A stretch of DNA of 64,000 nt from Prorocentrum cordatum (taxonomy: Eukaryota; Sar; Dinophyceae; Prorocentrales; Prorocentraceae). Positions 1 through 64,000 of the stretch are shown here, piece by piece; positions within the stretch are counted from its first letter, which is position 1, and each line of letters begins with the position of its first letter. The notes under the pieces were generated by a model. That model searched no databases and was not told the DNA's origin. It saw only the letters and a list, made by a program, of their open reading frames with translations. Where the stretch lies: the NCBI GenBank assembly GCA_963575745.1, contig CAUYUJ010003447.1, forward strand, positions 1,064,228-1,128,227, given 5' to 3'. The translations under genes and the position numbers were made by a program.

Positions 1-940
1 CTCTTACCTGAGATCCTGGCTATACCCGAGACCTGCCCACCCGCGGAGCTAAGGGAGAAGAGGAGGAGACAGAAATTAGTTTCGTCAGCGGCGAGGCAGA
101 GGAGCTGCTTGGTAGTCCCCAAACGTGGTGGTGACAACACCTGGCGGTGAGTCTCGGGCGATTTGGTGTCACCACCCGGTTTGGGTACTCGTGCGGTTTT
201 CCGAGGATGTCCCAGACACTGGTGGGTCCAGGAATCACAAAACCCGGTAGTGACCCCGCGTCCCCAAACCCAGCGGTGACCTTTTTGGGGATTCCAGGTC
301 GCCACCTGGTGTCTCACCACCTGGTTTGGGGGCTCCCGAGCTGCCCTAGCTGATGGCGATTCGGGGCGACCGGAAGGCGAATTGGCCCGCGTGCAAGAGG
401 GGGAACCAGGGGCAAAGGGCAGCCGCGCGGAGGACAGGAGGAGGAGGAGGAGGAGGAGGAGGGCACTCAGGCCAGCAGTGGCAATGGGGCCGCGGCAGCA
501 GCGGGACCGTGGCGAGGACGCTCCCACGGGCGCTGCCAGTGCTCAGTGTCGAGGAGGCGAACGCATGGTGGTCTCGAGTATGAATGGCGGCAGGGGCAGG
601 GGGGGGCGGCGTGGAGGAGGGCGGAGGCAAGAGTTAAAGGGGGAGGAGGGATGGGAGGACAGATCGATCAGGAACAATGACGGGGGTGGGACAGGAGGGA
701 AATGTATTCGTCCCTCCATCCTTCCCCCTCCCTCATCCCTCTCCCTCACCCTCCCTCTCCTCTCTCTTGGGCATTTCTCTCCTCCACCGCCCCCTCGCCC
801 AATACAAAAAAGGGAGAGAGGCAGGGATGAGGAAAGAGGGGAACCCTGGCAACACCCACGAGCTTCCGAAAGACCCCCAAAATGTTCGACCGCAATAAAC
901 CTTCTCCTCCATCCTACTCCTCCTCCCCCCTCCCTCTCGC
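1..940. other. Low-complexity stretch, no gene seen
   Basis: The stretch holds three imprecise copies of a motif like acctggtttgggg with ggtgacacc near 105-335, a GGA run at 427-465, GA-rich sequence at 590-680 and CT-rich sequence at 715-780. No open frame has coding character on either strand. Confidence 0.5.
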
Positions 941-947
941 CTTTCCT

Positions 948-1085
948 TATTCCAGACCTCGCAGAACGCCCGCGACGAGGTGCAGCCTACGGAAACCACC
1001 CAGGGCCATCAAAACGCCCAACAACTTCAGAGCTTTCGAAGCACAACGACAGGGGGGGACCGGCTCAGGGGGGGACATATCGAGC
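948..1085 (+). repeat. Dispersed repeat family D joined to the left end of family A
   Basis: Sequence of the form agaacgccc-cgacgagg-gcagc-cggaaacc followed by spaced aaaacg motifs also occurs at 7775-7870 and, more diverged, at 50530-50660. It runs here into the first 25 bases of family A (ggaccggctcagggggggacatatcgagc), after which the homology stops. Family assignment is by eye. Confidence 0.5.
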
Positions 1086-1340
1086 TCCCCAAATATAATA
1101 CAATATGATGGTTTCAATGCACGGCTTCATGAGTCGCAGGCGCTTCCACTGGGCCAGCTTGTCGCCCCGGATCCAAGTTTGACGGTCCATGGGGCCCGAT
1201 GGCGGGCCCGAGAGGCGAAATCGAGCAAACACGCCAGGACTGTCAACAATCCTATCGTCGGAGACCTGGCTGGGTCCAAGGTGGGGACACGCAAAGGGCG
1301 GCGAGCACGGCGGCGACAGCCCGGACGGCGGCGGGATCGC

Positions 1341-1435
1341 CTTGCCGAGCCCGCCGCGCAAGGCAGCCCGAGGGCCGCCGCCGCCCAGGGCGGCAGCAGG
1401 GGCAGCAGGGAGGCGAGCGTGCGCTGCGGCGGGAC
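1341..1435 (-). CDS. Candidate exon, unknown product
   Basis: On the minus strand an AG|G acceptor (cgggag|GTC) opens a frame reading VPPQRTLASLLPLLPPWA and then AAAALGLPCAAGSA. It ends at an AAG|GCGATC donor of the GC type, as in the sirtuin exons further upstream. Nearly every codon ends in G or C. The 95 bases hold 31 codons plus two bases. It could be a far 3' exon of the sirtuin gene or belong to another gene; no family is recognised. Confidence 0.4.
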
Positions 1436-1734
1436 CTCCCGCGCGCAGTCGGCGCCGTCAACGCAGTCGGCGTCCTCGCAGTCGTCTTCATCTTCGTGGT
1501 CGTCGTCGTCTCGTCGTCGGGGCCGTCGCCGTCGCCGTCGCCGCCGTCGTCTTCATCGTCGGTTGAAGGGGGGCCGAACGCCCCGGCATTCTTATAGGCT
1601 TATCACGCAATGTTCTTAGAACACCATGACATTGCAAAAACAACATAACATGTTCTGAACAAGATGCCGAAATATTATAAAACACCCAAACAAATTCAAT
1701 TGTGAGTCCCGTGTTGAAGGTACCGACGTCGGAG

Positions 1735-2025
1735 GAACTCCCTAATGGGGCCACGGTTCTCGTGAGGGGCGCGCCGAAATCAATCACTGGGGCATTCGGC
1801 TGGGCTCCCGATAAGGCAGCGATCCTCGTGAAGGGTGTGCAAGACTGAGCGCGTTGCCGACATGCGAATGCAGCCGCTGGGGCCTCCAGCGGAGCCCCTG
1901 TGTGGGGCCACGGTCCTCGTGAGGGGTGTGCCAAAATGGGTGCGGTGCCGCCGTGCGAATGCAGCCACTGGGGTCCGGTGGAGCTCCTTATGGGGTCACG
2001 AAGCGCGTGCGGGGTCCCGGGGTGC
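1735..2025 (+). repeat. 91-bp tandem repeat (family F, locus 1)
   Basis: Units of the type gaatgcagcc-ctggggyc-ggagc-cc-tatggggccac-gt repeat at 91-base spacing (for example cagccgctgg at 1871 and cagccactgg at 1962). A related 91-base array lies at 31600-31800. Confidence 0.65.
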
Positions 2026-2229
2026 GCCGTGCTGTGTACCGGAAAAAAGACATGCCCAGGGCACGGGCTGGGAGGAGGAGGAGGAGGAGGAGGAGGAGTG
2101 TGCTAAAGCAGGCAGGGAAGAAGCTGAGCAAGCGAGAGATGGCCTGTGCGTGTTGTGTTCTAGAGTGTGTAGTCACAACCACCTTGCTGGCTAAGTGGGT
2201 GTATGACATTTCCACGCAGTGACCCCATT

Positions 2230-3870
2230 GCAATAATGGCTCTATAGACGCTCCCTTTCATCGGCTGTTGGAGTGCCCCCCTTGCGCCCACCTCCGAAAC
2301 CAGGAAATGGGACAATTCGACGAATGAACAATGGCAGCAGGTCCTGGCCACCCACTTTTCGGGCATCTGTGGTTGGCGGCTCTTGACTGTCGACCCACCG
2401 AAACCGGTGTGGGAATTCCCTGGATACCCCCTGGGATCCCGTCCGCAAAGAACAGAAACAAGAGAACCCACCAATGGGGAGGGGGGCGGGTTTCGTCAGC
2501 ACACCAGTCCCCTCCCCAAATTTCGAGCAGTCTCCGGAGTTCGCGGTGGACTGCAAAGTTCTTTTCCGATACGTTTGCCAGCCGAACCTTCGCCGCAAGT
2601 GCAGCACCCTCTCCAGTTACTACTGGGTGGGTTCGGCGCATGCCACGACAGTGCTGCGGAAAGATGAAGATGCGGTCAGCGATTCAGACAGATGTCGAAT
2701 CTCAGGCAATCGGGCCGCAAACGTTCTAGGAAAAATGCCGCAGGGAAGCGCAAACTTCATCCCTTGAAGCGTATGCTAAGCTCGTGACAGGTGCAGGAAG
2801 GGTTCTGGCCATCTGGCCCACTCGTGTGAATATTTCTATGTTGGTCCTCTGCCCAAGGTTCCCCGCCCTCCTCCTCCCCGCCTGTTTGTCTCATCCCACT
2901 CCCCCACTTGGACAAGCAACTGTTTCCATTGCGCTACTTGTTTAAAAGGGGTCACTCCTCAACGCAAGAGGCCCAGCTCACAACATTACCCCCCCTCCCT
3001 CACAGAGGCAATCAAGAAGCGGCGAGCCCTGCACAAATCCCTGAGCACGGGGTGGACTGATGGAAGACAAATGCGGCCTTGTCTCTCGGAGCAGGATAGA
3101 ATAAGGCAAGGCACAAGAAGTGGATCCCCGCGTCAGCAATGAGCTTCGGGACCTCCAGCGCAAACGCGTGCCAGGGTATACGATTTCTCACATGCTCGAG
3201 GTGATCTAGTTAAACAAGTCCCCCAGTCCCTTGTCGTCGGGGCTGGTCCGTGCTCTACTCTATTCTTCAAGGCTGGTGTGACTGCCGTGTCCTTCTCGAA
3301 GGTCACCCACATGCCCACAGACGGGCGACCCGTAACGGTCTGGACGTCCAGACCGTTGCGCCCAACCCCATCTGGGCGGATAGATCGCAGGGAAAAGGGG
3401 CAGACATGGGAAGGCTGGGTTGGGGCCTGGAGCATGTCACGGGCTCGGTGCGCCAAGGGACCTGGCAAATGTCACGGGAACGGAGCGCCAGAAGCCTGCC
3501 ACACGGGCATCTTGAGCGGAAGCGTGCCACACTGAAAGCACTGATTGGGACAACGCCCTGCCTGGATGGCGGCACTCATGTTGACCTCGCCCAAGAACCT
3601 GTTCAGATGTCAGAGTCAATCTGATGGGCATAAAGCTTCGAGCTGGGCCACATCCTTACAAGGAGCGCTTTTGCTGAGCTCGCAGGGCCGCGCTGTACAG
3701 TTTTACCAGTGTTGCCAGGAAGAGGAAGTGGAAGGAGGAAGGGAGGAGTGAGTTGCGCAGGGCGCTGTCTCTTCGAAACGAGGGCCCAACATCACAGGAT
3801 GGTTGACAAGTGTACTGTCTCAGACAGACACGTTCAAAGAACAACACACATGTTCTTAGAGCCTACAGGC
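2230..3870. other. Unique-looking stretch, no gene supported
   Basis: This region has little simple repeat. Several open frames of 60-130 codons overlap on both strands, none with a domain I recognise or a clear third-position GC bias, and none with convincing splice borders. It is most likely intron or intergenic DNA. Confidence 0.4.
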
Positions 3871-3899
3871 AAGCTTGGACGCCTCGCCACTGCTTGAGT

Positions 3900-4064
3900 C
3901 GGAGCCGTCGTCGTCGTCGTCGTCATCGCCGGAGTCGCCGTCGTCGCCGTGGGGACCGCCGTCGTCATCACCGTCGTCGTCGTCGTCGTCGTCGTTGTCG
4001 TAGTCGTCGACGTCGTCGTCGTCGTCGTCGTCATCGTCGTCGGCGTAGTCGTCGTCGTCATCGT

Positions 4065-4097
<33 letters not shown>

Positions 4098-4099
4098 CG

Positions 4100-4151
<52 letters not shown>

Positions 4152-4250
4152 GTCCGTCGGTGTCGTCGCCGTCGTCGTCGGGGCCGTTGCCGTCGGGACT
4201 GTCGCCGTGGTCGTCGTCGTCGTCGTTGTGGAGGTAGTGGCCGTCGACTG
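3900..4250 (+). repeat. GTC/CGT trinucleotide array
   Basis: Almost pure gtcgtcgtc with interspersed gcc, gtcg and cat variants. It makes long acidic, Thr-rich or Arg-rich open frames in every phase, which are artefacts of the repeat. Confidence 0.9.
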
Positions 4251-4629
4251 CCAACCTTGAGCGCTGGCGCCGACCCAGCGCCGCCTCATGAAGTCCGCGC
4301 GGACCTCCGCAATGTCTTGTTCTTGGAGTGGGGCGCCAAAGAGCCGAGAACGGCGATCAACCAAAGGACCCCCTTCCCTCAAGGCCTCCCTTCTCCGTGG
4401 CATGAGGTGCATCTTTGGGCCGTCGCGCCGCCATCCGGGTCGAGTCCGCGTCGAATCCATGTCGCACTTCTGCACCGAGTCGAGTCCGCATCGAGTTCTC
4501 GTCGAATCCACGTCGACCGCGCGACGGATGCACGAAGGAACTGTCAAATTTACGAAAAGGATCCTTAAAAAAAACAGGGTCTTCACACCAGGGCCTTCCG
4601 TCAACCCAGCCCTCGGGGGGCAAAGATAC

Positions 4630-4810
4630 GGCAGAACTGGCACAGGGGGGGACACATCGCCCTGCAATCGGCCCCCGTATAGCGAAGCCGCAGGTCCCTC
4701 GGCAGGTTGAGGCTATCGGGCCTCTATCGGCGATGAAACTGGCGATTAGGGGTCGACGCATTGTCTATCCCCCCCTAACGGTCGTTGCCCCTGAGTCCTT
4801 CACCCTGAGC
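4630..4810 (+). repeat. Family A dispersed repeat, copy 1
   Basis: Contains the family landmarks gggggacacatcg, atagcgaagccgca, gctatcgggcctctatcggcgatga, ggcgatt-ggggtcgacgca, then a pyrimidine tail and gttgcccctga. The hairpin part (tcgccga-caga-tcggcga in other copies) is deleted here. Confidence 0.75.
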
Positions 4811-5014
4811 CACTCTCTGACGGCCCGAGTGTCCCGGGAGGACCCTGGGAGCCCGAAGGCTCCCAGGACCCGTTCCACTGGAGGACTCGCTGCTCCGCGG
4901 CACGTTCACAGGAGACGAGCCACCACGCAACGCCACGGTCTCACGCGGCGACCTCCGCGGCAGGAGCCAGAGGAAGCGAAAGCGCCGAACTGGCTCCGGC
5001 GGGGACGCAGCGAC

Positions 5015-5190
5015 AGGGGACCAACTCAGGGGGGACACATCGAGCTGGAATGGGCGATATATCGCCGACAGATCGGCGACAGGTAACTGGGCAACCGATG
5101 GAAAATCCGCACGTTCCGGGGCGGAATGGGCCATCGGGCCCCTATCAGCGATGAGTGGGCGATTGGGCGCCGGTGTCCCCCCCCTCGGCC
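5015..5190 (+). repeat. Family A dispersed repeat, copy 2
   Basis: A nearly complete copy: ggggacacatcgagctggaa, then the 7-bp stem hairpin tcgccgacagatcggcga, aaatccgcacgttc, atcgggcccctatc-gcgatgagtgggcgattggg. It is in the same orientation as all other copies in the window. Confidence 0.8.
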
Positions 5191-5659
5191 AAGGGCGACG
5201 GTGCTGTCATGATGCGATTGGCTCAGGATGCGTTCCACGAGGTCCAGAATCTCACACTTGTGACCCCCATGCGGCGCAGCAGGAAACCCTGGAACGCGTC
5301 ATCATCATGAGGTCGTGCTTCCCTGGTATGCCGCCATGACGTTTTCCTATGCAGGCAGCAAGCGGGGCCCCGGGGCCGCCCCCCAGGACCAGCTCTCCAT
5401 CCTGAGCCGACTCCTGACGGCCCCAGGGCCCAGGGGCCCCGGGGGCCCCGGGGGCCCAGGGAGGGCCCCGGGGGCCCGAGGGGCCCCGGGAGGGCCTTGG
5501 GAGCCCGGGGAAGGGCCCAAGGACCACTCTTCCTTCGCGCCGGCCGCAAGCGTGAGTGACCCTGGACCCGCGGTGCGGGGCTTTGCGGTGTCCCGACGGG
5601 GCCACACCCAGGCGCGCGGGCCGCGGCCATCGCATCGCATGCTGCAGTCCATTCAACGA

Positions 5660-5800
5660 CCAGGTGTGGGGGGAGCCCATGGGGCCCGCACCAGAGGTCC
5701 CCCCGGCGAAAGGTCGCCCTCGGGGGCATTGCAACGACCACGTGTGGGGGCCCAAGGGGCCCGCACCAGAGGTCACTCCGGCGAAAGGTCGCCCTCGCGT
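5660..5800 (+). repeat. Two-copy tandem repeat of about 84 bp
   Basis: The block caacgaccaygtgtggggg-cccaTggggcccgcaccagaggtc-c-ccggcgaaaggtcgccctcg occurs twice in tandem. Confidence 0.6.
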
Positions 5801-5807
5801 GCGTTGC

Positions 5808-5974
5808 CTTCGCGGCCGTGCCCCCGAGGGAGGGCGGCCCCGGCAGAGGGCGTGAGGCGCGCGAGGGCGGCGGCGGCCCGGCGGCGAGAGCCCGCAGTGC
5901 TGCCCCGAGGCGGCGGGGCCTCCGCTCCCGGGGGCAGCAGCGCCGGAGGGGGGCCCGATCCACGGCCGAGCCAC
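5808..5974 (-). CDS. Candidate exon, unknown product, frame uncertain
   Basis: This is a CpG-rich non-repetitive island on the minus strand, bordered by an acceptor (catccacag|GTGG) and an AAG|GCAACG donor of the GC type. All three minus phases are open or nearly so, because the GC content is so high. One phase reads WLGRGSGPPPALLPPGAE, another LGAALRALAAGPPPPSRA. The borders, not the translation, are the main evidence. Confidence 0.3.
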
Positions 5975-5989
5975 CTGTGGATGCCGCGA

Positions 5990-6265
5990 GGGGGGGGGGC
6001 CACTCCTCCTGCCAGGTTGTGCCCTCGACCCTCGAGGATCGATGGGCGGAGATAACGTCGGGGGGGGGAGAACGTCGAGGATCGAGGGGGGGAGAGAACG
6101 TCGGGGGGGGGGGGGGCACCTGTGGCTGCCGCGGGGGGGGTCACTCCTCCTGCCAGATTGTGCCCTCGACCCTCGAGGATCAAGGGGCAGAGATAACGTC
6201 GGGGAGGGGAGAGGGGGCTACTCCTCCTGCCAAGCCTTGCCCTCGGCGAGGATAGAGGGGCGGGG
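5990..6265 (+). repeat. G-tract rich tandem repeat
   Basis: Three imperfect copies of tcactcctcctgccagryt-tgccctcgaccctcgaggat followed by agataacgtcgggg lie at about 6000, 6139 and 6220, separated by runs of 8-12 G. The runs could form G-quadruplexes. Confidence 0.6.
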
Positions 6266-6369
6266 GGGAGGTTGCCACACGGGTTTCGCCTTCTGGGCCT
6301 CTGGAGGCCTCCAGAGGCCTCTGGGTGCCTACAATGGGATTGGGATCCGGGGCGGGAACAGAACTTGTC

Positions 6370-6465
6370 ACCTCCTCCTCCTCCTCCTCCTCCTCCTCCT
6401 CCTCCTCCTCCCTCTCCTTCAACTCCTCCTCCTTCTCCTCCTCCTCCTCCTTCAACTCCGTAGTA
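6370..6465 (+). repeat. CTC trinucleotide array
   Basis: About 95 bases of ctcctcctc with a few interruptions, giving Ser, Leu, Pro or Glu homopolymer open frames that are not genes. Confidence 0.9.
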
Positions 6466-7547
6466 GTTATGTTGCTCTTCGCTCTGAATTTCCCTGTTTG
6501 GCAGTGTCCTCCCGTGGGCCGCAGAGAGGACTCGAAGGCTAGCCATGGGTCTTCCTCCTCCTCAGGCAGGCCAATGGTGCGCTCCGCTCGCTTATTCAAC
6601 TCCTACTCCTCCTGCTGCAGCCCAATGGTGCGCTACTCCACCTGCACCTCTTGCACCTCCTGCTGCATATTAACGTCCTCTCCTCCTTCCTGCGCCACCT
6701 GCTCCTTCTCCTCCTCCTTCTCCTCCTCCTGCTACACTTGCATCCTGATGAAAAGGAAAGAACAGCGGGCGAGGAACATAATCAACGACTTGAACACCGT
6801 CGTCGACGACGACTACGAGCGGCAGCGTCCGCGGCCGCCGCATGCAAGCCCAGACCTACGATGTCCATGCGGGTCACCCCGAAGTCCAGATCTCCCTCTC
6901 TTGGAGCCAGCTCTCAGCCCCGGATCGTTCCCTGACGGCCTCGGGGCACGAAAGATCAGAATCGAGAAGCAAAACGTGGGGAGTGAAACAGTCATGGCGT
7001 CGGGCGTTGGTGGTGCAGGATCCCAAAAGGTCTCTGGAGGTGGTCCACAGATGTCGCGAATATCCTGGGGGTCCCCGGAGCCAGGGGCCTCGTAAAGGCC
7101 TCTGAAAGCTTCCAGAGACCCGAGAAGAGCACAACACCTCCAAATCCTCTACAGCCACCGTGCTTCCATGGAGAGCACTGGAAAAAGAACGAAGGAGCCT
7201 TCTTCCTGGACGCGAAATGCTTCTGCCACGAGCAAGCCCCCCGATCAAAACCCGAGGAGCGACCCGACAGACAGAGCCCCTCCAGCGCCCCTCGTAAGCC
7301 AGAAGGTGGTTCGCACTTCATCATCGGAATGGCCGACTCGTGTCGTCACGACCCTCGCGTCTGGATCGTTCAACCTTGAACGATCCACAATTCTCCATCG
7401 CCAACTAGTTCCACATTGGCCAACTCTGGGCGACTAGCCGCCGGCGTTCAATCTCGAACGCCCGCACTGGGGTCGTCGTCGTGACGACACGACACAAACC
7501 AACCGTACTTGATCCTCGATCGGCGGCGGCAGAGGCTTGAGTAGCAA

Positions 7548-7735
7548 CGGTTTGGGGGGGACCAGCTCAGAGGGGTAAATGTCGACCCAGAATCCAAGAT
7601 ACATCGTCGATAGATCGGCGCTATGCCCCCGATAGCAAGTCCGCACGGACCTGGGCGGGGATGGGCTTTCGGGGCCGAGCGACGATCAATGGCGAAGGTC
7701 GATGCGTCCCCCCCTGAGCCTCGCCCAGCCTCACA
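7548..7735 (+). repeat. Family A dispersed repeat, copy 3, followed by family D
   Basis: Family landmarks are gggggggaccagctcag, atacatcgtcgatagatcggcg, cccccgatagcaagtccgcacg and ggtcgatgcgtccccccctgagcc. A family D copy begins 40 bases later (7775-7870). In the 948-1085 locus the order is reversed, with D before A. Confidence 0.75.
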
Positions 7736-8146
7736 TTGCCCTGCAACTGATGGTTCGTATCTCGGCTCTCCGGCGGCGGTTCGGGACGATTCCGGCACCC
7801 CCAGAACACCCTCGACGAGGCGCAGCTCATGGAAACCAACCCTAGTCTCGAAAACGTTCGAGAACGTGCGAAACCCGCCTACGAAAGCGTCCAGAAGACC
7901 CAGAGAGCATACCCTTCTTAAAAAAAGACCCCTGGAAGCGGCTGGCGGCGGCGGCTTCCAGCGGCCGGCGGAGGCTCACCTCCCAGATGTCCCCCGGAGG
8001 GCTAGACGCTAGACTAGACCCCTTTCCTGGGCTGGCTTCCAGGCAAGGCCCAGCGAGGGCCCCCGGAGGCCGAAAACGAACAAAAGCCTACATCGTCTTT
8101 CATCCCACGACCCGAGCATACGTCTGGGAACCCGCCGTGCTCGATC

Positions 8147-8251
8147 CTCGCGGCGGCGGCCGGCGCCAAGCGCAGGCTCTCCCCCCTGAGGAGCGCCCGC
8201 CAGCTGCCGAGCAGCGCACGGCGCGGCGGTGACCCCGGCGCGCCCGCCAGA
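8147..8251 (-). CDS. Candidate exon with an LLGSW motif
   Basis: On the minus strand a C-rich tract ending gcag opens a frame reading LAGAPGSPPRRALLGSWRAL and then LRGESLRLAPAAAAR, with 32 of 34 codons ending in G or C; the other phases are less biased. The 3' border is GCGAG|GATC, a GA-type donor of the kind known in dinoflagellates. The acceptor is followed by T instead of G. By position it could be a 3' exon of the sirtuin gene, but the product is unknown. Confidence 0.4.
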
Positions 8252-8711
8252 CTGCGGGGGGGGCGCCCACGGCGAGGGCGGCAACGATGGGGGGGCAACA
8301 GTCGGAGGCGCGCACGGGTGGGAAGTGAGGTGGGGCACGCCTTTTCAGAAGGCGGTGGGGCTTCTCAGAGGCTCTCCAGCCACCTGATAGGCCGTCGATG
8401 TCTTCGGAGAAGGTATAGAAAACACTTCACAGAGGGCCTGAGGCGGTCCGACCCTTCTGCCCCCCATCCAGGAGGGGAGGGCCAGGTGGGGGGAGACATC
8501 CACGCAAAACAGGAGCCCAAGCTTAGGTCCAGCCCCAGAAGGGGGAGGGGGCCACGTAGGGGTGCAGGTGCGTTTCCTTCCCCCAAGACAAAAGGCGACG
8601 ACGACAACGAGGCTGGCGACGGGATCGGCAACGAGGGCAGGGTTGGATCGGAAAGTCGTGCGCTGGACCGGGCTACCTTGTCACGGAGCCGCGATCGAAT
8701 CGGATCGGCTG

Positions 8712-8801
8712 CGTTAAGATGCGCTGCTGCGCCGCGGGGGCAACGTGCCGCGCCAGGTCGGCCGCGAATGGGGATCGAACGGGACCGAGCCCCGCGAACT
8801 C
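8712..8801 (-). CDS. Weak candidate exon
   Basis: A pyrimidine-rich acceptor (ggcccctcccag|GAG) precedes a minus-strand frame reading EFAGLGPVRSPFAADLARHV then APAAQQRI. Third-position GC is moderately high. The 3' border is not resolved, and no family is recognised. Confidence 0.2.
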
Positions 8802-10054
8802 CTGGGAGGGGCCAGAGCTACACACCAAGTCGCCTGGCCGGCGAAGGAGCTCGGTGTATAGACGCCCCAGCTTCGCAACCTGTCGGACGCAGGAACGTCT
8901 GTACAACATGGCAGAGTCCTTCGCCGAGCTCCTCAGCTCCTTGGCCGACCAAGCGACGTGGTGTATACGTCAAGTCCCTCCGAAGCTCGACGCCGAATCG
9001 GATCGGTCAAATCGGCAAGGGCCCTGCGAGGGCGAGCAGGACGACGGCGGCGGCGGCGGCGACGAGAGCGATGGCGCCCGAGTTTCCCTTGGAAGTGTTG
9101 TTCTGGGCGTTCTACCCGAGGCACTCGGCCCGCGGCGGCCGCGCACGTCCACGAGAGACTTGGCCGAGGCTGGACACCAGGAAGGGTATGGGGGCTGACT
9201 CAGCAGCTTCTGGACGGGAAGACGGCGGCGACGTGGACGACGGCGGCGACGCTGAGGGGGATAGACGACGACGACGACGAAGTTGGCGCCAAGGTTGGCG
9301 ACGACGGCAACGAGTGTGGCGATCGAGCGAGCTTACGAGCGGACAGCCGAGAGGCGGTTGGGAGACAGGACGGCCTTACAGACCCCTCAGCCTGATGGAC
9401 CATCTCCACAAAAAACTGGGCCCGAAGCCGTCCGCGTTGCTGGAACCGTTCCTCCAGGCGCGTGTGAGACCGTGGCACAGGGGCCTCGTCAGCGGACCGC
9501 GGCTGGGAGCACGGGGCCTGCGGCAGGCCCTGTGCTCACCACGACGGAGCCGTCTATCACAAGTGTGCAGACGGGAAAGGGTCCGCTGGTGCTGATCTCC
9601 TGCACACTCGTGAAGCCCGGGGGGGAATTCAAGTCGGGGCGAAAGCGACGACCAAGATCGCAAACTACCGTTCGAGCTGCCGTCCAGCACAAACTGGTCG
9701 GGTGGCCCCAACACATATGGTACCCCAGGGGGCGAATCTCGCAACTCCCTGGGCCTGAGGACCAGGGAAGGTCACACCTGCCGCGACATGAACCTGACCA
9801 AGGCAAGGATGTAAATATAAAATCGGCCAGGGGTCAACCTGGCACCAATACGTATCCAAGGAACAATCATCACACGGATCAGCGCGCGCCAGGCGTTATC
9901 ACCACAAGTGATCCTCATTATCGCACTATTCGTTCTCATCCACTAGGGCGATGCTCAGCCAGCACAGGTGGAATATCCAAGTACTGCTGCGGCATGCGAT
10001 TTGTCTGCTGACCCACGGGCCTCCCCACCAGAGCCCACCAGAGGGCCAATCCAT

Positions 10055-10751
10055 CTATTGACCTGGCACATGATCTTTCCTCTGGCTACCGATGGGCAGC
10101 GCGGGCGTTTGAGTTTGAAACCATGTACTTGAACTTTGCGGATCCCTTACGTTGCTGAAGAGCCTAGTGTTCTCAGCCACTCTTCCCCACGCCATAACTC
10201 TACATTGACAAGTTCGTGCCAAACCCTTGTGCGTCTTTGACGCCGTGTTGAAATAGCTGAACAATGTCGTGCACGACGCCACCGGGTAGACGCCATCTTC
10301 TACTTCATATTCGAAAATCGCACACCTGCAAACAACCCAAGGGTCAGGACTGCCCCTCTCATAAGCCAACGCCGTCTCCAGGCCCTCTTCATCCTCACCA
10401 CCCTTATGGAATACGTAGCCGGAACCACACCTCGAAGTTGGCAATACATTCCAGCAGTGATGTGTGGATCCTGGCGCAAAACCTCCACATCAGAATCTGC
10501 AGCTCGGGCGGCACGTGTGGCTTAGCTCCTTCCTTGGCTTCAGAATCCGCCTCCTCGTCGCCTCTCTTTTCGGACAGGCTCAGCACACCTTCCCTCAGGT
10601 CGTGCATGGTGGTGTGAGCCTTGGCGTGTCGAGAGCATGGACCCCTGGCATCCTCCCCCAGGCCGACTTTGTTCCAAATGTGAGCTCCGTGGCATTGTGG
10701 CCCCGCCGTCGCCCAATCCAATCGCCTGCAACAGTTGACCGAACCTTGCAA
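10055..10751 (-). pseudogene. Gene-like remnant, unknown product, one frameshift
   Basis: Two overlapping minus-strand open frames (10404-10751, 115 codons; 10055-10444, 129 codons) read continuously in protein-like sequence if one frame change is allowed near 10415. The upstream part has HVPPELQILMWRFCARIHTS and LLECIANFEVW; the downstream part has HKGGEDEEGLETALAYERGS and CTTLFSYFNTASKTHKGLAR. Third-position GC is only about 55%, unlike the sirtuin exons, so this is more likely a mobile-element or transferred gene relic inside an intron. Nothing in it matches a family I know. Confidence 0.35.
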
Positions 10752-10969
10752 TCCAAAACCTGTTCCACGGACCTAGAACCAGTCTGATGCGTGGAATATC
10801 GCGTAGTCCTCACCGTCTTTGGCCACCTGCTGCAGGCCGACGTTCTTGAGCACAGATCCTGTGATCCGAACTACGCTCTGCCTCTCGGCGTTCTAAGCCA
10901 GCTGCTTCGAGCTCTGGGCATGGTCATGGGAAACCGCTGCCATCCACGAAGACGAAGCTCCCATGAATA

Positions 10970-11130
10970 CGAGGGTGGCCATGAGAGTGATGAGGATGAG
11001 GAGGGCGACGGGGGCAAAGGCGAGGAGAACCAAGAAGGTTAGAAGGACGACGGGGACGGGGGCATAGACGGCGAGGACGACGACGGCAACGACGGCGACG
11101 ACGGCGAGGACTACCAGGATGGGCCAGGAT
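10970..11130 (+). repeat. GAC/GAG-rich imperfect repeat
   Basis: Decayed gacgacggg and gaggatgag units produce hydrophobic shadow frames on the other strand. Confidence 0.5.
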
Positions 11131-11514
11131 GGGCAATAAGTGAAGGGAAGGGCGGCGAGACAGGTGCTGCTGCCACCCTGCTTCATTGCAAGCTCGCTGA
11201 GCGCGGATGACTGAGAGATGCGAACTTCGCGCCAAGCAGAATAGCACAAGACGTGAGGAGAAAGGGGATGGAACGAAGCAGGAGAAGGAGGAGGAACAGA
11301 GAGAGGAGGAGTATATAAGAAGAGGGTGCTTTTGCCAAAGCGCAGCGGAGGAAAGGAGGAGGAGCAGGGGGAGGAGGGGGAAGAGCTGCAGAAACATGAG
11401 GGGAACCTCAACTCGAGGTCGCCCAGCTGCGTGCGGCGCACCGCCCGCAGCACCTCGGAGGCCACTGCCCGTTAGGGGGGGCATGCGGAGGCCAGGGGGG
11501 TGAAGGCCAACTTT

Positions 11515-11705
11515 GGGGGGGCCCCGCTCAAAGGGAACACATTGAGCTGGACTCGGCGATACAACGCCGCCAGAACGGCGACAAGCTCCCGATAGCAAGT
11601 CCGCATGTTCCTGGGTGGGGTGGGCTATCGGGTCCCTGTCGACGGTCAGTGGGCGACTGGGGGTCGACGCATCCACCCTGGGTCAAGTCCCCCTGATGTC
11701 GACCC
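11515..11705 (+). repeat. Family A dispersed repeat, copy 4
   Basis: Landmarks are aacacattgagctggactcggcgatacaa, gccgccagaacggcg (the diverged hairpin), cccgatagcaagtccgcatgttcctggg, gggctatcgggtccctgtcg and gggcgactgggggtcgacgcatcc. Same orientation as the other copies. Confidence 0.8.
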
Positions 11706-12264
11706 TGAGGGAGGGGTGGGGGGCGGGGGCAAGATTGAGCGCTGAGCACCGATTGCAATCCCCGAGTGCAAGCCTGGACGCATCATGAAGAATCAACCGA
11801 GCGAGGAAATCATTCCGACTTTGGAGCGAATCCACGAGAGAGACGACTCGAAGTCTCCTGACCATTGCCAGTGGGGCCGTCGGGTGGGCATGGATGTCTT
11901 AAGTTCCTGGCACCGTTGACGCAGAAACGCCCACAACGACATGAAATAGGACGACGTTTACGTAATGGGGGGCGGTCGAAAGAAACGGGAAGAAAGAGAG
12001 GCACAGGCAGGGGAGTTGGAGGATTGGACCCCCCGCCGTCTTCGCCGATCGCCCATCCTCGTCTTGGTCGTGGATTGCCACCGTCGATCGAGGCCATCGT
12101 GATCGTCGATCGTCCAGCGTGTGATCGTCGGTCGTCGTGCATCGATCGTGGCCGTCGTGATCGTCGATGGCCGGTCGTCGTCTGTCGATCGTTGCTCGCC
12201 GTCGTCGGGACGCCGCTCCGCTGGAGCGCAGCCCAGCTCGGGAGAAAGCGGTGCCCTCGCGCGC

Positions 12265-12331
12265 GCGCGCGCCCGCAGCCGGTCTCTGGGCGCGCCGCGT
12301 TCCCGCGGTCGGGGCCTGCCGCCACCACCGC
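12265..12331 (-). CDS. Possible next exon of the sirtuin gene (3' border unresolved)
   Basis: A pyrimidine-rich acceptor (ctcccgctcgccag|GCG) opens a phase-0 frame reading AVVAAGPDRGNAARPETGCG. Joined to the end of the 12714-12845 exon (RLRPGDE) it gives a stretch resembling the Gly-rich turn of small beta-barrel domains. The match is short, no donor could be fixed, and a random GC-rich island could look the same. Confidence 0.3.
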
Positions 12332-12429
12332 CTGGCGAGCGGGAGGGGGTGGAGGCGAGGATGGGGCCAGGTCACCTCTCGAAAAATCCATGTGCTGTTC
12401 GTCCTCTTGCCCCTCCTGCTTCTCCTGAC

Positions 12430-12575
12430 TTTCCTCCTGTCCTCCTCCTGCTCATCCTCCTGCACCTCCTCCTCCTCCTTCTCCCCCTCACCCTTCTCTT
12501 CCTCCTCCTCCTCCTCCTCCTCCCTCCACCTCCTCCTCCGGCTCCTCCTCCTGTTCCTCCGCCTCCTCCTTTTGA
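12430..12575 (+). repeat. CTC trinucleotide array
   Basis: Imperfect ctcctcctc run; the flanking CpG-rich islands are the candidate exons. Confidence 0.8.
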
Positions 12576-12713
12576 TTCCGTGCCTCGCCGCGGCCTGTGT
12601 GCTCCGATGGCGTCGGGCAAGAGAACAACCATGGGGGAGGTCAGTAGGCCCAAACGTTACGTTGGCGCGCATGGGAGAGGCCGCGACGACGACGGCGACG
12701 CCGGCGGCGAGGC

Positions 12714-12845
12714 CTCGTCGCCGGGGCGCAGTCGCGTCGCGGCGTCGGCGGCGGCGCCGGGCGCGGCGTCGAAGGCGGCGACGTCGGGCGCGGTGTCGAC
12801 GGCGTCGGCGTCGGGCAGCGCGAGCCCGAGGGCGGTCGCGAGCGC
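12714..12845 (-). CDS. Sirtuin gene, exon 10 by family order: C-terminal extension
   Basis: The exon starts at a CGCAG|GCG acceptor and ends at a GACGAG|GCCTCG donor of the GC type: 132 bases, 44 codons, phase 0 at both ends. It reads ALATALGLALPDADAVDTAP early and DAATRLRPGDE at the end, with nearly every codon ending in G or C. Joined to the previous exon it gives DEVLE-ALATALGLALP, which continues the last helix of the Sir2 domain as expected (a D-x-VLE-xLA-xxLGL pattern). The rest is an Ala/Asp-rich extension beyond the catalytic core, of unknown role. The fit of phase and helix supports it; the extension itself is inference. Confidence 0.65.
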
Positions 12846-13539
12846 CTGCGCCACGTGTTGGCCGCGGGGGGTGGGGGCGGGGGCGCCGATCGAAACGAGC
12901 GGCGCGGGGCACGGTCGGCGAGCGGCGAACGGCGGCGGCTAAGGGCAGCGACCGGCGACGCCGACGACCGGCGAGCGACGAGCGGCGCGTGACGGCAACG
13001 GAAGCCACGAGGAGAAGGAGGGAGAGAGGGGGACGGCTCGAGGCGGGAAGTTTGAAAAACAACGAGGGGAGGAGGAAGGAGAACGATGAAAACGACGAGG
13101 GGGGAAGGAGCATGGGAATGAGATCGAACGTTGAGTTACTTTTTGGGAATGCTCATGCTATACATGTTTTTTTGTGAACGGGGTTCAAGAGGTTCCAAAG
13201 TTCGGGGTATTTGGCTACGGCACTAGGAACTGCATGGACAACGAAGGTCGGAAAAAGGGTAGTGAGGCGGGGAAGAATAACAGGGAGAGGACAAACAAAC
13301 ATGGGAAAACAAGAAAGAAGAGGAAGAAACGTCGGAAAGCAAGGAACATCTGGAAAACAAAAACGGAAGGATGAGGGATATGGGCGGGGAATGATGGTGG
13401 GCGGAAGGGACGAGAACGGGAAGGAGGACGAGGGAGGGATGGAAAGGGGGGGCGAAGGCAAAACGGGAGGGAGGGCGAGGTGCACAGGAAGGACGGAGCT
13501 GGCGCGCGGCGTTAAGCAGTTTCCTTACTTACGTGGATA

Positions 13540-14105
13540 GCGCTCGAAGGCGAGCGAAGGTCAAGACTCGCGCGTTGCATGGGAAGCCCAATTTCGGAAC
13601 ACAATGTACCGCGCTGGGGTCGGCGCTCGGCGCCGATCAGATTCCGCGCGCGACTGGCAAGCACGCGAACGCACGCGGGGGGACTCTTCGCCCGGCGTCG
13701 GCAGCGTTCTCGGAAAACGATGTTCGAGCGGCTGTCGGCGCGTAGCGCCGAAAGAAAGGCGTCTCGCTGCGCAGCTGGTAACGTGCGGGTGCGCGCGGCC
13801 ACCCCTGCGGCTGCGTCGCAACGGCGTCACACACGCAAACCTTCGCTCCGCAACCACCACGCGGGGGTGGACCGCATGAGAGGATGTCAGCTACAGCCGC
13901 GATGTTCGCGCTCGGGTCGGCGCGCGTCGCCATGCAGCTTCCTTGCTCCCCTGGTCTGCGCGCGCACAGGGGGCGACTCGCGAGTCGCATGGTCGGCTGG
14001 ATCTCGGAGGCCGGCGCGCTGCGCCAATCTCAAGTCTCGCGCTGAGGTCGGCGCGTGGAGAAACGCCAGCTGCAGTCGCTACGCAAACGCCACACGGGGT
14101 GCGGG
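13540..14105 (+). repeat. Degenerate higher-order repeat of about 170-180 bp
   Basis: Blocks of ctgcgtcgcaacgg-tcacacacgc, gggggtgg-ctgcatgaaaagaygtcag and gctcgggtcggcgcg recur with variation, and the order leads directly into the 52-bp array that follows. Confidence 0.5.
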
Positions 14106-14109
14106 GGGG

Positions 14110-14690
14110 GGCTGCATGAAAAGACGTCAGCAGAGAGCGCCGCGTGCGAGCGGCGCGAAGCAGCGCCCTCCGGACGCGCCAGAGAGCGCTTCGCGCGAGC
14201 GGCGAGCAGGCACGGAACCGCCCTCGGGGCGCGCCCAAACGCGCCGCGCCCGAGCGGGCACGCACAAGAGATCCCGCGGGGCGCGCCAGAGCGCGTCGCG
14301 TGCCAGCGGGCACGCCAGAGGGCGCCCTCAGGGCGCGCCAGTGACTGCCGCGTGCGAGGGGGGCTCGCACAAGAGAGCCGTCGGGGCGCGCCGGAGCGGG
14401 CACGCACGGATGCGCTCTCGGGGCGCGCCAGTGCGCCGCGTGCGATCGGGCACGCGCTAGACCGACCTCGGGACGCGCCAGAGCGCGCCGCGTGCGAGCG
14501 GGCACGCACGAAAACGCCCTCGGAACGCGCCGAAATGCACCGCGCGCGGGCGGGAACTCACGAGAGGCGCCCTGGGGGCGGGCCAGGGCGCGCCGCTTGC
14601 GAGCGGGCACGCACTAAAGCGCCATCAGGGCGCGCCAAGGTGCGCCGCGTGCGAACGGCACGTGCGGAAAGGCTCTCGGGTGGCGCCCGC
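14110..14690 (+). repeat. Minisatellite of about 52 bp
   Basis: Units centred on gcgcgccagagcgcgccgcg followed by tgcgagcgggcacgcac recur at 14252, 14304, 14356, 14394, 14444, 14496 and 14601, mostly 52 bases apart. The array lies in the intron between sirtuin exons 9 and 10 and makes long Arg/Ala-rich open frames on both strands. Confidence 0.75.
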
Positions 14691-14959
14691 GCGGGGGGGG
14701 GGGGGGTGCAATGCTGAGCAGATCCGCGAAAATCCTCCGAAGACTCTAAGCCTATGGGCCCCCCTTCCTGGCCATCTCCGCGCGGACGAGGCAGAGAAGG
14801 AGGCGCACAAGGGGGAGGAGGGCGCCGCACGCCTTCAGAACCGCTTAGAGGCGGACGAGCTGACTCTCGTCCGCCCGCTGGCGTAGTGCATCTGGCACTC
14901 CGCTGAACGCTCCGACCCTCAGTCGCTCGCTGTCTGACGATTGTCAGGGCTTTCGCTCG

Positions 14960-15480
14960 CTCCCGAAAGAGAGAAAGAGAGAGCGAGAGAGGAAACAAGC
15001 CAAGAAACCAAGACAGATATATAGAAATAGAGAGAGAGGAAAAACAAATAAATGAGGCAGAGAGAGAGAGAGTGAGAGATAACACGAGCGAGCGAGAGAG
15101 AGAGAGAGAAAGACAAGGAAGGGGGGGAAACCGGCAGAGGGATTGGGAAAGGGCGGGAGAAAGGGGGGGCGATGAAGACGAGGGTGGAGTAGGGGAGAAG
15201 GAGGTCGAGTGGCTTCTCGTTGTTTAGGGAAGGGTCCAGGGGGTTCAAAAGCTAAGGGGGGGTACGGAAGGGGAGTCTATCGACTCTGGACTCGAAATGG
15301 CGGAGGTGAAGAAGAAGGTACGGAAAGGATGAGAGGAGGGTGGGGGGGGGGAGAAGGGAAGAAAAGGAAGGGGAATGAGGACGTAACACAAGAGGAACAG
15401 AAGGGGACATATGAGAAAAGGGGCATTTGAGAATGATGAGGGCGAGGGATGAGGACGCGGAAAGATGGTGGGCGGAAATG
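14960..15480 (+). repeat. GA-rich purine tract
   Basis: Over 500 bases of gagaga and ggga-rich sequence on the plus strand, so a polypyrimidine tract in the direction of the sirtuin transcript. Confidence 0.7.
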
Positions 15481-15999
15481 GAAAGAAGGGGGAAGGGGAT
15501 GCGGAGCGGGCGAGGAGGGCTGAAAGCAAGAGAGGATTCCCCCCCTGGAGCAGCAAGAAAGCAACCCATGGCTGCTTCATCCCCCGAACCCTCCTCCCTG
15601 CTCCCCCTCCCTCCTGGGGGAACGACAAGATATCTGTGCCGCTGCCAACTCCTCCCTAGACACCTTCAGGGGCGCCCTCCTACCGTCATCTAGGACGAAT
15701 CCAACTCCGGCGTCGAGGGAAGAGTAGCGAGATCGGTGTACGTTCCTACTCTGTCTGAATTTCCCCTCTCCTAGGAGAAGAAACAACTACATGAACATAA
15801 AATGCCAGAGGTCGGCATGGATGCATTGGATCGACGTTGCGGGGCCGAAGGCGCCGCCAGGGGGGTCCAGCGCAGTGCAGCTCCAAGAGATCGTCGCGGA
15901 CCTTCGATCATGCTATACTCATGTGATGCTTCTCATTCAATCGCTCGTTCATCCTTCCCCTTCACCCTTCAACCCCCCACTCCCCTCTGAGGGGGAGCG

Positions 16000-16195
16000 A
16001 TAGGGGATGACTCTCCCAGGGGGAAATATTGGCCTGGAAGCGGCGATACATCACCGAGAGATTGACGACAAGCCCCTGACAACCGAACCCGGCGCTCCTG
16101 GGAAGGGTGGGCCAGCAAGCCCTCATCGGGGATGAACGGGCCACTGGGGGTCGAATCGCGGTCCACCCCTGGGGCTAACGTTGCCCCTGACCTCC
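16000..16195 (+). repeat. Family A dispersed repeat, copy 5 (diverged)
   Basis: Landmarks are cctggaagcggcgatacatcaccgagagatt, ctcctgggaagggtgggcca, ccctcatcggggatgaacgggccactgggggtcga and gctaacgttgcccctgacc. Confidence 0.7.
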
Positions 16196-16464
16196 GCGTC
16201 GCCGCCGCCGTTCCCCGCCGAGGGCGCTCGGGCGGGCCGAAGCCTTGGCTTGATCGTCTCGCGAAGCAGGAGCGGATCGGAAGCGGATCGTCCCGAACCG
16301 AATCGAAATCGGATGGCCGCGCCTGGCTCCAGGCTCGCGCCCCGGCCGATGCCGGCGAACCGAACCGAACCGAACCGGATCGGAACTGCGGCGCCGGCCT
16401 GCGCATCCAGCCGCACCGAATCGAATCGTACGGCGGCCCCGGGGCAATCGGGCGGCCCGAAGGC

Positions 16465-16500
16465 CTCGAGGACCTCGTCCAGGGGCGCGTACACGCGCAC
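16465..16500 (-). CDS. Sirtuin gene, exon 9: VRVYAPLDEVLE
   Basis: This 36-base exon encodes VRVYAPLDEVLE, the late strand and helix of the Sir2 Rossmann fold (family pattern LRIFA-x-I-D-x-V). It follows a TCGAG|GTG acceptor and ends at a CTCGAG|GCCTTC donor of the GC type. Joined to the exon at 16682-16738 it reads RTRLDPLAA-VRVYAPLDEV without a break, and joined to 12714-12845 it continues into ALATALGL. An alternative 3' border at a GTACGA donor 33 bases further on would add a Pro-rich tail. I prefer the GC donor because the helix then continues. The intron before it is only 181 bases. Confidence 0.8.
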
Positions 16501-16681
16501 CTCGAGCAGGGGATCGACTGCAGAATTGGTCTACCCCAGGATTGATCTTCGCGTCGGATTCGCGCTCAGTGCGCCGAATCCTCGCAGATCTACGGACATC
16601 CCACGTGTTGCTTCTGTCGGTTCGATGAGAAAACCATTTTGGAGGTAGATCCGCTCTGTCGTCGATCCCCTGTGGAAGCAC

Positions 16682-16738
16682 CGCGGCCAGCGGGTCCAGC
16701 CGCGTGCGCTGCAGGGACACCACGGCGAGGCCGAGGGC
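16682..16738 (-). CDS. Sirtuin gene, exon 8: VVSLQRTRLD
   Basis: The 57-base exon has 19 codons in phase 0 at both ends and starts at a CGGCAG|GCC acceptor after a pyrimidine-containing stretch. It ends at a GCG|GTGCTT donor. It reads ALGLAVVSLQRTRLDPLAA: the hydrophobic VVSLQ strand and following turn are the part of algal Sir2 proteins that comes after GTSL and before the LRIF strand. Third-position GC is complete or nearly so. Its position downstream of the GTSL exon on the same strand, and the phase match to the next exon, make a chance match unlikely. Confidence 0.85.
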
Positions 16739-16988
16739 CTGCCGAGGAGCCGCCCGCCCGGGGGGCCCGAGGCGCCGCCCTCCCCCTGCGGGTGCTGCAG
16801 CGCCTCCGCTGGCCTCCTCCCGCCTCCCCTGGCCTGCCCAGAGGCCTCTGAAGGGGCCCAGGGAGAAACAAGCAAGTAGACACAAGTTCGAGGTTGTACC
16901 GATTTTTCGAACATTTTGGGGTTTTCGCCTTCCCCCCCACTGCGCACATGTTCCCATGTTTCCTGGGAGTCGACGATTACTTGTGTAA

Positions 16989-16990
<2 letters not shown>

Positions 16991-17055
<65 letters not shown>
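16991..17055 (+). repeat. (GT)n microsatellite
   Basis: About 65 bases of uninterrupted GT, in the intron upstream of the 16.7-kb sirtuin exon. Confidence 0.95.
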
Positions 17056-17056
<1 letters not shown>

Positions 17057-17189
17057 CGAGGGCCCTCGCGGGGGCGAGCGCCAGGCCAAGCCGTGGCACC
17101 TCGTCGCCCGGCGGCCGCAATTGAGCGCCCTTGGAGAGGAGAGCGCCCCCAAGGCCAACGGCGGGCGCGCGCCCAGTCGCGGTGCAGGG

Positions 17190-18245
17190 ATCCGATCGTG
17201 CGAGAGTTGGGCAGTGACAGCAGGCTCCGCGGCTGCCCGACATGGTTCGTGCAAGGTAGTCCAGCGGTAGTGCAGGACTCAGCCGATGTTAGGAAACGCT
17301 GGTGGAATAAGGTCATTAGCTAAAGTGGAGAGACCAGCGCGGGCGATAAGGGACCTCGTCGAAAAAGGTCGCCAGCTACAAGGCGGGAATGAGATCGTGC
17401 GAGAAGGCAGGCAGCGGCAGCGAGCTCGGTCAAAAAGGAGTCGTGCGACACACAACTCGGCGACAGCGCACGGACGAGATCTTGCGAGAAGGGCGCTCGT
17501 GGGGCTCGTCTCAAGCTACAGCGCGGGAATTTGAGCGTGCGCGCAGGCTGGACGTGGCAGCAGGATCGGTCGCTGCACGGGGGTGTGCGAGGCACATCGC
17601 AGCTAAAGGCGAGAATCAGTTCGTGCAAGAAGGCACGAAATGGCAGCTGGCGTTGTTTCTGCGAACAGAGGTCGTGCGAGAAGGGGTGGGACAGGTTTTC
17701 AGCCACGAGGAAAAGGCAGGCAGTGGCAACTGGCTCGGTTGCAACACGGAGTCGTGCGAGACGGATCTCAGCTGCAGTGCGGGGGTCCGAGCGGGCGAGA
17801 AGGCAGGCAACGGCAGCGGGGAATGCATCTCAACTACAGTGCTGAGATCTATCCGTGTGAGAAGGCAGGCAGTGGCGGCAAACTCTGTTACTGTACGCCC
17901 GGGGCGTGCGAGACACAGGTCAGCTAAATCGCAAGGGTCCGCTCGTACGAGAAGGGCGCCCGTGGGACAGGTGTTCAGATAATTGCAGTGCGGGGATCCG
18001 ATCGTGCGCAAAGGCAAGCAGTGACAGCAAGCGCTGCTGCTACAGGGGAATCGTGCGATGCACATGCCAGCGCGGGAAGGCAGGCAGTGTCAGCAGGCAC
18101 TGTCGATGCCATGGGGCTCGTGAGATCCAATCTCCGCTACAACGGGGCCTGCTGCAGGGGTCAGCTCATGTGCGAAGCGCGTCGGCGAAGGTCTTCAGAT
18201 ACAGTGCGGAGATACATTCGTGGGAGAAGCAGCTTCGCCGGGGCA
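17190..18245 (+). repeat. Degenerate minisatellite (60-90 bp units)
   Basis: More than ten copies of cgtgcgagaaggcaggcagtggcagc followed by ggntcg-t-gctac and ggg-tcgtgcgaga-acat, at about 17401, 17485, 17541, 17625, 17709, 17798, 17860, 17951, 18009 and 18074. Spacing is irregular. Confidence 0.7.
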
Positions 18246-18959
18246 GGCCAGGCTGGGACGTCAACTCTCCTGTCAGCGAGGCCGCGTCGTGACCCACGCT
18301 GCGGACCCAAAACTGTCAAGACCCAGCTGGATGCTCTGCATCCGCCTGCTCCTCCCCCCTGCCTCCAGACCGCGAGGGCGTAGATCTGGGTACGCCCGCC
18401 GCCTGTGACTTCCCACGGCGACCCGAAGGGTGTTTACGGCCGTGCTGGCCGCCGGCCCAGGCGACGACGAGAAGGCGCTTCGGCGCGACACGCCAACCAC
18501 CTCTCGACTCCCAAACGTCGAGCCTCCGAGCTCTTCCCATCCTCCCGCCCCGCGGATAGGGGCGGCCGGATCGGTGTCTTCTGCCCGACCCGTCCCCCGT
18601 TCATCTCCGCCTCCCGTTTCTTCCCTGCCCTCCCCTCCCCTCCCGATCCTCCATCTCCCTCCCGAATCAAACAGACTCGTCACGCAGCAGGACGTGCTAC
18701 TGGGCGGGATGGGCGATTCGCCCGAGACCGCCTTAGAATAATTGATTTCGGGCACTGAAGCACCCGAGAGGAGCTGCACGGATCCAGCACACGGACGTTG
18801 TCAAGCATTGGCTCTTAACCTAGCGCCGCGCACATTCGCCCCCGACGATTCGAACAGCTGGACGGATGGAGGGGGAATGGCTTCAAACGCCCCTACCGAC
18901 CACCTGCCCGTCTGCCCATCTGCTGCTCGATTTCTGATTGGCGTAGTACTCGCCATCAA

Positions 18960-19065
18960 TGATAATGCGGATGATGATGATGATGCTGCTGATGATGATG
19001 CTAATGATGATGCTAATGATGATTATGATGATGATCATGATCACGATCATGATCATGATGGTGAT
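18960..19065 (+). repeat. GAT/ATG trinucleotide array
   Basis: gatgatgat with gatcatgatc interruptions. Confidence 0.9.
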
Positions 19066-19439
19066 GAGGCTTGCATGCCCTCTGAGACCTCACTTTGCCA
19101 ATCATCCCAGAGACGTCGGCCAGATACCGCCAGAGGCCTGTGCAAACCAACTAAAGGCCCAAGGCATATCTGAAGCCTGTGGTAATCGTTCATCCTCATC
19201 TCCTCCCGTTCCTCCGCCTCGTCGGCAAGTGCTGGGTTTTTTTTCTGGCCCTCCATCTACTCCAACACGCAGCCCAGTTGGCTCCGCTTGCCTTGACCTG
19301 GGGCAGAGGCCAACAGAAGTTCCAGCCAGACTCCTCATGACTCGTTCGAGCTGGCTAGCTTGACTTCCTCATCCAAATCCTACTCCTGTTCCTTCAGCCC
19401 CCCTTGCACTTCCTCCTCATCCTCTCCTCTCCCTCCTTT

Positions 19440-19620
19440 CCTTTCTCCCACTCCTCCCTCATCCTCCACCTCGTCCTTCTCCTCCCCCTCCTCCTCCTCC
19501 TCCTCCTCCTCCTCCTCCCCCTTCTCCTCCTCCTCCTCCTCCTCCTCCTCCTCCTCCTCCTCCTCCTCCTCCTCCCCCTCCTCCTCCTCCCCCTCACCTT
19601 GTTCCTCCTCCTCCAGCCAT
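19440..19620 (+). repeat. TCC trinucleotide array
   Basis: Long ctcctcctc run, one of many in the window. Confidence 0.9.
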
Positions 19621-19829
19621 TATTCTCCTCTCGTGCTCCTCTTCGAAACTCGCCTTCTCGCCGATCTGCTCCGCAGGCGTCTCCCAGTGTGAGCGCAGCG
19701 CCGGGGTCACCTTCGGGTCGGGCGATGGGGGCCCGTTTGGGACCTTGGGCTTCCCCAAAAAACTCTGCAGACCTCATCCCGAGGACTCGCGTCCCCTCCA
19801 GAGAACTTCCTCCAGAAGGGTGCGGGATC

Positions 19830-20200
19830 AGTGCGAGGTAGTGGCAGGTGGAGGGTGAAAAGGGGGGGAGTGGGGCGTGGAAGAGGGAGGAGTGGAAGGG
19901 GGAGGGGGGGAGGAGTGAGCGGCATGTGAGGAGGGACGGTGGAAGAGGAGGGTGGGGAATCAGGGGATGGAGCGGAGGAGGAGAAAGGGGCGGAGGGTGA
20001 GGGGTAGAGGGGGAGAGGGCGTGGTGGCCGAGAGATGTGTCACTGGAAAGAGGACGGAGGGAAAAGGAGGGGGTGAATGATGCAGAGGACGAGCAGGGCC
20101 TTGGAGCACGAGGAGAAGAGGCCAACCATGGCGTCAAGCAGAGCGAGCCAGAAGGGAGGCGAGGACGAGGGACGGGGAGGGAGAGGGGGATGACGGCCAG
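19830..20200 (+). repeat. GGA/GGGA purine-rich tract
   Basis: Purine-rich gagggggagg sequence without a coding frame. Confidence 0.6.
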
Positions 20201-21234
20201 GAGCCAGCAGGACGAGCTAAAAACTATCCCATCCCCTGCCCCCATCGTCGCCCAATCCCCCCTCCCCGTCCATTCCCCCACCTGCGTCGTCCCTTCCCGT
20301 GATGCCCCTCTCTCCCTCTTCCTCGCCCCGCCCGCGCCCCCTGCCACCCTCTCCCAGCAACCTTCTCTATGCCATTCCGTGTTTTTCTCTTCTTTGTTTT
20401 TGCTATTCTTGCTCTTTTGTTTTCTCTCTCTCACTCTCTCTCTCTGTCTTGATTGCCGGGCACAGAACGCCCGAGCTGGTCTCCGAGGAGGGCCTCCAGA
20501 CTGCCTGCGCGAATGCACACGCAGTCGGCCCATGCGGCCCTTAGGTCGGAACCCGAAAACAGCAGCGGCTCACGTAGCCCAGGGCAGTCACAGCTGCACG
20601 GGACGCGCCTGTAGCCAGCCAGAGTACACGGGCGCCGGCGCCACGCCCCCTAGCCCGCCGGCCCAACGAAGCAACGGATTGCCCACAGCAGCGTCGGGAC
20701 TTTAGTTCCCCCCACCTCCAAACGTCAGGAGGCCTCCGCAAGGTGACTCCGTTTGGAAGAGCCCTTCCATAGTGGATCCTGGGGCCAGATCCTACACTCG
20801 GGTGGCTATGCCGAACGGCAAGAATATGTCCCCAAGCTGCGTCCAGCAAGAGTGACGATTGAATTGCTACCCGCCGGATTTCCAGACACGGCCGCAGTCC
20901 ATGTGGCACATGTGTAAGTTCCTTGTTTCTGAGTGTGTATTTCTCTATGTCTCTGTCTTTCTGTCTATGTTTCTCTTTGTTGGTCCTATCTCTCTCTATA
21001 TGTCTCTCTCCCTGTGTCTCTACATTAACATAGGTCGCCACCTCTCTTCGTTTCTCTCGCTCGCACTCTCTCTCTCTCTCTCTCTCTCTCTTCCACACTC
21101 ACCATTTTTATGTATATCATTATGGATGTATTCGTTTTGCGTATATATCAACATTGTGTGTACCTACGTTTATGCATGCATGGGTATGTGCGCAAACTGA
21201 TTCACAACAACAAATTCAGGATGACACCAACGCC

Positions 21235-21840
21235 AGGCGCGACGGGATCTGGGGGGAAAGTGCGGTGGGTGGGGGCGCGGCCGCACCAAATCGGTGGCTC
21301 GCACTGCTGCGTTGCATCGGCTCGATATTGGGAGGATGTCTCAGGCAAAACGGCATTGTCTAGACAACGGTTTCAAAAGGGCTGGATCCGGGGAGGACCA
21401 CGCAGCTGCACGGGGAGGGGGGGCAAAGGTGAAATGCGGCTGGCGGGGGCGCGGCATGGGGGCTCGAACCGGCTGGCTCGTACTCTGGCGCTGCATCGGT
21501 TCGACGTTGGGAGGATGCCTCCAGCGAGACGGCGCATTTTTCTACGAGCTGGGGTCAAAAAGGGCTGGATTCGGGGAGGATCGCGCAGCTGCGAAGGGGG
21601 GGAGATTGAATGCGGTGGGTGGGAACGCGGCCAATAAACTCGAGCTGGGTGGCTCGCACTCCTGGGCCGCATCGGCTCGATGTTTGGAGGGTGCCTCAAG
21701 CGAAACGACATCTGTCTTCAAAGCGGGGATCAAAAATTGCTGGCTTCGGAAACAATGTCTCAAGCAAAACATGTCCTTCACGAGTTACCTCACCCGAACG
21801 GCCGATTTTCTTTAAATCGGGCTTTGCCGGCGAAGCGTGT
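21235..21840 (+). repeat. 183-bp tandem repeat, about three units
   Basis: The landmark ggctggatYcggggaggaYc occurs at 21380 and 21563 (183 apart), with a diverged third unit at 21739. Each unit has gcggtgggtggg-gcg, ggctcgcact-ctg, gcatcggctcgat-ttgggagg and gcctcaagcgaaacg. The array fades into related aagcgaaacggcc fragments up to about 22020. Confidence 0.75.
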
Positions 21841-23043
21841 CCTGCGCGATCTGCCTCAACCTAGCAACTGGCCCCCCCGGGCTGCTCCGGCTCGATTCGG
21901 GGCGGATGCGATCAACGATCGACAGGGACCTGATTGGGGGAGTAAGTCGCAAGCGAAGCGGCCGCTGTCCGAGAAAAAGATTTCCCAAACGAAACGGCCC
22001 TTCTCTCTGAGTCGGGCTCAACATCATTGTAATTACGCCGCGCTTTCGAAGGTTTGATGCTAAACTGTTTAAAGCATGTGTCTTCTGGACCTGGCTTTCA
22101 CGATCTGCGGGAAGGGCGCCACCAATGTTGGGAACGTTGAGAATGCCCCTAGCGACGCGGCCAGATAAATCGAAGACGCGGGGCGCGCCAATTCCCTCTG
22201 GGTCTCTTCTCCCATCGGAGAGGCGCGCGCGAACATGTCTATATATATATATATATACCATCAATCGGAAGCCCAGCAATCCACGACCCTAAGTACGTCA
22301 AGTGACCGACTAGTCGAACGCCGAGTCGCCCATCTCACAGATCCCGAAAGCATCCCCGCATGTTGTCGCAGGAATATCGGCGCTCGTCGCGCGACGTTCC
22401 CAGCGCCTCCGAGACGCCCAAAAGGGGCAGAGGAGGCAAACAACACTGATTTACACTCTTGCGTTGCAAAGCTTCATGATGTTTTCCGCTTCTGTCTTCG
22501 AACGTTCAGGCGGCGCGCTGCAGGGCCCCTGGAGTCGCTCCTGGGGGCCCCGAAGAGGGCCCCGCGACGGCTCCGAGGGCCCCGATGACCGACGAGAGCA
22601 CCATCGGGATTCCCAAATGTCCCAAAATGCGCAACCAAAAGCCCCGAACAGGTTCCAAGAGCCGCGTCGATTTGTTCGAGCGAGGCGTCGGCGAGCCGTC
22701 AATTCCGAAGCGAGTGCAAAGGCGCGCGCGACGCACTCGTTTGTCGACTGCAAGTCTTGCTGATGGCGATGAGTGCACTTGCCTCGCGCGCGCAGTGCTC
22801 GATAAGCGTGAAGTGCCCTTCAACATGCGCTCCATCCATCGACCCCGCCCGCGCATGCCTCCACCGCCTCAGGAAAGACCCCCCTTCTGGGTTTGCGCCC
22901 AGGGGCATGGCGGCCGCGCGTGCTGGGGCGGCATGTCGGTTTTCAATTCGTTAGCCCGGAGAATCGCGAAATCGATGTTGAAGGAACCCCCGCTGTGTTT
23001 TAGCCGGGGCACGCGGCCCCGCCGCGTCCTGCCAGTGCTTATC

Positions 23044-24413
23044 TTATTCTGAGCGGCGCGCGCGCGTCGTCGCCCCCCCGGACTTCCTCGGCCCGTGGAC
23101 TGGCACGGCCAGAATCGCAATCGCCATCGGTGACTGCATTCGCCGGCCGCCGGGAATTCGCGCCAAAAAAACACGGCGGCAAGACGGGCCAGGGTCGCGC
23201 CAGTCCGCCGCCGAGGCCACCGTTCCCTCTATGGCGTCGCACTGCCCCTTGGTTGGCAAGGAGGGCCTGACCACCGAAGGAGCAGCATTGGCAGCGCGCC
23301 CCAGCAACGCTGCGCGCCAACCTCCGCGCCCTGTTTTGCCGCGCCCCATAAGACCGCATGCCGCATGCTGCGCGCCGCGCCCCAGGCAGCACGCGCGCCG
23401 CCTTCGCGGCCAGCAGCTCTGCGTCAACTCAGCGCCAGACCCTCGGTTACTAAACGCAAAGGGCCCGCGGCGCCTGGCGCGGCCCGCCAGCTGCCCACGC
23501 CGCTGCCCCCGACGCTCGCTTCGTCGCGTCGCGAATCCTGCCTTCCGACGACGCCGCCGAGCCCCCGAGCGGCCGCGGCGCCCGCCTGCTGCCCTCTGTT
23601 CTGGGCGAGGCCTAAAGCTCGCGAGGCTGGCGCTCACGATCGCGTCGCATTCTCCCATCGCGTGTCGGGCCTTGTCAAGAATGGCCGCATTCCTTGCGGC
23701 CGGCGAATGCTGGAATACCTTCTTGGCGATGTCGTCCGCGCACTTTGCGAGTGTCCGCGATGTCTCTCGTCGCGCGACAGGGCCCTTCGCCACCGACCTC
23801 TCGCCCGCGTCGCCGTGCCCCCTCCGCCGCGCCGTGGGCGGACCCCCCGCGAGGCCCTCTTTGCCGGCGAGAACCTGGGCATGCCGCATGCCTTTTGCGG
23901 TGTGTGGGGTGGGGGGGGGGGGGGGGGGGGCACTCGCGCGCGCCGCATGCGCAATGAAGCGGCGCTGAGATCCCTGGAGCGCACAAGATCAGCAAGTGCC
24001 CCTTCCCATGGAGAGCCAGCTCGCCGATGGGGGGCGGGCTTGTGACATGCGCCGTGTCCATTGGGGAGTCCGCGCAGGTGCACTGCGACTGCTTCAACTG
24101 GTGCGCAATCGCCATGGAGGCCGTCGCACCTGCCCCTCGCCCGCGTCCTTTCGCGGTGCCACGGCGCTCCGGAAGCAGCGGGGTCGGGTCGCCCAGCCCC
24201 GAAGCAGCGCGCAAATGACGCTCTTCCGCGCGGGGCACTCTTCGCTGACGAGCAACTTCTTCGGCGCAAATCAATGATGTCATGAGCTGCAGACAACCCA
24301 AATGCAGATTCGCCTCGATGGAAATGCTGTCCGTGTCGCCCACGCCCTTGCTCGCGGTGCCCCTGAAAGGGGCCCCATGCCATCCCGCAGATCTCCGCTA
24401 GCGGCGACTGCAC
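23044..24413 (-). pseudogene. Gene-like remnant of unknown function
   Basis: A 281-codon minus-strand frame (23044-23889) with KCADDIAKKVFQHSPAARNA and NAAPSVVRPSLPTKGQCDAI is preceded by other frames reading MTSLICAEEVARQRRVPRAE and MAIAHQLKQSQCTCADSPMD (around 24040-24340). These are not low complexity and have raised third-position GC (about 75-80% by inspection). They change frame, so the region looks like a decayed gene or retroelement in the long intron between the 26.4 and 16.7 kb sirtuin exons. I do not recognise a domain. Confidence 0.3.
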
Positions 24414-24469
24414 TGGACATGCATTCCTCTACGGTGTCGCCCAGAAGTGTTATTCCTGCTTTGTCTAGC

Positions 24470-25620
24470 TTACTTCAAGGGATGCGTCGGTCGCATGTTC
24501 TCAAGCAAAAACAAGGCGCTGCTGAAAGTCGACTGTCACGGGATCCCCAGGCTCTGGCATGCGGAAAAATCGTCGGGCACTTCTTGACAGTCAAGCTCTG
24601 ACCCAATCCTCGCCATTTCCAGCCGACTTGTGGCCCTGCAAACTTGCCCGGACCGTCTAGCTGCCTCGCGGTCCCGAATGTATTGTCCGATGGCCTCTCT
24701 GGTCTTGTGTCCCACCCGATTGCAGACTTTTCCATTTTTCGACACGAGATTGAAAAGAACTTCGTTTTTCTTCACTCGATACCCCATGCGGCTTCACGTA
24801 GGTCACGCTTTTACATGAGCACCGCCAGCCTCGCCCATCGAAGGCTTTTGTTGTTCACGTCGACGAAATGCGGCTCACATAACAACGCTCTGGCAATGTA
24901 CTCCATCTCCTTTTCCGTGCAAAAACAATGGACCACTGGTGTAGGCTGTCGTCCAGCAGCGTCCCCGCTGCGTCATTTTGTCAAAAAGGCGTTGAACGTC
25001 TCGAGGTTGCGGCCCCCGTGCCCAGTCAGCGTATCCCTTTTCCCACGTTTCTCTTTCCAGCCCATCATTGCTATCTCTGCGTGTTGCCAACATGTCGTAC
25101 AAGGTCTTCGCGTGTACCGGCGCATGGCCCGTCAACTCCTTGCCTGGAAATGATTGAAGCCTGCGCCCTAGCCGCAGTAGGTGGTGCAGCCTGCGTGCAG
25201 GCGCCCTTCCATGCCAAGGGTCCCATGATGTAGTCTAGTCTAGGTTTCACTCCGTTGCCGCCAAACCAGGTCGGCGCCGTCGTGTCAGCATACACCGCCA
25301 TCCCAAGCCGAAGGAACACTTCACGCATCTGTCCGCCCGCCCCCTTAGTGAAGTCCTTGGTGGCACCTGGTCACCTCCTCGCCGACGTACCCCAGCGACT
25401 TCAAGGAGCCTGCTCCGATACCGTCGCCCAGGTCTGTGGAAGTGAGCGGCAGGGAGGAGTGTGGCGCACGTAGAGGCACCTGGCCCAACCATTGTGTCAT
25501 TATTGTGCAGGTATCTCTGTAGTGAGTCCCCGCCCTGGTCGACCTCGGTTTGGCCAAATTGTACGCCGCGACAGCTGTGATGTCCATCGGACACATGTTT
25601 GCATCTGGCCGCTAACAATC
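24470..25620 (-). pseudogene. Decayed non-LTR retrotransposon (LINE) endonuclease relic
   Basis: Read on the minus strand, 25345-25596 contains MDITAVAAYNLAKPRS and LPLTSTDLGDGIG. A frame change near 25365 then leads to ATKDFTKGAGGQMREVFLRL, TTAPTWFGGNGVKPRLDYIM and GPLAWKG (to 25071). The order (a D-x-N-like motif, then PTW...R-L-D-Y-I) is that of the C-terminal half of the APE-type endonuclease of LINEs. After it come a Trp- and Arg-rich linker (24875-25135, RETWEKGYADWARG) and further broken frames to 24470. At least three frame changes are needed and no reverse-transcriptase catalytic motif is found downstream. It is a dead fragment inside a sirtuin intron, on the same strand. Confidence 0.6.
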
Positions 25621-26039
25621 GTCCTTGAAGGGGCGCTTGGCTGCAGATGGGTGCGATTCAACCGGCGCACCCACAGGAGCCTGCAACCAGCCGATTGGTT
25701 CGTGTATACTCCAGAACCCCGCCAGAATCAATTATGAGCCGCCCAGTGGCATCAGGCGGGAGTCCGTGCGTGTAGTGTGAGGGCGCGTTTCTCTGCGTGC
25801 TTACCAGCGCGAGGACATCGGAATTCGCAAACCTCGTCCGCTATGTCCTCGGCCCTGGACCCCAGCGCCGACAAGGGGGTTGAACACCCCGACGATTAGT
25901 GGCATCGTCCGCATAGACCTGCCAACGCTATGCGTGGCCGCGCACGTGGCAGCCGCAATCGCCCGCGCCGCAGCACGATTCCTGGTTGCGTTGGAGGGGC
26001 TGGGGACCCCCGCGTCGGTCCTGCATCTGGCTTGCGAAC

Positions 26040-26160
26040 GGGGACTAAGGACGAGGAGGAGGAGGAGGAGGAAAAGGAGGAGGAGGAGGGGAGGAGGAGA
26101 AGGAGGAGGAGGAGTGGAGATAAAGACGGAGAGAGAGAGAGAGAGACAAATAAAAAACGA
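26040..26160 (+). repeat. GGA/GA purine array
   Basis: aggaggagg passing into gagagagag. Confidence 0.85.
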
Positions 26161-26361
26161 ACAACAAAGAAAGACAGGGGCACAATCAGGATGTTGGGAA
26201 GGAGTTTGATGGTGTCACGCTGGTGTCTCTGGAGCTCCCTGGAGGTCCCCCCAGAGATCCCCCGGAGGCCTTCGGAGGCAGGAAGGGCAGCAAGCACGTC
26301 TACAAACCCTGACGCTCGAGGATCGAGAAAGAGAATAACGACGACGAGGGCGGCGTGTCGC

Positions 26362-26475
26362 CGCGATGCGGTCAGCGGTCGACGGCGTGTCGCACAGGGA
26401 GGTGCCGAGGGCCAAGCACAGGTCGCACTTCAGCTCCTCCAGGCGTCGGTGAATTGACGGGGACAACGACGACGC
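26362..26475 (-). CDS. Sirtuin gene, exon 6: DLCLALGTSL, NAD-binding motif
   Basis: A minus-strand frame opening at a TCGGAG|GCG acceptor reads SIHRRLEELKCDLCLALGTS and then LCDTPSTADRIA. This is the Sir2 signature D-L-x-L-x-L-G-T-S-L: the GTS binds the NAD ribose region, and the following segment with ADRI is characteristic of the algal subgroup. Joined after the 29.4-kb exon it places a short RLEEL helix between NEIHGSW and GTSL. That leaves no room for the two Cys pairs of the zinc ribbon of classical sirtuins. The acceptor region contains sequence related to repeat family C (tccagccgtggcgac in plus orientation). The 3' end is estimated at a GCG|GCGACA site; the next 8-12 residues expected before ALGLAVVS were not found. 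Confidence 0.85.
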
Positions 26476-27269
26476 CTCCGACGAGGGGAGTCCAGCCGTG
26501 GCGACATTGACGCTTCAGGAGGTCTAAAGCAGCGGAGAACGCCAGAACAACTCGATCCTCGACCCTCATCGGTCTTCCCTCCCCATCCCTCCGTTGTCGT
26601 TCCTTCCTCCGTGCTAGGAGGCGTTTGGAACAGAGACTGAAGTCGGGAGGCTTTCCCCGTGGTGGGTTGTTCGTTCCAGATCGTATATTGCTTGCCCTGG
26701 GGGGCGAAAGCAGCCCCGAAAGGTCAAAGTCATGTGAGGAATCGCCAGAGGTGTTGCTTCATTTGTTTCTTGAAGACAACACGACGCGTCGAATATCCAG
26801 CTCCCCCCCCGCACATGGAAGACATAGGGCACGGCTGATGGCATGCGACGATTGGTCTACCCTGGCCCGGTCTCCGGCGGATCCTGCCGTGGCGACAGAA
26901 CAAAAAAGCAACTCTTGCAGGGACGAAATCCCGCTTGGGAGGGGCGCCGCTGTCTCGACTGGCCCTCCTCGTTGGTCCCCTGACTTTGGAGGCCCTCTTT
27001 CTCGCCGTCGTGCTTCTCCAAAGCACCGAAGCAGGAGGAGCTCGTCCCCCCCCTCCTCCCAATCGTCCTCCCCTCGTCCTCTTCCCTCCTCGTCATCCTC
27101 TTCCCTATCCAGCGTAGTCAGTCTGACCACTTGCATGCTGCATAAATAGCAAGGCCACTGACATGCGAGGACAAGCCGAGCACACGCCGACCGTTGCCAT
27201 GCCCTCATTTCTGATGCGCCTGCTGGACACACTGAGAGGAAACGTTAGGGAGGTTACCGGCGCAGGAGG

Positions 27270-27440
27270 GAAAACAACGAGCTTGTATCGGGAATGCATC
27301 GCCGACAGATCGGCGATATGCCCCCGCTCCTCAATCCGCACGTTCCTGGACGCGGGGCGAGCTATCGGGACCCCATCGGCGACGAAAGGGCGACTGGGAG
27401 TCGCTGCGTCCCCCCCCTGAGCCCTTATCCCCCCCCAGCA
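27270..27440 (+). repeat. Family A dispersed repeat, copy 6
   Basis: Landmarks are gagcttgtatcgggaatgcatcgccgacagatcggcgatatgcccccg, aatccgcacgttcctgga, gagctatcgggaccccatcggcgacgaaagggcgactgggagtcg and cccccccctgagcc. The hairpin is intact. Confidence 0.8.
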
Positions 27441-27626
27441 ATGACCCTGGCTTTGCTCCGACGACGCAAGGGCAGGAGGACTCCTCCGCGCTCCTCGGCC
27501 AGCAGGGCGGCGAAGAGGTCCTCCCGCAGCGGCTCCCCGAAGCCCACCTCGACACCCGAGGCCCGCACGGTTGGAACTTCTGGGCAAACCACTGTCCGAC
27601 CCTCCTGGACAGGGAAGGTGCAAAGA

Positions 27627-27702
27627 CTGGTCTACTCTGTAAGAACGGTTTTTGTTGAAGGAAGATCTACCTTCAAAAAACCGTTCTTACAGAGTAGACC
27701 AG
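27627..27702. repeat. Long hairpin (inverted repeat, 27-bp perfect stem)
   Basis: The left arm 27627-27660 and right arm 27671-27702 are reverse complements. The outer 27 bases pair perfectly, a two-base bulge follows, then 4-5 more pairs and a 10-base loop (gaagatctac). Outside the stem, ggacagg (27607) and cctgtcc (27703) can pair again. It sits in the intron between the 29.4 and 26.4 kb sirtuin exons. Size and shape suit a foldback element or a small-RNA precursor; which of these cannot be told from sequence alone. Confidence 0.85.
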
Positions 27703-28044
27703 CCTGTCCTCCTTGCAGGAATGTGCCGCACAGGAGGGCCGAAGTCCTGGTCTTCGGCGCGGAATCCCGCAGAACGGAGCCCCGCAAAACCTCGACCCCG
27801 GGGACCGTGCACACTTCGACACGGAGTCCCGCAAAACGGGTGACATCGGTCCTCCCGGAGCGATCTCGTCGCCACATCCGGACTCCCCTCGGAATTCTCG
27901 AAACAGCGCGTCCCAGAAGAGGCCCTGGGGTCAACGGTGGGGTGGATGAGAGGCACGGGCGGGCCTCTGGAGCCGTGGCCCAAACTGCGCCATATCTGCT
28001 TCGCAGCACTCGCCACCGAAGAGGGGGACCAATAATAAGGAGGC

Positions 28045-28335
28045 TGGTGCGCATCATGGCCCAAGACATGTGCGCGGACGAGAGGGATACAGGGAACGTA
28101 TTGAAAGACAAATCCCGCGTTTCGCAAATCAGGCGCGACAAAAGAAGGGGGGGTGAAGAGAAGTGCACCTTTCACGCACCTCCAGGGTCGAGGAGACCCC
28201 TCGAGGGCCCCTGTCCTGCAACCCGCGACCCGCCCCCCACACATGGCCCCCCACACCATGACGAAACTCCCCAAAAAACAGGATGCCATGAAATCCAGAG
28301 AGCTATCATGGCCCTGGCCATGATATCCACCCCGT
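28045..28335 (+). repeat. Dispersed repeat family E, copy 1
   Basis: Landmarks are atcatggcccaagacatgtgcgcgg and, about 230 bases later, gatgccatgaaatcc-gag followed by tatcatggccctggccatga and tatccacccc. The second part contains a 10-bp palindromic stem (28304-28325). A second copy lies at 60525-60660. Confidence 0.65.
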
Positions 28336-28974
28336 CCTGGTTAGCCATCATCACCCTCCTAAACGCCCCCGACAGAGCATGTCCATTGCCCCAGGACCGT
28401 GACTGTCAGAGAACAGACTGGAGATGACCACGGATGCGTAAAACAAATCGGACCTGGGGTGCCCGAAGTTGCCTGGCGGAGCTGGTAGACAAAATACGGA
28501 GCCCAGTCCGAAATTCGGCGCGAACTCCCGCTGCGCTCTCACGAGAACAGGACCGTCAGCATCCTAACAATCAAAAAGCGGCGGCAAGCCCGAAGTCAGA
28601 CAAACTCGAGCCGCACGCTTCCCGAAACCCTCACATCCGATGATACGATGTTGCTCCATGCGCGGCCCCAGACGTCCCGACCCGTTTCCAGAAACCAGTT
28701 GCTGGTTCCAAACCCAGATTCCATATGTTATGTTGCCCGTACTCGGAAACGGGTCCTAGGAGCCGAAATCGAGGAGAACGCCAGAACTGAAAACAATGTA
28801 TTGACCGAGACCTGGGAAGGAATAGCCGGCCCCGGGGACGGGACGAAAGCTCTGTGGCCTACGGATGGGTGCAATAGGGTGACGCAATAGAGGGCGACGG
28901 TGCGAGCACGGGAGGCCAACGTGAGTCTTCAACGATCCTGACCAGTCCGACCCTGCGGGCCCAGCAGCGGTGGG

Positions 28975-29060
28975 CACGCGGTCCTCCTCCTTCTCCTCCT
29001 CCTCCTCCCCCTCCTCCACCCCTTCCCCTCCTCTCCCTCCTCTCCCTCCCCTGCATTCCA
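28975..29060 (+). repeat. CTC-rich array
   Basis: Imperfect ctcctcctc run. Confidence 0.8.
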
Positions 29061-29386
29061 ATGCCGCTTCCCGTTTCCCCGGTCTCTCTCCCACAAGATA
29101 TGCGGGTACGCCGTCTGGCGCGAGGAACGCATCACCCAATCTCAGTATCGTTTACCCGATCTCCATCCCCATCCCCATCCCCATCCCGAGTCCCACAATC
29201 TCACTGCCCCAATTGGGGATGTACCCCTTGAAACCCGAAGAGAACAGCCTATATCCCCATCTGGGGTGATAGATCGGCCGGTGGGGCCCAGCCCACGCTG
29301 GTGGGGATGGGCATCGGTTAATTGATACTCACAACCGCGAGCTTAGGCCTCGCCAGGATCGATGCAGGCGGTCCCCCGCTGCCCAC

Positions 29387-29437
29387 CGTGGGGTTCGCGG
29401 GGTCGAACCACGAGCCGTGAATCTCGTTCACGAAGGC
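29387..29437 (-). CDS. Sirtuin gene, exon 5: NEIHGSW, catalytic histidine
   Basis: The 51-base exon (17 codons, phase 0) follows a pyrimidine-rich acceptor ccctctccccacatggag|GCC and reads AFVNEIHGSWFDPANPT. It ends at an ACG|GTGGGC donor. The His in EIHG is the catalytic residue of Sir2 enzymes (the family pattern is E-x-H-G). The following SWFDPANP replaces the zinc-ribbon start of classical sirtuins and matches a pattern I know from algal Sir2 proteins. Joined to the exon before it, the sequence is RAGVPQ-AFVNEIHGSW, the usual spacing from the QN motif. Short, strongly biased codon use and phase agreement support it. Confidence 0.88.
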
Positions 29438-29984
29438 CTCCATGTGGGGAGAGGGCCCTCGCCAAAATCGACGTCTTGGCCATTGTCGTCAGAGGGGGGG
29501 AAAGAGAGGGAGAGAGAGAGAGAGAGAGAACAACGGACAACAAAAACAGCGGCAGGAGGGCGAAAAGTGGAGGACACTGAAATGGAATGGAGTTTGCAAC
29601 AAAAAGAAACAAATCACTTCCGACTGGGCTCACATCCTTCCCCTCACAATCCTCCTCAAACCGGGCGGCGGGCGGCCGCCTGAGTTCAGGAGTCGAAGCT
29701 GGGGAGTGTCCGAACTTGCTGCGTTGGCCTGAGGAGGGCGAGAAGAATTGGGGTTCGGGGGAGACCGAGGGAGAGAAGAGGGACCTGAGTCGCCGCACGC
29801 TCCGACGACTGCCCCACACCCCGTCCTCTCCGCCGTGCGCTGGCTTGCTGCGGTGTCTCTCGCTCCCCCTTCAACTCCTCCCCGTGTCCGCGTCTGCTCG
29901 GAAATTCTGAGTTTCCCATTCCTCCTCTCCCCAGAAAGCGACCATGGAGGCCTCCCACATGGGGCCAGAACATTATTACGGGGT

Positions 29985-30135
29985 CCGAGAATTACGCTGC
30001 ATCGCCGATGCGTCGGCGGTGTATCAGCGACCGAGGGATGTAGAAAAACGATCGCCAGATCACAGCGTATAGCCTGTGCACAGCTGACACGGCGCGATGC
30101 TCCGACCCTTTCTGCTCCTGCCCAGTACGGGAGGC
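29985..30135 (+). repeat. Family B dispersed repeat, copy 1
   Basis: Landmarks are acgctgcatcgccgatgcgtcggcggtgtatc, atcgccagatcacagcg and cacggcgcgatgctccgaccctttctgctcctg. The last block is shared with the copy at 55905-56075. A related start without the end block lies at 31790-31900, which also shares the flank ggaggYctcccacatggggcca. Confidence 0.6.
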
Positions 30136-30334
30136 CTGAACAAGGACCCCATCCAAGGATTGGCTCTGGCCAGGAGGTCTCGAGGCGGATCACAGTCGTG
30201 GCCACGAGGGCGACCCTCGGGAAGCTCACGAGCAGGAGAACTGAAGATCGAGGTTCTTGGCAGCGTGTCAGGCCCCGCTGGGTGGAGACTGTCGGGATGA
30301 TCCTCCCTTCCTGGGGACAACGACATGGGTGAAC

Positions 30335-30495
30335 TGGCTTATGGGGGAAAAATATCGAGCTGGAATCGGCGATCCATCGCCGATGGATAATCCGCAGGTT
30401 CCTGGGCGGGGTGGGCTGTCGGGCTGTCGGGCCCCCAGCGAGGCGATCAGGGGTCGACCCCTGAGCCTATCCCTCTGAACGTTGCCCCCGACGCG
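30335..30495 (+). repeat. Family A dispersed repeat, copy 7 (shortened)
   Basis: Landmarks are aaaatatcgagctggaatcggcgatccatcgccgatggataatccgcaggttcctgggcggggtgggct, ggtcgacccctgagcctatccc and aacgttgcccccga. The second hairpin arm is deleted. Confidence 0.75.
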
Positions 30496-30816
30496 CCCTC
30501 GAACGACGAGACGGCGACCACGGCGTCGGTGGGGGCGGCGACGACGGCAGCGATCACGGCGGCGTCTGCGGAGACGGTGACTTTCGGCCAGAATCCGCTC
30601 AAGAGGTGCTCCTGGAGAGCCCGTTCGGGGCCACCTCCCTCCGAGACGCGCGCCGAGCCGTGGCGGCGACGTGGGCCCCCAGAGGCCTCCGGAGGCCTCT
30701 CAAGCGAGGGCGGCGGCCGGCCGGCACTCCGAGCAGCGACGTGCCTGGAGCGACGGAGTCGTGAGGCGGCGGCGGCGTCGGCGGCCGCGGCCGCCGCGGC
30801 GGCGGCCGCGCCACGC

Positions 30817-30918
30817 CTGCGGGACGCCGGCGCGCTGCGGCAGCCCGTCGTGGTTCTGCTGCACCCAGCCGTGCAGCAGCCCCGCCGCCCGCATAGCTTC
30901 CAGCGCGCGGTGCCCGGC
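30817..30918 (-). CDS. Sirtuin gene, exon 4: QQNHDGLPQRAG motif
   Basis: The exon is 102 bases, 34 codons, phase 0. It opens at a GGCAACAG|GCC acceptor and reads AGHRALEAMRAAGLLHGWVQ then QNHDGLPQRAGVPQ. The QN-x-DG-L segment is the central Sir2 signature that holds NAD and the acyl-lysine channel (canonical form Q-N-x-D-x-L-H-x-x-A-G). The HDGLP variant and the preceding HRALxAMxxAGLLHxWVQ helix are those of the algal subgroup. The 3' border is GCAG|GCGTGG, a GC donor. Flanking sequence on both sides is decayed GGC/GCC repeat, which makes the sharp protein match stand out. This is the strongest single exon of the gene. Confidence 0.92.
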
Positions 30919-30929
30919 CTGTTGCCGCC

Positions 30930-31110
30930 CCGAGGTGGCGACGACGAGGCGGCGGCGGCGACGACGAGGCGGCGGCAACGGGGGCGGCGGCGGCGACGGC
31001 GACGACGAGGCGGCGGCGGCGGAAGCGGTGACGACGAGGTGGCGGCGGCGACGGCGGCGACGGCGGCATCGACGAGGCGGCGGCGGAGATGGCGGCGGCG
31101 GCCAGGAGGC
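30930..31110 (+). repeat. GGC/GAC trinucleotide array
   Basis: Imperfect cggcggcgacgacgag repeat immediately upstream of the exon in transcript direction. Confidence 0.8.
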
Positions 31111-31599
31111 GGCGGCGGCGGATATGGGCGGCAGCGTTGAAGCGACGACAGCGGCCACATCGGAAGAACCGGTGCGATGCGACGACAAGGCAATGGCGCG
31201 GCGCGGCGAGGGCGATGCCAGCGGCGGCGAGGACGGCGGTAGCGGCGGCGATAACGATGGCCAAAAACAGCACTTCTGCAAATGCCAATGCCTCTCGGAC
31301 ATCGCGACATCTACATGATTGAGACAACCACTACGACGACAATGTTCATCCCCCTTCTCGCTCATCGTCCAACATCCTCTTCAAGTCCCGCCTCTTTCCC
31401 TTTCTGCTCGCCATGAGAGTTGAGAGAAAGGGGGGAGAAGAGTGGGACGATGACAAGGAACAGAGTGGATCGTGAGATGAGATGGCGGAAGAACAAGAGG
31501 GTTGGCAATTAGCCTGCCGAATAACCCAACCCTGTACGTCTGCGTGTAGCGCAAGTTGTTACCCAAACTTCATACTTCGCGCCGCGGGGCAATGTTGTG

Positions 31600-31800
31600 G
31601 CAGCGCCATGCACCATGCGGTCGCGCCCACTGGAACCATCGCTGGAGCCCCCTACGGGTCGCTAAACGGGTGAGAGGCGTGTAAAAATTGGCGCGGCGGT
31701 GCCAAGCGATCGCTCCCACTGGGACCGTATCTGGGGCTCCCCAATGGATACGAAACATGTGACGGTGTGCCGAATTGGGCGCTGGAGGTCTCCCACATGG
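31600..31800 (+). repeat. 91-bp tandem repeat (family F, locus 2)
   Basis: tcgcgcccactggaacc at about 31621 and tcgctcccactgggacc 91 bases later, with ggagcc-cctacgggtc and gtgtaaaaattgg-gcg/gtgccgaattgggcg. It is related to 1735-2025 by length and motifs. Confidence 0.55.
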
Positions 31801-31824
31801 GGCCAAAACGTCAATGGTCAAACC

Positions 31825-32270
31825 TCATCGCCGGTGCATCGGCGACGGCGTGATAAGCTCAAGATCGCGACGCATCGCCGATACATCAACCATCACCGGC
31901 GCGACGATTCTTCGATCCATCTGATCCGTCCCCTTTGGGAGTCGCGAGCTGTTTTTCGGAGGGCCTGTCGAGACATCGGAGGCTCTCCCGCCCAGCCCGA
32001 ATCCCCTCAAACTGAACCCCCTAGACCAACACATCCCGAGGTCCAGCCCGACCTGTTCTCGAATCTGGTCCAGCCGTGGGAGGGCCGCCGTGATCTCCAC
32101 TGGCCCTCCTCCGACCGTGGCTATCAGTCGGCCGAGCAGTAGTCCAAATCGGAGCACCCGTGCTGTCGCTCCGAAGCTCTCGGTAACACGCAAAACCCCG
32201 TCAAGAACGTTTGAAGACCCTGCGCTGTCCATCTCCACAATATCCTGCTCCACCTGCCACGTAATCCTCG
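31825..32270 (-). pseudogene. Gene-like frame of unknown function
   Basis: A 142-codon minus-strand frame contains EQDIVEMDSAGSSNVLDGVL, TESFGATARVLRFGLLLGRL and AALPRLDQIREQVGLDLG, which is protein-like and not repetitive. It starts just after a possible CAG|G acceptor (gtggcag|gtggag). Third-position GC is moderate (about 65%). Its place between sirtuin exons 3 and 4 does not correspond to any part of the Sir2 fold, so it is more likely a nested relic or an unrelated exon. Confidence 0.3.
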
Positions 32271-32699
32271 CCGTTATCTTTTTTCCTCTTCCTCTTCCTC
32301 CTCGTCCTCCTTCTCCTCCTCCCCCACCTGATTCCCACCACTATCATTCTATCCTCGTCCTCGCCCTCTGCAATCGTCCATCTCCTAGTCCTCCTTGTCC
32401 TGTGCCACCACATCTCCCGCCGAATGTCAGCTTGCGATTGATAAAAGCAAACCGCGCGCGTGATTGAAAGAATGGCTTCACTGCTCGGGCAAATCGCAGG
32501 GGTGCGCCCGCCAAATGCAAACACACCATCGCCACCTACTATAATCGTCCATCTCCTCCTCCCTCTCCTCCTCATCTTTCCCACCTCCCTCCAAATGTTC
32601 TGGACTCCTTCCTGACACGCGCTGGATACGCTCCCAACCGGAACCCACAGACGCTCGCAACACTGACCTTCCCCCCGAAATGCGTCGTTCAAAGCACAC

Positions 32700-32845
32700 G
32701 GAACGAGTCCGATGCATCGGCAGCGTCGGCAATGCATCGGCGACGTCGGAATGAAGAAAGCCGGGCTCCAAATCGAGGCCATATCGCCGAGGACATCGGC
32801 GATGCGGCGCGACGCTCCCTGGCAACATCGGATCCTCCCACTCCT
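32700..32845 (+). repeat. Family B dispersed repeat, copy 2
   Basis: gtccgatgcatcggcagcgtcggcaatgcatcggcg, atatcgccgaggacatcggcgatgcggcgcgacgctcc. Same orientation as the copies at 29985 and 55905. Confidence 0.65.
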
Positions 32846-33136
32846 CCTACTCCTCCTAGATCCTCATCCTCGGCCTCAAAAGGCGAACGCGGGGAAGGGC
32901 AGAAGCATCGGGCATCGGTGCCCCCTCCTCACCTGACCCCCACCCCTTGCCCCCCGCGCGCTGCGCGTCCCTCCTCCTCCTCCTCCTCCAACTCCTCCAC
33001 GGGCCTCCTCCTCTTCGATCCTCGACCCTCCTGGAGCCTCTTCCCTCCTCCTCGATCCACGACCCTCCCTCCTCCTCGATCCACGACCCTCCCGCCTCCT
33101 CGATCCCCTCCTCCATCCTCGATCCTCCCCGCGCGC

Positions 33137-33237
33137 CGTCGGCTGCAGCGCGGGCCAGTCCCTCTCGGGCCGCGGGTCCTTCGGCGGCGGAGGGGACAGG
33201 GCCGGGCGGGCCAAGGCGGGCCGCCCGGGGAGCACGG
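33137..33237 (-). CDS. Sirtuin gene, exon 3: linker ending in LQPT
   Basis: The 101-base exon follows a CGCCCAG|CC acceptor (the only one of the set not followed by G) and ends at CCGACG|GCGCGC, a GC donor. It reads VLPGRPALARPALSPPPP and then KDPRPERDWPALQPT. In this Sir2 subgroup the segment between the GAG-x-S motif and the HRAL helix is variable but ends in Q-P-T or P-T before the helix, which is what is seen: LQPT joins AGHRALEAM. Two leading bases and 33 codons keep the frame between its neighbours. The Pro-rich part is poorly conserved, so the 5' border is less certain than the 3' one. Confidence 0.7.
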
Positions 33238-33289
33238 CTGGGCGACCGGCGCCCACGGGCCACGCGGACCGCGACGGAGACGCCGCCAT

Positions 33290-33460
33290 CGACCGCGACG
33301 AAGACGACGTCGATGACGACGCCGACGCCATCGACGCCGCCGACGCCGCCGACGTCACCACCACAGACGACGTAATCGCCCACAACGACGGAGACGACGT
33401 CGAAAACGACGTCGATGACAACGCCACAGGCGCTATCGAAGACGCCATCGACGACGAAGA

Positions 33461-33491
<31 letters not shown>

Positions 33492-33770
33492 TCCATCGAC
33501 GACACTGACGAGGACGAGGTCAACAACGACGAAAGCGACGACGCCATCGCCTACGACGACGAAGAAGACGTCGAAGACAACTCCGCAGGCGCCATCGAGG
33601 ACGCCATCGACGACGACGACGACGACGCCAACGCCGCCGACGACGAAGACGACTACTACGACGACAACGACGAACAAAAACGGCGCCGACGACGCCGCCG
33701 ACGCCATCGACGACGCCGTCGACGCCGACGATGATGCCCACGACGACGCCGACAACGACGCTGGGCGCCG
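33290..33770 (+). repeat. GAC/GCC trinucleotide array in a sirtuin intron
   Basis: A gacgacgacgcc array forms most of the intron between exons 2 and 3. It gives Val-rich frames on the minus strand and Thr/Asp-rich frames on the plus strand; these are not genes. Confidence 0.85.
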
Positions 33771-34249
33771 TTGGCGCAACTGGCGACCCGCTGGATCGGC
33801 CAACACCGAATCGGTAAATTGGTCCGGATCGGAACATGCGCTGGATCGGGCCTCACTGGCACGGAGGCAAAGTCGCATCGGATCGGCCGAGCCAGGAAGC
33901 ACAACAGCGCCGCTCAAGCATCAGTTCGCATCGGCCCGTCGAGCACGACGTCGATGTCGCCGACGTCGACGACAATAACGACGACGTTCTGGCCCGTCCG
34001 CCCGCGCGACCGACTCGCCCACGACAACGTGTCCCGCACGCCCGACCGACTGACCAACGGCGAAGACGCCGACGTGTTCTGCTCAACCAGCCGACTCGAC
34101 GACTCGACGACGACAACGACGACGTCGACAGCGACGACGACGTCGACAACGTCCATGTCATCCTCGTGGCCACGTGGTCGACGACATCGTCGTCGTCGTC
34201 ATCGACGCCGACGAAGCTGGCAGCCGCTCCGCGGGGGCGCCGAGGCTGC

Positions 34250-34303
34250 CCGCCGCCCTGCTCGCGTAGTCCCCGATGCCCGCCGCAGTGCTGAGGCCTG
34301 CGC
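34250..34303 (-). CDS. Sirtuin gene, exon 2: AGLSTAAGIGDYAS, NAD-binding loop
   Basis: On the minus strand a CGCCGAG|GC acceptor opens a frame reading AGLSTAAGIGDYASRAA. With the last base of exon 1 it restores YTG-AGLSTAAGIGDYAS, the Sir2 signature G-A-G-x-S-x-x-x-G-I that binds NAD; the usual PDFRG is replaced by GDYAS, as in algal members. The exon is 54 bases: 2 leading bases, 17 codons and 1 trailing base, compatible with exon 3. The donor (GCGG|GCAGCC) is my best estimate; later in-frame sites are possible. The exon is embedded in GAC/GTC arrays on both sides. Confidence 0.86.
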
Positions 34304-34314
34304 CTCGGCGTCGG

Positions 34315-34560
34315 CGTCACGGTCGAGGTCGTCGTCGTCGACGTAGTCGTCGTCGACGTCGTCGTCGTCGTAGTCGTCGTCGTAGTCGTCGTCGTCGACG
34401 TCGTCGTCGACGACGACGTCGTCGCGACGTTGTTCGACGTCGACGTCGCCGTCGTAGTCGTCGTAGTCGTCGTTCTCCGACGTCGCCGTCGTAGTCGTAG
34501 TCGTAGTCGTCGTCGCCATCGAAATCGTCGCGACGTCGTAATAAGCGTCGTCGTGAAGTC
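34315..34560 (+). repeat. GTC trinucleotide array
   Basis: gtcgtcgtcgacg with many variants, in the intron between sirtuin exons 1 and 2. Confidence 0.85.
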
Positions 34561-34824
34561 GTCGAGGCTCGAGGATCCAATTTCGAGGATCGGGGATCGT
34601 CGATCATTGATCGGATGGGCCGAGTGCCACTAGTCAGCTTACACCACGTACACTAACACATAACTTACATCACAATTGTACAACAACTATCTTATATGTT
34701 CCATTGCACATCAACACATGGCCCGCACTCCATAAATAATCTCTGGTCGAGGGTTCACAGATCCCCCCTGATTGGATGGGCCCAAAGTTTCCACAGCCAC
34801 CCCCCAGATGGGATGGGTGGGGGA

Positions 34825-35035
34825 CGACGACGACCACGACGACGACGACGACATTAACGACGAAGACGACGACGAACGACGAAGACGACGAAGACGACGA
34901 CGACGTCGACGGCAATACCGACGCCGATGCCGACGCCGACAACGACGCGGACGCCGTCGCAAACGCCGCCAACACCGGCGCCGACGCCCACGCCGACAGA
35001 AGACGCCGACGCCCACGGAAGACGACGACGACGAA
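34825..35035 (+). repeat. GAC trinucleotide array
   Basis: gacgacgacgaagacg with gccgacgcc variants. Confidence 0.85.
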
Positions 35036-35214
35036 CCACCCCACACCCAAAAGGGGGGGCACTGGCACCTTCCGCCAAGCCGCGCCCACAGGGCCACGAC
35101 TAGGGGGGGGGAACGATCCTATTCGCGAGGCCTTCGCGAGGCTCACGGGTGCACCCGTCCAGCACGGGGGGTGGGCGCGATCCCATATGCACTTGGGGGG
35201 AAGTCCTGAATCAG

Positions 35215-35310
35215 ATATTACACCACGTAGCTTGCACCACATGGTTTTAGTAAACAGTGCTAGCTTACCACTAATTAGCACCACGTAGCTTTCACCGCAT
35301 ATTTGAGATA
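35215..35310 (+). repeat. Short-unit repeat, ttgcaccacgta type
   Basis: ttacaccacgtagcttgcaccacatgg and agcaccacgtagctttcaccgcatatt repeat a 12-14 base unit. Related copies occur at 34630-34700 and 36125-36185, and a longer array at 38085-38215. Confidence 0.6.
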
Positions 35311-36480
35311 TCCATGATGATATGATTTACTGTGTGAGGTTCACGCCAACATAAATTATCAAATGCTGATACATGTCCGCCGTCCCCCTTGTGGGGGGGG
35401 CCACCAGGTTGCGCGGGCTCGGCTGTTACGCCCCCTGCGCCACTTCCACTGCCCATTTCACGAATGAATCTGTTGTGGTGTCTCGTTCCCCTGTCGTAAT
35501 GGTTTAAGTCCGTGCAAAGGGGGGCGAACAAGAACTGTACTGACTCAGAACCGCGTCATCAGAAGTTGTGGGGGGATCTTTAGGGCACGTGAAATACGAC
35601 ATATTCGCGTCGCAGCCCAAACCAACTGTCATATTTTGGTTCGGGATCCAAGTTTGGAGGACATGCTTCGGTCCCCCGTCGTTTCATGACAATGCTGCGG
35701 TAACTTTTTGTTGTAATTGGTGATGGAAACGCGCTCCCGAAGTCTCGAGACCCCGTAAAGTGTAATAGAAGGGTGTTCCCGTGGCCGCCATCACGTAAAC
35801 AGTATTGGGATTGCGCACAACTGGCCAGGCAGCAAACAACACTTTAGACAGCGAGCCAATCGGCCTAGCTGCCAACCAGCCAGCCGAAAAGAAAGCCAGC
35901 CAACCGACCAACCCAGCGCGACCGCGCAAGCAATCTCGGGGGGGGGCGGTGGCAGAGGGCAGCGAACTTCAACCCCGAAACAATGACTGCATTTAGGGGC
36001 CTTGCTTCTCTTCGAAGGAACTGGGCCTGCGGGCCATTCTGGCTGCCGCCGTCGCCGCCTCGTCGACGCCCATCGCCTGGGCCTGGAGCCGCTCTGGCCG
36101 CCATGTGGCCGCCGTCGCCGCCCCGTCGCCGCCTCGTCATACATAGATTGCACTGCGTAGATTGTACGGCGCAGATTTCACCACAAACACACACACACAC
36201 CACACCTCATAGATGGCACCGACTTGTTATTGGCACTGTGCGCCCACGAGAACGGTTCCAGCCCGACCGACGGCAAGGACAGCATCGCTGTGGATGCTCT
36301 CGCTGTTGGCGCTGGTAGCGAACACGCGCGCGCGCCTGCGCAACGCGTATCGCCAAAATTCTTCTGCGTAAACGCGGATGCCTCGTGGACGGCGCCGTTT
36401 CGAAGCGACACGGATTGCACAGCATAATCACACGCAACGGACCGTGCGCCGATCGATGTTTTGCGAATAGTCACGCTCAC

Positions 36481-37845
36481 TCAAGCCCAGTGACCGAAGA
36501 GCCCCGCGCAAACCTGGCCGACGGCCCGGGCGATCTCGGGCGCCTCGGCGCGAGCGCCATCCGTGGTTGCCATCTCTACGGCCACGACGCCCCAAACGCC
36601 CTTGGCCAGGCGAGGCCTCGATCACCTACGACGTAGACGCCCGCCCGCCACACACGACGTAGACGCCCTCTTGGCTTTCAGGAGGTCCTTCTCCCATCGA
36701 GGGCCCTCCCGCACTGCCTCGGAGCCCTCGCCACACGCGACCGCTCCGATCTCGCCGACGATCGCACCTATCACGCTGGCATTCTGATTCGCCTCCAGCA
36801 CCCTATTATTGTTTTCGCGCCTCCTGCTGTTTTTGCCAGCCTCGCCTGGCACATCCGCCTCCGCCGCTGCCACACGCAACTCGACGACAACGCCTTCCTC
36901 GAGGCGCACCGCGGCGACGCGGGCCGCCACCCCCGCGCCCATCCTCGTGGATGCCGCCTGGTTGGCCGAGACGATCATGTGCAAGGTCTCCGCATTGACG
37001 TCAGTGGCCGACCAACAATGCTCGTCGGCGTAATCTCGCTGTCGATGCCATCGGAGGCATCGGCCCACGACGCCCACGAAGCGCGACCCGACGCAGAAGT
37101 TTCATGGGGACAGGACCACGCCGTCCACCGCCGAGCACCGCCTCGTGTCCACCTCGAGGCCTATTTGCACACACTGCTGTCTCTCGCAGCCGCCACCCAT
37201 GGAACGGGACTCGACGCAAAGGCCTACCGAGGACGAGACCACGCCGTCCTGCATGCACTGCACCACGTCGCCGTCGATCGCACTCCCCAAGGCGACCTCG
37301 CAGCCGCCGTCCACGAAACGCGACCCGACGCCGAGGTCCGCAGAGCACGAGACCACGCAGTCTTCCGCCGAGCTCTTCATATTGCCGTTGGGCCCGCAAT
37401 GCTCCTGCAGCGCGTCCCGCACGGTCTTCTGGCCGTCCGCCAACTTGGGCAACGGCGGGACCTTCGGCATCCTGCTGCCCGAGATCCCCTGCACCGCCGT
37501 GTCCACCTCGTCCGAAACGCCACCCTCCTCGAGGACCATGTCCGTCTCCGCGCCGTCGCCGTGGAGCCACGCGCATTCGAGGGCATCCACCCAGAACGCG
37601 CCCGCGAGGAGGGAAGGCCCTCGACCACCACTTCGGCCGCTTCGCACTCGAGACGCACTCGGCCGCACTCGGTGTCGTCCTCCTCGCTCGAACCGATGCG
37701 GAAACACTCCACCTGCTCCAGCCTGCGAGCCGCCAACGCCGTCGCCCTGCAGGCCGCGTCCACCTCCGCGACTGGCTCCAGCAACGCTGCCTGTCTGCCG
37801 CCGTCCAGCAGATCGGGGCCACGGCGAAGAAGGGCATGGGAGGGT
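36481..37845 (-). pseudogene. Intronless Cys-rich repeat protein, apparent processed pseudogene
   Basis: This segment of the minus strand has strong coding bias (third-position GC about 0.85-0.9) but no introns. The 5' part (about 37810-37610) reads DLLDGGRQAALLEPVAEVDA and RLEQVECFRIGSSEEDDTEC. A frame change near 37610 leads to GAFWVDALECAWLHGDGAET and KTVRDALQEHCGPNGN. Three repeats of about 38-41 residues follow: CVVSCSADLGVGSRFVDGGC, VVSSSVGLCVESRSMGGGC, and VVLSP-stop-NFCVGSRFVG. The stop in repeat 3 (TGA at 37102) lies where the other copies have a residue. The frame continues to TGA at 36622, with ETLHMIVSANQAASTRMGAG and VIGAIVGEIGAVACGEGSEA, and on to TGA at 36481. I know no family. 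It lies in the intron between sirtuin exons 1 and 2, same strand. Confidence 0.5.
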
Positions 37846-38084
37846 AAGGGAGAACGCGGTCGCAGACACCAAAAAAACGTCATCGCGCGCCATGCCTCTC
37901 CCACCCCGCCCCGCCGTGCGCCCCGAAGGAGATCCACGCGCAAACAACAGCAACAAACTGAGCCAGACACACTACGGGGCTCGCACCCCGTTTGGACCAC
38001 GCACCGCGTCCAAGCGAGGCTTGAGCAGAACTGGCTCAAGCTGAAATGGTTTGAACCAACATGGCAATGGCACATGGATTGTAC

Positions 38085-38215
38085 CAGATACGTAGGTTGC
38101 ACGGCATCTATAGAAAGGCGAATATTGCACCGCATATATTGCACCACTGGTTGAAATACACAGGTCGCATCAACTATACTGCACCGCATAGACTGCACCA
38201 CATATTCGGAACAAC
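38085..38215 (+). repeat. Short minisatellite, ttgcaccgcata unit
   Basis: Repeated 12-14 base units such as attgcaccgcatatattgcacc, gcatcaactatactgcaccgcataga and ctgcaccacatatt. Confidence 0.65.
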
Positions 38216-38379
38216 CTATATGTTTACAGAACCATATGTATATATATACACATATAAATATATAAGAACACGTAGGCTGAACCACATGACATGCTAACAC
38301 ACGATGTTGGGAGTTCACGCTTGTTAGTACTTGCAAATGTAGGCACGTCGACGTATACACGTAAACCGAAATTATGCAT

Positions 38380-38860
38380 ATGTATGTGTGTATGTTTTCA
38401 TGTATGCATCGATGTGTGTATATGACTGCATGGTGTGTGTGCGCGTGTATGTATGTATGTATGTATGTATGCATGCATGCATGCATGCATACATGCATGT
38501 ATGGATGTGTGTACTTGCGAGTTGGTCGATGTATGTGTGTATGCATGCATGCATGCATGGATGTATGCATGTGTACATGTATGTGTGAACATATGTGTGA
38601 ACCTGCATTTGTATTCATGTCTGAACGTATGTGTCTATATGCACGTGTGCATGAAACGATGAGTGTTTGTCTGCTTGTGTCTGTATGCATGTACCAATGT
38701 TGTATGTATGTGTGTATGTATGTGTGAATGGGCGTATGAATGTATGTATGCATGCACGTATGTATGTAGGCATGTATGAATGTACGCGTACCCATGTTTG
38801 TACCGCTATATTAATGTATGTTTGTGTGCATGTATGTATGTGTAGATGTCTGTGTATGTG
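38380..38860 (+). repeat. (ATGT)n / (GTAT)n tetranucleotide array, left part
   Basis: tgtatgtatgtatgcatgcatg with gtgtgt variants. It resumes at 39909-40092 and again at 40985-41045 after two inserted elements. Confidence 0.9.
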
Positions 38861-39909
38861 CGAGAGAGCGCGTTCCACGGGCGCTAGCCTTGGGAACATT
38901 CGGCGGCGCGCTTCGAACCAAGGGGTGGCCCCCCCCCAACATTCGGCGCTGGCGATGGAAACCAGGGGGACTCCCCTCCCCCCCAAACCCCCCCCACCCT
39001 CTCGAAACCCCCCTGCCCCCCTCGGCGCCGGCGCTGGCGGCCGCCAGCAGCGCCGACGGCGGGGACGCAGCGACGATGACCAGAGGCAGCCAAAGGGGGG
39101 GGTCCAACCCCCCCCCTGGCGCCAGCGCCGACGCCGGCGCTGGCGGCTGCCAGCAGCGCTGGCGCTGGCGCTGGCGACGGCGGGGACGCAGCGACGATTA
39201 CAACCACTACCACCACCACCACTACCACCACCATCACCGTCTCAACCCACCACCACCACCACCAACCCACCACACAACCACCACCACCACCACCACCACA
39301 ACTCACCATCATCACCACCACCACAAAAACCCACCACCACTACCACCACCACCACCATTATCTACCACACCACCACCACCACCGCCACAACCAGAACCAC
39401 TAACAGCGGCACAACCCACCACCACCACCACAAACCACCACACCAACAACACCACCACCGCCATCACCACCACCATCACCAGCACCACCTCCACAAACCA
39501 CCACCACCACCACCACCACAACCCACCACCACCACCACCACCACCCAACCACCACCACAACCACCACCACCACAACAAACCACCACTACCACCACCACAA
39601 CCACCACCACCGCCACCACCACCACAACCCAGCATCACCACCACCTCCGTCGTCCTCGTCGAAGCTCCCCGCCGCCGCCGCCCGCGCCCAGAAAAGGGAA
39701 TCGTCGTCCCCGCCGCCGCAGGCGCTGGCCCGAGGAGAGGGAGAGAGGAGACGTAGGGGAGGAAATGGGGGGGGGTGGTCGAACCCCCCCCTCCGGCACG
39801 GGAGAGGGGGGTGGGGTGGGGGGGGTTCGAAACCCCCCACTGCATCCAGGGGGGGGGGTCTGGTTCCAACCCCCCCCCTCCAAGCGACCACAGAACGCGC
39901 TCTTTCGTA
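38861..39909. mobile_element. 1.05-kb element with 15-bp terminal inverted repeats inside the (ATGT)n array
   Basis: The left end cgagagagcgcgttcc (38861) and right end agaacgcgctctttcg (39894-39909) are inverted copies, 15 of 16 or so matching as CGARAGAGCGCGTTCY. Both ends touch tatgtg of the surrounding tetranucleotide array, a possible 6-bp target duplication, though the array makes this ambiguous. Inside are two copies of a palindromic block (gctggcggccgccagcagcg near 39029 and gctggcggctgccagcagcg near 39140) followed by gacggcggggacgcagcgacgat. A CAC/ACC array (39210-39640) and C- or G-runs around gttcgaaacccccc complete it. No transposase frame is visible, so it would be non-autonomous. 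Confidence 0.55.
39205..39640 (+). repeat. CAC/ACC trinucleotide array
   Basis: More than 400 bases of caccaccac with aac, caa and atc variants, making Pro/Thr/His-rich shadow frames. It is internal to the element above. Confidence 0.9.
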
Positions 39910-40095
39910 TGTGTATGTGCGTATGTGTGTTTGTGTGTATGTGTGCATGTATGTGTGAATGTGTGCATGCAAGTGTATGTGTGCATGTGCGTACGTAAGT
40001 ACGACTGTATACGTGCATGTAAGTATGTGTATATGTATGTGTATGCATGGATGGGTGGATTGATGGATGGATGTGTGTGTGTGTATGAATGTATG

Positions 40096-40980
40096 TCGGA
40101 GGCTGGGGGGTGAGTCCGACGTGAAACGGAGACCCCCCCTACCGGTAAATCGATTTCGGTTTCGGGTTCGTGTCGTGCGTGCCGTGAGGTGCGGGCGAGG
40201 CAGAGCTACGTGGGCGCGCGAGAGGGAATCCTCCTGTGGCTGGGCCGCGGCCGGACCAAATGTTTCTCCTCCGGCGGCCGGTGCCGCGTGGTGTCCCGCC
40301 GGTGTCCCGCTGGTGTCCCGAAATCCTCCTGTGGCTGGGCCGCGGCCGGACCAAATGTTGCTCCTCCGGCGGCCGGTGCGGCGCGGTGTCCCGCCGGTGT
40401 CCCGCCGGAGTCCCATTGAGTGAGATCGATCGTGAGATCGATAGTGAGATCGACACTGAGATCGATGTGGTGCCCCGAGGTGTCCCGCGGTGTCCCGTTG
40501 AGTGGGATCAATAATGAGATCGATAATGAGATCGACAGGTGTCCCGTGGTGTCCCGTGGTGTCCCGTTGAGTGAGATCGATAGTGACATCGATGTGGTGC
40601 CCCGAGGTGTCCCGTGGTGTCTCGCTGAGTGAGATCAATACTGAGATCGACAGTGAGATCGACAGGTGTCCCAAGGTGTCCCGGGGTGTCTCGCTGAGTG
40701 AGATCGATAGTGAGATCGATCGTGAGATCGATAATGAGATCGATGTGGTGTCAAGAGGTGTCCCGTGTTGTCCTATGGTGTCCCGCTGAGTGAGATCGAT
40801 AGTGAGATCGATAGTGAGCCCGATAGTGAGATCGACAGGTGTCCCGCGGCGTCCCGTGGTGTCCCGTGGTGTTCCGTTGAAAGAGATCGATAGTGAGATC
40901 TAGAATGAGGTCGACAAGTGTCCCGTGGTCCCGTGGTGTCCCGTTGAGTGAGATCGATAGAGAGATCGATTGAGTCAGAT
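40096..40980 (+). mobile_element. Composite satellite element, copy 1
   Basis: The unit opens with a unique head, tgaaacggagacccccc, cgtgtcgtgcgtgc and gcgtgggcgcgcgagagg. Two copies of ctgtggctgggccgcggccggaccaaatg then follow, leading to alternating blocks of a 10-mer (ggtgtcccgt) and a 12-mer (gtgagatcgata). It closes at gatcgattgagtcagatgt. Head and tail are shared with 58570-59437, so this is one dispersed element and not simply a local array. Here it interrupts the (ATGT)n array, which resumes on its far side. Confidence 0.65.
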
Positions 40981-41478
40981 GTTGGTTACTTGCATGCATG
41001 TACGTGTGTACGTATGTACGTCTGTATGCATGTACGTCTGTGTTCACCTGGCCCAGAAAACCACGCACCCTTCCCTTCTGCTTGACGTCGACGTCCCCTC
41101 CGCTTCCCTCCTTCCCCCATCAGCCATCCCCTTCTGATCCTCGTCATCGTGCAGCCACTGCTGATGAGGCTCTTCCAGGTCGTGCAGTCAGACATCGCCC
41201 TCGCCATCGTCGTCGTCCTCCTCTCACCCCTCCGCCCCTTCCTCCCCCCCATCACCTCCATCTCTCCGTCTGGTGATTGGCATGAAGGAAACTTGTCCTG
41301 AGTGAAACGTATCCTGGACCCCCAAGGGCCTTCCCCTCGGATCAATTCTTCGTCCTGAGCGTGCTCTGGACGCCCAAAACGACGAAACACATCAGGACCC
41401 GCTTCCCCCAGGACCCGCTTCCGTCCATGGCCAGGTGATGCTGCCCCCCGCTGCCTGCTCGTGGGTGGCGGGGGGCGC

Positions 41479-41533
41479 CTGTGTACGCGACGCAGTGGCG
41501 GCTCTGCCTCATCAGGCGCGCCAGCACCTCCAC
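41479..41533 (-). CDS. Sirtuin gene, exon 1 of the recognised set: SRHCVAYTG
   Basis: On the minus strand, after a tttcctgctggcgcgctggag|GTG acceptor, the frame reads VEVLARLMRQSRHCVAYTG. This is the first helix and strand of the Sir2 fold (pattern K-x-x-x-LA-x-x-x-x-x-S-x-H-x-V-x-Y-T-G-A-G). The exon ends after the first base of a Gly codon at ACAG|GCGCCC, a GC donor, and exon 2 supplies the remaining GC followed by A-G-L-S. Joined across 7.2 kb, the NAD-binding motif is restored exactly. All codons but one or two end in G or C. The initiator Met and earlier residues must lie further upstream, towards higher coordinates. Confidence 0.86.
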
Positions 41534-41934
41534 CTCCAGCGCGCCAGCAGGAAACACCCGATCCGCGGTCGCCCCCCTCTGCACTCACCGTCCTCCTCCT
41601 TTTCCTTGCCCCACACCTCCTCGTCCAGCTTCACCACCCCGCTCTCGTATTCCTCCTCCTTCTCCTACTCCTCCCCATCCTCGCCGTCGTCATCACCATA
41701 CGCTGCTCGCTACCATGCGCTCGTCCTCAACGCCGACGCCGTCGACGCCCCTTCTCCGCGCACGGCGCTCCCCCGCCCTCGACGACTGACGCCAGGGCGC
41801 ATGTAGAGCCACGCCTTCGCGGCCAACGACGCGGGCGTGTCCAGGAACCTCGGAGCCCGCGCTGGGGCGTGTCCGGGCGGCCAGCGGGGCGGGCGGCTCG
41901 ATGCAGGGCGAATTGAGACAACGGCAGTTCAACA

Positions 41935-42711
41935 TCAGGCCCGAAACACGTCCCTGGGGTCCAAACGCAAAAACTTTCCGAGCTGCGATGTTGCCTTGTT
42001 TCGGGCCCCAGGATCCTCACGGATCGATCGGGCTCGAAAAATGCCGCAGGGAGATTGGGTCCAGGGACCAGTCGAGTTTTGCTCGTGGAGCTCAGGGTGC
42101 GCCAGGGAGTCACCCTCTCTGCGCTGGCCGCTTGTGAAGGGCGTGCTGGCCGTCGGAACTGTGCGGGGCGCGGCAGCAGCCATGCAAGAGCTGGGCGGGG
42201 TGCCGCACATGCCAAGAACCCGCGGGGGCACCGGGCAACAAGCCGCTGCCGTGTGAGCCAAGGGTGAGGAGGGAGCCGTGAGAAGTGCAGTAAGCCTGCT
42301 CGCGGTTGGGGTGAAGTGCGGACCGAGCAGGCATACGGGACAACCACCAGACAGCCTCAAAACTACCGCTGGACGACTCAGGATGCACGTGCCGACCGTG
42401 GGCGGGGTGCGGTATCTATGCGAGATATCCTCCACAAAGACAGGATCGTGCGCCCTCTCGAAATCGTGTCTCGCCCGCGCGTGCGACACGAACCGCAACC
42501 GAAACAGAACTTCTTGGTGCGGAGCTCCCCGTTTCGCTTCGACAATTTCCCAGTGCGCGGCTCCCTGCCTTACCTGGACCTCGCCCACAACATTGAACAG
42601 GTGTGATTTCGCTGTGGACTGTTCTGGGGGGGGGCCAGGGGTGTGTCGAAAGTAATGCAGGAAGAAGATCATGATGTTTGGGAAATCTAGTGACTCGGCC
42701 ATGACATCCAC
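41935..42711 (-). CDS. Hypothetical open frame, 258 codons
   Basis: This is one of the longest frames that is not low complexity. It starts MDVMAESLDFPNIMIFFLHY and contains FNVVGEVQVRQGAAHWEIVE, QEVLFRLRFVSHARARHDFE and QLGKFLRLDPRDVFRA. Third-position GC is moderate and the C-terminal half looks less protein-like. No domain is recognised. It lies upstream of sirtuin exon 1 on the same strand and could be a gene relic or a chance frame. Confidence 0.25.
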   Translation of the reverse strand: MDVMAESLDFPNIMIFFLHYFRHTPGPPPEQSTAKSHLFNVVGEVQVRQGAAHWEIVEAKRGAPHQEVLFRLRFVSHARARHDFERAHDPVFVEDISHRYRTPPTVGTCILSRPAVVLRLSGGCPVCLLGPHFTPTASRLTALLTAPSSPLAHTAAACCPVPPRVLGMCGTPPSSCMAAAAPRTVPTASTPFTSGQRREGDSLAHPELHEQNSTGPWTQSPCGIFRARSIREDPGARNKATSQLGKFLRLDPRDVFRA

Positions 42712-43384
42712 ACACCTATCGACCTGACCTCATGTTGGACGCCCTGATGTTTCGAGACGATTTACAGACGACCCCCAGATCCCCGCGAAGCCTCGACGAC
42801 TGGCTTGTCAGGCTCCGGATTAGAACCCAAACTGGCCCAACAATTGTGTTCACATAGCGCTCCCGTGGGGTACAAATTGTAACGAATCCTCCCTTTGTTG
42901 GTACGACGTTCTTCCCCTTCCACCACAAGTTGGCTCCGAAACGGGCCTTAGAGGCCTCCACGAAGTTCAAAGGGGCCCACGCGAACCCCCACGAGGCCCC
43001 ACAGGCCCCACCCAATGGGCAAAGCTGACACCCAAGCCTTCCCAAGGACGGCTGCACAACAGCCCAATACACCCTGAGACGGCACGAAAACGCCTCCAGG
43101 CAGAGCCCTAGGCCCTCCACATCGGCCCCAGAAAGCCAGTATGGGGCCACGACATAGCTCCAAGAGGCAGCCATAACCACACATGCCCCAAGAAAGCACT
43201 GGGATGGCCCCCAAAGAGACTCTCCCTTTTTATATGTCCTCTTCCTGTCTCTCGCCGCTCCCTCATGCAAGAAGCATGGCACGCTTCCTATGTTTGTTCT
43301 CTTCACCGTGGTCGTTCCGTCGTTCGCTCCACCCCCCGCGCCCCCCAGATGCCATTCCGAAATCGGAGACTGGCGGCTAAGTTC

Positions 43385-43565
43385 GGGGGAGGGCGTCGAC
43401 CTGGAATCAGCGATATCTCCGATAGATCGGCGATGGTTCCCCGACAGCGAAGCCGCACGTTCTTGGGAGGGGCATGCTATCGGGCCCTCATCGGCGATCA
43501 AGTGTCGAGTTCAGTTCGATGCACTCCCCACTGAGCCTATCCCCCCTCTAACGGTCCTCTGACTC
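43385..43565 (+). repeat. Family A dispersed repeat, copy 8
   Basis: Landmarks are gtcgacctggaatcagcgatatctccgatagatcggcgatgg, cccgacagcgaagccgcacgttcttggg, gctatcgggccctcatcggcgatc and cactgagcctatcccccctctaacggtc. Confidence 0.8.
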
Positions 43566-43809
43566 CCCTCCCCCCCTTTCTCTGACTCCCACGTCCCTTT
43601 CCCAGTCTCCCTCGTCGGTCTTCAAGAGGGCCTCAAGTTTGCACGGTCGACGAGCTGCCACAAGGACCCTGAATTAAGGAACGAGGGGGCTTTGTATGGC
43701 CACCGCGAACGTCGAGCAAAGCAGGTTCCCCGACGGCTGGCCGAGTGAAGCCCCTCCAGAGCCGAACGACTTCCTTACCTCAACGTGTTGTCTGAACGAT
43801 CCTGGGCAT

Positions 43810-44210
43810 GCGTGCCACCTTCCCCACGCAAGCAGGCGGCAGCCCGAGAGCATGATCGCCCCCCTCCCCCTAAAACGCCGCAAATCATCGCGGCAAACAC
43901 CTGGCCGTATGCGAGCACATCAGCATCCTGTTGCAATGACTTTCGACAAATATTGTGGGGGTGGTGCGATCATGATGCCCGTAGCGTCGTGGACCGACAC
44001 CGCAATCAAACAACAGTGTCATGTCACCGAATGCGCAAGCGCCGTACGCGATGCTGCGCCGTCAATTTACACTGACCTCTGACAGCGGCGGCGGGGTCGA
44101 CACACTGCCAAATGAGTGCTGCCACGAGCAGCGGCGCGCTCTGCCTGCTTCGCGCACGTGGCCCATCTGGCGCGACCTGAGCGCGCGGTCTGACCGTCTG
44201 GCCATGGCTC
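43810..44210 (-). other. Protein-like minus-strand stretch with in-frame TGA
   Basis: One minus frame reads RRSIAYGACAFGDMTLLFDC then GVGPRRYGHHDRTTPTIFVE and NRMLMCSYGQVFAAMICGVL, between TGA codons near 44062 and 43805. Third-position GC is near 57%, lower than in the supported exons. It may be a relic or chance. Confidence 0.2.
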
Positions 44211-44584
44211 AGGCCTCCCGAGGCCGCTCGGGGCGATGCACGCACCTCCGTCACGCTCTCGGCGGCGCGCAGCTGCTGGAACGCACCCGGAGGCAGAACA
44301 ACTGCACCTGGCAAGACGCCTGAAAACCCTGCCCTGAAAGACGGGCCAAGTAGATGGACTCCGAATCTAGGGCCCCCGCAGCGTGGCTGATGTTCGGCCG
44401 CTGCCTAGGCCTCTCACGGAGAAGAAAATTGGGGACGAGAGGCGTACGCGTTCCAGAAGGAGTCCACACCTACTACTGGAAGAGAGTGGACAGCCCTGGC
44501 CCTCCTCGCTGCTTCAACACCAAACAGAAGGGGCGCAAGGCGTGGAAACCCGATCCTAGGAAGAAGATCGGGGGGACAACAGAA

Positions 44585-44741
44585 TATCGATACCGCTGAC
44601 CCCAGGACATCTTTCCGGGTGCGGTCTGAGGCAAAGAGAACTCGAAGCGAATCCAGAATTTCGAAGCGAATCCAGCCGAGACGACGAGAGCCCCCCAGGA
44701 CTCAAAAAGGCCAAAATGAGGGCAGGGCAGCGGTATCGGTA
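44585..44741 (+). mobile_element. Family C: MITE-like element, copy 1
   Basis: The 157-bp unit begins tatcgataccgctg and ends cagcggtatcggta, inverted repeats matching at 13 of 14 positions. The interior has gtgcggtctgag, two copies of cgaagcgaatccag, cgacgagagccccccagga and aaaggcc. No coding capacity. It matches the copies at 45624 and 49772. Confidence 0.7.
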
Positions 44742-44774
44742 CAACCTCCTCTTCTGAGGATCGAAGTGGACCCC

Positions 44775-44775
44775 C

Positions 44776-44817
<42 letters not shown>

Positions 44818-44892
44818 CGACGACGACGACGAAGGACAGGACGACGACGACGACGGACAGGACGACGACGACGACGACGACGACGCCGGCGC

Positions 44893-44925
<33 letters not shown>

Positions 44926-44935
44926 AGTCGTGCCG
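44775..44935 (+). repeat. GAC then GGC trinucleotide array
   Basis: cgacgacgac passing into ggcggcggc, just downstream (in transcript direction) of the candidate exon at 44900-45001. Confidence 0.85.
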
Positions 44936-45001
44936 CCCGGCCCGCGGGGCAGGCCGGGCCCCGCGCTCGTCCGCGCGCTCGGAGGCGAACCCTGGCCTCG
45001 C
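44900..45001 (-). CDS. Candidate exon, unknown product
   Basis: After a CTGCCCGAG|GCG acceptor a minus frame reads ARPGFASERADERGARPAPR and then AGRHDSAA, with almost every codon ending in G or C. It then runs into an Ala-coding GCC array, so the 3' border is not resolved. It lies upstream of sirtuin exon 1 on the same strand. Confidence 0.3.
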
Positions 45002-45623
45002 CTCGGGCAGGGTCCGTGTCTGGGCGTCGTCGTTTTCGTGGTCGTCGTGGTCGTCGTGGTCGGCCCTCGCCCTGTTGCCTCCTTCTCTGCCTGCCCCTTG
45101 CCCTTCTCCTTCTCCTCCACCTTTTTGTTTCTCCGCCCCCCCCCTGCGCCCTGCTCCTCCTCCGACCCCTCGTCGTCGTCCCACCCGCGTCCTCGCCCCG
45201 TTCCTCCGCCACCTCATCTTTCGCCTCCCCCTCTCTCTTCCCACTCCTCTCTTTCTTCATCGAATTGCCAGGGATAAGCGAATCATCTTGCGCAACTGGT
45301 TTCCCCGGCGCCCCCCGACGCCAGAGGGGGCACCGATGCGTCGAAGAAGGGCGCGTGGTGGCGGGGCCGAAAATGGCTGCATGCAACAAATTTCGCACCA
45401 CACTTTGCCTTATCCCCCCTCTTCGTCGGACCCGAAACGGCGGGCAACTAGCGAATACGTTGCATTGCATTATCCGTGGCATCGTCTGTCCCATCGCGCC
45501 AACTTTCCGTTTCGAATCCGCGTCGAATCCGTTTAAGCCTCGTCAAACGCGCGCCGAATCCACGCCAATTCGGCGCAAGATGGTCAACAAAAAACGCCAT
45601 CCGTTCTTGGAAAAGACAAAAAA

Positions 45624-45764
45624 GGTTACCGCGAATTACTCCCTCAACCTCACCCTGAGTGCGTTCTTGCCAGAATTCCGAAGCGATTCCAGACGTGGCG
45701 ACGAGGGCCCCCCCTAGACGGACCGTAAAGGCGAAAGGTAGCGAAGGGCAGCGGTATCGGTACC
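45624..45764 (+). mobile_element. Family C: MITE-like element, copy 2
   Basis: The right end cagcggtatcggtacc is intact; the left end ggttaccgcg is diverged. The interior shows gagtgcgttctt, gaattccgaagcgattccagacgtggcgacgagggccccccc, aaaggcgaaagg. Confidence 0.6.
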
Positions 45765-45976
45765 TTTTCCGACTCTGATCTCTGATCTGTGGGACGTCGC
45801 ATTTTCCATAACGTGGACCCCTGGAGATCTAGACTTTTTCCCCAGGACGATGTGTTTCACCCCGAGTCGTTTTTGACAGTCCCCGGGCCCCGCGATTGCC
45901 CCCTGAGGCCGAACACTGCCGAACACATGCCGTCGTTGTTTTGGGGGGGTCCGCCACGAGAGGAGGTGCGGGCTGA

Positions 45977-47290
45977 CTAGTAATGCCAGGGTTTGGAAGA
46001 ACGAACTTGTTTCTGCTCGTACTCACACCAGTGTGGTCGCAATTCCTCCAAACGCATCATTGAATGGCGCGAAAGTGGTGCGCCGCGTACTGCCAGGGGG
46101 AGGCGGCCAGCGATGCCTTCGAGCTTAATGGTTGCGGACCAAAACTTCGCCGCCTCGGCGGCCGCTCCCCATCTTGAATGGCCGTGCCTCGGCATTACAA
46201 CATCATGTCATAATCATTGTGGCCATCCGATGCCAATGGTAGTGGTAGGAAATTGAAGCCTGCTCGCGCCGACGAGCAAAGAATCACAACGCCAATCATG
46301 GGGCATCTTCGAAGGCGTCGCTGGCCGACATGAGGAGGCGAGGCATGGCCGATCAGCGCAAATACGGCGCGCACTGGTGCATGAACGATGCGCGGCCTAC
46401 TCGCAAAACTCGACTGACCCCGATTGGTTTGGCTCCGCGCACAGCTGCTCGCGGCAAACAAGCAGCTAGGCTTTTCGACGCGTCCAGGGCAAAGACAGCT
46501 TCCGAAACTCGCGATTGTTAGTGGGGGTGCCCCGCCAACGAGTGCGGCAACAAGTGGGCCTGCGGCCCTGGCACCGCGGCGCAGTGGCCGCACTTTCAGA
46601 TGCCTGCGCGGAAGACGCGAGGAGGCCGCGGCAACAAACCGAAGAGGCCGCAAATCAGCACCAGCCGCAATTGACATACGGGTGATACACAGGGCGACCG
46701 CAGCCCACAAGACGCAACACTACGGCGCGACGCTCACCACTGGAACAGACACAAGGAGACATCACGACGCTGCCAAGAACAATGGACCGTTTGGGCAACA
46801 TTTCGAGATCCACCCTGTGAGACGCGCACTCGGACCACGATAGAGGCGTCACACGGGAGCCGCAGGGCCACGGCGCGGCACCTGACATGATGGACACTTG
46901 TCTGGGCGACGATGCAGTTGTCGGCCGAGGACCACAGCGGCCGTTGCGCGGCGCTCGCGCTGGGCGGGGGCATGAGGGAGCTGCAGCGGGACGGTTGCAT
47001 GGGGCGCTGATAAGCCCGAGGCAAGGAAAGACTGCTGCCCAATGTTTCGCATTCGTAGGCTAATTGTGCAGGCCAGCCGCGCCGGCAAGGATGCGGGCTG
47101 AAAATGCGGGGTAGGATGAACGCACAGCGCCTCGCTTCCCCGCTTCCGGATAGTCGCCTCTCCCTTTTAACGCGTTTCCTCGGGTGTCTCGTCGTTTCCT
47201 CGCCCTCGTCACCCTCGCGCGCCCTTCTGTGAGCGCGCCAGCGTAAGCGATGCCCGCAACGACAAGGCGGGCCCGCAAGGTCGAACACTT
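45977..47290 (-). pseudogene. Gene-like or retroelement relic
   Basis: Several minus frames are protein-like but broken: 45977-46195 (EAAKFWSATIKLEGIAGRLP, RLEELRPHWCEYEQKQVRSS), 46195-46710 and 46734-47288. Third-position GC is about 58%, unlike the sirtuin exons. With the reverse-transcriptase-like piece upstream at 47502-47750 the stretch could be one decayed retroelement. Confidence 0.3.
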
Positions 47291-47501
47291 CTGGCGCAAT
47301 TCCTGGGCCGCGAGAAATTCAAACCCCGACGCTGAACGGCCGTCTGACCCAAGGGAACAAGCAAACCGAAACGTTCAAACGCGCGTTCGCACCATCGGCC
47401 CCCCGCCAATCGTGGCTCTAGTCCATTGCCTTCCGTCCTCCATCCGCGGGTGGCTCTCTTGTCGAGACCGTCATTCGGTCGGGAGATTCCCATAGATGCA
47501 A

Positions 47502-47750
47502 TCAGAGGCCAAAGACTAAAGCCACGGAGGCCCCTAGCTGCACGAACCACACATTAAATTCAACATCCTGGCAAAACGTAGCTTCGTAAACTAAGCCCCA
47601 TGGGCAACGCACGAACGAGTACCGGTAGCCGCTTGGCGCCCAAAAGATTTCTGAACTGCAGCAGCAAACAAAAACACGCTGGCCGAAAAATGGTCGCAAA
47701 TTGGTCGAACAACAAGCGCGCAGCATGTAAACAAGTGCAGGAAACCACTG
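47502..47750 (-). pseudogene. Reverse-transcriptase-like fragment
   Basis: The minus frame reads FFGQRVFVCCCSSEIFWAPS, then GYRYSFVRCPWGLVYEATFC and QDVEFNVW. A parallel frame gives VLVRALPMGL at the same place. Together these resemble the RT region where a strand with Y-R-Y precedes P-M-G-L-x-x-x-x-x-F-Q. No catalytic YxDD follows. The match is weak and the clade cannot be assigned. Confidence 0.3.
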
Positions 47751-48044
47751 GTAAGCCCAAGCGGGTCAGAACTCGAGGGGCAATATCATCGATATGCAAA
47801 AGCAACGAAACGAAAACCGACGCGAAACACAAACACTGCTCGGCTGCTATTACAATCTGATCGAGCGCGCGGCTCAACAATTGCAACGCGGGCCAAGACC
47901 GCACGCAAAACTCCAAACTGACCGAAATCATACCGCAATGCTGTAGATTATTGGGCGAAGCAGGCAGAGAGGAAGCGATTGGTGCGAACGCCACTGCAAA
48001 ACACAGAAACATGCCTAAACCGAACGACCCGCGTTACACCGAAA

Positions 48045-48595
48045 ACTGCACGAACCAAACTGAAGGGACTGAACGATTCACCTCCGACTGAAGATTTCAA
48101 CCGAACGACTCACCTCCGAACAAAATTGAAGGGGCCGAGCATTCACCTCCGACCAAAGAAGGAAAAGCCCGAATCGCCCACTTCCGACCGGAAGCTGAAG
48201 AGACTGAACGACTCCCGACCGAAAGCTTGAGAAACCAAGCGTTTCAAAACCGACAAAACACTGAGGGGGCCAAGCGGCCCACATCGGACCGAATTTTAAA
48301 AGAACCGAACGACTCACCTCGACCGAGAACAGATGAGACCAAAAACTGTATATTCGACCGCAAACTGAAGGGGCCGAACGACTCCCCCCCGACGGGAAAC
48401 TGAGAGGAGCGAACGACTCAACTGCGACCGAATAAATGAAGGGGCCGAACGGTTCACCTCCGATCGGAAACCTAATGAACCGAATAATTGACCTCCGACC
48501 AACAGCTGAAGGGCCCGAACGACTCACCTGGAGCAAAAAATGAGGGAACCAAACGACTCACGTCCGACCGAAGGGAGGGAGCAGGGAGGGGAGCG
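48045..48595 (+). repeat. Degenerate minisatellite with ccgaacgactcacct core
   Basis: Many imperfect copies of gaccgaaaactgaaggggccgaacgactcacctc, 35-60 bases apart. The core ccgaacgactcac is also the unit of the array at 51490-51690. Confidence 0.75.
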
Positions 48596-49393
48596 GGGAG
48601 GGGAGAGGGGAGGGGATTCGCGTCCAGCCAAAACTGCGGAAGAGGGGAAGAGGGCAGAACAGGAGGAGCGCGAGGAAGAAACCCAAGTTGAGGAGGACGA
48701 GGGGGGGAAAAAAAGGAAAACGTCTACGTGGAAACGGCGTCTATCCCACAAGCCTCAGCCATGAATCCAAACCCGTTGCGGAACCACGACATGACAGAAA
48801 CGACGGCAATCGCTGCCAAGCAAAGAAAGCTGAGCGAGAGAAGGCAGAGAAGACGGCTGAGAAGACAGAGAGGCAGGGAAGGGAGAGGGGGAGGATCAGG
48901 GAAGGAATGCTTGATAATGAGAGGACGGGTCGATGAAACGCTGGGCAAAGCGTCGAACTAGTGTCGCAATCCACCAAGGACTGCGCCGACTGCTCGTCGA
49001 GTGATCGCCCAGGAGCGCGAACCAAAATCAGATCAGCATAATCCGAAGCGACACTCCAACTGCTGGTTCCAAATAAATTCGCGAACTTATAACACATGCG
49101 CATCATGAAGCCGCGTCATTCTTCCAAGACAATGGACATCTTTGGGAACACTTTTATACCACTACGGTGGCCTGTTGCGAGATCTCCCCCTCACTCAACG
49201 AGCTGATAAAACCCAAACCCCTGCCTCACCAGGGTTAACGGGACAGGGCAGGCCGACCCGAAGACGCAATTCGGGAGGGACTGCGAGTACCAATGACACG
49301 CTGCCGTTGGTAGCCAATCAGCGTGTCTCCTTCGACTGTGTCCGAAGGCCTGGTGTCTCGTCGACACGGCGGCGTCATTGATACTGTTTTGGC

Positions 49394-49541
49394 CTCCCGA
49401 GGGCAAGGGCAGCTGCCGGAAGGCCTCCTCGGCGCATGCCGCAACCAGCCGCGCCGGCGCGAGGCCCGCGCCACGCAGCAGCGCGCCGTGCGGCGGGCCT
49501 CCGGGCGACGTCGTCGCGCCGCCGCCGCCGTCCGCATCCAC
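49394..49541 (-). CDS. Candidate exon upstream of the sirtuin core
   Basis: An acceptor ccgacgaggag|GTG opens a minus frame reading VDADGGGGATTSPGGPPHGA then LLRGAGLAPARLVAACAEEA and FRQLPLPSG. It ends at TCGGGAG|GCC, a GC donor, after 49 codons plus one base. Codon bias is very strong. Position and strand suit an N-terminal exon of the sirtuin gene, where an acidic-Gly stretch and a helix often precede the core. There is no motif proof, and its phase (one trailing base) does not join exon 1 directly, so at least one more exon would be needed. Confidence 0.45.
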
Positions 49542-49771
49542 CTCCTCGTCGGCCCGCGGCCCCCACGGCCTTTCGGGCAACCACGAGTCCTCGAGCACCC
49601 TCGATCCGCGACTCCTCGAAGGTCCTCGATCCTGAAGAATCGAAGATCGGAGAACAAGCATCTGCATCAGCAGAAACTTTTGGAGGTCCGTGCGGGTCTC
49701 TTGGATTGGCGCCGGGCCCCACTAGGGCGCCTCTGGCGCGTCCAGCACAGTCCAGCTCGGGCAAGCAAGGA

Positions 49772-49908
49772 GATACCGATACCGCTCCTCCCTGGGCCTC
49801 GTGGGGTGCGCTCTGACCAGGATTCTGAAGCGAGACTGGCCGTGGCGACGAGGGCCTCACAGGAGGCCCACAAAGGCAAGAGCCAGGGAAGGTCAGCGGG
49901 TATCGGGG
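49772..49908 (+). mobile_element. Family C: MITE-like element, copy 3
   Basis: Begins gataccgataccgct and ends agcgggtatcggg (inverted repeats). The interior gtgcgctctgaccaggattctgaagcgagactggccgtggcgacgagggcctcacagga matches copies 1 and 2 in order. A diverged, end-less relative lies at 50715-50810. Confidence 0.7.
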
Positions 49909-50149
49909 GCTTTTCCTCCTCTGACCCCCCTTCTCCCCACGCGCCACGCGCCCCCGCATCCCATCTTCCACGATCCTCTTACTCATCGGTCCTCGATAAT
50001 CCTCGGTCATCGATCCACCTCGATCTTCGATCATCGATCCTGAATTCGACAGCCCCTGAGATCCTGAGATCTCGATCCTGAATTCGACAGCAGGAGCGGC
50101 GCCAGCCACGGTCATCAAGATAGTGGAAAATCCTTGTTTTACTCGAGAA

Positions 50150-50181
50150 GAGAGTAAAGAGAGGAGAGAGAAGGAGAGAGA

Positions 50182-50212
<31 letters not shown>

Positions 50213-50300
50213 CGAGACAGAAAGATAAAGAGAGAGAGAGAGAAACAGAGACAGAGGAAGAGGACGGGAGAAAGAGAGAGAGAGAGAAAGAGTAATTGAA
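50150..50300 (+). repeat. (GA)n microsatellite
   Basis: gagagagag with gacag interruptions. Confidence 0.9.
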
Positions 50301-51299
50301 CAGAGACCGACCGTCCCAGCACTCGTACGAAGTCTAAGGTCTACAACCAATGTTGTTATAACAAAATGGATCATTGACATAATGCAGAAAGGACTGCCAC
50401 ACATCCAAACTGCATCTGTCAGAGATGATGCAACAACATGTGAAACAAACACAGAGGAGATCCCATAACATGTATTGGTGGACGTGCAGGAAAATCACGA
50501 CGAGGGACGAGGGAGACTTTCGGGCCATAACTCTGGCCTCTGGCGGCTGTTCGGGACGAGTCGGGCAAACCTGGAACGCCCTCGGCGAGACGCATCTGCT
50601 GCAGCGAATACCGAGGCCCACGAAAACACTTGAAAACGTCAAACCTCGGACACTTGACCACGGCTCTCAGTGATCGCAGGGCCTGTGGGACAACAGGCAA
50701 AATCGCGAACCCATCGCGGAGTGCGTTTAGGTCAGAACCTGGGGAGGATCCAGCCGTGGCGACGAGGAGCCCCCTGGAGGCGCAAGCCTTCGCAACAGTT
50801 CTCAGCGGTGGATAAACCTCTTTAGCAAACCACCATTTAATTAAAACGGCCTGGGACTGAAACCGACGGACCTGGACCCGCAAAATCCCACCAGCCCTTT
50901 GGGCGTGAGTGGTTTAGAGAGCCCGCTCTGTTCTCACCCCCCCTTCTTCCCCTTCGGGGAGGGGTTTACCCCTCCCCCTACCCCCTCCCCCTGGGCCTGG
51001 AGAGGTCCTTTCGCGGGTCGTTGGAGGGGTCTTTGACGACTCCTGGGAGGGCTACAAAACGACACCCCTCACGAGGATTCTGGCCCCGACGGGGGGAGGC
51101 AGAAAAAACCCTCTCCTCTTCTTGGAAGCCATAATCATTGATTTTACTACGGTTTGGGCCCCATTTTGGCCTCCTGAGGGGGCAACGCTCATTAAAGCCC
51201 CCCTCTTCTTTCAAGGCAAAATCATTCATGTTACGAAGGTTTTGGGCTCATTTTGCCCTTATGAGGGGGCAGCGCTCATTAAAGCTCCCCTCTTCTTCG

Positions 51300-51440
51300 A
51301 TCGATTCCCTCCAAGATGGCCCCAAGAAGCGCCCAGGAGGCACCAAGAGGCTCCAAGATGGCCACAAGAGGCCCCCAGGAGGCCCCCAAGAGGATCCCAA
51401 ACGGCCCAAAGAGGCCCCCCCGAGGCACCCAAGACGCCGA
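51300..51440 (+). repeat. ccaagatggcccc / caagaggcccccagga short-unit repeat
   Basis: Units of 12-15 bases such as aagatggccccaagaggc repeat with variation. The same type occurs at 54520-55010 and, inverted (tcctggggcctcctgg), at 63110-63370. Confidence 0.7.
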
Positions 51441-51489
51441 AAAGCCCATGAGGACGACCCTCTACTCGCCTGGGCGTCGTTTCTGGACG

Positions 51490-51695
51490 GGCAGGAGGAG
51501 GGGCCCGAACGACTCACACCAGGACGAGGGGCCCGAACAACTCACACCACGAGAAGCCCGAACGACTCACACCAGGACGAAGAGCCCGAACGACTCACAC
51601 CACGAAGAGCCCGAACGACTCACACCAGGAAGAAGGGCCCGAACGACTCACACCAGGACGAGAAGCCCGAACGACTCAAACCACGAGGAGCGCTT
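51490..51695 (+). repeat. Minisatellite, gcccgaacgactcacaccaggac unit
   Basis: Seven units of 27-31 bases in tandem, well conserved. Confidence 0.85.
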
Positions 51696-53149
51696 TCTCT
51701 CCCTCCTCCTCCGCCTCGTCCTTCTCCCGCTCCCACCACAAGGAGGATGTACAAGGAGGCGGGAGGAAGGAGGAACAGGGGAGATATGCGGGGGCAGGCG
51801 GAAACACGCCTGAAAAACACGACTCTCGGCATGCTTCGCTAGAGTTGCTGTTTTGAGATGGGCTGGTGGGGATACGCGAAGCGTGAAGAATTGACTGCCG
51901 CAACGCCCTCTCGCGAACCGAACACGGCCAATTCGCTGATCGACGTGTCGGGGCAGGAGGTCTGTCCACCCCCGGAACTCTTCGAGACGAAGAGCAGCGA
52001 TCCGCACAATCCACTGCCCAAGGCGTCGCCGCCGGCGGGGCGGGAACGGCGGCGCCGCCGAGCGGGCGCGGCCTGAGCTGCGCGCGCCCTCCGCGGCCAT
52101 CCGGGCCGTGCCCCCACCCCCCCCCACCCCCGTCTGGATGCACCCCGCGCGGGCCGCCAAGGAACGAGAGGGAGAGACATCGTGCTGGACAAGAGAGAGT
52201 TTTTGCTGTAGACGACTCCCAAACAAGCTCTCGGAGGTGAGGATTGAGAGGGAGGCCTGATACCTCAGATGAGGGACTCCTGGGAGCCCATGGCGTGACG
52301 AAGCCCATGTGCTTAGCCTCTAGGATGCACTTGAAAATCAGGCCTTGCCAACGACGCGCTGGGGGAGAGTAACTTAGTAGGGGGGGGTCGGCGAGCCGGC
52401 TCACGCGGCTGCTCTTCCCGGCGCCTGGAGGCGCCAGTGTATGAGGCGAAACCAGCTGCGTGCAACAAATCTCGTGACGCCCCCCCTCCTTTCCGAACCT
52501 CGCACTTTCGTCCGGCTCTGGAAAATCCCCCCCCCTTTCGATCTGTTCCGTGCGGGCCACCGAGAGGCGTGATGGAGGGATTGATTCCACTTATTCCAGC
52601 CGTGGACACGCCACCAGGTTGCCATGCACCGCGCACCTCTGAGAATCGTGGCCCTAAGAGTCCCCAGGGCCAGGACACAAGATAAACAAATTTAGAGGGG
52701 CGCTCCAGTCGAAAGGCGGAGAAAGAAAGAAAGAAAGAGAGAGAGGTGGTCGCGAGGTCTCGGCTGAGTCCGCGTCCGCCGTGCTTCCCAGGAGCCCACG
52801 AAAACGGCGACTGTTGAAGGATTCGCAGTCACCCAAGGAGCTGTGACGTCGCGGCTTGGTCCACGCCCTCCGTGCCTTCCAGGAGCTGACGAAAATCGCA
52901 ACAATTGCGCAAATCACAGCCACCCATGGAGCTGCGAGGTCTTGGCTGGGTCAGCTCACTCCCCTACTCCGCGCCTCCCATGAGCCAACGCCAGTGGCAA
53001 CGTTGGAGCAGTTCGCAAACACACAGAGGAGCAGCGCAGGATGAGCCAGGGAGGAGGGAGGCGGGAGGAGGAGGTCGCGCAAGTGCTTGATTCTTAACGA
53101 AATCCATCACAGGAGGGTAGGGAATCAACTGCTCCTCCCCGTCAACCCC

Positions 53150-53360
53150 CTTTCCTCCATCTCCTCCTCCTCCTCCGCCTCCTCCTCCTCTTCCTCCTCC
53201 GCCTCTTCCTCATCCTTCTCCTCCTCCTCCTTCTCCTCCTCATCCCCCTCCTGCTCTTCCTCCTCCTCCTCCTCCTCCTCCTTTTCCTACTCTTCCTCCT
53301 CTCCCTCCTCTCCCTCCTCTCCCTCCTCTGCCTCCGCCTCCGCCTCCTCCTCCTCACTTT
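53150..53360 (+). repeat. CTC trinucleotide array
   Basis: ctcctcctc with ttc and gcc interruptions. Confidence 0.9.
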
Positions 53361-53718
53361 GCCGCTCCTTCCTCCTCCTCGCCCCTGCTCCGGAAAAGGA
53401 GACTGGCTGTCTCGAGCGGCTCGTCGTTCTGGGGGGGTTTGGCCTCGGGGAAAAAACGCGTCCTGAGGGAAACGGGGTCTTGGACCCATGGGCTTTCTCC
53501 AGGATTAGCTTCACAACTGGAGTCGCACGCAATCTTTGGGCCCTGGGAAGGCCGCGGGAGCCTGGAAACGGAAAATAAACTCCAAGACCCTTCCGTCAAA
53601 GCGAGAAAAAAAGAAAGAGAAGGAGATCAAAATCAACAATTGAGGGAGAGCAAGACAGAGAGAGAGAGAGAGATCGGACCGTCACGCAACGACCCCCGCG
53701 TCGCGACCACGTCGCGAC

Positions 53719-53834
53719 CTCTTTTCTGCAGTGAAACGTGGGCGCCCGAGGGCTGGTCGATGGGCGCGCGCAGTGCGGGGTGGTCCAGGCTGCGGCAGGC
53801 GGTGCGGCCGAAAAGGACGCACAGCAACCGAGCC
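53719..53834 (-). CDS. Candidate exon, unknown product
   Basis: A CTGTAG|GG acceptor opens a minus frame (one leading base) reading ARLLCVLFGRTACRSLDHPA then LRAPIDQPSGAHVSLQKR. 32 of 36 codons end in G or C, against weaker bias in the other phases. A plausible donor is AGAG|GTCGCG. No family is recognised. Confidence 0.4.
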
Positions 53835-54519
53835 CTACAGCGCGGCCGGGCTACGCCGGGCCAACAGGCAAGGAAGAGGAGGGCACGGAAGAAAGAGACA
53901 GCCGCGTAAGCATCAACATTCGGGCGATGCTTGATGGAGGGATGATGAACAGGCCTCCCCCGCCGCCTCGTCACGTCACGATTGGCGCTGGCGCCGTCTG
54001 GGAATGAGCCATTCCTAACCAGAGGGCGCGGGCGCGGATCGTGACGTGACTGGCCCCCTCCCCTCCTGCCCCCTCTGCGCACGCCCATAGCCGCCATGAG
54101 GGGCGAGGAAACGCGAAAAGAAGTCACGATGTCAACGGAAAGGCTGGCATTCCACACAACGTCCTCCACATCTGGGCAAGATAAATAGGAGGGGAGCTGC
54201 TCAACGATGTTCGGATATTCCATCCCCAGGGGTTTTCGGGCCGTTCCAGAGGAGCGGTAGGAAACTGCACGAAGACTAGTCTCCGTGTGAAGCTATCGGG
54301 TAAGAGCACGCATACACAATACGTTGTGTATAATAGACGGGGGAATCCGCCACCGCGCCTGGGCACCGAGTGGGCATGTCCTCTGATCGTTCGCCCAGTC
54401 CCCTGAGCCTCACGCCTCGATCCTTCGTAAGAGGCCCAGACCCCGAATGCACAACTTGCGTTGGGCTTGCCGCGGCTTCCCGCATGCTTGCCGCGGCTTC
54501 TCGAATGACATGTTCGGGC

Positions 54520-55010
54520 CCGAGATGGCCCCAAGAGGGGCCAACAGGGCCTCTAGACTCAAGAGACTCTAATGACGTCCAGAGTGCGCCCCGAGACGCG
54601 CAAAGATCGCCGCAGGATGCCCAAGATGGCCCCACGACGGCCCCATACGCCAACAAGACGCACAAGAGACTTCGATGACTCCCTCGAGGGCCCCAACATT
54701 GATTGTCAAGTGGAAGTTGAAGGATTTTGGCGTTATCACCTTCTCGGCTTCCTTACGCTCCAACCGAGATCGCCCCAGGACGGCCCAAGAGGCCTCCGAG
54801 ATGGCCCCGAAACTGCCCACAAATGCCCCAAGACGGCCCGAGAGGCGCCCAAGACGGCCCCAAAGACGGCTCCAGAAGGGGCACAGATGGGGACCCGAAC
54901 AGACATGTTGAGTCCTCGGCCCCTAGGGCCCCCCAGGAGGCCTCAAGAGGCCCACAAGAGGCTCAAAAACAGCCCCCCCAAAAGCCCCCGAGAACGCTCC
55001 GAAGAGACCC
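54520..55010 (+). repeat. Degenerate ccaagacggcccc short-unit repeat
   Basis: Interspersed aagatggccccac, caagacggcccgagaggc and aagaggcccacaagaggc units. Confidence 0.6.
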
Positions 55011-55714
55011 CAAGAAACATCCCTGAGAACTCGGACCCACAACCCAGGCACGGTGGCGGGATGGGGCGAAGGCCATACGATAGAAAGGACGAAAAAGCTA
55101 CGGAAGAACGGATGAGGAAGAAAGATGGAAGAGGAACACATGGCAAACACACGTGACAACATATGAGAACACACCTGAAAACAAGACGAGGACAGTAAGA
55201 CGAGTTTGGGGAAACATGCAAGGGACAAGCGAAGCGTAGGAACAGTAAGAAGGCGAGAGGGGGGGCGCTTCGGGGGGAGACCCTCGAATGCGGCTAGGCC
55301 AGAAACTGCCAAACACCTCGGTCTACGATTCCTCGCACACAAACGAACCAGAAACTGGAGGAAGAAGGACACACAAACGAACGAACGCGCCAGCTGGCGG
55401 CCTGCGCGGAGCGATCGTGGCCGCTCACCTAATCAGCCTCAGAGCGCTTTCGTGGTTGTCCAGGCCTGGAAATAAACACGTCCGTTCCATCATTCGTTGC
55501 CCAGTGCCCAAGAGGAAATGGGAAGAGGACGAGGAGAAGGACGAGGAAGAAGAGGATGGATGTGGAGGCAGGTGGGTGGAAGGGAGGGAGGATGATGGGG
55601 ACGGAGGAGGAGCGACGAGCGAAGAAGGAGGATGTGGAGAAAGACGGACAAGTAGAAGCGGAAGGGGCACGAACCAAACGGGTCCCGAGAGAAACACGCC
55701 CTCAAGCCCGCGGC

Positions 55715-55831
55715 CTTCCCCTGGGACGGGCTGCTCGCACCGTTCGCGGGCCCCACGGAAAGCACCGCGGAGGGCACGCGCGGCGAGACAAACACGGCAG
55801 GACCCGTTTCCCTTGGGGCTCTCTTTTCGGC
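55715..55831 (-). CDS. Candidate exon with excellent borders, unknown product
   Basis: A textbook pyrimidine tract and acceptor (gatcctctccccag|GCC) open a minus frame of exactly 39 codons ending at GGGAAG|GCCGCG, a GC donor. It reads AEKRAPRETGPAVFVSPRVP and then SAVLSVGPANGASSPSQGK. Third-position GC is high. No family is recognised. Confidence 0.5.
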
Positions 55832-55904
55832 CTGGGGAGAGGATCGGAGACGAAGAGGATGGAGGCCTTCTGGATGGGGGCCGGACAACTGGGGCTTGAG
55901 ATTC

Positions 55905-56075
55905 GCACCGAGTCGCAGATGCATATCGCTGTCGGAGTGCATCGGCGGCATCGGCGATGCATCCACGGTGTCGGCGTGGAAAAGATCGGGATCCACATCG
56001 AACAGGCATGGGCCGATGCATCCGCGATGCGGCGCGATCCTCCGACCCCATCTGCTCGAACCTCACTGGGGGGGG
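55905..56075 (+). repeat. Family B dispersed repeat, copy 3
   Basis: Landmarks are gtgcatcggcggcatcggcgatgcatccacg, gatgcatccgcgatgcggcgcgatcctccgaccccatctgctcg. The end block matches copy 1 and the centre matches copy 2. Confidence 0.7.
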
Positions 56076-56145
56076 GCCTGGATCTCTTCCTGGCTGGGCA
56101 GATGATCGGAGAAGAGGAGACGCGGAGGGGAAGCGAGGAAAATAC

Positions 56146-56284
56146 CTGCCGCGAGGGGGAGGGGCCCGCGGCAGGCCACCAGGGCCTCAGCGCAGGAGGG
56201 CCTGAGCAGCGGGGCAGGTCTGCGGCCCCCGCAGCAGCAGCGGAGGCGCGCTCGCGCGCTCCGCGCACGAGGGCGCTCCGAAGC
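56146..56284 (-). CDS. Candidate exon, unknown product, frame uncertain
   Basis: A GTCGTAG|G acceptor and a strong CGGCAG|GTATTT donor border a CpG-rich minus-strand island. One phase reads LRSALVRGARERASAAAAGA, DLPRCSGPPALRPWWPAAGP. Another, FGAPSCAERASAPPLLLRGP, would use an earlier CTCAG|GCCCTC donor. Confidence 0.35.
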
Positions 56285-57064
56285 CTACGACGTCGACGGC
56301 GATGCGACGAGACAGCCATCGCGCCACCACAAGGACAGCCGAAGAAGGAAGGTGCTTCTCTTTAGCCACGGCGAGCGTCGGCCACGAAGAGAGCCCCTGG
56401 CCTACGTACGTCTAAGGAATGGGCCGAAAACCAGTGCCCCTCTTGAGCGCAAGGAGGTCCTTGTTGTTCCAGCGTCCTGACTGACCAACGTCGACGAGAA
56501 TTCCGATGACGACGCCAGCCGACGACGGCGAAGACGAACACGCAACGAGGACGAACGCGACGACAAACAGAGCACGCTGCCGCCATGGCAATGAAATTCA
56601 TGTCGTTTCGAAGAAACGACCACCAATGTGGTACTTGCGCCTGCGTTCAATAAAAAGCACGTTTGCGTTGCTTGTATACTGTTTTCATTGGTGCGGTTCC
56701 ACGCTATACTGAACCGTCGGGTTACCGCATGTTTGTTTACCTGTCGCGCGTTCGTTCACTACGTACCACTACTTACCTATGCTGGCCGGGGGGCCTCGGG
56801 CCGCCTGATCGAGCGCTTGCAGAATCGAGCCAGTCGGACCGAACCCCGGCCCACGACGGGAGAAAGTCCCCCCCAGGGGGGTGCGGCGACTGATCGGGCC
56901 GGCTGGTGCCCTGGCAGGAGCGGTCAGCATCGAATCGGGACATCCCCCCGAATCGGAACGTGCGCCGTATCGGGCCGCACCGGCACGGAGCCGAGACACA
57001 CTGGGTCGGATGAGCCGCGTCAGGATGCACAACAGTGCCGTGCAAGCATCGAGCCGCATCGGAT

Positions 57065-57255
57065 CGCTGGCAATCCTCTTTCTCCTCCTCCTTCTCCTCC
57101 TCCTCGTCCTCCTTCTCCTCGTCGTCCTCGTCCTCGTCCTCGTCCTCCTCGTCGTCCTCCTCGTCCTCCTCCTCCTCCTCCTCCTCGTCCTCGTCCTCGT
57201 CCTCCTCCTCCTCCTCCTCCTCCTCCTCCTCCTCCTCCTCCTCCTCCTCGGTATC
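57065..57255 (+). repeat. CTC/GTC trinucleotide array
   Basis: ctcctcctcgtcctcgtc, giving Glu-rich frames on the minus strand that are not genes. Confidence 0.9.
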
Positions 57256-58004
57256 GGACTTGGCCGGGCGACCTCGATGTCGAAACGGATCGGTCGGGCC
57301 GCAGTGGGCCTTCCAGGGAGGCCCTCGGGGGCCCTCGCCGCCCCTCGCCTCGCAGGCCTTCGGGAGCACGGGGAGGGCCGCCGCCGAGCGCGCGCCATCC
57401 TCCTGATCCTACTCCTCCTCCTGCTCCTCCTCCTCCGCTTCCTCCTCATGGCTAGTGGCTGTGGACTGGTCTGCCTCCTCCTCCTCCTTCTCCTTCTCCT
57501 CCTCCTCCTCCTCCTGATACCTTTCATTCTGTCTTCCACCTGCGATTATCAGGGAGCCGTCCCCGCTGGCTTTGGAAGGGAATGTGCCTCCGATTTCTTG
57601 GGACGAAGAAAAACAGGCAGAGGCAATCAACTCTCGAACGCAATACTTTTTGACACCACGTGGATCGTTAAACGTTGAACGATCGGCTATCCGATAACGC
57701 GGATATGTCGATACTCAACGATCGAGGCTCCTGGCAACGTTCAACCTTGAACGACCGCGCTAGGGCCGCCGCCGAGTCATCACGACGCGACCTTAATGTA
57801 CCCTCCACCCAACCCCCTCTTTCGGCACAGGAGGCCGATCTGCATGATGTGAGGTCCCACGTAAAGCAGCACACCCCTGACACGAGGCCCCCACTGACGG
57901 GCACTCTGGCCGGCGAACCGGCGAGCCCGACCCCTGCCGATGCGGGGGAAACGCTGCAGTGCTCGCAAGAGGTCCTGAAGCGGCACTCTTCCTTAGGGGG
58001 AACG

Positions 58005-58185
58005 TTAAGAGGGACCAACTCTGGGCTTACACCGCCGATAAATCGCCGTAAGGCCGCCGACAGAGAATCCGCCCGTCCCTGGGCGGGGGGCGGGCCATGG
58101 AGCCCGTATCGGCGATGAGTGGGCGATTGGGTGTCGATGCATCACCCCATTCAGCCTACCCCCCTCCGAGCGTCGCACGGTGTTC
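58005..58185 (+). repeat. Family A dispersed repeat, copy 9, with a second tail
   Basis: Landmarks are agggaccaactctgg, accgccgataaatcgccg, aatccgcccgtccctgggcgggg, cccgtatcggcgatgagtgggcgattgggtgtcgatgcatcacc. A second tail (ggtcgatgcattccccaccgagccctgagctccccttagcgttgcccctgg) follows at 58232-58285. Confidence 0.75.
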
Positions 58186-58339
58186 GGATCTCACCTTGGC
58201 TCCCCAACGGCCGAAACCGAACCGAGGAAAACCGGTCGATGCATTCCCCACCGAGCCCTGAGCTCCCCTTAGCGTTGCCCCTGGCTTTCTAAGCACCAGA
58301 TGCGGCACCGCTGCCGACCCCCTGCGAGCGGCCCGCGGC

Positions 58340-58483
58340 CTCCGCGCGCTTCCGCGCGCGCGCGCACCGAGGCCCGCGCACCTCTCTATCGACGGGTCCG
58401 CCGCGAGCGTTCCGGCGGGCAGCGCGGGGGGCTTCGCGCCGCCACCGCCCGCGGCACGGGCGAGATCGCGGCGCGACCGCGGC
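58340..58483 (-). CDS. Candidate exon, unknown product
   Basis: A CCGCGAG|GCC acceptor opens a minus frame reading RDLARAAGGGGAKPPALPAG then TLAADPSIERCAGLGARARG. It ends at CGCGGAG|GCCGCG, a GC donor. Almost all codons end in G or C, but all phases are GC-rich here. Confidence 0.35.
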
Positions 58484-58569
58484 CTCGCGGGGGGGCGCCG
58501 CCGATCTGCTGCTTTTTCGCTGCCTCCTCGGCTCCTCGCCCTCCCACTCTCTGATCCTCTCTCTCTCTC

Positions 58570-59440
58570 TCTCGGAGATTGGGGAGTGAGATCGCAATGG
58601 AACGGAGACCCCCAATCCGGAAATCGTTGCGTTTCGTTCGTGTCGTGCGTGCGGGCGAGGCGAAGCTGCGTGGGCGCGCGAGAAGAAAGAACCCGCCGCT
58701 GCTAGGGCGAAGTCAAGACAAATGATTCTCCCCCGTCCGTCCGGCGGTGGCTTGCGGTGTCCCGCGGTGTCCCGTGGTGACCCGTGGTGTCCGCCGTTGC
58801 TAGGGCGAAATCAAGACAAATGATTATCCCCCGCCCGCCCGCCCGTCCGTCCGTCCGGCGGTGGCTCGCGGTGTCCCGGGGTGTCCCGTGGTGTCCCGTG
58901 GTGTCCCGTTGAGTGAGATCGATAGTGAGATCGTTAGTGAGATCGATAGTGAGATCGATGTGGTGCCCCGAGGTGTCCCGTGGTGTGCCAAAAATTGATA
59001 TCGATAGTGAGATCGATAATAAGATCGACAGGTGTCCCGTGGTGTCCTGTTGAGTGAGATCGATAGTGAGATCGTTAGTGAGATCGAAGTGGTGCCCCGA
59101 GGTGTTCCGTGGCCCCAAAAAATGAAATCGATAGTGAGATCGATAATAAGATCGACAGGTGTCCCGTGGTGTCCCTCTGAGCGAGATTGATAATGAGATC
59201 GATAATGAGATCGAGAGGTGTCCCGAGTTGTCCCGTGGTGTCCTATGGTGTTCCGTTGAGTGAGATCGATAATGAGATCGATAGTGAGACCGATAGTGAG
59301 ATCGAGAGGTGTCCCGCGGTGTCCCGTGGTGTCCAGTGGTGTCCCATTGAGTGAGATCGATAGGGAGATCGATAGTGAGATCGATAAGTGTCCCGTGGTG
59401 TCCCGTTGAGTGAGATCGATCGTGAGATCGATTGAGTCAG
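58570..59440 (+). mobile_element. Composite satellite element, copy 2
   Basis: Same head (tggaacggagaccccc, cgtgtcgtgcgtgcgggcgaggcgaagctgcgtgggcgcgcgag), a different duplicated inner block (ctagggcgaa-tcaagacaaatgatt twice), and the same alternating ggtgtcccgt / gtgagatcgata blocks. The tail gatcgattgagtcagatgt is also the same. It is flanked by (CT)n on the left and a (TA)n tract on the right. Confidence 0.65.
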
Positions 59441-59639
59441 ATGTAGGTCCCCCCCTCTCCCCCCCACACAACCTCCTTATCACCCGAAGGGTGGTCGTAT
59501 ATGTATATATATATATATACATATACATCTCTCTCTTCCTCTATAATTATCCCTCTCACTTCATCTCTCTCTCTCTCTCTCTCTCCCCCGCTTCTCGTTG
59601 TTTCCCTCTCTCTCTGTCTGTCTATGTTGTCTCCTCCGG

Positions 59640-59729
59640 CTCCTGCTAATGCTGCTGCTTGCTGCTGCTGCTTGCTGCTGCTGCTGCTTGCTGCTGCTGC
59701 TTGCTGCTGCTGCTTGCTGCTGCTGATGC

Positions 59730-59777
<48 letters not shown>

Positions 59778-59850
59778 GCTGCTTGCTGCGTGCTGCTTGC
59801 TGCGTGCTGCTTGCTGCTTGCTGCATGCTGCTTGCTGCTTGCTGCTGCTG
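59640..59850 (+). repeat. (CTG)n array with tgcttgctgctg interruptions
   Basis: gctgctgctgct mixed with ttgctgc units. Confidence 0.95.
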
Positions 59851-60019
59851 CGATCCGCCACCGCCACCTCACCAATCCCCAGCTGCCCCCCTCTTCGGCT
59901 CCTCCTCCTCCCCCCCCTCCTCCTCCTCCTCGCCAGCCGCCCAGCTATTCAGCAGCCTCCTCCTCCTCCTCCTCCTCTTCCTCCTCCTCATGTTCCCCCG
60001 TCCCTCGCCATCCTCCTCT

Positions 60020-60298
60020 TCCCTCCAATGCCTGCCCCTCTTCGCCCTCCGCCTCCTGTCCGCCCCCCCACCCGAGCAGAAGATTGCGCGCTGGCTCCGA
60101 GTGGCCGAGCCGACGTAGGACCACTGCGTGGAGACGCCGCTGGAACGGGGAGCCGGCCTAGCCGCTCGACTCGGCCCTCCGTCCCAGCGGCACGCGGCCA
60201 CGCACCGCCGCGCGGGCTGGTACACTCGGCCAACCACCCGCGAGGCGAGCCCAATACTTGCTGATCCGCCCCAGGCCCAGGCGGCACCGCGCGCATGC
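60020..60298 (-). CDS. Candidate exon, unknown product, borders uncertain
   Basis: After a GTGCCGTGCAG|GC acceptor a minus frame reads HARGAAWAWGGSASIGLASR then VVGRVYQPARRCVAACRWDG and SSGVSTQWSYVGSATRSQRA. The bias to G or C at third positions is better than in the other phases. The 3' border is not found. Confidence 0.25.
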
Positions 60299-60524
60299 CT
60301 GCACGGCACCGCGCAAAGCCCAGGGGAAGCCGGGCAGAGCAGCCGCGAAGCAGCGCCGCAGCCCAGGCGGGCCAGGAAGGCGTGTCAGGCGAAACGAACC
60401 GCTGGCCGAGCGGGCCACAAGCGTGCAGCCAGCGATCGCCACGAATTCACGAAGCAACCAAGGGGCAACCGAGAGCCAGGTGAATACTCGGGAGCGGCCA
60501 AGAGGGGGGGTGTCCAAGAGGGGG

Positions 60525-60665
60525 GGGTGCAAATCATGACCGGCGGCATGTGCGCGGCTCAGCGGGGGGGGGCCAGGGACGTCATGAAACAAGAAGAGGC
60601 GCCATGAAATCTGGGGAAATATCATGGCCCCCGCATTGATATCCACCCCCCCTTGTCACCCCCCC
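60525..60665 (+). repeat. Dispersed repeat family E, copy 2
   Basis: aatcatgaccggcggcatgtgcgcgg, then gcgccatgaaatctgggg followed by atatcatggcccccgcattg and atatccacccc, as in 28045-28335 but with a shorter middle. Confidence 0.65.
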
Positions 60666-60944
60666 CTTTTTTTCCGCCCCCGAAATACTCCTGCTCCGAA
60701 GCCCTGCAGGATTCGGGGTCATGGGGAAAATGGAGCGGGGAGCTCTTCGCTCGGCTTTCGGAGAGGTTTCGCACAGTCGCGCCCCACGCCCCCGCCACGC
60801 CACAACGCGTTAGAATGTCTCGCCGCACCCGCCTGCTCCTTTCTCGTTGTCCCCCTTTTCCGCCAACGCACCCCGCACACCCACTGATCCCCTGCCCGCC
60901 TCCTCATCCACATCATCCCTCCTCCTCTTCCTCACGACCATTCC

Positions 60945-61015
60945 CTTCCTCCTCCTCCTCCTCCTCCTCCTCCTCCTCCTCCTCCTTATCATCATCACCC
61001 TCCTCCTTTTCACAC
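60945..61015 (+). repeat. CTC-rich array
   Basis: ctcctcctc, continuing loosely to about 61200 and again 61620-61830. Confidence 0.8.
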
Positions 61016-61964
61016 GCATCCTCCTCTCAACACACATCTTTCTCTTCACCCACATCCTCCTCCTCCACCTCCAGCAAAGTCCCCCCTCCCTCCATCCCCC
61101 GTCTCCTTCGCCTCCTCCCACTCCCCGAGCCTCGGTCGTCCTCATACTCGTCGTCCTCCCCCATCCTGCTCCTACTTCCCCTCCTCCCGTTACTCCTCCG
61201 CCTCTTCCGCTTTCTCAGCCGCCCCCCCCCCGAGATATTGCAAAGGCGAGATTCGAGACGGACGACGAGGGGAGAGGATGCGCGAGGAGAAAGGGAACAA
61301 GAAGGTGGAGCACGGGAAGAAAAGAGAAGCGGAGGGAAGACGGAGGAGAGACGACGACGAGCTCAGGCAGAGGGCGCGCTGCCTTCGAACACCTGGGGAT
61401 GTCGGGGGACCGGAGAAAGCACCTCGAACCCTCCCGACAACAATTTATCAGGAAAGGATTCGAAAAGATTCCGCGGGGAAACCCTCCGGACGCCTTCCCC
61501 CCCGGCCCCCCACCCTAACCCTCCATCCCCCTCTCCACCTTTGGAGGCGTCTTGGGGACTGCAGATCTCCAGAAGTCTCCAGAGGCCTCTCCGAGGCCCA
61601 GTCGGGTCCAAGAGCGCCCAGCAGCCTCAGTCTCCTTCACCCCCCAGCACTCTCCTCATCCTCCTCCCTCCCCTCTCCTCCCCTCCCCTACGTTGCCTGC
61701 CTCCATTCTCTCCCCTCCTCCCCCTCCTCGTCCTCCTCCCTCTCCTCGTCCCACGTTGCCCCATCTCTCCCCCTCCTCGTCCTCGTCCCTCCCCCCCCTC
61801 CCCTCCTAATCCTCCCTCACCTCCACGATTTCGCCATATGAACTTCCCTGATGACGTCCAGAAGATGTTCGGCTCCCCTCCGCGCACTGCTTTTTTGCAT
61901 ACAAGATTCCTTGGAACTGCGTTGTCGCTTGGGTCTGTTTCCAAATACGGTTCCCGCTGAAGCG

Positions 61965-62150
61965 CTGGCCTCCTTTGCGGGCTTCCGCTTGTTCCGAATG
62001 GTGTTCCCGCTGCAACGCTGGCCTCATTTCCGGGCTTCCGCTCGTTCCTAATCGTGCTCCCGCTGCAGCACTGGCCTCATTTCCGCGCGTCCGCTCGTTC
62101 AGAATCGTACTCCCGCTGCTGCGCTGGCCTCATTATTTCCAGTGCCATGC
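61965..62150 (+). repeat. 53-bp tandem repeat
   Basis: ctggcctc occurs at 61965, 62018, 62071 and 62124, exactly 53 bases apart, with gggcttccgctcgttcc-aatcgtgctcccgctgc between. Confidence 0.85.
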
Positions 62151-62440
62151 GACGCCATGCAATGGCATTCTATGCGGTGTTCCGCTGTGCGATGTCATAC
62201 CTTCAAATGCAAAGATGTGATATGCATTGCTTGACTACGCAATGCCACGCCATGCTATGCCATACTACCCTTTGATCTTCAACGCCGTGCTATGCCATGT
62301 GCTGTTCGGTGCCGCTGTGCGATGTCATTATTTGCGCTGCAATGCTTTGTGATGCTATTCTTCACTACGCAACGCCACGCCATGCTAGGCCATAATACGC
62401 TCTGCCGTGCTCTTCTACGCCCTGCTAGGCCGTGCTCTAC
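62150..62440 (+). repeat. 130-bp tandem repeat
   Basis: gcgatgtcat at 62189 and 62319 (130 apart), with ctacgcaaygccacgccatgctatgccata between the copies. Confidence 0.75.
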
Positions 62441-63109
62441 GATGCATCGCGCACCCTCTCGGGATCATTGCCCTGCTCGACATCCGACTGTGCGAATATC
62501 CACGCCATGGTAAAGGACGGGAAGGAGGGGTAGGACGTCAGATATGACGCGAGCATACCTAGCTCGCCTCTCCCCCTCATTGTCTCCCTCCCTCCCGATT
62601 CCCCTCCGTTGCCTTCCGCCCCTCCCTCGCCTTTACAATCCCATCCAATGCCCGCGGGTGCCTGGCCCAAAGGCCGACGCGACCCAGGGGAGGCGGAGGG
62701 CGAGGCGGAGGGCGAGGAGAGTGGAGGGGCCCGCGAGGGTTGAGGATGGATGCATATTCATACTCGTTCTCTCGGCGTCACCGCCACAGCGCAGAGGGAA
62801 GGCAAGGCATCTATATATATATATATATATCATACGCACCTCTCCGAGGGAGTAGAACTCAGAGGCGATGAATGCGTACGCGGGGCGACACGTCCGCGAT
62901 TTGTCTGGCCGTTTCGCTAGGGACACCCTCAGAATTCTGAAAATCGGTGGCACCCCTCACGCAGATCGTGACGTCAGGGTCCAAAAAACACATAGGAACT
63001 TCAACAATTTGACATAAAACCTTCAAAAACACATGGAAATTTCAATAAGTTTGACCCCGATTCTCAGAGAATGCCGGTTTCGCCTGAAACATCCTCCCCA
63101 AATCGAGCC

Positions 63110-63370
63110 CCAACGTACCCTCTTGTACCCCAGACCCCGCCTCGGTGCCTCCTGGGGGCCTGCTGGAACCTCCTGGGGCCTCCTGGGGCTTTCTGAACCT
63201 TCTGGTACCCCAGATCCCGCCTCGGAGCCTTCTGGGGGTCTCCTGAAACCTCCTGGGGCCTTCTGGGGCCTCCTGCGGCCTCCTGGAGCCTCTTGGGGCC
63301 TCCTGAAGCCTCCTGGGATCTCCTGGGGCCTGCTGAGGCCGCCTGGGGCCTCCTGGGGCCTCAGAACTAC
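63110..63370 (+). repeat. cctcctggggc short-unit repeat
   Basis: Units of 12 and 15 bases (tcctggggcctcctggagcc), the inverse of the arrays at 51300 and 54520. Confidence 0.8.
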
Positions 63371-63689
63371 ATGCACACACAGAGACACAAATCACGCCCA
63401 ACACATCACACGCTAGACAAACATAACACACACACACAACACCTACAACGCACAAAAGCACGCACAACACAGAGCATACATCACACACAATACTCACAAC
63501 TGGGGCCTCCTGGAGCCTCTTCTGGTATCCAAGTCGGGCCTCCTTAGGCTTCTTGGGGGGCCCTGGTACACACATCGCAAGGTGTGGCAAACACACTTGC
63601 GCTCGAGTGCGACTTCGCTGTTGCATTTCACTCCTGCTTCAAACGCCCCTTCAGTTTTTTGTATGAGCCTGGGCACACACGTGCCACTT

Positions 63690-63783
63690 GCATACATATA
63701 TATAGATTTATTTATTTCAGATATATAAATAAATAAATACATAAATAGATGCTAGAACCATCGCGCGCGCTTCGCGCGCGCGA
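63690..63783. repeat. A+T-rich tract followed by an 11-bp hairpin
   Basis: atatatagatttattt and aaataaataaatacataaataga precede a perfect hairpin at 63759-63783 (atcgcgcgcgc, loop ttc, gcgcgcgcgat). Confidence 0.7.
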
Positions 63784-64000
63784 TAGCAGGCACCGGGCCT
63801 TCACGAGTTCACTGCTCCACTGAAGTAGTGGACCGCAGATGGTTTGAACGACAAGTGAAGAAGCGCCCATAATGCTGAACGAATTATGGGCAATGAGAAG
63901 TTCACGCATGCCAAATCCGCATTCCGGAAGACTTTTGGGGAATATGGTTGCGTGGGGGGGCGGACGCCTGATGAGTCGGGTTCCAAGAAGGCCTTCTGGG

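Follow-up and report, generated by a model that had tools for sequence, protein, structure and literature searches.

The 64-kb stretch of Prorocentrum cordatum DNA analysed here (the window; C3447:1064228-1128227 in its own genome) very probably carries, on the minus strand, all but one of the 21 coding exons of a sirtuin gene that appears intact and whose 438-residue product has a SIRT6/SIRT7-type NAD-binding domain and is a putative deacylase. The gene spans about 54.4 kb, and its last exon, X21, lies 2.2 kb beyond the window on the same strand (contig C3447, about 1062048-1061919), where it was located by an own-genome search of the 4.13-Gb assembly with its 21,875 contigs. Computation established the exon chain, the open frame, the family, the retention of the catalytic residues, the predicted fold and the absence of a Cys4 module. 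The gene is real, largely ordinary for its genome, and previously annotated. Although an earlier note on this DNA described it as hidden, its product is already held in NCBI as 'unnamed protein product [Prorocentrum cordatum]' and in UniRef as 'Deacetylase sirtuin-type domain-containing protein' (438 aa; P0121 below).

The Sir2-type motifs that had been read in order on the minus strand were recovered by a six-frame search. Seven motif strings occur once each on this strand, at 41503-41477, 34301-34260, 30858-30826, 29428-29408, 26424-26395, 16723-16694, and 16500-16465. In addition, both strands were scanned without gaps using a profile of 15 Sir2 homologs, from which the window's own draft join was left out. 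The six best matches (88.4, 58.7, 50.0, 47.4, 43.9, and 29.0 bits) all fall on the minus strand and follow the order of the protein, while the next-best matches elsewhere in the window reach 23.9 bits (minus) and 21.8 bits (plus). In 30 dinucleotide shuffles the top score never exceeded 27.6 bits (mean 24.2), which is below all six real matches. The Sir2 signal is real and beyond chance.

The proposal that the exons belong to a Sir2-family gene and are spliced in a single phase also held, as the joined exons match Sir2 proteins. The first join of 158 residues matched Pfam SIR2 with 30.7 bits and found 155 homologs with E values of at most 0.001. A profile search against the Sir2 family had been suggested as a check, with a missing match counting against the gene; the 267-residue join scores 44.3 bits with PF02146 at a curated cutoff of 24, and P0121 scores 41.5. 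All 75 aligned members, P0121 and 74 relatives, match PF02146 at E 0.01. Among the NCBIfam models, none reached its curated cutoff, the best being NF001753 with 65.3 bits versus 243. Because it falls below every NCBIfam cutoff, P0121 is no ordinary bacterial-type deacylase.

The exon model was built before the annotation was known, from G[TCA]...AG sites, a single phase, and a high third-position GC content. It comprised ten exons, then two further ones upstream, and a tentative third upstream candidate (later X2) with its end at 49425. In the final chain, with all exons on the minus strand, X1 (52073..52100) opens with the ATG at 52100 and encodes residues 1-9 and the first base of codon 10. 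X2 (49425..49498) encodes (G)PPHGALLRGAGLAPARLVAACAEE, X3 (44967..45001) encodes ARPGFASERAD and two bases of E46, and X4 (41815..41848) encodes FLDTPASLAAK; when proposed, X4 had a score of 13.0, with controls reaching at most 10.4. These are followed by X5 (41479..41533; VEVLARLMRQSRHCVAYT(G)), X6 (34230..34303; (G)AGLSTAAGIGDYASRAAGSLGAPA) with the NAD-binding motif, and X7 (33137..33178; DPRPERDWPALQPT). A candidate for X7 at 32146-32117 (WTTARPT) had a higher score but a GC3 of only 50%; 33178-33137 was chosen, and P0121 agreed. X8 (30817..30918; AGHRALEAMRAAGLLHGWVQQNHDGLPQRAGVPQ) carries the QN.D motif and X9 (29387..29437; AFVNEIHGSWFDPANPT) the catalytic His155. X10 (27494..27547) and X11 (26362..26436) encode VGFGEPLREDLFAALLAE and ELKCDLCLALGTSLCDTPSTADRIA, respectively.

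The intron sizes of 0.18-9.6 kb given earlier were correct at the lower end (181 nt), whereas the '9.6 kb' intron is split by X12 (19654..19710; VTPALRSHWETPAEQIGEK) into introns of 6651 and 2915 nt. In a search of the gap between X11 and X13 made before P0121 was consulted, X12 came 14th among 2675 candidates and lacked two residues; P0121 settled it. X13 (16682..16738; ALGLAVVSLQRTRLDPLAA) and X14 (16465..16500; VRVYAPLDEVLE) flank the smallest intron, intron 13 (16501..16681). The longest exon, X15 (12714..12845; ALATALGLALPDADAVDTAPDVAAFDAAPGAAADAATRLRPGDE), has exactly the 132 bases noted before. It had been wrongly read on to a TAA at 12657 in the draft, while P0121 splices at 12714, the end of the range in the earlier note. 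The C-terminal beta domain starts at about X16 (12299..12331; AVVAAGPDRGN), which is followed by X17 (11407..11453; VLRAVRRTQLGDLEL and two bases), X18 (8201..8251; residues 329-345, the (S)LAGAPGSPPRRALLGS region), X19 (5920..5974; (W)WLGRGSGPPPALLPPGAE), and X20 (1341..1435; VPPQRTLASLL to GSA and two bases). The range of 12714..41533 was therefore too narrow, as the gene begins upstream at 52100 and continues downstream beyond the first base of the window, and the count of nine exons in 29 kb was too low, with 11 exons in 41533-12714 and 21 in the whole gene. A relict of the 21-base spliced leader was also sought; the window gave 5-6 mismatches per 21 bases and one match at L081, another family member in this genome, gave 4, which was taken as noise.

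In the homolog search with the 267-residue query, the 7997 candidates sharing most words were scored, and among the best 120 of 174 matches P0121 showed 92% identity over 96% of the query. Of the 275 columns of the alignment 252 are identical; the others comprise 19 gaps and 4 mismatches beyond the wrong 3' end of the draft. P0121 is the same gene product without any difference, residues 1-398 coming from the window and 395-438 from the contig beyond. Twenty exons that run from 52100 to 1334 and are bounded by AG acceptors and by GT, GC, or GA donors give residues 1-398. In this fit the start of the first exon and the end of the last were fixed while every other exon end could shift by 14 bases, and one solution survived. 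The last junction, AAG^GC...GAG^GC, then set the last donor and thus the end of X20 at 1341, so that the window alone encodes residues 1-395 plus two bases. P0121 is a gene prediction, seemingly from the same assembly, so the match does not independently prove transcription or the individual junctions. The chain of 12 exons and the tentative X2 had been proposed before P0121 was known, and it then matched them except for one 3' end. Exons X16-X21, which rest mainly on the P0121 prediction, are the weakest links of the chain.

The exons in the window have a mean length of 60 bases, and the 19 introns range from 181 to 7175 nt (mean 2609), which leaves a coding share of about 2.4% of the gene's span in the window. 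The GC3 of the joined exons is 0.93, and the G+C content of the genome is given as 59.7% in an extract of PMC11453091. The donors of 20 introns comprise 15 GC, 3 GT, and 2 GA, and 19 of the 20 acceptors read AG^G, so the sites fit the P. cordatum gene type of GC/GA/GT donors with AG^G acceptors. According to sections of PMC10666404, the average P. cordatum gene is 24,462 bp long and has 11.7 exons, with mean lengths of 239.9 bp for exons and 4709 bp for introns; the donors are 51.4% GC, 24.7% GT, and 23.8% GA, and 79.7% of the acceptors are AGG. Compared with these means, the gene is longer and richer in exons, both its exons and its introns are shorter, and its donors are those typical of the genome. 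Long introns and GC/GA donors are, by these published values, normal for P. cordatum, and the exons are below its mean length. The gene structure by itself is of little weight. It illustrates well that a dinoflagellate gene whose exons average 60 bases can be recovered from bare sequence, and an annotation already existed.

Intron 13 (181 nt, minus strand) forms an introner-like hairpin over nearly its full length, with folding energies of -77.6 kcal/mol as RNA (z -5.0) and -40.8 as DNA (z -4.6). Its ends form a perfect 12-nt inverted repeat, and each of its splice sites is spanned by GGTGC. The P. cordatum authors recognise introners by this signature, an inverted repeat of 8-20 nt and a direct repeat of 3-5 nt close to both ends, as described in part of PMC10666404. 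At least this one intron looks like an introner element. Within the 64-kb window, a second copy of it was not found. Since a terminal inverted repeat of at least 8 nt occurs in only 2 of the 19 introns checked, an introner origin is not demonstrated for most of them.

Further family members are encoded at L081, L082, and L083 in the same genome, and according to PMC4751559 the number of sirtuins in most dinoflagellates is higher than in the majority of other eukaryotes. The three loci include intronless stretches, namely residues 44-215 in L081, 44-168 in L082, and 104-175 in L083, whereas the gene in the window has nine introns over residues 44-215. Judged from these alignments, either intron gain in this gene or intron loss in L081-L083 could account for the difference. 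L081 lacks the zinc module by sequence, while L082 and L083 show only the start of the loop.

What is less usual about the protein is that P0121 and its 74 aligned relatives lack the Cys4 zinc module that normally separates the catalytic His from the GTS motif, a short loop taking its place. In known sirtuins this module supports the substrate side. The interval from His to GTS measures 37-46 residues in 75 of 75 members versus 99 in a zinc-type paralog. A CxxC..CxxC pattern occurs in none of the 75, and a lone CxxC in five, including P0121. The active site is retained: G76, A77, Q135, N136, D138, and H155, which belong to the GAG, QN.D, and catalytic HG motifs, are conserved in all 75, with QN.D invariably spelled QN-H-D. 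The 'variant form' described earlier thus stands insofar as it is common to another dinoflagellate and to protist transcripts, but it goes beyond the spelling of motifs, as the zinc module is gone.

Among prokaryotes, zinc-less relatives were sought in the best 80 of at least 341 confirmed loci, of which 74 were parsed and 6 were not. A His-Gly distance was measurable in 68 of the 74 parsed loci from this set; it was 66-106 residues in 66 of them, and the two others, of 13 residues, are parsing artefacts. The remaining 6 parsed loci gave no distance. The strict two-pair Cys pattern was present in 42 of these 74. A scan of viral_contigs yielded 32 pattern matches and no relative, and neither a zinc-less SIRT6/7-like branch nor a sirtuin-KOW fusion was found described in the open-licence literature.

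Residues 302-343 at the C-terminus contain four strands predicted with high confidence. In P0121, Pfam KOW gave no match, while 8 of the 75 members match it at E 0.01 or better; among the nine relatives shown, only P0149 passes the KOW cutoff (24.7 versus 22.3). A G.WW motif recurs in 37 of the 55 members of at least 330 aa. 'KOW-like', by resemblance to KOW/SH3 folds although the similarity to KOW is weak, is the best, albeit unproven, name for this small beta domain. As a tentative scenario, dinoflagellates and their relatives might possess a large SIRT6/7-like branch in which the zinc ribbon was lost once, a conserved SWFDPSNPVV-type loop closed the gap, QN(V/C)D changed to QNHD, and a KOW-like tail was often gained. 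The targets of such enzymes could be bound to RNA or to transcription, in nuclei without ordinary nucleosome packing. A class IV-like branch that keeps its active site intact while lacking the zinc module offers a natural test of what this module does.

The likeliest function would be that of an NAD-dependent protein deacylase (or mono-ADP-ribosyltransferase) that follows the usual sirtuin chemistry. NAD would bind in the Rossmann pocket, His155 would act as the base, and the acyl group would be passed to ADP-ribose, while the C-terminal domain would aid the binding of the target or of nucleic acid. The chief rival, given the lack of a zinc module, is that the enzyme hydrolyses NAD or uses it in some other reaction. 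An enzyme of sirtuin fold without protein deacylase activity, hydrolysing NAD or acting on small molecules like the SIR2 domains of bacterial defence proteins, would fit the missing module and the invariant QNHD in 75 of 75 members. It would also have a precedent in the SIR2 domain of DSR2, an NADase with catalytic Asn and His according to a section of PMC10973363. However, P0121 is nearest to SIRT6/7 by sequence and fold, and when three of its relatives, P0121 itself being left out, were compared with PADLOC, none gave a match better than E 0.013. This alternative is therefore considered rather unlikely, though it deserves more weight than the two that follow.

A silent or decaying copy, with active members elsewhere in the genome, would fit the existence of L081, L082, and L083 but is highly improbable, as the 21 exons are free of stops, the splice sites are intact, GC3 is high, and the active-site residues are conserved. 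That unrelated short matches, or parts of two genes, were joined by chance or in error might be suspected from exons this short in a repeat-rich, GC-rich region. Furthermore, some single exons were weak when proposed: X3 scored 16.5 versus 16.0 and X2 10.2 versus 17.0 in controls, and X7 with 10.6 ranked behind two rejected candidates. Against this stand the six ordered profile matches on one strand above all shuffles and the later agreement of P0121 with the exons proposed before it. A false join is already refuted for the conserved core and is barely credible for the gene as a whole. An intact gene for a putative deacylase remains the preferred reading.

Among solved sirtuins, P0121 scores 146 and 145 bits with SIRT6/7 and 82 with the next family. 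Both fold searches return SIRT6 on top, and the predicted structure has the sirtuin Rossmann fold. P0121 thus appears closest to SIRT6/7 (class IV) by sequence and predicted fold. It shares the GAG motif, QN.D, the catalytic His, and the LQ.T..D stretch with human SIRT6 and SIRT7. It differs in having QNHD in place of their QNVD/QNCD and in its extra C-terminal beta domain. Residues 193-254 of SIRT7, which we take to contain its zinc module, face only 20 positions of P0121. A sirtuin-type protein of Effrenium voratum (P0014), with 51% identity over 73% of the query, shares CDTPSTADR and likewise has no zinc module, but it is shorter (256 aa) and does not include the conserved N-terminal part. 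The bacterial defence proteins DSR2 and ThsA have a SIR2 domain in common with P0121, with NADase activity reported in the part of PMC10973363 consulted, and differ in that PADLOC gave no match better than E 0.013 for three relatives of P0121. Chlamydomonas SRTA is an algal class IV sirtuin, described in an extract of PMC7722844 as a silencing deacetylase whose residues 17-272 were modelled on SIRT6 at 46% identity.

Intron 13 of the sirtuin gene, located between exons X13 and X14 (window 16681-16501, minus strand), contains a hairpin spanning almost its full length. The ends of the intron carry a terminal inverted repeat of 12 nt, and a duplication of 5 nt is found at its splice sites. Intron 13 is thus introner-like.

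Further repeats are present in and near the gene. Two related minisatellite arrays, one in intron 5 (window 40227-40969) and one upstream of the gene (window 58739-59406), comprise the units AGTGAGATCGAT and GGTGTCCCGT, with a higher period of 127 bases. CGA/GTC trinucleotide tracts (window 33436-34521) give rise to imperfect inverted repeats, which reach a length of 143 nt with a complementarity of 71% and whose arms flank X6, the exon encoding the NAD-binding motif.

P0126, a relative, has a zf-UBP domain N-terminal of its sirtuin domain; the zf-UBP match scores 25.1 bits, above the cutoff of 22.7. In the P. cordatum genome itself, contig C17292 harbours L086, a paralog with a QNAD motif, in which the catalytic His is followed by 99 residues with three CxxC. 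Judged by its sequence, L086 is a canonical-looking zinc-type sirtuin, which coexists with the zinc-less ones in this genome. The same genome includes three further sirtuin genes of the branch to which the 438-aa gene product belongs, L081, L082, and L083, each with an intron-free domain stretch, of up to 172 codons. In the gene studied here, by contrast, the corresponding stretch is interrupted by nine introns.
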